A stretch of DNA of 36,943 nucleotides from Bacteroidota bacterium (GTDB lineage Bacteria; Bacteroidota; Bacteroidia; Cytophagales; Microscillaceae). Each line of letters begins with the position of its first letter. Position 1 is the first letter of the stretch. The translations under genes were made by a program, and so were the position numbers. Where the stretch lies: assembly GCA_004292795.1 (NCBI GenBank), contig RDXI01000041.1, positions 1 through 36,943 on the forward strand, in the 5' to 3' direction. The notes under the pieces were generated by a model. The model had not been told where the DNA came from. It was given only the letters and a program-made list of their open reading frames with translations, and made no database searches. Shown piece after piece: positions 1 through 36,943 of the stretch.

Positions 1-56
1 CCCCTCAGCGCCGATGGTACTGCGGTCAAACGTGGGAGAGTAGGTCGATGCCAGAT
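1..56 (+). rRNA. rrf: 5S ribosomal RNA, 3' part
   Basis: The first ~56 bases match the conserved 3' half of bacterial 5S rRNA: the block CGCCGATGGTACTGC and then GTGGGAGAGTAGGTCG, which form helices IV/V and the start of the closing helix. The 5' half lies outside the window. A strong terminator follows, so this is the distal end of an rRNA operon on the + strand. The exact 3' end is estimated. Confidence 0.9.
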
Positions 57-66
57 TTGATATATG

Positions 67-100
67 AAGCCCCTCTATGTAATGTAGAGGGGCTTTTTTT
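67..100 (+). terminator. Rho-independent terminator of the rRNA operon
   Basis: Perfect 11-bp stem, AAGCCCCTCTA (67-77) with TAGAGGGGCTT (85-95), a 7-nt loop and a run of T to position 100, directly after the 5S rRNA. The following spacer (101-257) has two CTTGCCTAC words at about 130 and 142 and no recognisable TAnnTTTG promoter. Confidence 0.92.
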
Positions 101-257
101 ATGCGACAAAGGGAGGGCAAACTAAAGACCTTGCCTACAAACTTGCCTACCATAAGCACCTACAGCACACAAATACGATTTTCCACAAAAAATTAGGCAA
201 CATGCTATTGTTTCACAATTTTTTATTGCAATTTTGGAAAAAAATTGAAAGTGCCTT

Positions 258-1109
258 ATGAAAAGTAAAATATGCCTTGTTACAGGAGCTAATTCGGGTA
301 TTGGCTATGTTACTACATTGGAGCTTGCCAAAAGAGGGGCGAGGGTGGGTATGGTGTGCCGTAGCGCAGAAAGAGGCGAGGAGGCAAGGCAAAATATCAT
401 TGCCCAAACACAGAATGACCGTATAGACCTTTTTATTTGCGATTTTGCGGTGCAAAGCCAAATACATACTTTAGCCCAAGAAATAAAGGCAAAATATGAA
501 CGCCTTGATGTGCTTGTAAATAACGCGGGACTGATAGGCAATGAGCGCGAACTTACGCCTGATGGCTTGGAGCTTACCTTCGCGGTTAATCATTTGGGGT
601 ATTTTATCTTGACAAATTTGTTGAAAGACTGTTTATTGAGAAGCCCTGAAGGGCGTATTGTGAATGTATCTTCCGAAATGCACCGTTTCACTAAGTTAGA
701 CTTTGATAATCTACAATCTGAAAAGAGCTATACAAGCATCAAAGCGTATGGCATTTCTAAACTGTGTAATATCTTGTTTACCAAAGAATTAGCCAAAAGA
801 TTGAAGGGTACAAATTTAGTTACGAACTGTTTGCACCCTGGAGCAGTGGCAACCAATTTTGCCAACAAAGCCAATGGCTTTCTAAAATTTTTGTTTAAAT
901 TCAGCAAACCTATTTTTCTTTCTCCCGAACAAGGAGCGAGAACGGTTGTGTATCTTGCTACTGAAGACGAAGCGGCGCAATATACTGGCGAATATTGGGA
1001 AAAAAATAAAATCAAAAAACCTTCTCTTGATGCGCTAAACGAAGCGTATGCAACCAAAATATGGGAAATTAGCACTGAACTTGCCTCCCTACAAGGGCAA
1101 ACATTTTGA
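258..1109 (+). CDS. Short-chain dehydrogenase/reductase, retinol-dehydrogenase-like
   Basis: A 283-residue classical SDR with a Rossmann fold that reduces or oxidises a carbonyl/alcohol with NAD(P). Visible motifs are the nucleotide-binding TGANSGIG at residues 9-16, NNAG at 88-91, an Asn in NHLGYF near 111, catalytic Ser near 138 and Tyr164-x3-Lys168 (YGISK). Arg/Ser after beta-2 (CRSAERG) suggests NADPH preference. The overall pattern, including the NHLG and LHPG motifs, is that of the RDH11-14-like group; the substrate cannot be inferred. The gene stands alone between the rRNA terminator and a lipoprotein gene. Family is certain, substrate unknown. Confidence 0.9.
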   Translation: MKSKICLVTGANSGIGYVTTLELAKRGARVGMVCRSAERGEEARQNIIAQTQNDRIDLFICDFAVQSQIHTLAQEIKAKYERLDVLVNNAGLIGNERELTPDGLELTFAVNHLGYFILTNLLKDCLLRSPEGRIVNVSSEMHRFTKLDFDNLQSEKSYTSIKAYGISKLCNILFTKELAKRLKGTNLVTNCLHPGAVATNFANKANGFLKFLFKFSKPIFLSPEQGARTVVYLATEDEAAQYTGEYWEKNKIKKPSLDALNEAYATKIWEISTELASLQGQTF

Positions 1110-1158
1110 AACATATTATTCTGTAAATCAATACCTTACCTACTCCATTATTCAAAAA

Positions 1159-2160
1159 ATGCGTAAATTCTCTACTCTTTTGTTGGGCTTGTTGTGTTTG
1201 AGCCTTGTGTTCGGTGCTTGCACGCGCAAAGCATTGGTCATCAATCAATTTTCTGATGATGATTGCCCCGTTTCAGACTCATCGAGCTATTATGACTCGT
1301 TGTTGGTTGCTTCTGTTCAGAAAATGAACATAGACACTACAAACTGTCAAGCCAAACTAACCAAACGCTTTTCGAAACGTGCCATTGCCATTGCTGAAAA
1401 TTTGGGGGTAAAAAGTTTGCTTTGTGAACTACAAAGATTAGAAGATAACAAGGCAAGTGAATTGGAGATTTTGAAAATCAAACAAGAACTACAAGGGCGC
1501 ATTACGGTAGGATTGGCTGATATAAACAGCAGTTTGTCGGAAATGGAGTGCCAAACAATACGCACCCGTGAACTCCAATTACACTTATCGGATTGGATAG
1601 ATACACGTCTGAACAGAGCCAATACGTATGCGATATTGTCGGGAGGCGTAAGTGCGATAATTGCAGGTTTGATAGCTACGAAGGTTATCAAAATCACTGA
1701 AGAAAATGATGCCGCCAACATCACAGAGCAAAGTATCGGCATGACAGGTGCAGTGATAGGGACTTACTATAGCTTTCGCGCTGTGGCTATTCATAGGAAA
1801 GTAGCGTTTAATCACCCACGCAATCACATTGCTTGTGTTTATGAAAACCAAAATAAAAATGGCTTATTCTCTCCTTTTTTGTGGAAGTTTATGACCAAAA
1901 CCTTTGTAAAAGACGGTAAGCCCACTACAGGCGTGCAAGAAATCTTGGAGAAATGGCATCAGTTAGGAATCCCGACTGAAAAAGAGGAAGAGGACTATCA
2001 AGAAAAAACCAAACTTTTCTCAAGCTTGGGAGGCGAGTATGAAGTAGATGACCTCGATAACCGTATTGAGATGTACGACATCTTGCGCGAAGAAATTTCG
2101 CTTATCAATTATGACCTCAAACGCCTTCAACAAGAAATTTTGATAGGCTATAAACAATAA
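1159..2160 (+). CDS. Predicted lipoprotein of unknown function
   Basis: A 333-residue protein whose start is placed at 1159 because the following residues form a lipoprotein signal peptide: Lys/Arg, a Leu-rich core and the lipobox VFGA-C with Cys21. An earlier in-frame Met at 1048 would overlap the upstream gene and bury the signal. After the signal there is a charged, probably coiled-coil segment with many Glu/Lys/Leu, two hydrophobic stretches around residues 190-245 (TYAILSGGVSAIIAGLIA and a Gly/Ala-rich one), then a charged C-terminal half. I do not recognise a family. It probably sits on the cell envelope. A large palindromic element follows immediately. Confidence 0.75.
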   Translation: MRKFSTLLLGLLCLSLVFGACTRKALVINQFSDDDCPVSDSSSYYDSLLVASVQKMNIDTTNCQAKLTKRFSKRAIAIAENLGVKSLLCELQRLEDNKASELEILKIKQELQGRITVGLADINSSLSEMECQTIRTRELQLHLSDWIDTRLNRANTYAILSGGVSAIIAGLIATKVIKITEENDAANITEQSIGMTGAVIGTYYSFRAVAIHRKVAFNHPRNHIACVYENQNKNGLFSPFLWKFMTKTFVKDGKPTTGVQEILEKWHQLGIPTEKEEEDYQEKTKLFSSLGGEYEVDDLDNRIEMYDILREEISLINYDLKRLQQEILIGYKQ

Positions 2161-2165
2161 AAAGA

Positions 2166-2353
2166 GAGTTAAGAGTTAAAAGTTATTGGTTCTTCTAAAA
2201 TTTATACAGAACATAACGTTTGGTGAGGACACCAAACGTGGAAAACGCTATGTTTGGTGTCTTCACCAAACAATTCACGCGGCTTTCCGTAAAAAATATA
2301 GAAGAACCTAGTTATTTATATAGCTTTAACTCCTAATTCATAACTCTTAACTC
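2166..2353. repeat. Nested palindromic (REP/MITE-like) intergenic element
   Basis: Three layers of inverted repeats lie in one spacer. The outer pair is GAGTTAAGAGTTA (2166-2178) with TAACTCTTAACTC (2341-2353). The middle pair is GGTTCTTCTA (2188-2197) with TAGAAGAACC (2299-2308). Inside are two tandem hairpins: ACGTTTGGTG (2216-2225) with CACCAAACGT (2230-2239), and TGTTTGGTG (2251-2259) with CACCAAACA (2264-2272), each with a 4-nt loop. The two hairpins share the core TTTGGTG. No protein is encoded. It could be a non-autonomous palindromic element or a processed intergenic RNA hairpin. Confidence 0.75.
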
Positions 2354-2366
2354 ATAACTCCCTTGT

Positions 2367-2949
2367 ATGCTTCACGTTGAAAATCTGACTATTCATTACC
2401 GCGAAAAACAGGTTTTGAACAATCTATCCTTCGAACTTCCTGCTCACAAACTTATTGGCATCATAGGGGCAAATGGTTCGGGCAAAACAACTTTGCTCAA
2501 AGGCGTGATGGGCTTGTTGCCCCTGACTACAGGCAAGGTGCAAATCTTAGGCGAGTCGCTTGCTTCGGTTCGAGATAGGCTAAGCGTGTTTGGAGCAAGT
2601 ACAGCTTACAGAGTTTTCAAAAAGGCAAATTTCAAAACTTTCTGGTGGGCAACAACAGCGCGTTTTTTTGGCGCGGGCTTTGGCGCGTCAAGCCGATTTG
2701 TACTTTCTTGATGAACCTTTTGCGGGGGTAGATATGGCTACCGAACAAACTATTATACGAATTTTGAAAGAAATGCGAGATGCAGGCAAGAGCATTGCTG
2801 TAGTGCATCACGACCTCAATACAGTTACCGATTATTTCGATAATGTGCTTTTGCTTACGCCTGAAGGCGTTTTGGTAGGCAAGACTGCCGAAGTATTCAC
2901 ACCCGAAAATCTACAAAAAGCCTTTGGAGGCAAGTTAGTAGGTTTTTGA
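2367..2949 (+). pseudogene. Broken Mn/Zn-type ABC transporter ATPase (internal deletion plus frameshift)
   Basis: The N-terminal part (2367 to about 2580) reads as an ABC ATPase with Walker A GANGSGKTT near residue 35 and ends at a VRDRL sequence. The C-terminal part is in another frame (about 2588-2949), with signature LSGGQQQR, Walker B LYFLDEP, D-loop and switch His (VVHHDL). The words QISKLSGGQQQRVFLARALA and FAGVDMATEQ are typical of ZnuC/MntB-type metal-import ATPases. Between the halves the Q-loop block normally containing YVPQR and the MGR segment is missing, roughly 45-50 codons, and the frame changes. A full protein cannot be made. No permease or binding-protein gene is adjacent. 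An assembly deletion is the alternative. Confidence 0.85.
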
Positions 2950-3065
2950 GTGAAATCGTTTTCGTATTAAAAATAAACCTTTTTAGTAAAAATAAAAAAC
3001 ATACAAGCAAACATTGTGTTATCATACCAATAAATAATAGGGCATTTTTTCATTTTTTATTGGTT

Positions 3066-3869
3066 ATGCGGGTACGCATTGTTTTCGCGCTGAAAAATAA
3101 GGGAGGCGCAGTCCCTTTTCATCATCAAATGCTCCTTTCGAGCTTCATTCAAACACAATTAGCAGGAAGTGAGCAAAAAGATTATACTTTTTACAACTTT
3201 TCGGGGTTGAAGGGGCAAACCAAAGTGAGTCGGGTTGGTTTACAATTTTATTCATCGAAAGTTACTTTAGTCGTATCGAGTTTGAGCAAGGCTTGGATTG
3301 ATACACTGATACGCACTATTTTCGCACAAACACAGGTCGAAATTGGCAATCTTTTGTTGATTCCTGAGCGCGTAGAGTTGGAAATGCCTCCTTCATTTGA
3401 GTTTCAGATGAAGTACGTTTGCATCTCGCCTATGGCGGTCATAGGGATAGACAACGACCATTATACTGCGAAAAAATTTATCTCGCCTGAAGATGATGCT
3501 TTTTCTGACCTTTTGTATGAAGTATTGATGAAACGTATGGAGCAAACAGGGCTTTATACGACAGAGCAGTTAGCAGAGTTTTACAAGTTTCAAGTCTTGC
3601 CTGACAAACAATATTTGCAAAAAATAAAAGCAGACGACAAAAAATTTGCGCGTATTTATACTATTCAACAAGGCAAAAACAAGCACGAATTTAGGGCTTA
3701 TACCTTGCCTTTTACGCTGTATGCTGATGCAACAGTGCAAAAGTTTTTGTTCGAATGTGGCATAGGCTATCACACCGAAGAAGGCTTTGGCATGATTGAT
3801 TATATACAAAGTGAAATGCCCAAAAATACGATTCCGTATGAATTGGAAGGAGTAATACAAAAAATGTAA
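3066..3869 (+). CDS. cas6: CRISPR-associated endoribonuclease Cas6 (stand-alone)
   Basis: Cas6 cuts CRISPR precursor RNA within the repeat. The 267-residue product has the family's N-terminus (basic/hydrophobic beta strand, then NKGGAVPFHHQMLL, residues 11-24, with candidate catalytic His19/His20). Near the C-terminus it has the RNA-binding glycine-rich loop GIG-x5-GFG at residues 232-242. Length fits the family (220-280). The start at 3066 is chosen because upstream residues in frame look non-coding and family members begin just before such a strand. No other cas gene and no repeat-spacer array occurs in the window. It converges on the next gene with only 3 bp between stops. No TAnnTTTG promoter was found upstream. 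Confidence 0.85.
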   Translation: MRVRIVFALKNKGGAVPFHHQMLLSSFIQTQLAGSEQKDYTFYNFSGLKGQTKVSRVGLQFYSSKVTLVVSSLSKAWIDTLIRTIFAQTQVEIGNLLLIPERVELEMPPSFEFQMKYVCISPMAVIGIDNDHYTAKKFISPEDDAFSDLLYEVLMKRMEQTGLYTTEQLAEFYKFQVLPDKQYLQKIKADDKKFARIYTIQQGKNKHEFRAYTLPFTLYADATVQKFLFECGIGYHTEEGFGMIDYIQSEMPKNTIPYELEGVIQKM

Positions 3870-3872
3870 GGT

Positions 3873-5069
3873 TTATAATTCTTCTACGATTTTATCAATA
3901 TCTAAATCGGGTTCTTCGTCTTCGCTTGCTTTTTTGCTTGGCGGAGGCGAATTTTCTTCTTCTTGTACGGCAGGAGCTTTTTCTGCTTTTTCAGGCTTGG
4001 GTTCTTCTTGTACTGCAGGCGAGCTAATAGGCGTTTCTTCGGCAGGGGCAGGCTCGAACACTACAGGCGAGAGGCGGAACACCAAATGTTGCAAGTTCGA
4101 AGTCTGAATCCAATAACGCCCCGTTCCGCTCAATAGCACAAATTGCGTTTGGTCTTCATAATTCATCGCATCTATAAGGCTTACCTGCTCGGTGTCAAGC
4201 GTAAGCGTACTTTCGTAGGCAAGGATAGAAAAAAGGTTAAGGCGAATAGCGTCATTTTCCATTTCTCGCCTGATGACTTGCCCCTCGCCACGCAAGAAAA
4301 TCATACCCTCGCCTGAAATTTTATCCAACTTAAAGAGCTTGCCTTGTGTGAAATTGACGCTAATGCCCGTATCCAAAAACTTCTCAAGCCTGATGCCTTT
4401 GCGGGCGCATAGGAAAGCCCCTGTTTGGAAAATAACCGCATTTTCTTGCAATTCGTCCAACACCACAGGCACGACCAAACCGCCATGCGTGGTCGTGAAG
4501 CCCACTTTGCGAATATACTCGCTTGGGTTGTGCAGGTAAGTCAGAAACCACGAAATTTCAGGCTCTTTTGGAGCAGGTGGTTCAGGTTCAGGCGCGGGTT
4601 TGGGCGGAGGCGGTTCTTCAAAAATGCCTCCAAACGATTTAGCAGGGGCAGGTTCTGGGGCTGGTTCGGGCTCTTCTTGTTTTTTCTTGCCTCCTGTGTC
4701 TTGTATTTTTTGCCCAATGTTCGCTATAGTCTTACGAGTTGCTTTCCAAAGTTTTTCGAGGAAAGTGCCATCTGTTTCGTCTTCCTCTTCTGGCGGGGGC
4801 GGGGTTTGTTTGGTAGGCAAGTTTACCACTTCGGGCATCAAATCTACTTCTTCCTCTTCCAAAATCTCCTCTATTTTTTGTTTGGCGGGTGGCTCAGGCT
4901 TAGGAGGCACAAAACCATCATTGGGGCGCGTTTCGTGGGTAATTTCTTCGTCCAAATACAACAACATACCGCCGTCAGCAATGAACGTCTTATCGGGTTC
5001 GATGCTGATTTCCAATATTTGGGCAGTAGTGCCTATGAGCTTAAAAACTATCGGTTCTTCAGTTTCCAT
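3873..5069 (-). CDS. AIM24/TIGR00266-like protein with Pro/Glu-rich insert
   Basis: 398 residues. The N-terminal ~45 residues (LEISIEPDKTFIADGGMLLY) and residues ~172-345 together match the beta-rich AIM24 (TIGR00266, formerly DUF124) fold: FLTYLHNPSEYIRKVGF, a late GEGMIFLRGEGQVIRREM strand pair and LSGTGRYWIQT. Between these parts is a low-complexity region (about 50-170) dominated by Pro and Glu, and the C-terminus (from ~345) is again Pro/Glu-rich and acidic. Family role is poorly known; no signal peptide is visible, so it is probably cytoplasmic. The start codon is 2 bp after the stop of the upstream TlpA-like gene, so they are co-transcribed. Confidence 0.75.
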   Translation of the reverse strand: METEEPIVFKLIGTTAQILEISIEPDKTFIADGGMLLYLDEEITHETRPNDGFVPPKPEPPAKQKIEEILEEEEVDLMPEVVNLPTKQTPPPPEEEDETDGTFLEKLWKATRKTIANIGQKIQDTGGKKKQEEPEPAPEPAPAKSFGGIFEEPPPPKPAPEPEPPAPKEPEISWFLTYLHNPSEYIRKVGFTTTHGGLVVPVVLDELQENAVIFQTGAFLCARKGIRLEKFLDTGISVNFTQGKLFKLDKISGEGMIFLRGEGQVIRREMENDAIRLNLFSILAYESTLTLDTEQVSLIDAMNYEDQTQFVLLSGTGRYWIQTSNLQHLVFRLSPVVFEPAPAEETPISSPAVQEEPKPEKAEKAPAVQEEENSPPPSKKASEDEEPDLDIDKIVEEL

Positions 5070-5071
5070 AT

Positions 5072-6259
5072 CTATTCATAAAAGACCAAAACATCTACTT
5101 GGCGTTTGCCATCTACCATCTCAAGTCCTATTTTTTTAAGTTCCTCGTGTATCTTTTCAGGACTTTCATGATACCAATTTATTTTGAGGTTATAGTTTTG
5201 GGTAAGATTGGTTTCATCTGCTATAGCCATTTGCCCCCAATCTTCTAAATAACTAATAAGGTCTTTAATAGGCGAATTACGCATTTCAAAAGAGTTTGCG
5301 CTACTTACACGGATAAGCGACTCTTGGTCTGCTTTGGCTACTTCTACTTTGCTTTCTTTACCTATTTTTTGTAAAATTTTTACTTTCATTTCGCGTTTTT
5401 CTATCCTTGCCTTCACAGGCAATACGCCCTGCAAATATTGCAACAACATTTCTTTAGCTTCTTTTTCTGTTTTGTCGATGGCTACAATTTCCACACAATA
5501 CAAATTCCCTTCTGTCCAAACGGATTTTTTCTTGTCAGCCTCCCACACACTACGTACTTTGTTAGGAAAGTTATATAAATTCTCATAAATAGTTTGGGGC
5601 AATAGATTTAATATCGTGAGTTTGCCATTTTGAAATCTGGTAGATACATTGGGCAAGCCTTTTCGGAAATTTGTAACCGTGATTTGCGCTACGGCACTTG
5701 GCGTATTGCCCAAATAAAATGCTGATGGATTAAATTCCATAGCGTCTTTTTTCTCTTCTACCTGAATTTTTTCCCCATTTACCAACGTACTGATAACCTC
5801 TTTTGTGATTTGTGAAGGGTTGGCAATGGCGCGTATGATGCCTTGCCCATCAATCAAAATGGTGTGTGGAATAGTGGTATGCGGAAATATTGTAGCCAAC
5901 GTTTCTTTCGAGTCTATGGCTATAGGCAAGGTCGTTTTTTTCTTTTCCAAAAAGGCTCTGATTCTTTTTTCGTTATCAGATGTAACGGTAATAATTTTAA
6001 GGTCGTTTGGAAATTCCTTTTGCAAGGCTTCTAACTTAGGAAAGCCCTCAATGCAAGGACGACACCAAGTAGCCCAAAAATCGAGCAATACTATCTTGCC
6101 TGCAAATTTGGACAAGCTGTAGGTGCTGTCTTGTTCATTCAAGACTTTTACGAAGGCAAGTTCTGGTGATTTTGTACCGATAAGGCTTTCTTGCGCACTT
6201 GCCTGCTTTGCGAAAATGATAAAAAATAGAATAAGAATTCTAAAAAAAAGAGGTGTCAT
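5072..6259 (-). CDS. TlpA-like thiol-disulfide oxidoreductase with C-terminal DUF3738 domain
   Basis: 395 residues, exported: start chosen at 6259 because it gives a clean signal peptide (hydrophobic core then KQASAQ); an earlier in-frame Met would overlap the preceding gene. A thioredoxin fold of the AhpC/TSA-TlpA type follows, with the redox motif WCRPC at 65-69 and a cis-Pro region (TTIPHTILIDGQG). The C-terminal ~200 residues match DUF3738/TIGR03435: NLYNFPNKV, NLYCVEIVA and the end ISYLEDWG...DETNLTQNYNLKINW...LKKIGLEM..VDVLVF. It acts in the periplasm, probably reducing or transferring disulfides; the role of the second domain is unknown. Middle gene of a three-gene operon. Confidence 0.85.
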   Translation of the reverse strand: MTPLFFRILILFFIIFAKQASAQESLIGTKSPELAFVKVLNEQDSTYSLSKFAGKIVLLDFWATWCRPCIEGFPKLEALQKEFPNDLKIITVTSDNEKRIRAFLEKKKTTLPIAIDSKETLATIFPHTTIPHTILIDGQGIIRAIANPSQITKEVISTLVNGEKIQVEEKKDAMEFNPSAFYLGNTPSAVAQITVTNFRKGLPNVSTRFQNGKLTILNLLPQTIYENLYNFPNKVRSVWEADKKKSVWTEGNLYCVEIVAIDKTEKEAKEMLLQYLQGVLPVKARIEKREMKVKILQKIGKESKVEVAKADQESLIRVSSANSFEMRNSPIKDLISYLEDWGQMAIADETNLTQNYNLKINWYHESPEKIHEELKKIGLEMVDGKRQVDVLVFYE

Positions 6260-6272
6260 AAAAAATAGGGTG

Positions 6273-7178
6273 TTATTGTTTTGTTTCGATTGTTTCGCTT
6301 TGTTGTTTGAAGGAATACACCAAAATAGCGGTGGCGATAGCAGAAAGTAAGACAGCATACCACGCTACAGGCGCGGGTTCGTAGAAATTATAGCCAATGA
6401 TTTTTTGGTTGTAAAGATAAATTGCCAACAAGGTTACAAAATTATTCACAAAATGGGCAATAATCGTTATCCACAAATTGCCACTCCACCAATATAAATA
6501 ACCAAACAAAACGCCCAACAGCCAACGCGGGAAAAAGCCGTAAAATTGCAAATGTACTGCACTAAATATAAAACCTGTAACCCAAATAGCCACATGAGGC
6601 GACATCATATCTTGCATTTTGCGCTGGAAAATGCCTCGAAACCAAAGTTCCTCGCCTACCGCAGGCACTATGCCAATGACTACAACAGCCACCAAAAAAT
6701 GCAGGAAAGTAGGAAAGCGCGTCAGTACGCCCATCATAATGCCTGTGCTGTTTTCCTTGTCGCGTGCTATTTTCTCAAACTCACTCAAAAAGTCAGGCAA
6801 GCGCACTTGATTGTTCCACCAAACCATCGAGCTAACCAACGGAATGACCGCCAACATAAGCAACACCACCAAACTCACTTGCGCGAATTGCAAGGCGCGT
6901 GTATTGAAAGGCTTTTTTTCAGTAGCAAAGTATCGTTGAAAAATCCAACTACTCAACACCATACTAAAAATGGCTACTACCCCTTGCATATAGTACAAAA
7001 TCCAAACGCCTTCGTTGTGTTGTAAGAGCTTTTGAATGTCAAATAATTGTTTGAGCGTGTCGCTATCTGCACTCACGCCATACCAAACTGACAGCGTAAG
7101 CAACACAAACGCATTGCCCAATGTGCCACAAAGGATAAAAAGCCCAATGATAATAAGCAGTTCCGATAAATTTTTCAT
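6273..7178 (-). CDS. CPBP-family intramembrane metalloprotease
   Basis: 301 residues with about seven or eight hydrophobic segments. The CPBP (Abi/Rce1-like) motifs are in order: EELWFRG at 176-182, FIFSAVHLQF with His209, and HFVNN at 242-246. Glu and His residues of these motifs form the metal site in the family. Members process prenylated proteins in eukaryotes and are linked to bacteriocin immunity or membrane protein processing in bacteria; the substrate here is not known. The stop lies 13 bp before the TlpA-like start, so it is likely the first gene of the CPBP > TlpA > AIM24 operon. A TATTTTTG box lies 20 bp upstream of its start. Confidence 0.88.
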   Translation of the reverse strand: MKNLSELLIIIGLFILCGTLGNAFVLLTLSVWYGVSADSDTLKQLFDIQKLLQHNEGVWILYYMQGVVAIFSMVLSSWIFQRYFATEKKPFNTRALQFAQVSLVVLLMLAVIPLVSSMVWWNNQVRLPDFLSEFEKIARDKENSTGIMMGVLTRFPTFLHFLVAVVVIGIVPAVGEELWFRGIFQRKMQDMMSPHVAIWVTGFIFSAVHLQFYGFFPRWLLGVLFGYLYWWSGNLWITIIAHFVNNFVTLLAIYLYNQKIIGYNFYEPAPVAWYAVLLSAIATAILVYSFKQQSETIETKQ

Positions 7179-7198
7179 GCAAGAAGCGTAAAGGTGTG

Positions 7199-7206
7199 CA
7201 AAAATA
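7199..7206 (-). promoter_or_regulatory. Candidate -7 box (TATTTTTG) for the CPBP operon
   Basis: Read on the minus strand this is TATTTTTG, matching the Bacteroidota -7 consensus TAnnTTTG, 20 bp upstream of the CPBP start. No well-spaced TTG at -33 is visible, so confidence is moderate. Confidence 0.45.
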
Positions 7207-7223
7207 GCTATAGTTATGAAGGA

Positions 7224-7291
7224 TTATAGCTTTTTGTGAGAAAAAGGTATAATTTAAAGGGCTATAGCTTTTTGTGAGAAATAAGGTATCA
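7224..7291. repeat. Direct repeat, 38-bp period
   Basis: Two imperfect copies of TATAGCTTTTTGTGAGAAA followed by AAGGTAT start at about 7225 and 7263. Both lie upstream of the CPBP promoter. The copies are bounded by AGCTAT / ATAGCT words that are themselves palindromic. Possible regulator site pair or a decayed duplication. Confidence 0.6.
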
Positions 7292-7638
7292 TAAAATATA
7301 GCTATTCAAACATTTCCGTTGCACAAATATTAAAAATGCCAACGAGGAGAAATTTTATGGAGCAAAAATTCTGCAAAATGGCAAAATTGCCAAATAATGT
7401 TCTGAAAATATACACATTTGTAGGGGCGTGTGTTGTTTTTGCACATCAGTAGGCAAGAAAAGCAGGCAAGACAAACGTATATTGCTAATAGTCATGTGCA
7501 TACTACTGTTATTCACGCAAATATTGCAGATATATTTTAAAATAACGCCCATATTTAAAATAATAACGCCCTATTATTTTACATAACGGGGCGTAAATTT
7601 TGTAAAATGGGCAAAATACCAAATATTATTCTGAATAA
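7292..7638. other. AT-rich non-coding spacer with degenerate direct repeat
   Basis: I see no convincing gene in this stretch. An imperfect repeat of about 38 nt (GCAAAATGGCAAAA...CCAAATAATGTTCTGAA near 7373-7408 and GTAAAATGGGCAAAA...CCAAATATTATTCTGAA near 7599-7635) brackets most of it. Two copies of ATAACGCCC lie near 7540 and 7567. Two AGGCAAG words sit near 7452 and 7466. The arrangement suggests a decayed insertion or a non-coding repeat unit, but nothing identifies it. Confidence 0.4.
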
Positions 7639-7699
7639 CTGTAGCGTGGGCTTCAGCCTGCGCTTATCGTATATGCGCAGGCTAAAGCCTACGCTACAG
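7639..7699. repeat. Long perfect-loop hairpin overlapping the TPR gene stop
   Basis: Arms of 25 nt (7639-7663 and 7675-7699) pair with only two mismatches, both allowing G-U pairs in RNA; the loop is 11 nt. The arms contain GTAGCGT...GGCTT.AGCCTGCGC, a type of intergenic hairpin seen repeatedly in diverse bacterial genomes. The stop codon of the minus-strand TPR gene (7694-7696) is inside the right arm, so the transcript of that gene ends in this structure. There is no T-run; it is better called a REP-like palindrome than a classic terminator. Confidence 0.8.
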
Positions 7700-9082
7700 G
7701 GTTGGTAGGTTATCTAACCATTCCTTTGCGTTTTGTGTATGCGGGTGTTGCTCGCCTAACTTTTCTAAAAAGATACTATAGGCTTCTTCGAGATACGTCC
7801 TTGCCTGCGTATAATCTTCTTGCTCAAAATACAATGCCCCTATGTTATGCAAAGAAAGAGCATAATCTGCGTGTCGGTTGCCTACTATTCCTTTTTGTAT
7901 GTGCGCGGCTTCTTCATACAAAGGCAAGGCTTTTGTATAGTTTCCTTGCTCATAATACAATCCAGCCAAATTATTCAAAGAAATAGCATAATCAGGGTGT
8001 TGTTTACCTAAGGTATTTTTTTGTATTTGGGAGGCTTCCTCATACAAAAGCAAAGCGTCTGCATAGTTTTCTTGTTGATGATACAAAGAAGCCAAATTAT
8101 GCAAAGCACTTGCATAATGAGGGTGTTGTTTGCCCAATGTTTCTTCGCATATTTGCAAGGCTTCTTCATACAAAGGCAAGGCTTTTGTATAATTTTCTTG
8201 GTTATAATACAAAACAGCCAAATCATTCAAAGATTGAGCATAATCAAGATGCCGTTCTCCTAATACCTCTTTGCGTATTTGCACGACTTCTTCATACAAA
8301 GGCAAGGCTTCTGCATAGTTTCCTACACTGTCGTACAAAGAAGCTACATTATTCAAAGCACTCGCATAACTTTTATGTTGCTTGCCTACCGCAACCTCGA
8401 TAAAGGCTACACTTTGTTTCGCACATCTGATAGCATTGGAATAGTCGTCTAACGATTTATATACATGGTGTATCCTATCCCACAATACACCCTGCTTTTT
8501 TTCGTGGTTAGTGTAGTCTATGCGCTGTGCCATTGCCTCGCCTACTGCTATAGTCCATTGATACGCTGAAGGATTTGCTTCTACTTCTTTTAAAATCATC
8601 AAATCTGTAAAATAGTCCCACATTTTATAGCAGTCAGGCAAAGCAGGCTTCAGTTCTTCGAGTAGGAATAGCTGTAGGAAAGGGTGTAGTGCGTAGGCAA
8701 GGTTATCTTCGGTTTGTAGCCAGCCTTTTTCTGCTAAAGCAAGGAGTGTATTTTCGTAGGTAAGGTCAGTGTCGCCTATCCACGTCAGGAAATCGCTTGC
8801 CTGATGCGAGGCAGTAGGCAAGACCGCCCACTGTTTTAGTAGCCACGCTTCGTCTTCGGTCAAATGGAGGAGCGGAAACACAGTGCGAAAGTGCCTATAC
8901 AGTTGTGTTGCTTGCGTACCTATATGAATATTGTCAGCAACTGCCTTGTGTTTGCCCGAAACAAATTCTTTTTGCAAGGCATACAAATCTTGGTTCATTA
9001 CATCGGCTTTTTCAAGCACGGCAAACACTTGTGCATAGCCAGCTTTTGCGAGGGCTTCGAGGATTTGTTGTTGGTAGTCCAT
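7694..9082 (-). CDS. STAND-like winged-helix/TPR protein lacking its NTPase domain
   Basis: 462 residues. Residues 1-48 are a small helical domain (QILEALAKAGYAQVFAVLEK, then LQKEFVSGK) resembling the effector-associated domains at the N-terminus of bacterial STAND proteins. Residues ~58-145 resemble the winged helix that follows an NB-ARC/NACHT NTPase (LLKQWAVLPT, LAEKGWLQ, ALHPFLQLFLLEEL). Six kinesin-light-chain-type 42-residue TPRs (SLNNLAGLYYEQGNY, LGKQHPDYA) end the protein. No P-loop is present anywhere, although one would be expected between the first two parts, so it looks like an in-frame loss of about 250 residues. The TPRs are also near-identical at DNA level. A TATCTTTG box lies upstream. 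Confidence 0.75.
   Translation of the reverse strand: MDYQQQILEALAKAGYAQVFAVLEKADVMNQDLYALQKEFVSGKHKAVADNIHIGTQATQLYRHFRTVFPLLHLTEDEAWLLKQWAVLPTASHQASDFLTWIGDTDLTYENTLLALAEKGWLQTEDNLAYALHPFLQLFLLEELKPALPDCYKMWDYFTDLMILKEVEANPSAYQWTIAVGEAMAQRIDYTNHEKKQGVLWDRIHHVYKSLDDYSNAIRCAKQSVAFIEVAVGKQHKSYASALNNVASLYDSVGNYAEALPLYEEVVQIRKEVLGERHLDYAQSLNDLAVLYYNQENYTKALPLYEEALQICEETLGKQHPHYASALHNLASLYHQQENYADALLLYEEASQIQKNTLGKQHPDYAISLNNLAGLYYEQGNYTKALPLYEEAAHIQKGIVGNRHADYALSLHNIGALYFEQEDYTQARTYLEEAYSIFLEKLGEQHPHTQNAKEWLDNLPTL
7765..8390 (-). repeat. 126-bp tandem repeats encoding TPRs
   Basis: The TPR half of the preceding gene is built from 126-bp units with high DNA similarity: the block CTTCATACAAAGGCAAGGC recurs at about 126- or 252-bp intervals near 7913, 8163 and 8289. 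Such units can recombine and change the number of TPRs. One AGGCAAG word is embedded in several units and may have spread with them. Confidence 0.75.
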
Positions 9083-9105
9083 TGTTGGGATAGGTTTGTT
9101 TCAAA

Positions 9106-9113
9106 CAAAGATA
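9106..9113 (-). promoter_or_regulatory. Candidate -7 box (TATCTTTG) for the TPR gene
   Basis: Minus-strand TATCTTTG fits TAnnTTTG exactly and lies 23 bp upstream of the start at 9082. Between box and start is a perfect small palindrome, TTTGTTT-C-AAACAAA (9095-9109), overlapping the box, that could be an operator. Confidence 0.5.
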
Positions 9114-9126
9114 CATCATTTTTCCG

Positions 9127-9163
9127 AAAAAAAAACCTACAAGGTTTTTGACCTTATAGGTTT
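9127..9163 (-). terminator. Rho-independent terminator after the dehydrogenase gene
   Basis: On the minus strand, stem AAACCTATAAGG pairs with CCTTGTAGGTTT (one mismatch; plus coordinates 9133-9144 and 9152-9163), 7-nt loop, followed by an unbroken T-run (9135-9127). It begins 9 bp after the stop of the minus-strand gene at 9173. Confidence 0.85.
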
Positions 9164-9172
9164 GGCGAGTAG

Positions 9173-10328
9173 TTACTCCTTGCCTGCCACATAATCTTGC
9201 AGGTAAGCAAAACGAGGCATGAGTTTTCCGTTTTCCGTAACGGTAGCCCGCGCCAACGTGCCATCAGCGTCATCATTCAGCCATGCAGGGAACGCCCATT
9301 GCATCAGTTGTTCGCCAAAGGCTTCCGAAGCATCAGCAGGCAATTCGCAAGGCAAATTATCCACTGCCATAACCGTAATGTTCGCAGGGTTTGAGTAGGC
9401 AAGTTCTTCTTTTTGCGTAAGCGGAAGAACCCATAATGTCGCAAGTTACGTCAGCAATCACCTTCACTTTGAAGTCGGGGCGTTGCATATCCGCCACTGT
9501 AAAGAGTGCGTCTGCCTCTGGACTCCAATAATGTCCCGAAATAAACAAATCGCCTGCTTGCGCATATTGCATAAAGTCCGACACATAGCTTTCGGGGTGT
9601 TTGTAGAAGCCCAAATTATGCGTGTCGTATTCATCTTTGGGTTTGTAATAATTTTCGGAACGCAAAACGGTATAAACAGGCTCATCAAACGTATCGTGCA
9701 AAAATTCTTGTGGGAAAACTTGCTTGATGCGCATGAGGTCGAGCATCTCTTTCGCGCCCTTGCCTACGCGCCCCGTACCCGTTACGATAATCTTGATAGG
9801 CGGAAGTTTGATTTTAGAAAATTCCTTTTTCAATTCCTTCAATGTGATGCACGCATGCGCAGGCTTGAGGTCAAACAATCCATAGCGTTTGCCGTAGGTA
9901 AGGATACCATTATACGCGCCCACGATACCCGCAAAACGCCCAAACGCCACCACGCGCACACCCAAATCATCAACCAAACATTCATAATCAATCAAACGAA
10001 TGTTTTTCTCCAAAATGGCTTGCAACAAACCACGATTGTAGGGCTGTTTTTTCATCGTATGCGAGAAGAACATATAGGTCTTGTTGGGTATCAAGTCCGC
10101 AATCGGCACTTCTTTGATGCCCATGAGCAAGTCCGCACCCGACACATCATCAAGCACAGGCAAGCCCGCCTTCTCGAACTCCGCATCAGCAATACAACGC
10201 ACTTGGCTACTTTGTATGATAAATTCAAATTCGGGGTGAAGGGTAGCTAATTGTTTGCATTGTGCAGGAACAAGGGGCATTCGGTGGTCAGATGGCACTT
10301 TGCCCTCACGAATAATAGCGATTTTCAT
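9173..10328 (-). pseudogene. Frameshifted saccharopine/alanine dehydrogenase-type oxidoreductase
   Basis: The main frame (10328 down to about 9430) encodes an AlaDH/PNT-fold NAD-dependent dehydrogenase like lysine-forming saccharopine dehydrogenase: IREGKVPSDHRMPL at the N-terminus, nucleotide motif VTGTGRVGKGA, then VIADVTCDI. It then runs into 20-odd unrelated residues and stops at 9357. The proper C-terminus continues in another frame: KEELAYSNPANITVMAVDN, LPCELPADASEAFGEQL, ENGKLMPRFAYLQDYV, ending at 9173. By comparison with the family, roughly 20-25 codons (the TLRASTI...YGYDP block) are also missing at the junction near 9405-9440. So this is a short deletion with frameshift, not just an indel. 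A sequencing or assembly error remains possible. Confidence 0.8.
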
Positions 10329-10364
10329 AACAGTATTTAGAGATTAGGATAACACAATCGTTTG

Positions 10365-10395
10365 CAAAATTACAACCGATAACGGGGTTCTACAA
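10365..10395 (-). promoter_or_regulatory. Bacteroidota promoter for the dehydrogenase gene
   Basis: Minus strand: TTG (complement of 10393-10395), 20-bp spacer, TAATTTTG (10372-10365). Both elements and the spacing fit the consensus TTG-N17-23-TAnnTTTG. The start codon at 10328 is 36 bp downstream. Confidence 0.65.
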
Positions 10396-10631
10396 ATAAA
10401 GTTTTTCTCCCCCCAAAACTTACAACTCGCTCATATTATTTTCCTTGCCTACAGGCAATACAGAAATTTTTTGAAAGAAAAACTTACATAGCCCCGCCAA
10501 AATGTAACCCTTTTAGTTTTTGTACGTTTAAATAATTGTTTGTACGATTTGGTTTTTTGGTAGAAAAGCGCGAATTTTGCAAACTTTTTTATTTATTCAT
10601 TGTTTTACATTAAAAAAATTAAAAAAAAGGA
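10396..10631. promoter_or_regulatory. speD upstream region with 20-bp-spaced direct repeat
   Basis: This AT-rich spacer has no gene. TTTGTACG occurs twice, at 10519-10526 and 10539-10546, exactly 20 bp apart, i.e. two helical turns, which would suit a dimeric regulator. A compact inverted pair TTGCCT-AC-AGGCAA lies at 10445-10458, made from the dispersed genome word. No perfect TAnnTTTG box was found. An AGGA lies 2-5 bases before the speD ATG, one of the few Shine-Dalgarno-like sites here. Confidence 0.4.
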
Positions 10632-11033
10632 ATGAAAGCTCTTGGCAATCACATTTTAGTTGAATTTTACAACTGCGATAAACAAGTAATGAATGACGCG
10701 CCTTTTATCGAGAAGGTTATGAACGAAGCGTCTATCATGGCAGGTGCCACAGTGGTAGGAAGTCATTTTCATACCTTCAGCCCGCATGGGGTGAGTGGCG
10801 TGGTAGTGATTGCTGAGTCGCATCTTTCTATTCATACATGGCCTGAATATGGCTACGCGGCAGTGGACATCTTCACTTGTGGCGACACCATTCAACCCGA
10901 AGTTGCTTTTGAACATTTGAAAATAAATTTCCGCGCTGGCAATACTTCTACGATTGAGATGCGCCGCGGACAGTTGCACGACATCACAGACCTTCGCCAC
11001 AAAGTAGTGGAAGCAGAACTTGCCATGGCGTAA
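10632..11033 (+). CDS. speD: S-adenosylmethionine decarboxylase proenzyme
   Basis: 133 residues, the usual length of the small SpeD/SpeH class (TIGR03330). The enzyme makes decarboxylated SAM, the aminopropyl donor for spermidine. Self-cleavage occurs at Glu62-Ser63 in [12 protein letters not shown], which creates the pyruvoyl cofactor from Ser63; His68 and Cys83 (DIFTCGD) are the expected processing and catalytic residues. The start at 10632 fits family N-termini. It is followed by its own terminator, so it is probably a single-gene unit; no spermidine synthase gene is in the window. Confidence 0.95.
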
Positions 11034-11069
11034 GGCAAGGCATAAGAGATAAAAACGATTCAATACCCC

Positions 11070-11099
11070 AAAGGCTTTCTGAAAAGAGAGCCTTTTTTT
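11070..11099 (+). terminator. Rho-independent terminator after speD
   Basis: Stem AAAGGCT (11070-11076) with AGCCTTT (11089-11095) plus an inner TCT/AGA, followed by T's to 11099. It starts 37 bp after the speD stop. From 11100 to 11268 I see only an AT-rich leader for the next gene, with a near-miss TATCATTTG just before its ATG. Confidence 0.8.
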
Positions 11100-11268
11100 G
11101 TTATACCCCTTCAAAAATACTTCACTTTCGAAAAAAAGCAGTTTTTTTTTGAAAAAACGTATAATTTTTCCGATTTTTGGCGGAAAATTTGTGTTGTTTA
11201 TACATGAATTGTGCATTTTTGCAAAACCAAAAAATGACCTTTCAAGACCTTTAAGTTATCATTTGTAA

Positions 11269-11922
11269 ATGCCTAAAAAATTCCTGTTTGTATTGACTGG
11301 CTTGTTGTTACTTTTAGTAGGCAATAGCTGGCATGGTTTGTATTCCCAAAACAAAACGACTGAACCTGTGTATGCGTCTTTCGCCTTAGACTCGTCTTTG
11401 TACGAAAAGATGGAAGTCGTACACACGACCATGAAGCCCGCTTGGTATCAGTTCTTCGCGCCTACTTCTGCCTTGCCTACGTCCTTGCCTGCTGACGCGC
11501 CTATCGCTTTTGTGCCTAAAAATGATGCACAAAATCCTACCCTCGTGCAGTGGACATTGGTAAACCAAAGCAAACAAGCCCTAAAACTGCCTACTGAAAA
11601 TGGTAGTTTGTTGATGCTTCAGGAAGCGCAAGACGCAAAAGGCAAGTGGCGACCTGTGGAATATTGGGCGCAACAATGGGGACACATGAAAATGACTGCC
11701 GTGAAAGGTGAATTTGTGCTAAAACCCACACAGGCGATTATGGTAGTCGCGCCCAAATACGAAGGAAGTCAACAAACAAATTTCCGCTTCAAATACAAAA
11801 TGATTGACAAAAAAGGAAAAACTGTACTTGCCTACTCGCCTACTTTTCAAGGTTTTATCTCGCCTACCCAATTCGAACTAAGCAAGGAGGACAAGAAAAA
11901 AGGTGCGTCTTATTTGGATTAA
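11269..11922 (+). CDS. Secreted protein of unknown function
   Basis: 217 residues with an N-terminal signal peptide (KKFLFVLTGLLLLLVG, then a likely cut near the GLYSQ). The rest is soluble and beta-rich, with a segment resembling the immunoglobulin-like folds of Bacteroidota envelope proteins (VQWTLVNQSKQALKLP, then FVLKPTQAIMVV). No catalytic motif or family is recognised. It is followed 3 bp later by an M23 peptidase gene and, overlapping that, menE, so the three are probably one transcript; the secreted protein may act with the peptidase on the cell wall. Confidence 0.75.
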   Translation: MPKKFLFVLTGLLLLLVGNSWHGLYSQNKTTEPVYASFALDSSLYEKMEVVHTTMKPAWYQFFAPTSALPTSLPADAPIAFVPKNDAQNPTLVQWTLVNQSKQALKLPTENGSLLMLQEAQDAKGKWRPVEYWAQQWGHMKMTAVKGEFVLKPTQAIMVVAPKYEGSQQTNFRFKYKMIDKKGKTVLAYSPTFQGFISPTQFELSKEDKKKGASYLD

Positions 11923-11925
11923 CGT

Positions 11926-12729
11926 ATGCAAAACATAGCGTGTTTGTGGTTCTGGCTGTTGCCTTCTGTGTTAGTAGCCCAAAATTTTAAGGTCTATACA
12001 GAAAAAACGCCTACGAACATTACCATTTTTTATGCGGATAATCATTTTGCTTGTACGCAATCGTTGAAAATAGTCTTCACAGAGGCTATCAACATCTGCC
12101 CTTCGAATAGCCAACACTTTCTTATAGAGCCTCACGTCAGTAGAAAATTTCTTTTTAGTGTAAAACCTTGTACCGACTCTACTTGGCATTACGATTATAA
12201 GTATTGGTACTGTATGGGCGATACGACTTTGACGAAATATGATAAAGATTTTGCCTACGGTCTGCCCTATCCCAAAGGCACGGAATACAAGGTTTCGCAA
12301 GGCTATTTTGGGACATATTCGCATCAAGATAAATATGCCATTGACTTCACGATGCCCGAAGGAACTGCAGTTTGCGCTATGCGTGGAGGCATAGTCGTTA
12401 ATACCAAAAGCGACTCCAACATAGGCTGGGGTGACCCACAATATAGCAAAGATGGAAATTTTGTGCTAATTTATCACAGTGATGGCACATTGGCTGATTA
12501 TGCTCACTTCCAACAAAATGGCGTGATAGTAAAAGCAGGGGACAAAGTAGAAAAAGGGCAGTTGATAGGCTTCAGTGGCAATACAGGCTTTAGCAGTGGA
12601 GCGCATTTGCACGTCGAAGTGCGCTTGCCTCATTTTGACGCGAAAAGAACTATAGAACCCCGATTCAAAACAGGAGGCAAGTTCATTGTTATCAAACAAG
12701 GCAATTATTACAAAAACGAAGACCAATGA
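11926..12729 (+). CDS. M23-family (LytM-like) metallopeptidase, secreted
   Basis: 267 residues. An N-terminal signal peptide ends near VLVAQ-N. The C-terminal half (about 120-240) is an M23 domain: HxxxxxxD as His133 and Asp140 (HQDKYAID), YAH with His194 and the HLH motif at 227-229 give the zinc site and catalytic His. It should cut peptide cross-links of peptidoglycan or a similar substrate in the periplasm. The N-terminal ~100 residues hold five Cys and no known domain. The start is 3 bp after the upstream stop, and the stop overlaps the menE start (ATGA), so translation is coupled. Confidence 0.9.
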   Translation: MQNIACLWFWLLPSVLVAQNFKVYTEKTPTNITIFYADNHFACTQSLKIVFTEAINICPSNSQHFLIEPHVSRKFLFSVKPCTDSTWHYDYKYWYCMGDTTLTKYDKDFAYGLPYPKGTEYKVSQGYFGTYSHQDKYAIDFTMPEGTAVCAMRGGIVVNTKSDSNIGWGDPQYSKDGNFVLIYHSDGTLADYAHFQQNGVIVKAGDKVEKGQLIGFSGNTGFSSGAHLHVEVRLPHFDAKRTIEPRFKTGGKFIVIKQGNYYKNEDQ

Positions 12730-13820
12730 TTTGGTATTGGAATAACACCCCTTACAGCCTTGCGCAAATAGCGCAGGGCGATTTTGTATCTGATGACCAC
12801 GCGCTCCAAACGGCTTGGGGCTTTGCGCAGGCGTGGCTGGCAGGCAAGGACGTTTTCGTCTTGCCTACTTCGGGTTCTACAGGCGAGCCAAAACCTATCA
12901 CCATCACGCGCAAGCAAATGCAGGCAAGCGCGAAAGGTACTGCCCAAGCCCTCGACCTTGCCTCCTGCCAAACGGCTTTGTTGGCTATCCATGCGCAATA
13001 TGTGGGTGGAAAAATGATGTTGGTTCGCGCCCTTGAGTATGGGCTAAGGCTTACGGGAATTCCTGCAGTAAGCAATCCTTTGGCGTATTTGGCGGACTTG
13101 TACGGCAAAGAAAACTTGCCTACTTTTGATTTTATCGCGCTTGTCCCTGCGCAATTATATACTATAGCTACAGAAACACCTGATTTGCTTGCCTGCTTTT
13201 CGGGTAGCAAGGCGATTATTTTGGGTGGCGGTGCGGTAGGCGAGGCTTTGGAGCGGGTAGTGCAGGAACTTGATATGCCTATTTACAACACCTACGGCAT
13301 GACCGAAACCGTTTCGCACATTGCCCTCAAACGCCTGAACGGGGCAGAAAAAACGGATTATTTCCTTGCCTTCGAGGGTGTGCAGTTGGGCGTAGATGAA
13401 CGCGATTGTTTGCGGATATGTGCAGAGGTAACACAAAACGAATGGGTACAAACCCATGATGTAGTACAATTACTTGATAATCAACACTTTGTGTGGTTGG
13501 GCAGGGCAGACAATACGCTGAACAGTGGCGGGGTAAAAATCCAAATAGAAACATTGGAGGCGAAAATCGAGCCTTTATTGCGTGCCGAAGAAATCCATGT
13601 GCCGTTTGCTATAGTGGGCTTGCCTGATGACAAATGGCAACAAAAAATTGTGTTGTACCTCGAAACCCCTGCCTTGCCTGCGGAAACTGTAGGCAAGCTC
13701 GACCTTGCTTTCAGAACGCATTTGCAACGCCACGAAGTACCCAAAGAAATTCGTTGCCTTGCCTCCTTTCCACGCACCGAAACAGGCAAGATTTTGAGAG
13801 GGGCTTTCTTGCAAAGCTAA
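12726..13820 (+). CDS. menE: o-Succinylbenzoate-CoA ligase (menaquinone synthesis)
   Basis: 364 residues, a short ANL-superfamily acyl-CoA ligase as is usual for MenE of Bacteroidota. Motifs: nucleotide loop TSGSTGEPKP at 48-57, adenine/acid-binding YGMTET from 190, hinge GRADNTLNSGGVKI near 260-275, and the C-terminal catalytic Lys in TETGKILRG. It activates o-succinylbenzoate to its CoA thioester in menaquinone synthesis. The ATG overlaps the preceding peptidase stop. The gene is unusually dense in the dispersed CTTGCCT/AGGCAAG word (over ten copies). Other men genes are not in the window. Confidence 0.9.
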   Translation: MIWYWNNTPYSLAQIAQGDFVSDDHALQTAWGFAQAWLAGKDVFVLPTSGSTGEPKPITITRKQMQASAKGTAQALDLASCQTALLAIHAQYVGGKMMLVRALEYGLRLTGIPAVSNPLAYLADLYGKENLPTFDFIALVPAQLYTIATETPDLLACFSGSKAIILGGGAVGEALERVVQELDMPIYNTYGMTETVSHIALKRLNGAEKTDYFLAFEGVQLGVDERDCLRICAEVTQNEWVQTHDVVQLLDNQHFVWLGRADNTLNSGGVKIQIETLEAKIEPLLRAEEIHVPFAIVGLPDDKWQQKIVLYLETPALPAETVGKLDLAFRTHLQRHEVPKEIRCLASFPRTETGKILRGAFLQS

Positions 13821-13851
13821 AAAAAGGAGGCTTGCAAGTGTTGCAAGCCTC
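13819..13851 (-). terminator. Terminator between convergent genes
   Basis: Perfect 11-bp stem GAGGCTTGCAA (13827-13837) with TTGCAAGCCTC (13841-13851) and a 3-nt loop. On the minus strand it is followed by a T-run (13825-13819), so it ends the small minus-strand gene at 13890; on the plus strand it may stall transcription leaving menE. Confidence 0.8.
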
Positions 13852-13889
13852 TATATTGTCCCTGCAAAGCAGGCGAGAAGATACTATCG

Positions 13890-14153
13890 TTATTTGCCTC
13901 GACTTCCGCGTGTAGTTCCGCTTCTGAAAGAGCGACTCGTGCTTGAAAATCCGCTACGGCGAACACCCGTATAGCCTCCGCTTGAACGGTAAGACTGCAT
14001 ATAGGTAGCATTTTCTTCTTTGTACTCGCGCATTACGCTGGGGCTTTGCATACCATACCACCACCAACCTTGCGAGGAGGAGAGCCAAGCTGTTGAGAAC
14101 ATCAACAAAAACATTACTGCTATCAGAATTTTCGGGAAACTAAGCATTTTCAA
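13890..14153 (-). CDS. Small membrane-anchored protein with Arg/Ser/Gly-rich tail
   Basis: 87 residues. A hydrophobic N-terminal segment (residues ~7-25, ending STAWLSSSQG) is either a signal anchor or signal peptide. It is followed by an aromatic WWWYGM patch and a C-terminal third made almost only of Ser, Arg, Gly and Thr. No known family. It follows the DUF4337 gene by 46 bp on the same strand and is followed by a terminator, which supports it being real. Confidence 0.6.
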   Translation of the reverse strand: MKMLSFPKILIAVMFLLMFSTAWLSSSQGWWWYGMQSPSVMREYKEENATYMQSYRSSGGYTGVRRSGFSSTSRSFRSGTTRGSRGK

Positions 14154-14199
14154 AAATAGCTTTTTTTGGGGAAATTACAAAATTTTTGGGGCAAAATTT

Positions 14200-14760
14200 T
14201 TAAGGCATCATAATCGCGTAGCTCGTGATGCAAATGCCAATAACGCCCAAGATGATGCTCAACACCCACAAAATCCCCTGCCGAGCTATCATAGCGACCG
14301 CCGCAAGTACGATAGCGATTTGATACAAGCCTTCGGCAAGGTCAAGTACATTGCCTTTGGCATCTGCATTTTCGGACACTTTTTCGTGTTTGGTTGCCAT
14401 TTTTTGGATTTCCTTCTTCTCTTTCTCGTAGCGTTTTATCTCGCCTTCGAAAAAAGCAATGCCCGATTTGATTTTCTGCACATACTTTTCGCTGTGGTTG
14501 TCGTCTTCCAAGTTCAATTTCAGCCCTTCAAGATGCACCTCGAACAAGTTTTGTTTGATACTTTTGGATTGGAATCGACTCCATTCGTTGCTTGCTTTGT
14601 CGCGGTTCACGAGCAGGTCATCTCCTGACTGATTGGAGAAAATGGTAGAAAGCGATAGCGCAACGGCTATGATGGACGTAGTGAGGGCAACCCACTTCTC
14701 AAAGGATTCGGATTTGGCAAAAGGTTTCTTTTCTTCGGGGGCAGTAGTTTCGACTTGCAT
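14200..14760 (-). CDS. DUF4337-family membrane protein
   Basis: 186 residues. One transmembrane segment near residues 22-42 (WVALTTSIIAVALSLSTIF), a central charged, probably coiled-coil region (about 55-125) with the family words NEWSRFQSKSIKQNLFE, and two C-terminal transmembrane segments (about 145-185). This order and the QSKSIKQ word fit DUF4337, whose function is not known. It has a consensus promoter just upstream and heads a two-gene unit with the small Arg/Ser/Gly-rich protein. Confidence 0.8.
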   Translation of the reverse strand: MQVETTAPEEKKPFAKSESFEKWVALTTSIIAVALSLSTIFSNQSGDDLLVNRDKASNEWSRFQSKSIKQNLFEVHLEGLKLNLEDDNHSEKYVQKIKSGIAFFEGEIKRYEKEKKEIQKMATKHEKVSENADAKGNVLDLAEGLYQIAIVLAAVAMIARQGILWVLSIILGVIGICITSYAIMMP

Positions 14761-14791
14761 AAGAAATTTGAAAGATAGTTAAAAGAAGTAG

Positions 14792-14821
14792 CAAATATAA
14801 AGGCAACTTGTAAAAAAACAA
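14792..14821 (-). promoter_or_regulatory. Bacteroidota promoter for DUF4337 operon
   Basis: Minus strand TTG (complement of 14819-14821), 19-bp spacer, TATATTTG (14799-14792). Elements and spacing fit consensus; the start codon (14760) is about 31 bp downstream. Confidence 0.65.
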
Positions 14822-14844
14822 ACACTTTGGAGGTTTCGAAAAAG

Positions 14845-14878
14845 AAAAAAACCTTCCACAAAGTAGAAGGCTTTTTTT
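14845..14878 (-). terminator. Bidirectional terminator after the histidine kinase gene
   Basis: CCTTC (14852-14856) pairs with GAAGG (14866-14870), extended by A's at 14845-14851 facing T's at 14872-14878 around a bulged C. Either strand ends in a T-run. On the minus strand it terminates the kinase operon. The rest of the 14761-14985 spacer holds the DUF4337 promoter and nothing else that I can see. Confidence 0.7.
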
Positions 14879-14985
14879 ACATTATTACCGCAATGTTTAA
14901 GTTATTACTTTATTTATGATAGCTTTACTATCTATATATAAAACAACGTAGGTTGATTTTTGTTTGAAAAAAATGAAAAAAAATC

Positions 14986-16356
14986 TTATAATTCGAAAAA
15001 AAGTTCGAAAACAGTGCCTTTGTTCTCCTCCGAAGACACTCGAAAAATGATGCCATGTGCGTCTAAGGCGCGTTTTACAAGGGCAAGCCCTATGCCTGTG
15101 CCGTGGATAGCCCCTCGAATATTTGTTCCGCGATAAAAGGGTTCGAAGATATAAGGCAAGTCTTGTGCATTGATACCACAGCCATAGTCTTGCAAGCGTA
15201 GCAATAATTGTTGCGGTTGGTAGGCAAGGGTAATGTCAGCGGGTTGATTGTTGCCGTACTTGATGACGTTTTGCATCAAATTGTGGATAGCCATGTGTAT
15301 CCACTGCCTATTGCCGAAGAAAGTAAGTTCTTCCATATTGTCAGGCATATTCTGCAAGTCCACACGCCAATAATGTTGAGGATATTCGCGTTTGGTGCTA
15401 TCAAAAACCTCCCAAAGCAACTCATCGATGCGCAATGCCTCAATGTTTGGCACTTCTACATTGTGTTCCAACTGTGCGAAAAGCAACAAACTATCCACCA
15501 TTTCCTTTGCTTGCAACAAGGTTTGCCGAATGGATTGAAGCGTTTGCTCGTGTACTTCTATGGTGCGAGGGCGTGCAAGCGCGACTTCTACCTCGCCTAA
15601 CATAATGGCAAGCGGAGTGCGCAACTCATGCGAGGCTTGGCTGACAAACATCTTGTGCGATTGAAAATTTTTCTCCAAACGCGCCAATAATTGATTGAAT
15701 GTAAAGACCAACTCGCCTACTTCGTCTTGGTAGGGAGGCAAGGCTAACCGTTTTTCCAAATGGTCGGCTTGTATGGTTTGCACTTCGCGGACAATGTTCT
15801 GAATGTGTCGCAAGCCATTCTTGACCAAAAAACGCCCTAACAAAAAAATGAAGCCCAAACTACCCAAATAACAAAGCCCCATGACAAGCAATAGGTTTTG
15901 CATACGCTTGTTGCCATACAAATCATACGCACTCACCGCCACCCAAGAATCGCCTTGTTTGCTGGTGTACAGCATCACACAAACCTGTATGTAGTCATTG
16001 TCTATCGCAAAATAAGTGCGCTCGCGTTTGAGTCTTGCCAAATCAAGGTTGGGTGTTTTTTGTGCTGGGTGAAAGTTCTCGACCAACAATTCTTTGTGTT
16101 CTTTGTCATACAAGCGCACTGTTTCGTATGGCAAGCGTTGCACATAGCGTTGTTCGAGTTTTTTGAAATCTTCGAGTTTGAGTTGTTCTTTCTCCCAATA
16201 GAAATATGCCACAATCTTAGCGCGTTCTTCGAGGCGGTTAAAAAACTCTTGGCGCAAACTGATAAGGTTCAAAAAGTACACCCCGCCCAATATCAATAAA
16301 AGGGCGAGGGCTACCAATATCGTAAATTGCCAAGCGAGTTTGGAGCGAAGGCGCAT
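14986..16356 (-). CDS. Two-component sensor histidine kinase
   Basis: 456 residues. Two transmembrane segments (about 10-33 and 155-178) frame a ~120-residue periplasmic sensor region without a recognised domain. Then come a HAMP linker (about 178-232), a HisKA dimerisation domain with SHELRTP (phospho-acceptor His243), and a HATPase domain with NLMQNVIKYG (N box), DYGCGI (G1) and GTGIGLALVKR (G2). It is a complete inner-membrane kinase, but no response regulator gene is adjacent in the window. Its ATG overlaps the stop of the VWA-FHA gene by one base (TAATG), so the two are translationally coupled and may work together. Confidence 0.93.
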   Translation of the reverse strand: MRLRSKLAWQFTILVALALLLILGGVYFLNLISLRQEFFNRLEERAKIVAYFYWEKEQLKLEDFKKLEQRYVQRLPYETVRLYDKEHKELLVENFHPAQKTPNLDLARLKRERTYFAIDNDYIQVCVMLYTSKQGDSWVAVSAYDLYGNKRMQNLLLVMGLCYLGSLGFIFLLGRFLVKNGLRHIQNIVREVQTIQADHLEKRLALPPYQDEVGELVFTFNQLLARLEKNFQSHKMFVSQASHELRTPLAIMLGEVEVALARPRTIEVHEQTLQSIRQTLLQAKEMVDSLLLFAQLEHNVEVPNIEALRIDELLWEVFDSTKREYPQHYWRVDLQNMPDNMEELTFFGNRQWIHMAIHNLMQNVIKYGNNQPADITLAYQPQQLLLRLQDYGCGINAQDLPYIFEPFYRGTNIRGAIHGTGIGLALVKRALDAHGIIFRVSSEENKGTVFELFFEL

Positions 16357-18011
16357 TATATTTCAAATTTACAGTTCGCCGCGCCAAACTTGATGATGTC
16401 GCCTGCTTTCAAGAGCTTTCTATCTACCCGCGAGCCATTCACAAATGTTCCGTTGGTGCTACCCAAGTCGGATAAGAAAAAGCTACCATTTTCTATAGTG
16501 ATGGTGGCGTGATGGTTCGAAACGGTTTGTTCGGGTATCACAATGTCGTTGTTCGCGGCACGTCCTACGGTAAGCGTGGGCTTGTTGAGGTAATAATTAT
16601 TGCTGAAACTGCCTGCCGAAACCAACAAAACAGGCGAGCCACCGCCTCCCGAAATAATAGTGTTTTTCATATCAAACTTCGAAGCTGGCACAACGGTAGG
16701 TGTGAATTGCATTTGCGCCTTCAGGTCTTCGGTTCGTTTTACCATTTCCTGCTCTTTTTGGCGCATTTGCTCCTCCAATTTAGAAGTTTGGCTACGCAAT
16801 TCTTGGATAACCGCGTCTTGTTGTTTTTCGCGTTTGGCGAGTTCGGCAAGCCTTGCCTGCTCTATTTCCTCTTGTTGGCGCAGTTCTTCCTCCTCGCGCT
16901 CAATACGGCGCAAACGCATTTCGTTCATTTGCCAATAAATCAAACCTGCCAACAACAACACGATAATCAAAATGAACAAGGCATAATAACTTGACAAAAA
17001 GCCCATGATGCCTCCTCCCCCACCGCTTCGAGGCGCGATATACTTGCCTGCCTGCTCGGTGCCTGCGTAGGAAAGTTTGAAGGTATGCTCTGCCCCATCA
17101 AGTACAGGAGGCAAGAACGTAAGCGTGTAGAGCAACATCACTTCACGCGGAGCGGTAGCGCGTTTTTCTAAGAAATTGCCTAAAGCATTTTTCAAATCTG
17201 TAGGCGTTTTGGTATTCACTGCCGAGCCATTGTCCGTTTTGCTACTGATAACGCGGTAAGTGTCAAAAGCAAAATTTTTGGTATTGGTGTTGTAAACGGC
17301 ATTGTGGATAGTGATATGATGCTTGCGGGCATATTCCACTACGTCTTCTGTGGAGAAAGGCGAAGCAGGATTTTTGACACCACCCGACACCACAATCAAA
17401 ATGCGCTGTCCATCTTTGTTGGCATTGCGAAGCATATCAATCGCATCATACATAGCTTTGAAGGCATCAGATTTCGCGGTGCTGTCCGTATTGGCAGAGA
17501 TGCGTGTTTCGATGTCGCTTCCCAAGTCAGCAATGTTTAGCCCAAACTCGCGGTTGATAGTCGTGATTTCCTCTCCTCCGCCAAAGTAGCCCACATTCGC
17601 CAAGTCGCCCTCGCCTAAAGCACCCAAAGCGGTTTTAACGGCACTTTTGAAATTTTTGAGGGCAGTTCCATCAGTGTAGTTCGAAGCATCAATCAAGAAA
17701 TAAACCAAGCGCGTAGCGGTTTTGGAGTCGTCCTCACTGCCCGCTTTGGCTAATTGTTGAATGTCGATAGGGTTGCCATCTTCACCAAACAGTTTGAAGT
17801 CCTCGCGCATGGGTTCTACCTTGTTCAGCAATTCCACCGAAACGGCTATCACGCTGTCTTTGTTGGCGTGTACCTCTGTGATGCGGAAACTCTCCTTGCC
17901 TGCAGGCGAGGTAACGGGAGGTTTGGGCTGTGGTTTTTGTTGAGCATTTGCGCCTAAGTAGGCAAGCAAAAAGATGCTCCAAAAAGCGAAAATATGTTTT
18001 AAGTTGGTCAT
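16356..18011 (-). CDS. VWA and FHA domain membrane protein
   Basis: 551 residues. A signal peptide (to about residue 23, GANAQ) leads to a periplasmic von Willebrand A-like domain (about 95-290): its first strand reads YFLIDASNYTDG, so the metal site DxSxS is altered to DASNY; a later strand is ILIVVSGG. A Gly-rich loop and a transmembrane helix (about 343-362) follow, then a highly charged coiled coil (RRIEREEEELRQQEE region) and a C-terminal FHA domain (about 480-551: VGRAANNDIVI, VSNHHA, DLGSTNGTFVNG). FHA domains bind phosphothreonine, so the cytoplasmic end may read a Ser/Thr kinase signal. Coupled to the histidine kinase downstream and 21 bp after DUF4286. Confidence 0.9.
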   Translation of the reverse strand: MTNLKHIFAFWSIFLLAYLGANAQQKPQPKPPVTSPAGKESFRITEVHANKDSVIAVSVELLNKVEPMREDFKLFGEDGNPIDIQQLAKAGSEDDSKTATRLVYFLIDASNYTDGTALKNFKSAVKTALGALGEGDLANVGYFGGGEEITTINREFGLNIADLGSDIETRISANTDSTAKSDAFKAMYDAIDMLRNANKDGQRILIVVSGGVKNPASPFSTEDVVEYARKHHITIHNAVYNTNTKNFAFDTYRVISSKTDNGSAVNTKTPTDLKNALGNFLEKRATAPREVMLLYTLTFLPPVLDGAEHTFKLSYAGTEQAGKYIAPRSGGGGGIMGFLSSYYALFILIIVLLLAGLIYWQMNEMRLRRIEREEEELRQQEEIEQARLAELAKREKQQDAVIQELRSQTSKLEEQMRQKEQEMVKRTEDLKAQMQFTPTVVPASKFDMKNTIISGGGGSPVLLVSAGSFSNNYYLNKPTLTVGRAANNDIVIPEQTVSNHHATITIENGSFFLSDLGSTNGTFVNGSRVDRKLLKAGDIIKFGAANCKFEI

Positions 18012-18032
18012 TTTTGTAAAAAAAGTTTATTA

Positions 18033-18350
18033 TCAGTCCATCATTTCTAAAAGGGTACGGAACGCCATGACTCTCTCGCCATATCGCTCTTGTGTTTTGG
18101 CACGCAAAGCGGGAGCGTGATTTTCGGCATAGTCCAAAAATTTCTCGATGCTCTCGGCTACGTATTGCACGGCATACGTGCCTCCAGAGTCTTCTTCGCC
18201 TAATGCGCCTATGACGCGCAAGAACTTATATTCCAAGAACAAGCCTGTTTGCATAACTTCGGGTATATGCACACGGCGCATCCATTCCAACCATTCGGGA
18301 ATGATTTGTTCTTCAACTGCATTGGTAACGTTGTAAATGATTTGGGGCAT
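18033..18350 (-). CDS. DUF4286-family protein
   Basis: 105 residues, a small alpha-beta protein matching the DUF4286 family common in Bacteroidota: IIYNVTNAVEEQIIPEWLEWM, HIPEVMQTGLF near the middle, and a C-terminal helix with RYGERVMAFRTLLEMM. It probably has a ferredoxin-like dimeric fold; function not known. It is the first gene of the DUF4286 > VWA-FHA > kinase unit, with a TAATTTTG promoter box upstream. Confidence 0.85.
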   Translation of the reverse strand: MPQIIYNVTNAVEEQIIPEWLEWMRRVHIPEVMQTGLFLEYKFLRVIGALGEEDSGGTYAVQYVAESIEKFLDYAENHAPALRAKTQERYGERVMAFRTLLEMMD

Positions 18351-18385
18351 AGGTGGGTTGAGGGGTAGAAGGGTAGAAGGGTTGG

Positions 18386-18393
18386 CAAAATTA
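18386..18393 (-). promoter_or_regulatory. Candidate -7 box (TAATTTTG) for DUF4286 operon
   Basis: Minus-strand TAATTTTG, 35 bp upstream of the start at 18350. The transcript leader would be almost entirely pyrimidine (CCCTTCTACC repeats). It diverges from the plus-strand box at 18416. Confidence 0.5.
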
Positions 18394-18415
18394 CTGCTTT
18401 TTTCATGGAAAATAG

Positions 18416-18423
18416 TATATTTG
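18416..18423 (+). promoter_or_regulatory. Candidate -7 box (TATATTTG), leaderless gene
   Basis: TATATTTG fits the consensus and ends 3 bp before the ATG at 18427, so the mRNA would start at or next to the start codon. Confidence 0.55.
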
Positions 18424-18426
18424 CGT

Positions 18427-19359
18427 ATGCTAAACCCCGAAAAAATAGACCGCGTTTTGCCCGAAGACTTTCAAGACTTGCTTACACAAGAGGAATATGA
18501 ATTCATTTTGGACACTGCCCTTGCCTCCATTTCGAAGCATACTACCGTAGATTTGGTGAAAGAAGGCGAGATACACACGCTTGACCCTCAAAAAGAAGAT
18601 AGCAAAATGACTTTCAGCCTCCGCAATGTGGTGCGCAAGTGTAAGGCTGTGCCACGCGAAGAATGGGCGGAACTGATAGACAAATATTTAGGCAAGCCTT
18701 TGTTCAATGAGGCAAAACATATGTTTTTGATGAAGGATTTTGAGTATGCCGAGCCTTTGCTCAAGGTGGTGGTGCGCTCCAAGTTTGCCTTCGACCAAAC
18801 TGCCTTAGACAGGCTTACCTACCGCGAGGACATTCCACACACTTGTACTTTTTTGGTGCTGGATTATGATGATAGGTTTCACTATATAGACAAAACTTTG
18901 CTCAAAGATTGGGAAATGCCTTTGGAAACGCTGTTCGAGATAGGGCTTATCAATGTAGGCAAGGAAGATATTTCGGTAGAGCGCGTAGAAATGCAAGGTA
19001 TGGAGATTTTCGCGTTTTTCAGTGGTGATTTTTCTGCACCTTATATCGTGGAATTAGAAAAAAATGCCCCGCAAGCCGTAGGCGCGTTGGGCGCGGTAGT
19101 CAATATCCCTTCGAAAGGCAAGGCTTTAGTTCACCCGCTTGATGGCAATACTGCCTTGCAATACATAGCCAATATCTTGCAGTTGGTAGAGGTTTTTTTC
19201 TCACAAGACCCTGGTCCCATCAATGTACGCTCTTATTGGTATTATGAAGGCAAGTTCGAGGAATTTCCGATGTATAGCACCAACGACGGAAAACAAATGC
19301 TTACCTACCCTGACAAACTATTGGCGTTATTGACCAATGCTTCTGATGATGAGTTATGA
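18427..19359 (+). CDS. Conserved-looking cytoplasmic protein of unknown function
   Basis: 310 residues, no signal peptide and no membrane segment. It is mixed alpha/beta with segments such as VLPEDFQDLLTQEEYEFIL, HTCTFLVLDYDDRFHYID and IPSKGKALVHPLDG. The layout (an N-terminal helical part and a C-terminal part with repeated short beta strands) resembles immunity- or SUKH/DUF1444-like proteins only vaguely; I do not assign a family. The stop overlaps the start of the DCC gene (ATGA), so the two are co-translated. Start chosen next to a TATATTTG box. Confidence 0.8.
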   Translation: MLNPEKIDRVLPEDFQDLLTQEEYEFILDTALASISKHTTVDLVKEGEIHTLDPQKEDSKMTFSLRNVVRKCKAVPREEWAELIDKYLGKPLFNEAKHMFLMKDFEYAEPLLKVVVRSKFAFDQTALDRLTYREDIPHTCTFLVLDYDDRFHYIDKTLLKDWEMPLETLFEIGLINVGKEDISVERVEMQGMEIFAFFSGDFSAPYIVELEKNAPQAVGALGAVVNIPSKGKALVHPLDGNTALQYIANILQLVEVFFSQDPGPINVRSYWYYEGKFEEFPMYSTNDGKQMLTYPDKLLALLTNASDDEL

Positions 19360-19745
19360 ATATTCTGTTATTTGATGGCGTATGCAATTTGTGCAATGGC
19401 ACGGTGCAGTTTATCATCAAGCGCGATAAAAAGGCGCGTTTTCGTTTCGCGTCCCTGCAATCGGACAAGGGGCAAGCTCTCCTACAAGAACACAACTTGC
19501 CTACCCGCGAGTTTGACTCGGTGATTTATATTCGAAACGGTAAATGTTACCAAAAGTCGACTGCCGCGCTTTACATCATGCGCGATTTGGGTGGGTTTTG
19601 GCAGATTTTCTTTCCGCTCATTATCGTGCCTCCGTTCTTGCGCAATGCTGTTTATTCACTCATAGCCCGCAATCGCTACAGATGGTTTGGTAGGCAAGAA
19701 AGTTGTATGTTGCCCACGCCTGAACTGAAATCAAGGTTTTTGTAG
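19356..19745 (+). CDS. DCC-family (DUF393) thiol-disulfide oxidoreductase
   Basis: 129 residues, full length for the family. The name-giving motif DGVCNLC is at residues 7-13 with Cys10 and Cys13. Further family words are FASLQSDKGQ, the YIRNG-x2-YQKS-x-A block and the C-terminal RNRYRWFGRQESC. It has a thioredoxin-like fold and is predicted to be redox-active; its partner is not known. It is coupled to the preceding unknown gene. Confidence 0.9.
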   Translation: MNILLFDGVCNLCNGTVQFIIKRDKKARFRFASLQSDKGQALLQEHNLPTREFDSVIYIRNGKCYQKSTAALYIMRDLGGFWQIFFPLIIVPPFLRNAVYSLIARNRYRWFGRQESCMLPTPELKSRFL

Positions 19746-19769
19746 GCTTTTGATAGGCGATGTATTGGC

Positions 19770-19793
19770 AGGCATTTGATTTATCAAATGCCT
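19770..19793. terminator. Perfect hairpin after the DCC gene
   Basis: AGGCATTTGAT (19770-19780) pairs perfectly with ATCAAATGCCT (19783-19793). There is no T-run, so it may be a 3' stabilising hairpin rather than a classic terminator. Confidence 0.55.
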
Positions 19794-19835
19794 ACATTTG
19801 CATCACAAAAAAGCTATAGTAAAACAAAAAAAAGC

Positions 19836-19843
19836 TATCTTTG
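19836..19843 (+). promoter_or_regulatory. Candidate -7 box (TATCTTTG) for mltG
   Basis: TATCTTTG matches the consensus 19 bp before the mltG ATG at 19863. No TTG at the expected -33 distance. Confidence 0.5.
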
Positions 19844-19862
19844 CAAGGTAAAAAAACGCATA

Positions 19863-20903
19863 ATGAAGAAGAACTCATTTTTTTTTGGAGCTATCATTTT
19901 TGTAGCAGTGCTATTGACTACTGCCCTGTTCTATTTTTACCAGCTTTTCTACACTGCCAACTTCTTGGTGGATAAGAAAAAGAGCGGGGAATACCTTTTT
20001 ATTGAGGAAGGGGACGATTTTAAAGCCGTTCTCAAACGCTTGCAAGACAAGGAACTTATCCACAACGTATTGGCATTCGCTTTCGTGTCGCAAGTGCGCG
20101 GGTATCAACAAAACGTGAAGCCCGGTAGGTACTACATCAAGGCGGGCATGGGAAACCTCGCCGTAGTGAATATGCTTCGCGCAGGGGCGCAAGAGCCTGT
20201 CAAAATCACCTTCAATAATATCCGTACTCTGGACGTGTTGGTGGAAAGGGTAGGCGAGCAACTCGCCTGTGGCAAAGCGAAGTTTGACAAAGTATTGCGA
20301 AGCCCCGAAATCTTGAAAAAATACAATACAGATACAAACAATATCATTGGTTTTTTCTTGCCTAATACCTATCAAGCCTATTGGAACGCGAAGCCCGAAG
20401 CCTTCATAGAGCAAATGCACCGCGAGTACAAGAAATTTTGGACAGCCCAGCGCGAACAACAAGCCAAGAACTTGAAACTTACTCCTGCGCAAGTCATTAC
20501 GCTTGCCTCCATAGTACAAGCCGAAACTGCCAAAAATGACGAAAAACCGCGTGTAGCAGGCGTATATCTCAATCGCTTACGCGATAAAATGAAACTGCAA
20601 GCAGACCCTACGCTTGTTTTTGCCTTGCGTGATTTTAGTATCAAACGCTTGTACGACAGGCACAAGGAAGTAGAATCGCCTTACAACACTTATAAATATG
20701 TAGGCTTGCCTCCCGGTCCTATCAATATGCCCACGCAACAATCCATAGAGGCAGTTTTGAATCCAGAAAAACACAAGTACCTCTATTTTTGTGCAAAAGA
20801 GGACTTTTCGGGCTATCATAACTTTGCTATCAACTACAACGACCATCTGCGCAATGCCCGCATTTACCAAAAGGCATTGGACATGAAAGGCATCAAAAAT
20901 TAG
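19863..20903 (+). CDS. mltG: Endolytic transglycosylase MltG (YceG-like)
   Basis: 346 residues. An N-terminal transmembrane anchor (about 8-28) is followed by a LysM-like region and the YceG domain. The catalytic Glu is Glu221 in LASIVQAETAKNDEK; other family words are GFFLPNTY, VYLNRL and KLQADPTL, and the C-terminal YVGLPPGPINMP. The enzyme cleaves nascent glycan strands and so sets peptidoglycan chain length at the inner membrane. The start at 19863 is preferred over an upstream in-frame Met because it follows the promoter box and gives a normal anchor. Confidence 0.93.
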   Translation: MKKNSFFFGAIIFVAVLLTTALFYFYQLFYTANFLVDKKKSGEYLFIEEGDDFKAVLKRLQDKELIHNVLAFAFVSQVRGYQQNVKPGRYYIKAGMGNLAVVNMLRAGAQEPVKITFNNIRTLDVLVERVGEQLACGKAKFDKVLRSPEILKKYNTDTNNIIGFFLPNTYQAYWNAKPEAFIEQMHREYKKFWTAQREQQAKNLKLTPAQVITLASIVQAETAKNDEKPRVAGVYLNRLRDKMKLQADPTLVFALRDFSIKRLYDRHKEVESPYNTYKYVGLPPGPINMPTQQSIEAVLNPEKHKYLYFCAKEDFSGYHNFAINYNDHLRNARIYQKALDMKGIKN

Positions 20904-20928
20904 GCGATAATTGGCGTAAGTTTTTTAT

Positions 20929-21180
20929 AATACTAAAATAAAATTTAAGATGCTCCAAAACCTTAACACGGAGATACGGAGAAACTCTAAGTTCTTTGTG
21001 TAGCTTTGTGTAACTTCATACCTCTGTGGTATTTTTGTAGGCAAGTTAAGAGTTATACTAAAATAAGATTTAAAATGCGTATTAACCACAAGAACACAAG
21101 GTCACGAAGCTTACTTTTACCTTTTTTCTTGTGTTCTTGTGTTCTTGTGTTAAAGTTTTGTAGGCAAGTTAAGAGTTATT
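20929..21180. repeat. Two tandem intergenic repeat units with internal inverted repeats
   Basis: The spacer 20904-21217 has no gene. Unit 1 (about 20929-21056) and unit 2 (about 21054-21180) share their ends: both begin ACTAAAATAA(A/G)ATTTAA and end GTAGGCAAGTTAAGAGTTAT. The cores differ but both are of the CACAGAG / TTGTGT type often met between genes: unit 1 has ACACGGAGATACGGAG facing CCTCTGTGG, unit 2 has ACCACAAGAACACAAG facing CTTGTGTTCTTGTGT. Both units end in the dispersed word GTAGGCAAG. Confidence 0.7.
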
Positions 21181-21217
21181 TTAGCATTATTTGTTTTTTT
21201 TGAAGTTTCATTTTTGT

Positions 21218-21655
21218 CTATGCGGGGGCATATACTATTACTTCTACCTCTGTCAGATTGCCCAAATAATGCACTATCAGAGGGCGCACATCTGCCCAAT
21301 TCAGCCCACCCAAACCACAGCCCAAAGCAGGCAAGGCAAGACTCGTGATAGGATAGTTCGGTAATTCGCGCACCAATTCCTGCAAACCTTGTTCTATGTA
21401 CTCGATTTTTGAGGCATCTTTCCAATGCTGTTTGGTAGGAAAGTTGATAATCCATTGCTCGCCTTCTTGCACGAATAAGAGCTTGCCTACAGTAAGCTCG
21501 CCTACCTTGCAAGCCGTGTGATAGACCTTGAAATTTTGCGGAAACCGCTCTTTGAATTGCAAAGCAATGCCTTTGCCCATCACACCCACTGTATTGACAG
21601 CATTGACGAGGGCATCAGTGTTTGCATCGAATAAATTGCCTTTTATGAATTTCAT
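21218..21655 (-). CDS. DarG-like macro-domain protein
   Basis: 145 residues, a single macro domain, which binds and often removes ADP-ribose. Sequence features are those of the DarG N-terminal domain: KGNLFDANTDALVNAVNTVG at the start, GVMGKGIALQFKERFP, INFPTKQHWKDASKIEYIE and the loop ALPALGCGLGGLNW. DarG reverses DNA ADP-ribosylation by DarT; no darT-like gene is seen here, and the C-terminal DarT-binding domain is absent. It is the third gene of a coupled trio: its ATG overlaps the stop of the 114-residue protein. It could reverse a modification made by a partner, but that is inference. Confidence 0.88.
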   Translation of the reverse strand: MKFIKGNLFDANTDALVNAVNTVGVMGKGIALQFKERFPQNFKVYHTACKVGELTVGKLLFVQEGEQWIINFPTKQHWKDASKIEYIEQGLQELVRELPNYPITSLALPALGCGLGGLNWADVRPLIVHYLGNLTEVEVIVYAPA

Positions 21656-21996
21656 ACTTTTACCAAATGGACTTCAGGCATAATACTTTCGTACAAGTTG
21701 CGTAGTTCTTCCAAAATAGAGTGCGGGGCTTGTAGCATCAAACCATACCCAATCATAATTTCAGCCTCACGATAGCGTTTAGCCTTTTTTGCTAAATTAG
21801 CGGCACTTTTGAATAATACGGCTTTGCTAAAATCCTTGCCTTCAGTGTGGGTAAAAAAATGGATAGCCACTTGTTTTTCTATCTGATATGCTTGTGCATA
21901 CAAGGCAAGCGCGTCAGCCTCTCTGTCCTCTTCCGAAGCTATCCAAGCCAAATGTGCGATGCGCATAGCTTCTTGATGTTGTTCTTGGCTGTTCAT
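21652..21996 (-). CDS. Small helical (TPR-like) protein, middle gene of cassette
   Basis: 114 residues, almost all helical with TPR-like spacing: EADALALYAQAYQIEKQVA, VLFKSAANLAKKAKRYREAE, IMIGYGLMLQAPHSILEELR. From memory, similar small proteins occur in cyanobacteria next to homologues of the upstream 189-residue protein, so the pair looks like a conserved module; I could not verify this. ATGA overlaps join it to both neighbours, which argues for fixed stoichiometry. Function unknown; it may be an adaptor. Confidence 0.75.
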   Translation of the reverse strand: MNSQEQHQEAMRIAHLAWIASEEDREADALALYAQAYQIEKQVAIHFFTHTEGKDFSKAVLFKSAANLAKKAKRYREAEIMIGYGLMLQAPHSILEELRNLYESIMPEVHLVKV

Positions 21997-22562
21997 ACGG
22001 TTTGAATAAGTCTAAGATGATAAAACATTTCAGGTTCTTTGAAGTCCACAACGATTATGTAGGCATCTGTATTGGTGTCGTCAGATTGTTGGCTTTGGGT
22101 TATTTTCTGCTGTAGTCTTGTGCGCAACATATTTTTGGGGGTGGCAGAAAGTATAGCCGAAACTTCCAAGCGTGCCGAATTTTCAAAATCAAGCGTATTT
22201 GCAGATTTTTTAAGCCAAAAATCCACGCCTACACCATTTGACTCCGTTCTTTCAAAATCTTTATAGTCAGTTAGTTGCAACATAACTAAAACAGCCAAAG
22301 CCATTCCTGCATAATTCGCTACCTCCTTTTTGTCTTTATACGACTGTAAATCTTTTGGGGTTAATTGTTTTTCCCAATGCACCACAAAATTTTCGATAAT
22401 TTCGCCTTTTTCGTTTTGCACCTTCAATACAACACCTGTTTGATGTCCTTGCATCAAAAAGCATACAACAGCGTTAGTAGCAAGGTATGCGCCAAAATCT
22501 TGGTCAATACCCGAGATATTTTGGCGCAAATCTTCAAGGTTTAGTATTTTGTAGTCTTGCAT
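21993..22562 (-). CDS. Conserved protein of unknown function, first gene of macro cassette
   Basis: 189 residues, soluble. Notable blocks are NGVGVDFWLKK, then about 18 residues later SARLEVSAIL, RLQQKITQSQQSD and YIIVVDFKEPEMFYHL. An acidic residue in one strand (GVDFW) and one in the next (LEVS) is a layout seen in nuclease folds, but the classic PD-(D/E)xK lysine is not evident, so I do not call it a nuclease. Similar proteins are recalled from cyanobacteria, paired with a TPR-like gene. A TACTTTTG promoter box lies 4 bp upstream of the ATG, so the mRNA may be leaderless. ATGA-coupled to the next gene. Confidence 0.75.
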   Translation of the reverse strand: MQDYKILNLEDLRQNISGIDQDFGAYLATNAVVCFLMQGHQTGVVLKVQNEKGEIIENFVVHWEKQLTPKDLQSYKDKKEVANYAGMALAVLVMLQLTDYKDFERTESNGVGVDFWLKKSANTLDFENSARLEVSAILSATPKNMLRTRLQQKITQSQQSDDTNTDAYIIVVDFKEPEMFYHLRLIQTV

Positions 22563-22566
22563 AATA

Positions 22567-22599
22567 CAAAAGTAATGCTTTTTTACAACTCCACCGCAA
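22567..22599 (-). promoter_or_regulatory. Bacteroidota promoter for the macro cassette
   Basis: Minus strand TTG (complement of 22597-22599), 22-bp spacer, TACTTTTG (22574-22567), ending 4 bp before the ATG at 22562. The -33 element lies inside the duplicated glucosidase 3' end (22586-22621). Confidence 0.55.
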
Positions 22600-22621
22600 A
22601 CGCCCCATTCTTCAAATTCAT
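22586..22621. repeat. 36-bp direct repeat, outer copy of the glucosidase 3' end
   Basis: This 36-nt stretch is identical to 23304-23339, the last codons of the GH31 gene. On the minus strand it still reads MNLKNGAFAVEL and is then followed by a TAA, so it would also serve as a gene end. Similarity continues for about 8 more nt with two mismatches. Confidence 0.9.
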
Positions 22622-22667
22622 CTTCAAATTGAGCATTACTTAGCTATTTGTGATACACCACACATAT

Positions 22668-23003
22668 TCAAGCAAACAATTCTAAACAGCTTAAATCTTG
22701 GTCTTGCAAAAACGCTTCTATCGTTGTGAGGTTTTGCGTAAGAATTTCGACTAATTCGTTGGTAGTCAAGTTGTTTTGGTGTATCCAAATTATTTTGGGA
22801 GGTGCGTCATACAACAAACTCAATTCGCTAAAATCTTCATCAAGCGTAACAATGCTATAGTCTTCTGTTTTCGCAAAATCCCATATAGCCTTGTCTTTCT
22901 TGCCTACAAAGCCCACTTTAGAAATGTGCAAACTGTCTGGAAATAAGTGTTTTAGCTTATTGATGATGCGATAAGAGATATTTTCATCAAACAAAAGTTT
23001 CAT
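22668..23003 (-). CDS. DUF5615 PIN-like toxin
   Basis: 111 residues, full length for the family. The N-terminus KLLFDENIS carries the first conserved acidic pair (Asp6, Glu7), and SIVTLDEDFSEL carries the later acidic cluster; WDFAKTEDY fits the family. These proteins are PIN-like and are taken to be RNases paired with DUF433 antitoxins. Its ATG overlaps the DUF433 stop (ATGA). The stop lies 46 bp from the outer 36-bp repeat copy. Confidence 0.88.
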   Translation of the reverse strand: MKLLFDENISYRIINKLKHLFPDSLHISKVGFVGKKDKAIWDFAKTEDYSIVTLDEDFSELSLLYDAPPKIIWIHQNNLTTNELVEILTQNLTTIEAFLQDQDLSCLELFA

Positions 23004-23224
23004 GCTACAGATTTTAGGGTTCTTTCGCGTAAAGAAGCGTATTCAAGGCACGCCAATATTTGAGGCATAGAAAGTTGCGGGAAATCGTCTATGATGTCTT
23101 GGTAGGTCATACCTTTGGCAAGCCACCCCAATACTTCGTAAATTGTGATGCGTGTGCCTATGATGCAGGGCTTCCCAAAACGTATTTCGGGGTCGATGCT
23201 GATGTATTGCTGATAATTTTTCAT
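23000..23224 (-). CDS. DUF433 antitoxin
   Basis: 74 residues. The start at 23224 gives the family's usual N-terminus: YISIDPEIRFGKPCIIGTRI, then EVLGWLAKGMTYQDIIDDFP and the helix-turn-helix end MPQILACLEYA. DUF433 proteins are winged-helix antitoxins that repress their own operon and neutralise DUF5615 or similar partners. It is the first gene of the pair. Upstream on the minus strand, TTG-N17-TATCTTTA approximates a promoter. Confidence 0.9.
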   Translation of the reverse strand: MKNYQQYISIDPEIRFGKPCIIGTRITIYEVLGWLAKGMTYQDIIDDFPQLSMPQILACLEYASLRERTLKSVA

Positions 23225-23297
23225 AAAACAAGTAGTTTTTGTAAAGATATAACAAAAGAAGAAAAACAAGTGTTCGTTTTTCTTCTTTTTAGCACTT

Positions 23298-25733
23298 CTA
23301 CCCCAACTCCACCGCAAACGCCCCATTCTTCAAATTCATTTCCAAATAAGGCAAATCCACCACTGTTTTGCTCAAGTCTTGTGCCTTTTCCCAAGGGTCA
23401 AAGTTCGAAATAGGCTCTACGAAGCGATAATTTTCGGTTTTCACTTTGGGCTTGAGTTCCTTCTTCTTGAAGCCATGCAGATAGATTTTCAAAGATGAGA
23501 ATTTTGAAGCATAGTTTCCTTCTACTTCCGAAATCTTGATTTTTTTCTTGCCTGCCTTGCTGACATGAAACGTAAAAACGCGCTTGTAGAAACTGCCGTT
23601 TTCGAAGTCGTAAGTCGCGCCATCATCTTCATAATACACAAAATCTTGACTCTCGTCCCCATTGTACACGTGCAGTTCGAGAACGCCATCAGTCTTTTCT
23701 TTCGTGTTCGCGGTGGCGTGTTGGGTAGGCAAGATTGCCCCTGCGCGTACAAAAACAGGCAGTTTATCGCTGGGCGTTTCGAGATAATGCGTTTTCTTGC
23801 CTGCATATCGCTTGTCGTTGTAGAAGTCGTACCACTCGCCTTCGGGTAGGTAAGCCTTGTGCAGAACCGTTCCGCCTCCTGCCACAGGCACGACTAACAA
23901 AAATTTGCCAAATTCATACTGAGTCGTATAATTGCCTTCATAAATCATTTCATCAAACGGATAACGGAAGGCAAGGCTTCTTTGCACAGGCAAGCCCGTT
24001 TGCGTGGCTTCGTAGAACGTGGCGTATAGGTAAGGCAGGAGTCTGTAGCGCAATTTGATGTAATTGCGGGCTATTTCTTCAGTTTCTTCGCCATAAGACC
24101 AAGGCTCGCTATCCTTGCTGTTTATCATCGTATGCCCACGAAAGAAGGGGGCAAAAGCACCAATGGCAATCCAACGTTTGAACAAATCGGCGGAAGCCTC
24201 GCCTACAAAACCGCCCACGTCATAGCCACAAAAAGCCAAACCACCTAAGCCCATATTGTTCAGAAGGCGAATATCGCCTAACATATTGTTCGCATCAGAG
24301 CAGTTGTCGCCTGTCCACACTGCCGCGTAGCGTTGCACACCCGAATAGCCTGCACGAGTCAAGACAAAAGGGCGTTTTCCATTCAGGCGAGCCTTTGTGC
24401 CTTCGAAGGTAGCACGCGCCATTTGCATACCATAAGCATTGTGCGCTTTTTTGTGTGTTACGTTTTCGCCTTCATAATCGAACAAAGTGATGTCAGGAAA
24501 ATGTTTGCCCCACACTGCAGGCTCGTTCATATCGTTCCAATAGCCCTCTACGCCTTGTGCTATGACTTCTTCGAACTGTTTGCCCCACCATTCCCGCGCC
24601 TTGCCTGCTGTGAAGTCGGGGAAATGACAACGACCAGGCCAAACTTCACCTATGTACGGCACATTGTCGGGGTATTTCACAAAAATATCTTCTTGCAAAC
24701 CACTTTCGTAGGCGTGATAGCCCTTTTCTACCTTTACGCCTGGGTCAAAAATCAAGACTACTTCGAAGCCCAACTCTTTTAGCTTGCCTATCAATTCGGT
24801 AGGGTTCGAAAAATGCTCTTTGTCCCACGTGAAAACCTTGTATTTTTCCATGTAGTGAATGTCAAAATACAGCACATCGGCAGGAATATCTTTTTCGCGG
24901 AAGGTTTCGGCAAGGCGCAACATTTCTTTGTCAGGATAATAGCTATAACGGCATTGTTGATAGCCCAAACTCCAAAGTGGAGGCATTTGTATCTTGCCTG
25001 TGAGCCACGTATAGGCTTCGAGTATGGCAGGCAAGGAATAGTTGTGTATGAAATAATAGCGCATTTCGCCATCTTGCGCTTGGAAGTAGCTGAAACGGTC
25101 GGTACTTGCGCCAAAATTGAAATTGGATTTGTGCGTGTTGTCAAAGAAAATGCCATACATACCTTCGTTTTTAGGCAAGATGCCCACATAAAACGGATAA
25201 GAGCCATAGAGCGGGTCTGTGTCGTTGCCGTAGGCAAAAGCATCGACATTCCAATTCGTGTAGGTATTGCCACGCCTGTCGAGTCCGCCTGTTTTTTCGC
25301 CTAAGCCTATGAAGCGTTCTTGGGGCTGTAGGGTTTTGTAGTTCGTAACTTCCGTTCCCTGCCACGTGATTCCAAAACTTGGGTGGTCTTCGTTCAGCAA
25401 AAGATGTTCGTTAAAATGTTCGTCTTCTTGCTGTTGGGCATAGTAGGCAAGGCGCAAAGGAGCTTTTTGGACTTTGAGGCGTATTTTTTCGGTTATAACA
25501 AGGTCGTAATGTTCATAACTTTCTATTTCATACAAATTTTCAGGAGCTAAGGGGCTTGCCTGCACGCCATAAGAGTGCGTTTCAAAGCCTTCGTCATCAT
25601 AGAGCATTGCCCGCACTTCGATAACGTCTTGCCTGAAGACGCGGATTTGCAAACTGCCTTCTGCGGTGCGGTAGAGTATGCCATTTGGCACTGTTTCGGT
25701 GTGGAGAACGTTGGAGAGGGTTATTATTTTCAT
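23298..25733 (-). CDS. GH31 alpha-glucosidase
   Basis: 811 residues. An N-terminal beta-sandwich (to ~245) with GLGEKTGGLDRRG precedes the (beta/alpha)8 barrel. The catalytic nucleophile is Asp401 in WNDMNEP, and the acid/base Asp476 in TGDN. FRGHT near 555 and the PYLYATFYEATQTG block are family-typical; beta-rich C-terminal domains follow (from ~620). It hydrolyses terminal alpha-glucosidic bonds; no signal peptide, so cytoplasmic. Its last ~12 codons are duplicated at 22586-22621 beyond the toxin-antitoxin pair. The gene has its own TAAATTTG promoter box. Confidence 0.95.
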   Translation of the reverse strand: MKIITLSNVLHTETVPNGILYRTAEGSLQIRVFRQDVIEVRAMLYDDEGFETHSYGVQASPLAPENLYEIESYEHYDLVITEKIRLKVQKAPLRLAYYAQQQEDEHFNEHLLLNEDHPSFGITWQGTEVTNYKTLQPQERFIGLGEKTGGLDRRGNTYTNWNVDAFAYGNDTDPLYGSYPFYVGILPKNEGMYGIFFDNTHKSNFNFGASTDRFSYFQAQDGEMRYYFIHNYSLPAILEAYTWLTGKIQMPPLWSLGYQQCRYSYYPDKEMLRLAETFREKDIPADVLYFDIHYMEKYKVFTWDKEHFSNPTELIGKLKELGFEVVLIFDPGVKVEKGYHAYESGLQEDIFVKYPDNVPYIGEVWPGRCHFPDFTAGKAREWWGKQFEEVIAQGVEGYWNDMNEPAVWGKHFPDITLFDYEGENVTHKKAHNAYGMQMARATFEGTKARLNGKRPFVLTRAGYSGVQRYAAVWTGDNCSDANNMLGDIRLLNNMGLGGLAFCGYDVGGFVGEASADLFKRWIAIGAFAPFFRGHTMINSKDSEPWSYGEETEEIARNYIKLRYRLLPYLYATFYEATQTGLPVQRSLAFRYPFDEMIYEGNYTTQYEFGKFLLVVPVAGGGTVLHKAYLPEGEWYDFYNDKRYAGKKTHYLETPSDKLPVFVRAGAILPTQHATANTKEKTDGVLELHVYNGDESQDFVYYEDDGATYDFENGSFYKRVFTFHVSKAGKKKIKISEVEGNYASKFSSLKIYLHGFKKKELKPKVKTENYRFVEPISNFDPWEKAQDLSKTVVDLPYLEMNLKNGAFAVELG
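23304..23339. repeat. 36-bp direct repeat, inner copy (within the GH31 gene)
   Basis: Identical to 22586-22621, 718 bp away. The DUF433/DUF5615 pair lies between the two copies, in the manner of an insert flanked by attachment sites or of a tandem duplication. Confidence 0.9.
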
Positions 25734-26033
25734 AATGGGCTGAAAGGTAGAAGGGTTGAGGGGTGGAAGGGTGATTGAGAGAGTTCAAATTTAGGAAAGG
25801 TTTTGCAATTTTGTTTTATTCTTGCCTATTGTGCATAAAAAAATAAAGGCTTGCTTACTTTTCGCGAGGTAGCATTATTTTGGATTTTGCTGTTAAAAAT
25901 AGCAGATAGCGTGTTTTTTAGCATTTATTTCACAAAGATTTGCATTTGTGGGAACTGTTTTGCAACTTTGCAGGCGAGAGGCTTGCCTACGCACTCTTTC
26001 GCTCTCTCACTCATTCGCTCATTCACCTTGTTT
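25734..26033. other. Divergent promoter region between GH31 gene and parC
   Basis: No gene is evident. On the minus side it has a -7 box TAAATTTG (25793-25786) for the glucosidase and a pyrimidine-rich leader with CCCTTCCACCCCTCAACCC-type repeats. On the plus side the parC leader ends in CTCTTTCGCTCTCTCACTC- and CATTCGCTCATTCACC-type simple repeats just before the ATG. The plus-strand frame stays open from 25851 but those residues look non-coding. Confidence 0.5.
25786..25793 (-). promoter_or_regulatory. Candidate -7 box (TAAATTTG) for the GH31 gene
   Basis: Minus-strand TAAATTTG fits the consensus, about 52 bp upstream of the start at 25733. No well-spaced TTG. Confidence 0.4.
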
Positions 26034-28064
26034 ATGAAAGAAAAAGACCACCTATCGAATATCCAAGAAGTCTATGATGATTGGTTTTTGGATTATGCCT
26101 CGTATGTAATCCTTGAACGTGCTGTACCTCACCTGAACGATGGACTGAAGCCCGTTCAGAGGCGTATCTTGCACGCTATGAAGCAAATGGAAGATGGACG
26201 CTACCACAAAGTAGCCAACGTTATTGGGCAAGCTATGCAGTATCACCCACATGGCGATGCCTCTATTGGGGACGCGCTTGTGGGTATGGGGCAAAAGGAT
26301 TTGCTGATAGATATGCAGGGCAACTGGGGCGACATTCGAACAGGCGATGGCGCGGCGGCTTCGCGTTATATAGAATCTCGCCTAACCAAATTCGCCCTCG
26401 AAGTGGTCTTCAATCCGCAAACTACCGAATGGCAAAAATCGTATGATGGGCGCAAGAAAGAACCCGTAACACTTCCTGTAAAATTCCCTCTCCTGCTCGC
26501 ACAAGGCACAGAAGGCATTGCGGTAGGCTTGGCTACGAAAATTATGCCTCACAATTTCATTGAATTGGTCGAGGCTTCTATAGCTATTTTGAAAGGGCAA
26601 CCGTTTACGCTCTTGCCCGACTTTCCTACGGGAGGCATTGCGGACTGCTCGCTCTACAAGGCAGGCGCGAAGGGAGGCAAGATTAGGGTACGCGCTACGA
26701 TAGAAATACACGCCAAAAACAAACGCGAGCTTATCATCAAAGACGTGCCGTATGGCGTTACTACGCCCTCGTTGATAGAGTCTATCATCAAAGCCAATGA
26801 CGCAGGCAAGATAAAAATCAAAAAAGTGGTAGATAACACCGCCAAAGAAGTAGAAGTATTGGTCGAGCTTGCGGTGGGCATCGAGCCAGAACAAACCATT
26901 GACGCACTTTATGCCTTTACGGATTGCGAAGTGAGCATCTCGCCTAATACGTGTGTGATTGTGGAAAACAAACCGCGATTCTTGGACGTGCATGAGTTGT
27001 TGCGCATTTCTACGACCAATACAGTAGAACTATTGCGTCAAGAGCTTGAGATTAAAAAACACGAATTGCAAGAAAAGTTGCTTTATAGTTCTTTGGAGAA
27101 GATTTTTATCGAAAACCGCATTTACCGCAAAATTGAAGAATGTACGACTTGGGAGAGCGTATTGGAAACTATAGACACAGGGCTACAACCGTACAAACAC
27201 GAGTTTTATCGTGACATAACCCGCGAGGACATCTTGCGCCTGACTGAAATAAAAATCAAACGTATCTCGAAATATGATGCCTTCCAAGCTGACGAAATAG
27301 CCAAAGGCTGGCAGAAGGAACTCGAGGAAACCTTAGACCACCTCGAAAACTTGACGCGCTATGCTATCAATTATTTCAAAAATTTATTGAAAAAATACAG
27401 CAAAGACCGAGAACGCAAAACAAAACTTACTACCTTTGATACTATAGTAGCCACTGAAGTAGCTATTAACAACCAAAAACTGTATGTCAATCGTGCAGAT
27501 GGTTTTATAGGCTATGGCTTGAAAAAGGACGAATATGTGTCGGATTGTTCGGATATTGACGATATTTTGGTCTTTACCAAAGATGGCAAGTATTACATCA
27601 AGAAGGTAGGCGAGAAAGTGTATGTAGGCAAGGACATTGTGCATATAGCCGTGTATGGCAAAGATGCGAAAGAAGCCGTTTTCAATGTGGCGTACCGCGA
27701 TGGCGAAACAGGCAACACAATGGTCAAGCGTTTTCAGATTGGAGGCGTTATCCGCGACAAAGAATATGACGTTACGAAGGGCGCGAAAAACTCGCAACTG
27801 CTTTACATTAGCCAAAATGATGCAGGCGAGACCGAAAGCCTGACCGTAAAACTCTCGGCAAACTGCACCGCCAAAATCAAGACTTTCGAATACAATTTCG
27901 CAGACCTTGAGATAAAAGGCAAGACTGCAGGAGGCAATATCCTAACGCGCTATCCTATCCGCAAGATTGAGAAAAAAGCCGATAAAACCTCGCCTACCCC
28001 GCCCAAAGTGGTAGATGTAGTCGATAAAACTTTGTTCCAAAATGGTTCAGGAAAGCATAGCTAA
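26034..28064 (+). CDS. parC: Type IIA topoisomerase subunit A (ParC/GyrA2 type)
   Basis: 676 residues from the chosen start at 26034, where the conserved N-terminus begins (YDDWFLDYASYVILERAVP). The winged-helix breakage domain has HPHGDASIGDAL and GDGAAASRYIE with catalytic Tyr112; the tower region and a coiled-coil gate follow. The C-terminal wrapping domain is present only in part (GFIGYGLKKDEYVSDCSDID, YPIRKIEKK), ending at residue 676. Bacteroidota ParC proteins, as I recall them, are often 100-200 residues longer at this end. It works with ParE, not in the window, to unlink daughter chromosomes. A terminator made of the dispersed word follows within 14 bp. Confidence 0.92.
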   Translation: MKEKDHLSNIQEVYDDWFLDYASYVILERAVPHLNDGLKPVQRRILHAMKQMEDGRYHKVANVIGQAMQYHPHGDASIGDALVGMGQKDLLIDMQGNWGDIRTGDGAAASRYIESRLTKFALEVVFNPQTTEWQKSYDGRKKEPVTLPVKFPLLLAQGTEGIAVGLATKIMPHNFIELVEASIAILKGQPFTLLPDFPTGGIADCSLYKAGAKGGKIRVRATIEIHAKNKRELIIKDVPYGVTTPSLIESIIKANDAGKIKIKKVVDNTAKEVEVLVELAVGIEPEQTIDALYAFTDCEVSISPNTCVIVENKPRFLDVHELLRISTTNTVELLRQELEIKKHELQEKLLYSSLEKIFIENRIYRKIEECTTWESVLETIDTGLQPYKHEFYRDITREDILRLTEIKIKRISKYDAFQADEIAKGWQKELEETLDHLENLTRYAINYFKNLLKKYSKDRERKTKLTTFDTIVATEVAINNQKLYVNRADGFIGYGLKKDEYVSDCSDIDDILVFTKDGKYYIKKVGEKVYVGKDIVHIAVYGKDAKEAVFNVAYRDGETGNTMVKRFQIGGVIRDKEYDVTKGAKNSQLLYISQNDAGETESLTVKLSANCTAKIKTFEYNFADLEIKGKTAGGNILTRYPIRKIEKKADKTSPTPPKVVDVVDKTLFQNGSGKHS

Positions 28065-28077
28065 TTTTTCTATATTA

Positions 28078-28110
28078 CCCTTGCCTGCTGTGTAGGCAAG
28101 GGCTTTTTTT
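28078..28110 (+). terminator. Terminator of parC built from an inverted pair of the dispersed word
   Basis: CCCTTGCCT (28078-28086) pairs perfectly with AGGCAAGGG (28094-28102), loop of 7 nt, then a C and seven T's (28104-28110). The two arms are one CTTGCCT and one AGGCAAG. Confidence 0.93.
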
Positions 28111-28123
28111 GGGCGGTTGTGTT

Positions 28124-28151
28124 TTGTTTTCTAAAAAAAGCCTTACCTTTG
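28124..28151 (+). promoter_or_regulatory. Bacteroidota promoter for nusB
   Basis: TTG (28124-28126), 17-bp spacer, TACCTTTG (28144-28151), 31 bp before the nusB ATG. Both boxes fit the consensus. Confidence 0.65.
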
Positions 28152-28182
28152 CACCCACTTAGCCCAAAAAACGTTCTTTGAT

Positions 28183-29934
28183 ATGCTGAACAGACGACAC
28201 CTACGCATGAAAGTTATGCAAGCTCTTTATGGTTTGGAGCAGGCAAGAGTTGCCACTTACCAAATCTGCATGGAGCGCATCAGCCACGCCTTTGACCCTG
28301 ACTGGAATGATGAGCGTAGCGAAGCCCTAACTGCCGAGCGCAATGAAAAAGCGAAAAAATCTATGCAAATTTTTCGTGAAAATTACCTTGATGCAAGGTG
28401 GCTCGATACCACTGTTGAGCCAGATGTGCGCCGAACAGTGCAACAATATATCAAAGAATATCATACAAACATGGACGCGGAGCGCAAAGGCTTTCAGAAT
28501 GGACTTTTGCGAGATGTGAACCGCCTGTATGACAACTACCTACTGCTTCTTGCCTTGCCTAAAGCCCTGACCGAATTGGTGGAGGCTGACCGCGAAATGT
28601 TGCGTGTGGCGCACATACAAAAGGAAGAAACCAAAGGCGATTATAAATTTCGGGAAAACAAAGTCGCGCTTTTTTTAGGCAAAAATGACGCGCTACAGCT
28701 CGAACTCAAGAAACGCAATCTTAGCTGGGGCTTGTACGAAGAGCCTTTGCGCGATTTTTACCGCTCTGTTTTGCGCCAAGACAAGACCTACCAACAATAC
28801 AATCAAAGCAAATTTGTAACCTTTGAAGAGGAGCGCGAGATAGTGTCGCACATCTTCAGGCACTTGGTTTTCACACAGCAAAACCTTATTTTCTTCTCGC
28901 TCAAAGAGTTTGATGTAAAGCGTTATGGCTTGGAGGCTATGGCAAAAGACCAACCCAAAGAAGCGATGAAACTCCAAATCATCAAAACTGCCACCGAAAC
29001 GCTACAAGCCAACGCGCTGAAAATGGGCTTACCTGTAGAAACCATTACGGATTGGGCAGAGGATATGCAGAAACACCTCAAAGATTTTGCACAAAACCTT
29101 GCCAAAAGTCAAGAAAAAGAAAGGGACAAACCTAAAGACAAAGAGAAAGACCGCAACTTTGAGAAAGAAAAGGAAAAGGAAAAAGACATACTAACGCAGG
29201 AAGGCAAGGCTTTAGAACGCGCCTTTATGGACGGTGTGCGCCAACTGCACGCCCTTTTGCGCGAGTCGGCTCATGTATTGGTAGGCAAACTGTCTGCTTG
29301 TTTGGAGTTCGCAGAGCAGAATTTGCTCGATAGGCAACGCTTCAATATTGACTTCATAGAGGAAGCCCTGCACGAGTTTTTGAATGTGTTTGGCGTGGGC
29401 AATCACCCACAAGATAAAATCACGCTCCAAATGGAGAACGAAAAAGGAGCGTCTATCTTGCAAGACCTTTTTACCCAACTCGACTATAATTGGGAAGAGA
29501 ACGGCAAGGTAGTACAAAGTATGCTCATGAAAACTATCAAAATGTTTGCCTCGCCTGCCCCTGCCGATTTTGCCCTTGTGGAACTTTCGGCAAATTGGGA
29601 AGACGACAAATATTTTTACCAAGAGCTATTCCGCGAAGCAGTGGAGTATGCCACCGAAGCAGATGCGCAAATCTCGCAAAAAGCCCAAAATTGGGATATT
29701 TCGCGTATGGTGGGCATAGACCGTATCATTATGCAAATGGCGATTGCCGAAATGGTGCATTTCACGAGTATTCCTGTGAAGGTAAGCATCAACGAGTACC
29801 TTGAGATAGCCAAAGTCTATAGCACGCCCCGAAGCAAGCAGTTTATCAATGGTATGCTCGACCAAATAGCCCAAAATATGCAACAGCAAGGCGTAATTCG
29901 CAAAAGTGGGCGCGGTTTGATAGATAATAAATAA
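28183..29934 (+). CDS. nusB: NusB-family antitermination factor with long insert
   Basis: 583 residues, far longer than canonical NusB (~140) and longer than the ~300-400 usual in Bacteroidota. The N-terminus NRRHLRMKVMQALYGLEQA is the family's first helix. The C-terminal ~110 residues are the typical second half: DKYFYQELFREAV, WDISRMVGIDRIIMQMAIAE, IPVKVSINEYLEIAKVYSTP, FINGMLDQIA. Between them is a large helical region with a Lys/Glu repeat (residues ~306-336, KEKDRNFEKEKEKEKD). NusB with NusE binds boxA RNA and supports rRNA antitermination. The insert may be a lineage extension. The gene is transcribed from its own promoter. Confidence 0.88.
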   Translation: MLNRRHLRMKVMQALYGLEQARVATYQICMERISHAFDPDWNDERSEALTAERNEKAKKSMQIFRENYLDARWLDTTVEPDVRRTVQQYIKEYHTNMDAERKGFQNGLLRDVNRLYDNYLLLLALPKALTELVEADREMLRVAHIQKEETKGDYKFRENKVALFLGKNDALQLELKKRNLSWGLYEEPLRDFYRSVLRQDKTYQQYNQSKFVTFEEEREIVSHIFRHLVFTQQNLIFFSLKEFDVKRYGLEAMAKDQPKEAMKLQIIKTATETLQANALKMGLPVETITDWAEDMQKHLKDFAQNLAKSQEKERDKPKDKEKDRNFEKEKEKEKDILTQEGKALERAFMDGVRQLHALLRESAHVLVGKLSACLEFAEQNLLDRQRFNIDFIEEALHEFLNVFGVGNHPQDKITLQMENEKGASILQDLFTQLDYNWEENGKVVQSMLMKTIKMFASPAPADFALVELSANWEDDKYFYQELFREAVEYATEADAQISQKAQNWDISRMVGIDRIIMQMAIAEMVHFTSIPVKVSINEYLEIAKVYSTPRSKQFINGMLDQIAQNMQQQGVIRKSGRGLIDNK

Positions 29935-30003
29935 GTTTTTGTAGCAATGTCAAATAATGGAGTTATTTTTGTAAAATAGAAATCGGATACCCTCGCCTAC
30001 GTT

Positions 30004-31947
30004 ATGAGCAAACGCAACAACGTTTTCAGCTATTATTTCCGCATCAACCTCAAGACCATACAAGGGCGCATCACGATGCCCTTTGTGTTGGCTACGATTT
30101 TGTCGGTGTTGATACTCTATTTCTCCAATTATTACCACCAACAACTCTACGTACAGAAGAACCATATTCAAAACCACATTGTGCCTGTGCAAGCGGAATG
30201 TGAGAAATTGATGGCTATGGTGCGCCAAAGCCAATACAGTTTTAGCTATTATCTCTACAATCCAGAGTCAGACTCTACCTCCGAAGCGAACCGCTTGCTG
30301 TGGCGCAATGACATCAACCCACAACGCGACAACATTCGCGCTTTGTTGAACATTACCAAAAACGAAGAAGCGAAGTCGCAATTTACTATCCTCAACAGAC
30401 AGATTAGCGAAATCAACCAAATTCAGGAGAGCATAGAGCGAGAACGCAAAACAAGGCAGAACAAACGCTATGTGCATAACCGCGTAGTGTCGGAACTTAC
30501 GCATGCAGTGCTTGACTTTGAAAGGACGCTTACGAATATTATCAACTTGATAATCAAGCAAATAAAAGACAATCAACGCGATATTGATGAGCAACAAGGC
30601 TGGTTTTATTATATGCTGTTCGCGCTTATGCTGTTTGGATTTTTGCTCAATTATATCTTGGGTATGCGTATGTTTGCGGTTATATTTGGGTGGGTACGAG
30701 AGATACGCGACAATACCGAACAGATGAGCAAAGGTAACTTGCCTGACGCCTTCAAAGTACGCGACAATGAGTTTAAAAAACTTTCTACATACAGCAACAC
30801 GCTTTTGGAAAACCTAAAAGCACTCCGACTTTATGCTATAGAAATAGGCAAGGGCAATTTTAGTTATGACTCCAAGCTCTTCGAAGAAGGCAGTCCGTTA
30901 GGTACGTCTTTGAACGAGATGGGGCAAAGCCTCCAGAACGTGTATGCCGAAGAACGAAGAAGGAACTGGATAACGGAAGGCTTGACCGAATTTGCAGAAA
31001 TTTTCCGAACCAATAGCCAAGACCTTGATATGCTGTGTCGAGAAACGTTGAAACAGTTGGTGCAGTATCTCGAAATCGTGCAGGGAGGCATTTTCCTTAT
31101 CAATCGTGATGACGAAGAACTTACCTTCGAACTCAAAGCTACCTACGCCAACAATCGTGAAAAGTTTTTGACCAAAAAAGTGCCTGTGAATGACGGGCTT
31201 TTGGGGCGTGTGTATCTTGAAAAAGACAAAGTATTTTTGCGCGAAGTGCCTGAAGGTTATACAGAAATCGTGTCGGGCATTGGCAGTACGAAGCCTAAAA
31301 ACTTGCTTGTTATTCCTTTGCTTGATGATGAACGCGAGGTGCAGGGTTTGATGGAAATTGCTACGCTGGTAGAATTGGAAGGCTATAAGGTGGACTTTTT
31401 AGAAAAACTTGCCTACAGCCTTGCCTCCACTATTGCCATCGCGTCCATAAGTTTGCGCAACCAAAAAGCCTTGGCAGAGCTACAACGTTCTGCTGAAAAA
31501 TTGAAAAAACGCGAAGAGGAATCGCAAGCTATGATGAATGAGATGAATGACGAGTATCAACGCCTCGAAATTCGCGCCCTCGAAAACCAACGCTATGCAG
31601 ACCGCTTGCAGGCTATTTTCAAATACTTGCCTGAACCGCTTATTTTGACTGACTTTGCGGGCAATATACAACTTTTCAATCCCGCTGCCGAAAGAGCTTG
31701 GGGCTACAAAGCCAAAGACATTATGGGCAAGGATTATCGAATGTTGCTCGCGCCTGATGCGCACATTGAGTTTTTGGCAAACAGCATACAAGCCTCTCAA
31801 GAAGGTGATGTGGTGATACAGCCCGAAACGAAGCTACAAGTGGTGAAAAAAGATGGCACAAAACAAACACTTGGCTTGCAACATCAAGAACTGATTATCG
31901 AAGGCGTACTTTTCCATATTTGGCTGTTTGGCAGTTTGGTAGAATAG
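30004..31947 (+). CDS. HAMP-GAF-PAS membrane sensor without a visible output domain
   Basis: 647 residues. Transmembrane segment 1 is at about 24-43 and segment 2 at about 199-222; the ~150 residues between are helical, like a four-helix/CHASE3-type periplasmic sensor. A HAMP region (about 222-275) follows, then a GAF domain (about 335-490: GGIFLINRD, GLLGRVYLEK, LLVIPLLDDE), a coiled coil (KALAELQRSAEKLKKREEE) and a C-terminal PAS domain (about 535-645: YLPEPLILTDFAGNIQLFNPA, VKKDGTKQTL). No kinase, cyclase, EAL or methyl-accepting domain follows. It may pass a signal to a separate partner. Promoter not seen. Confidence 0.88.
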   Translation: MSKRNNVFSYYFRINLKTIQGRITMPFVLATILSVLILYFSNYYHQQLYVQKNHIQNHIVPVQAECEKLMAMVRQSQYSFSYYLYNPESDSTSEANRLLWRNDINPQRDNIRALLNITKNEEAKSQFTILNRQISEINQIQESIERERKTRQNKRYVHNRVVSELTHAVLDFERTLTNIINLIIKQIKDNQRDIDEQQGWFYYMLFALMLFGFLLNYILGMRMFAVIFGWVREIRDNTEQMSKGNLPDAFKVRDNEFKKLSTYSNTLLENLKALRLYAIEIGKGNFSYDSKLFEEGSPLGTSLNEMGQSLQNVYAEERRRNWITEGLTEFAEIFRTNSQDLDMLCRETLKQLVQYLEIVQGGIFLINRDDEELTFELKATYANNREKFLTKKVPVNDGLLGRVYLEKDKVFLREVPEGYTEIVSGIGSTKPKNLLVIPLLDDEREVQGLMEIATLVELEGYKVDFLEKLAYSLASTIAIASISLRNQKALAELQRSAEKLKKREEESQAMMNEMNDEYQRLEIRALENQRYADRLQAIFKYLPEPLILTDFAGNIQLFNPAAERAWGYKAKDIMGKDYRMLLAPDAHIEFLANSIQASQEGDVVIQPETKLQVVKKDGTKQTLGLQHQELIIEGVLFHIWLFGSLVE

Positions 31948-31984
31948 GGGATTGCTCCAAATATTTTTAAATTAATTGAAAGGA

Positions 31985-33073
31985 ATGATAAGAATTTTCA
32001 TCATCTGTTTTTTATTTTCTCCATTTGTATATGGACAAATGCCTAAGAAATTGAGCAGACCCGAAAAGGATTTCGAAACTTTTTGGACAACCTTCAAAGA
32101 TAATTACGCCTTTTTTAAGCTAAAAGGTGTAGATTGGGATAGCGTGTACACCAAATTCAGACCACAGGTAACAAAGACAACAAAAGAAAAACAACTTATC
32201 GAAATTTTAGGGCAAATGGTTGAACCATTGAAAGATGGACACATTACCATTTCAAGAGGCGAAAAAATCCTTTACAAGACGCAGAAACCTTCTTCTTTTC
32301 GTGAAGAATTCAAAGACCTTAAAAAAGAGTTTTGGCAAACTGTTGGCACAACGCTTGTGCAAAATGGCTTTTCACAACCAATAGGAGTTGGGACAGTTTT
32401 TAGAGACGAACATTTATATTATGTCGCCAAAACTGAACAAATTGGCTATATTAGAATATCAAGATGTTTTGCAGAAGTTAAAAGTATTATCCATGAAAGC
32501 AAAGAACTTGCAGATACGAATTTGATGCTTTCATTATTTGATAGCTTGCTTCGTCATGTTTCAAATACCCAGACGCTCATCATAGACGTAAGAGGCAATG
32601 GTGGAGGGCATGGAGGGCTTGAATTGGCTTCAAGATTAACGAAAACAAAGACACTGACGCATTACAAAGCTATCAAGCAAAAAGGTAGCTACGACAGTTT
32701 CTCGACCTTAGAACCGCAATTTATCGCGCCTCATAACGGTACGCAATACTTGAAACAAATTATCATATTGACCAATGACAAAACGGCAAGTTCGGCGGAG
32801 GATTTTACCATTTCACTTTACCAGCAACCTCATGTAACCACCATAGGTACAAACACTTCGGGTATGTTATCGGATATGTTTGAAGCAAAACTTTCCAATA
32901 AAATTGCATTTACACTCTCCAACCAAGTGTATTATTCAACTGAAAAAGAAATTTTGGAGGATAAAGGGGTACAAGTACACGTAGAGGTCAAAAATACGAA
33001 GCAAGACATAGAAGCCAAACAAGACGCTGTGCTGGTGAAAGCATTGAAAGTCATGCGAGAAAGAAATAAATAG
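31985..33073 (+). CDS. S41-family (C-terminal-processing-like) serine peptidase
   Basis: 362 residues. The start at 31985 gives the signal peptide MIRIFIICFLFSPFVYG. An N-terminal helical part (DFETFWTTFKDNYAFF) leads to the S41 catalytic core: LIIDVRGNGGGHGG, then TNDKTASSAEDF with Ser269 as the likely nucleophile, and TIGTNTSGMLSD. No PDZ domain is clear. This is the pattern of the tricorn/interphotoreceptor-type S41 group in Bacteroidota, secreted to the periplasm. The gene has none of the dispersed AGGCRAG words and seems more AT-rich than its neighbours, so recent acquisition is possible. Confidence 0.88.
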   Translation: MIRIFIICFLFSPFVYGQMPKKLSRPEKDFETFWTTFKDNYAFFKLKGVDWDSVYTKFRPQVTKTTKEKQLIEILGQMVEPLKDGHITISRGEKILYKTQKPSSFREEFKDLKKEFWQTVGTTLVQNGFSQPIGVGTVFRDEHLYYVAKTEQIGYIRISRCFAEVKSIIHESKELADTNLMLSLFDSLLRHVSNTQTLIIDVRGNGGGHGGLELASRLTKTKTLTHYKAIKQKGSYDSFSTLEPQFIAPHNGTQYLKQIIILTNDKTASSAEDFTISLYQQPHVTTIGTNTSGMLSDMFEAKLSNKIAFTLSNQVYYSTEKEILEDKGVQVHVEVKNTKQDIEAKQDAVLVKALKVMRERNK

Positions 33074-33074
33074 T

Positions 33075-33105
33075 TTGGCAAATCATACGCTTTGTGTTAC
33101 CTTTG
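33075..33105 (+). promoter_or_regulatory. Bacteroidota promoter, leaderless dehydratase gene
   Basis: TTG (33075-33077), 20-bp spacer, TACCTTTG (33098-33105): a full match to consensus. The ATG at 33110 is 4 bp after the box, where transcription should begin, so the mRNA should be leaderless. Confidence 0.7.
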
Positions 33106-33109
33106 CGCT

Positions 33110-33340
33110 ATGTGGCAAGAAACAGATAATCAGCTCAAACGAACTTTCGAGTTCAAGGATTTTATAGAAGCATTCGCTTTTATGACGCAAGTCGCGCTTG
33201 TAGCCGAAAAAATGAATCATCACCCTGCTTGGTTCAATGTCTATAATCGGGTGGAAATATCACTCACGACACATGATGCAGGCAACACTATTACCGAAAA
33301 AGACCGCGCTTTGGCAAAAGCCATTGATGCCTTGTTGTAG
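33110..33340 (+). CDS. phhB: 4a-hydroxytetrahydrobiopterin (pterin-4a-carbinolamine) dehydratase
   Basis: 76 residues. The family signature is complete: [20 protein letters not shown] with His37-His38-Pro39, later His55 and an Asp in ITEKD. The enzyme dehydrates the carbinolamine formed by aromatic amino-acid hydroxylases and so recycles tetrahydropterin. The product is a little shorter at the N-terminus than many homologues; the start at 33110 is set by the promoter, which ends 4 bp before it. An upstream TTG start in frame would add only six residues across the promoter. Likely in one unit with the SDR gene 18 bp downstream. Confidence 0.9.
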
Positions 33341-33358
33341 CCGTATACTATTTTTTGT

Positions 33359-34048
33359 ATGAATTTACTCATCACAGGGGCAGGCAAGGGCATAGGCTAC
33401 GCGGCTACCGAATACGCCTTGCGAGCAGGGCATAACGTGATAGCTATTTCGCGCCAAATACAAGCCCTCGAAGCCTTGCAAGCGCAATATCCTACAACGT
33501 TACAGGTATTTTCGATAGATATAGCCCAAGCCGAAGCACTCACAAGTCTTTTGCCTTGCCTACAGCAGGCAGGCAAGTTAGACGCGCTTATTCACAATGC
33601 GGGTGTATTGATAAACAAGCCTTTCCTCGACCTTACAGATGAAGATTGGGCGCAATCGTGGAATGTGAATGTGATGGCTACCGTAAGGCTGACTCGCCTG
33701 TGTTTGCCCTTCATGGGCGTGGTAGGCAAGGCGCATATCGTTCATGTAGGCAGTATGGGCGGTTTTCAAGGCAGTACGAAGTTTGAAGGTTTGGCTTCTT
33801 ACAGCACGTCGAAGGGAGCTTTAGCGACTTTAACGGAATGTTTGGCGGTGGAACTTGCAGAAAAAAATATCCATGTAAATTGCCTTTGTTTGGGGGCGGT
33901 AAATACCCAAATGTTGCAACAAGTCTTTCCTGTTTATGACGCGCCCATGAGTTCGGAACAAATGGGCAAATATTTGATTCAATTTGCTACTGAACACACG
34001 CCTTTCTACAACGGAAAAGTTTTGCCTGTAGCAGTCAGTGTGCCGTAA
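33359..34048 (+). CDS. Short-chain dehydrogenase/reductase
   Basis: 229 residues, a classical SDR. Motifs: TGAGKGIG at 6-13, NAG at 81-83, Ser133 (VHVGSMGG) and the catalytic Tyr149-x3-Lys153 (YSTSK). It may be NADPH-linked from the Arg after beta-2 (ISRQ). Substrate unknown; its place directly after the pterin dehydratase (18 bp) hints at a pteridine or aromatic link but that is inference. lpxB follows 19 bp later with its own promoter box. The gene holds several copies of the dispersed word. Confidence 0.9.
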   Translation: MNLLITGAGKGIGYAATEYALRAGHNVIAISRQIQALEALQAQYPTTLQVFSIDIAQAEALTSLLPCLQQAGKLDALIHNAGVLINKPFLDLTDEDWAQSWNVNVMATVRLTRLCLPFMGVVGKAHIVHVGSMGGFQGSTKFEGLASYSTSKGALATLTECLAVELAEKNIHVNCLCLGAVNTQMLQQVFPVYDAPMSSEQMGKYLIQFATEHTPFYNGKVLPVAVSVP

Positions 34049-34054
34049 AATTTG

Positions 34055-34062
34055 TACTTTTG
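34055..34062 (+). promoter_or_regulatory. Candidate -7 box (TACTTTTG) for lpxB
   Basis: TACTTTTG fits the consensus and ends 5 bp before the lpxB ATG at 34068. The lpxB message would be leaderless or have a very short leader. A -33 TTG with good spacing is lacking. Confidence 0.5.
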
Positions 34063-34067
34063 CGCTT

Positions 34068-35198
34068 ATGAAATATTACCTCATTGCGGGCGAACGCTCT
34101 GGCGATATGCACGCAGGAAACCTCATGCGGGCTATTTTGCAAAACGACACGCAAGCCGAATTTCGCTACTTTGGAGGCGAGGCTATGCAAGCCGTAGGCG
34201 GAACGCTTGTGAAGCACTACCGCGAAATGGCGTTCATGGGCGTGTGGGAAGTGTTGATGAATTTGCGCACCATCTCGCGCTTGTTGAAGGAATGTAGGCA
34301 AGATGTGGAAGCGTGGCAACCTGACGCGATTATTTTGGTGGACTATAGCGGTTTCAATTTGCGCATTGCCCAATACATCAAAGACCAAAACTTGCCTATC
34401 AAAACCATTTTTTACATCTCGCCGAAAGTGTGGGCATATCGCCAAAAACGAGCCTTGCGCATCAAACGCTTGATAGATTGTATGTTGGTTATCTTTCCTT
34501 TTGAGGTAGATTTTTACCAAAAATTTGACTATAAAGTGCATTATGTTGGCAATCCTTTGCTTGACTCGGTAGCGCAATTCACACCCAATCCAAGTTTTAA
34601 GGCTGAAAATCATTTGAGCAACTTGCCTACTATCGCGCTATTGCCCGGAAGTAGGAAGCAAGAACTTGTGAAAATCTTGCCTACTATGCTCGAAGCTACG
34701 CTTCTTTTCCCAAAAGACGAAAAACAACAATACCAATTTGTAGTGGCGGGTGTTAGCAATGTGGACAAGAGTTTATATGATATTTGCCAAAAATACCCTC
34801 ACGTCAAAATTGTATGGGACAGTAGCTATGACCTGTTGCAAGTGGCGCAAGGGGCTATCGTAACTTCGGGTACGGCTACGTTGGAAACGGCTCTTTTTCG
34901 CGTCCCTCAAGTAGTAGTGTATCGCACAAGTTGGCTTACCTACGAAGTCGTGAAGCGCATTATCAAAGTGCCTTACATCTCATTGGTCAATCTCATTGCG
35001 CAAAAAGAAGTCGTGAAAGAATTGATACAACAAGATTTTCAAGCACAAAAAATATACGAAGAATTGCGAAAAGTCTTGCCTGTGGTAGGCGAGTTGCATT
35101 ATCAAACCCTTGCCAAATATGATGAACTAAGAGCCTTGATGGGCGAAGCAGGAGCTTCTACTCATTCAGCAGAGGTGATTAAAAACTTTTTAGCTTGA
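34068..35198 (+). CDS. lpxB: Lipid-A-disaccharide synthase
   Basis: 376 residues, family length. Start at 34068 gives the conserved N-terminus KYYLIAGERSGDMHAGNLM. Further words are FRYFGGEAMQAVGG, HYREMAFMGVWEVL, DYSGFNLRIA, YISPKVWAY, YVGNPLLDS and IALLPGSRKQE; the SGTATLETAL loop binds the UDP donor. It joins UDP-2,3-diacylglucosamine to lipid X to form the lipid A disaccharide at the inner face of the inner membrane, which indicates a Gram-negative envelope. Confidence 0.96.
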   Translation: MKYYLIAGERSGDMHAGNLMRAILQNDTQAEFRYFGGEAMQAVGGTLVKHYREMAFMGVWEVLMNLRTISRLLKECRQDVEAWQPDAIILVDYSGFNLRIAQYIKDQNLPIKTIFYISPKVWAYRQKRALRIKRLIDCMLVIFPFEVDFYQKFDYKVHYVGNPLLDSVAQFTPNPSFKAENHLSNLPTIALLPGSRKQELVKILPTMLEATLLFPKDEKQQYQFVVAGVSNVDKSLYDICQKYPHVKIVWDSSYDLLQVAQGAIVTSGTATLETALFRVPQVVVYRTSWLTYEVVKRIIKVPYISLVNLIAQKEVVKELIQQDFQAQKIYEELRKVLPVVGELHYQTLAKYDELRALMGEAGASTHSAEVIKNFLA

Positions 35199-35208
35199 TT
35201 TTATTGAA

Positions 35209-35280
35209 AGTTAAAAGTTGAAAGTTGATTTATTAATTTACTCACTCATTTACTCATTCACTCCCTCACCCATTCACTCC
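35209..35280 (+). repeat. Simple-repeat, pyrimidine-rich leader
   Basis: The spacer before the DUF1569 gene is nearly all low-complexity: AGTTAAAAGTTGAAAGTTG, then CTCACTCATTTACTCATTC and CACTCCCTCACCCATTCACT units of about 7-8 nt, right up to the ATG. Similar leaders precede other genes here. Confidence 0.6.
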
Positions 35281-35281
35281 C

Positions 35282-35758
35282 ATGCTCAACGTACAAGATT
35301 GTAAACACTTTTTGCAGGACGTGATTCCTGTAGCTCTCGAAAAATTGCAAGCCGATACAAAACCCGCTTGGGGCAGTATGGAGGCGCAAGAAATGCTCGA
35401 ACACGTGGCAATGGCTCTCAAAGGGGGCTATGCTTTAGAGTTTGGGGCAGACAAAGAACCCAAACCCGCCCAAACGCAAGCAAAAATTGCTTTTTTGGAG
35501 CAAAACACACCCTATCCGAAAGGCATACCCAGCCCCTTTCACAAAGAAGGCAAGCCTGCGTATGTGTTCGCTTCGCTTGATGATGCCAAGAAAAATTTAG
35601 TGGAACAAGTGCAGGCTATGTATGCGTTTTTTGAAAAACCCGAAAACCTTGCGAAGTTCTTTTTCCACCCATTTTTTGGAAAATTGAATTTTGACGAAGT
35701 GCAGAAGTTCAATTACAAACATATCGCACACCATTTCGAGCAGTTCGACTTGTTGTAA
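35282..35758 (+). CDS. DUF1569/DinB-like protein
   Basis: 158 residues. The sequence AWGSMEAQEMLEHVAMAL near residue 30, then HPFFGKLNFDEVQKFNYKHIAHHFEQFDLL at the C-terminus (given in part: KHIAHHFEQF) match the DinB-like four-helix family DUF1569, in which the His residues bind a metal. The thiol or transferase function is not known. The N-terminal start follows a simple-repeat leader. An inverted pair of the dispersed word sits between its stop and the convergent tyrS stop. Confidence 0.8.
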   Translation: MLNVQDCKHFLQDVIPVALEKLQADTKPAWGSMEAQEMLEHVAMALKGGYALEFGADKEPKPAQTQAKIAFLEQNTPYPKGIPSPFHKEGKPAYVFASLDDAKKNLVEQVQAMYAFFEKPENLAKFFFHPFFGKLNFDEVQKFNYKHIAHHFEQFDLL

Positions 35759-35769
35759 TGCTGTAAGCA

Positions 35770-35797
35770 AGTAGGCGAGCCAAAAGACTCGCCTACT
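35770..35797. terminator. Inverted-pair hairpin between convergent genes
   Basis: AGTAGGCGAG (35770-35779) pairs perfectly with CTCGCCTACT (35788-35797), loop of 8 nt. The arms are the AGGCGAG variant of the dispersed word. It begins 12 bp after the DUF1569 stop and ends one base before the tyrS stop. T-runs are weak, so efficiency is uncertain. Confidence 0.7.
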
Positions 35798-35798
35798 G

Positions 35799-36943
35799 TT
35801 AGTTTATAATCGCCAAGTAATATTTTTTGCCATTTTGCAAAAGCACATATTTGTCTTTCAATTTGGTAAAATTAGGCTTTTCGTTGCCTTGCGCTTCGTT
35901 GATTTTGGTTTTGTTGATGCTGATGCCATTGCCTTTGATGGCTCGCCTGATATCGCCTTTGGAGGTTTGCATCACTTCTGCCAATAAGTCCACACTGTTC
36001 GCAAAACCTTCGTATTCGTCAGCCGTGAAGTTGCGTTGAGGCACGCCTTCGAACACTTCGCGCAAAACAGCCAAATCTGTATTTTCAAAATCGTCGAGGG
36101 TAGATTTGCCAAACAATAATTGCGAGGCGCGTTGCGCATCTTCGAGGGCATCTTGCGAGTGTACTCGCCTTGTGATGTCTTCCGCCAAAATGCGCTTCAG
36201 TGCGTTGGGATTGGTGGCATTTTCGGCTTCGAAGCCTTCTATTTCTTCTTTGGAATACAGCGTGAAGAAGCGAAGCAGGCGAGGCAAATCGGCATCATTC
36301 ACATTGAGCCAAAACTGATAGAACGCATACGGGGAGGTAAGTTCAGGCGAGAGCCACACATTGCCACTTTCCGACTTGCCAAATTTTTGTCCATCGGCTT
36401 TGGTCAGCAGGGGGCAGGTAAGGGCAAAAGCCTCGCCTCCATCTTTGCGCCTGATAAGCTCTGTGCCTGTGGTAATGTTGCCCCATTGGTCAGAACCGCC
36501 CATTTGCAAACGGCAATTTTTCTCTTTGTATAAATGGTAGAAGTCGTAGCCTTGCAAAAGTTGGTAAGAAAATTCGGTAAAAGAAATGCCTGTTTCGAGG
36601 CGGTTTTTTACGGAGTCTTTCGACATCATGTAGTTTACCGTTAGAAACTTGCCTACCTCGCGCAAGAAGCCCAAGAAATTAAAATCCTTCATCCAATCGT
36701 AGTTATTCACTACTTGCGCCGCGTTCTCGCCTGTGAAGTCCAAAAATTTCTCTAATTGGTTTCTTACGCCTGCCACGTTGGTTTCGAGCTGTTCCATTGT
36801 CAAAAGATTGCGTTCTTTCGACTTGCCTGACGGGTCGCCAATCATACCCGTTGCGCCTCCTACGAGGGCAATGGGCTTGTGTCCTGCTCGCTGAAAATGC
36901 ACGAGCAACATAATAGGCACAAGGTTTCCAATATGCAAAGAGG
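35799..36943 (-). CDS. tyrS: Tyrosyl-tRNA synthetase, N-terminus cut off
   Basis: The window shows about 381 residues, ending at the edge just before the HIGH-like motif (SLHIGNLVPIM). It charges tRNA-Tyr with tyrosine. Visible motifs are LVGGATGMIGDPSGKS, GYDFYHLYK, QMGGSDQWGNI and the KMSKS-like loop KFGKSESGN. The C-terminus carries an S4-like RNA-binding domain (about the last 70 residues: DIRRAIKGNGISINKTKI). The upstream ~45 codons are outside. It converges on the DUF1569 gene. Confidence 0.95.
   Translation of the reverse strand, partial: SLHIGNLVPIMLLVHFQRAGHKPIALVGGATGMIGDPSGKSKERNLLTMEQLETNVAGVRNQLEKFLDFTGENAAQVVNNYDWMKDFNFLGFLREVGKFLTVNYMMSKDSVKNRLETGISFTEFSYQLLQGYDFYHLYKEKNCRLQMGGSDQWGNITTGTELIRRKDGGEAFALTCPLLTKADGQKFGKSESGNVWLSPELTSPYAFYQFWLNVNDADLPRLLRFFTLYSKEEIEGFEAENATNPNALKRILAEDITRRVHSQDALEDAQRASQLLFGKSTLDDFENTDLAVLREVFEGVPQRNFTADEYEGFANSVDLLAEVMQTSKGDIRRAIKGNGISINKTKINEAQGNEKPNFTKLKDKYVLLQNGKKYYLAIIN

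Follow-up and report, generated by a model that had tools for sequence, protein, structure and literature searches.

The recurrence of one short word on both strands of this locus, in frame after frame of unrelated genes, raises the question of what maintains it. The window (the whole stretch of 36,943 nucleotides analysed here) belongs to the 4.56 Mb assembly of the source genome, G000. The reading developed below from sequence comparison is that members of this genus may use G-Y-AGGC-R-AG to recognise their own DNA during uptake, a proposal with roughly even chances of being right.

Abundance and placement of the word

The enrichment proved to be real: AGGCAAG was found 61 times on the forward and 62 times on the reverse strand of the window, and AGGCGAG 21 and 29 times, close to the hand counts of the original prediction (about 120, split 60:61, and about 50). 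Together they gave 173 copies of AGGCRAG (123 and 50), the last of which ended at 36828 and not at 36817, as first given. The longer form GNAGGCRAG, proposed as the complete word, occurred 114 times (55 forward, 59 reverse); its core stood, but the upstream G, placed two bases before the core, was present in only 72% of the A forms and 59% of the G forms, and the intervening base was C or T in 79% of the copies. The word and its flanks were asymmetric, and no conserved flank was seen beyond about 10–11 bases. The genome-wide count suggested as a check revealed 12,514 copies of AGGCAAG in 4,561,086 bases (6309 and 6205 by strand, 1 per 364 bp) and 149 of the reversed word (71 and 78), and the strand balance noted at first was observed in both window and genome. 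In 21 stretches of G000, window included (194,942 bases), 821 copies of AGGCRAG were found, 1 per 237 bases.

The density of words was equal inside and outside genes. In 32 window coding sequences chosen by the authors, copies occupied several frames of unrelated genes, as had been claimed, mainly nnA-GGC-AAG (x-Gly-Lys, 36) and nnC-TTG-CCT (x-Leu-Pro, 36), followed by CTT-GCC-Tnn (Leu-Ala, 20).

Composition and codon use

The over-representation lay at the DNA level, as had been claimed, and was not explained by codon use. In the 21 stretches, AGGCAAG occurred 590 times against 60.5 expected from an order-2 Markov model (39.8 after masking the words), and AGGCGAG 231 times against 25.0 (17.4 masked). 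An unmasked order-3 model, which already contains most of the word, still predicted 100 copies of AGGCAAG against 467 observed when the window was set apart and the other 20 stretches were counted. Moreover, synonymous shuffling of the 32 coding sequences left 11.2 ± 3.1 copies (maximum 21 in 300 shuffles) of the 106 observed. Codon and dinucleotide bias were ruled out as the cause by this shuffling and by the masked models.

It is very improbable that the word has no function and merely follows from biased mutation or from the choice of codons or amino acids, a view already largely refuted. The Gly-Lys and Leu-Pro dipeptides are enriched in the proteome and could in principle carry the word along, but only about 11 of the 106 copies survived shuffling, the words outside the chosen genes (23) were about as many as the proportion of DNA lying there predicts (24.6), antisense copies were as frequent as sense copies, and most one-base neighbours of the word stood near expectation, unlike under a simple base bias. 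The observed/expected ratios were 1.59 and 1.64 for Gly-Lys and 1.56 and 1.88 for Leu-Pro in the two genomes of the genus, and close to 1.1 in the majority of the 12 relatives, with G102 and G141 (both small samples) reaching 1.55–1.58 for Gly-Lys, and G102 (1.61) and G075 (1.56) standing out for Leu-Pro. The word thus seems to bend the proteome of the genus.

Distribution, dialects and site conservation

Among the genomes compared, a single little-known genus of Bacteroidota is rich in the word, which is also carried by some phage-like sequences that resemble those of the genus itself. The only other genome of the genus, G129, held 5399 and 5484 copies of AGGCAAG by strand, and the density per Mb was 2744 in G000 and about 2015 in G129; in a sample of the first 20 contigs of G129, six consist of N throughout, which lowers the apparent GC from 0.411 to 0.363 and the word density of that sample likewise. 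The longer GYAGGCAAG was present 7145 and 8458 times in G000 and G129, 20–396 times in 13 other genomes of the family, and at most 154 times, with no comparable abundance, in 394 other Bacteroidota genomes. Similarly, none of 388 other genomes of the order was comparably dense in AGGCAAG, the maximum being about 360 per Mb (G039). The reversed word was a poor yardstick outside the genus, with ratios up to about 12 in other Bacteroidota; these reflect ordinary composition, because AGGCAAG reached at most 1.74 times the order-3 expectation in the 12 other family genomes sampled, a set without G170.

The two species of the genus, the only ones available for this comparison, use different dialects, GY-AGGCRAG in G000 and GGY-AGGCAAG-K in G129. 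The proposed comparison of orthologous sites revealed that 28 of 64 were identical in G129, against 11.8 ± 3.0 for control positions matched by gene and by codon phase, and none of 20,000 draws was as high. Among the GY sites 17 of 27 were kept, and among the others 13 of 37. Examples are given in the table.

Table. Features of the window and their correspondence with G129
Feature	Position	Strand	Remark
AGGCRAG, 173 copies	130..36828	both	across the whole window; mean gap 213 bp
Single word at an orthologous place	18957..18963	+	ATGTAGGCAAGGAA in both species
Nine words in GH31 glycosidase gene	23547..25634		same places in G129; DNA 84% identical
Topoisomerase IV subunit A-like gene	25851..28064	+	used for placing the organism and family
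Four words in short-chain dehydrogenase gene	33382..33730		common to G129; gene 68% identical
Four words in lpxB gene	34622..35093		common to G129, from comparison with G129

These alignments also bear on the idea that the word was spread by the copying of an element, as a transposon footprint or mobile repeat. The thousands of copies and an excess of short gaps between neighbours (43 of 13–20 bp, against 22.6 expected) would suit it; however, words found in one species only mostly differed by base substitutions in alignments free of gaps at the site, and the flank was not conserved past the 10–11 bases mentioned above, which makes such copying exceedingly improbable. Among 800 neighbouring pairs, 199 were convergent, 195 divergent and 406 in the same orientation, with no excess of inverted pairs; neither a mobile footprint nor terminator pairs found support in the G129 alignments and the pair orientations.

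Phage-like contigs

Three phage-like contigs, whose host was assigned from the word itself, carried it at 41–92% of the host density. L254, encoding a Rha/anti-repressor-like regulator, held 30 words in 11.1 kb, 28 of them in genes (4.3 after synonymous shuffling); L382 held 27 in 15.5 kb, 25 in genes (5.3 after shuffling); and L645, which encodes an integrase, held 32 in 8.2 kb, all in genes (3.5 after shuffling). Other viral loci (L567, L622, L195, L169 and others) were set aside, since clusters or tandem copies alone made them rich in the word. The terminase of L254 was not found in G000 or G129, and that of L283 matched no contig of the viral set but its own. The word may serve as a label for phages of an uncultured host.

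A Chi-like or protective signal, stopping a host nuclease or guiding recombination to the gain of host and phage DNA alike, would account for the occurrence of the word in both, and L254 (20:10) and L382 (19:8) were indeed strand-skewed. Nevertheless, L645 was balanced (15:17), as were the host strands within the contig (61:62) and the genome (6309:6205) and the orientation relative to gene sense (75:75), and one site per 213 bp far exceeds the density of any Chi known to us, so that this explanation is improbable. The earlier argument from strand balance against skewed sites of Chi or KOPS type therefore holds, the expected skew along the replichore being seen neither in the contig nor in the genome.

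Methyltransferases

A further possibility is an iterated site like the cyanobacterial HIP1, bound or methylated by a resident methyltransferase or a chromosome-organising protein and having a role in DNA maintenance. HIP1 is likewise genome-wide, lineage-wide and located within coding sequences, and phages would be expected to carry the word too if it protects DNA. Each genome of the genus presented 16 N6/N4 methyltransferase matches, and 5 of 10 sampled loci of G000 had a counterpart 75–87% identical among ten loci of G129; PMC4390886 describes cognate methyltransferases as accompanying HIP1 and alternate HIPs. On the other hand, HIPs are palindromic and HIP1 has known methyltransferases, whereas GYAGGCRAG is asymmetric, and other genomes of the family have 2–28 methyltransferase matches yet no such word. 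This explanation is accordingly considered unlikely, and of the two parallels first proposed, HIP1 was the weaker on account of its palindrome, while the likeness to DNA-uptake sequences was strengthened by the dialects, the site conservation and the phage-like contigs.

The suggested search for a cognate methylase revealed many methyltransferases in both genomes, none assignable to the word from its sequence, and no genus-specific enzyme could be named from the ten loci taken from each of the two genomes. One shared methyltransferase (L449) has a convergent neighbour of 203 residues, arranged like a restriction pair, for which no NCBIfam model matched. The ten loci of G000, 25.9 kb in all, contained 68 words, a density of 2.6 per kb where the stretches reach 4.2; for such accessory-type loci, a lower density is the direction expected if words accumulate slowly. 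Each of the ten held 5–9 words, and this density even in methyltransferase loci is a counterpoint to the uptake reading.

Comparison with uptake words and the uptake machinery

The best-known uptake words are those of two proteobacterial families, each of which employs type IV pili. The word resembles uptake signal sequences (USS) and DNA uptake sequences (DUS) in its abundance over Markov expectation, its asymmetry in genes, its dialects and its site conservation, and departs from them in one defining feature, the type IV pilus or pilin receptor. Like the DUS of Neisseriaceae, it is short, asymmetric, intragenic, present in thousands of copies at a density in the DUS range, and varied between related species; it differs in sequence, phylum and greater density, in that no ComP was found, and in having no excess of inverted pairs, which PMC7371117 describes as frequent for DUS. 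It shares with the USS of Pasteurellaceae a 9-base core on both strands, two dialects and a higher density in core than in accessory genes (here the methyltransferase loci reach some 60% of the mean density), and may share accumulation in temperate phages; it differs in sequence and phylum, in that no pilin was found and no extended flank seen. The accumulation of USS in temperate Pasteurellaceae phages, and not in likely lytic ones above 150 kb, is described in PMC6776037.

We infer uptake, receptor and drive from these patterns. A surface receptor would favour word-bearing DNA, which, once imported, would recombine into the chromosome; over time this preference would raise the number of words at every place where the encoded protein allows it, and resident temperate phages would gain it by the same drive. 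A drift of the preference between species would lead to the GY-AGGCRAG of G000 and the GGY-AGGCAAG-K of G129.

Of the competence machinery proposed for examination, single inner parts of ComEC/ComEA type were present in the two genomes, and no type IV pilin was found. ComEC was detected in 14 of 15 family genomes, G129 included, but not in G000, whose assembly is 82% complete; a ComEA-like protein of 310–390 residues was detected in 13 of 15, but the HHH_3 matches of G129 (96% complete) and of G153 did not include it. G000 encodes a ComEA-repeat protein at L001:4568-5500, and neither genome of the genus showed ComEC and the ComEA-like protein together. Since these parts are family-wide and the word is found in one genus only, they do not explain the word. 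No genus-specific receptor was found, and around ComEC only ComEC itself matched between G129 and four relatives, with no receptor candidate. The type IV pilin N-terminal motif (PF07963) was found in none of the 15 family genomes and in 8 of 14 controls. If this negative search is right, a minor pilin of the classical type IV kind (ComP) could not be the receptor, and a route without known pilus genes would be needed.

Such a route is suggested by a transposon screen in Riemerella. This member of Bacteroidota favours its own DNA and is transformable by means of ComEC, DprA, ComF, RecA, an HHH protein and three further proteins whose function is unknown (PMC8459023, PMC7965970). Phylum, ComEC, HHH protein and own-DNA preference are thus shared, whereas the top k-mers listed in Table 3 of PMC7965970 are A/T-rich runs, with no comparable word reported there. 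Searches of open-licence papers brought up nothing against the earlier remark that Bacteroidota have no described equivalent.

It is only slightly short of an even prospect that the word represents either an uptake word evolved independently in Bacteroidota, with a sequence-specific surface receptor and no known pilus genes, or a new host–phage DNA signal. An independent uptake word in Bacteroidota would mean that word-based self-recognition evolves repeatedly, would point to a new sequence-specific DNA receptor, and would let the drive model be tested on a natural case. If it is an uptake word, its density is about equal to or above the highest DUS density in the literature compared, where one DUS per 400–1100 bp (PMC7371117) and 5918 copies of kingDUS in 2.4 Mb (PMC3630211) are given.

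Abundance and form of the word

The original prediction had counted the word AGGCRAG (R = A/G) correctly in the window (61:62 by strand for AGGCAAG and 21:29 for AGGCGAG), where its 173 copies span positions 130 to 36828. The whole-genome count proposed there as a check was performed on the source genome, G000 (4.56 Mb in 430 contigs, 82% complete, the window being contig C53), and revealed 6309+6205 copies of AGGCAAG against 71+78 of the reversed word. The fuller form GYAGGCAAG (Y = C/T) occurred 3574+3571 times, against 0+0 for its reversed control. Throughout the fetched G000 DNA, AGGCRAG was present in every one of 92 two-kilobase windows (variance/mean 1.73), and the gaps between words had a mean of 231 and a standard deviation of 274, a spacing close to random with some surplus of short and very long gaps.

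The G000 core was directly preceded by C/T in 79% of cases, and by G before that in 72%; AGGTAAG reached 4-5 times its expectation, while AGGCCAG (n=1) and AGGCTAG (n=0) were almost missing. In G129, a sister species and the other genome of genus g1, the word took the form GG-Y-AGGCAAG-K, with AGGCGAG far weaker (28 vs 9-11 expected) and AGGCAGG enriched (53 vs 10.7-16.2 expected), so that the two species of this genus have two dialects of a single core. Changes at the first three positions showed small or no enrichment (at most ~1.5 times), a pattern more suggestive of what a binding protein tolerates than of blurred decay; one-off variants, when pooled, presented a moderate excess (818 vs 628 in G000, 400 vs 331 in G129).

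Action at the DNA level and conservation

The predicted action on DNA was supported. Within 32 chosen window genes, 106 AGGCAAG and 44 AGGCGAG were observed, against 11.2 and 5.1 after synonymous shuffling; the window words outside these genes (23) matched the 24.6 expected from their share of the DNA; and sense and antisense copies in the 32 genes were equal (75:75). There, the commonest coding frames specified Gly-Lys, Leu-Pro and Leu-Ala, and the Cys-forcing frame was rare (2 of 106 AGGCAAG). Gly-Lys and Leu-Pro were elevated in the G000 and G129 proteomes, though comparable values occurred in a few relatives with small samples.

The alignment of the window with G129 covered 13,049 window bases in 14 blocks and 64 words, of which 29 or 30 were also words in G129, one site beside a gap making the difference. 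Letter-identical sites numbered 28 of 64, against 11.8 +- 3.0 at random positions matched for gene and codon phase, and none of 20,000 draws was as high. Sites with the GY extension were retained in 17 of 27 cases and those without it in 13 of 37, and words found in a single species mostly differed by base substitutions.

Distribution among relatives

Across 390 genomes of the order, the g1 pair stood out in AGGCAAG counts (12,514 in G000 and 10,883 in G129). Similarly, GYAGGCAAG occurred 7145 times in G000 and 8458 times in G129, against 20-396 in the remaining 13 of 15 family genomes, and among 395 genomes of the phylum, which included G000 and were drawn without G129, the highest count after G000 was 154 (G422). 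A further sample comprised 80 named loci found with the topoisomerase IV gene of the window. Most of the nearest (~60-72% protein identity) were MAGs and strains of Cytophagales, among them Marinoscillum, Reichenbachiella and Aquirufa, some others bore the labels Chitinophagaceae or Saprospiraceae, and those of lower identity were largely Pedobacter. Cytophagales is thus the most probable order of the source organism. AGGCAAG density was 3.33 per kb in the window and 0.36 per kb in the richest of these loci. In searches of open-licence papers, neither an uptake word nor an iterated one was listed, whether in Cytophagales or with this sequence.

Phage-like contigs

Six gapped-pair scans of a viral collection, together with L382 from a protein scan, provided at least 376 loci, from which contigs were chosen by de-clustered counts of separate 150-base bins holding words, an order-2 model and GC. 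Three contigs (L254, L283/L382 and L645) had 19-25 word bins each, ~5-8 times the order-2 model, at the GC of the host (0.40-0.42); their densities (see table) compare with 4.2 words per kb in G000 stretches, and their genes held words ~5-9 fold above synonymous shuffles. As selection by word pairs favours word-rich contigs, these results demonstrate the existence of such phages and not their frequency. Viral loci of near rate were set aside as short, clustered or GC-rich (among them L567, 10 bins; L612, 6; L204, 16 bins at GC 0.60). In two other viral contigs, L169 and L195, the word lay in tight arrays with 27 and 12 base periods, unlike the genome-wide pattern.

All three contigs encoded a terminase along with further proteins of the head, tail, portal or lysis classes. 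In Pasteurellaceae, uptake words (USS) are reported to build up in temperate phages and not in likely lytic phages over 150 kb (PMC6776037). L254 encoded a Rha/anti-repressor-like regulator and L645 an integrase, and the gene content of L283/L382 gave no sign for or against a temperate lifestyle. Words were skewed to one strand in L254 (20:10) and L382 (19:8), but not in L645 or the host. The other 38 relatives of the L254 terminase held at most 10 words, in 11.5 kb. No relative of this terminase was found in G000 or G129, the nearest among the 15 family genomes being in G153 (54% identical). It is the word that points to genus g1 as the putative host of these contigs.

Coordinates and identifiers of the features discussed
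Feature	Source	Positions	Strand	Remarks
ComEA-like protein	G000, L001	4568-5500		ComEA repeats
Phage-like contig L254	IMGVR_UViG_3300037882_004544			2.7 words per kb
Phage-like contig L283/L382	IMGVR_UViG_3300046328_001292			1.7 words per kb
Phage-like contig L645	IMGVR_UViG_3300046328_001329			3.9 words per kb
Segment without AGGCAAG	G129 contig C3, L023	10001-13105		3.1 kb, unmasked
Possible shared repeat	window	25737-25779
Possible shared repeat	window	35195-35234
Cas6-like protein	window	2946-3869

Candidate uptake machinery and possible function

The word is asymmetric, lies on both strands, is tolerated everywhere, is retained between species, forms dialects and enters phage-like contigs, and on these grounds we give about an even chance that it is a self-recognition signal for DNA uptake, comparable to USS or to the Neisseriaceae words (DUS). 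ComEC was found in 14 of 15 family genomes, including G129, and not in the 82% complete G000. HHH_3 matches occurred in all 15, and a ComEA-like protein of 310-390 residues in 13, G000 among them; it was not seen among the HHH_3 matches of G129 (96% complete) or G153. Thus, neither g1 genome showed both proteins in these searches, and the result for G129 lowers confidence in the uptake reading. Moreover, the pilin N-terminus PF07963, positive in 8 of 14 controls, was found in none of the 15 family genomes, so the word is described as working like USS and DUS and not as a member of their class. It is a little short of evenly probable that it represents an independently evolved Bacteroidota uptake word operating without known pilus genes, or else a new kind of DNA signal that a host has in common with its phages.

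Riemerella anatipestifer is reported to transform with a set comprising ComEC, DprA, ComF and RecA plus four functionally uncharacterised proteins, including an HHH protein; the authors see in it a possible new machinery, although one protein has a predicted location in the fimbrium (PMC8459023). R. columbina favours its own DNA, the frequent k-mers listed for it being A/T-rich runs, and a T4P-type system was deemed possible in F. johnsoniae (PMC7965970).

An iterated site resembling cyanobacterial HIP1 fits less well, given the asymmetry of the word. Methyltransferases, which may be readers of the word, are abundant (16 matches each in G000 and G129). In the final weighing, this HIP-like reading and that of a protective signal both gained slightly.

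In ten G000 methyltransferase loci spanning 25.9 kb, 68 words were counted, a density of 2.6 per kb or ~60% of the 4.2 mean, which is unmatched as a control; like the accessory genes of H. influenzae, reported to be USS-poorer (PMC6776037), they were poorer, though not empty. The G129 segment without AGGCAAG overlaps a DNA methyltransferase match and is possibly a recent arrival.

Other elements

A second genome-wide iterated element of the family, of another kind, is the palindrome TGATWATCA in G141 (another genus). It numbers 6128 sites in the 6.8 Mb of that genome, whereas the other 14 family genomes have 52-396 and the reversed control gives 16. In the loci fetched for it (L052-L054, L310, L447, L652 and L656), it sits in a longer palindrome of roughly 25 bases, about TAAnTAnYTGATWATCARnTAnTTA, and is mainly intergenic, only 8 of 36 sites falling in long open frames, which cover 76% of 40 kb; this extent and location set it apart from AGGCRAG. 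Two short window stretches with several further G129 matches (86-94%) are perhaps an interspersed repeat common to G000 and G129 and distinct from the word. The Cas6-like protein was the sole cas family match in 30 window frames scanned against Pfam. The gyrA-like matches were split inside one long open frame in G000 (C82, 1159 residues) and in G129 (C734, 1162 residues), a pattern that gyrA interrupted by an intein or an insertion would produce.
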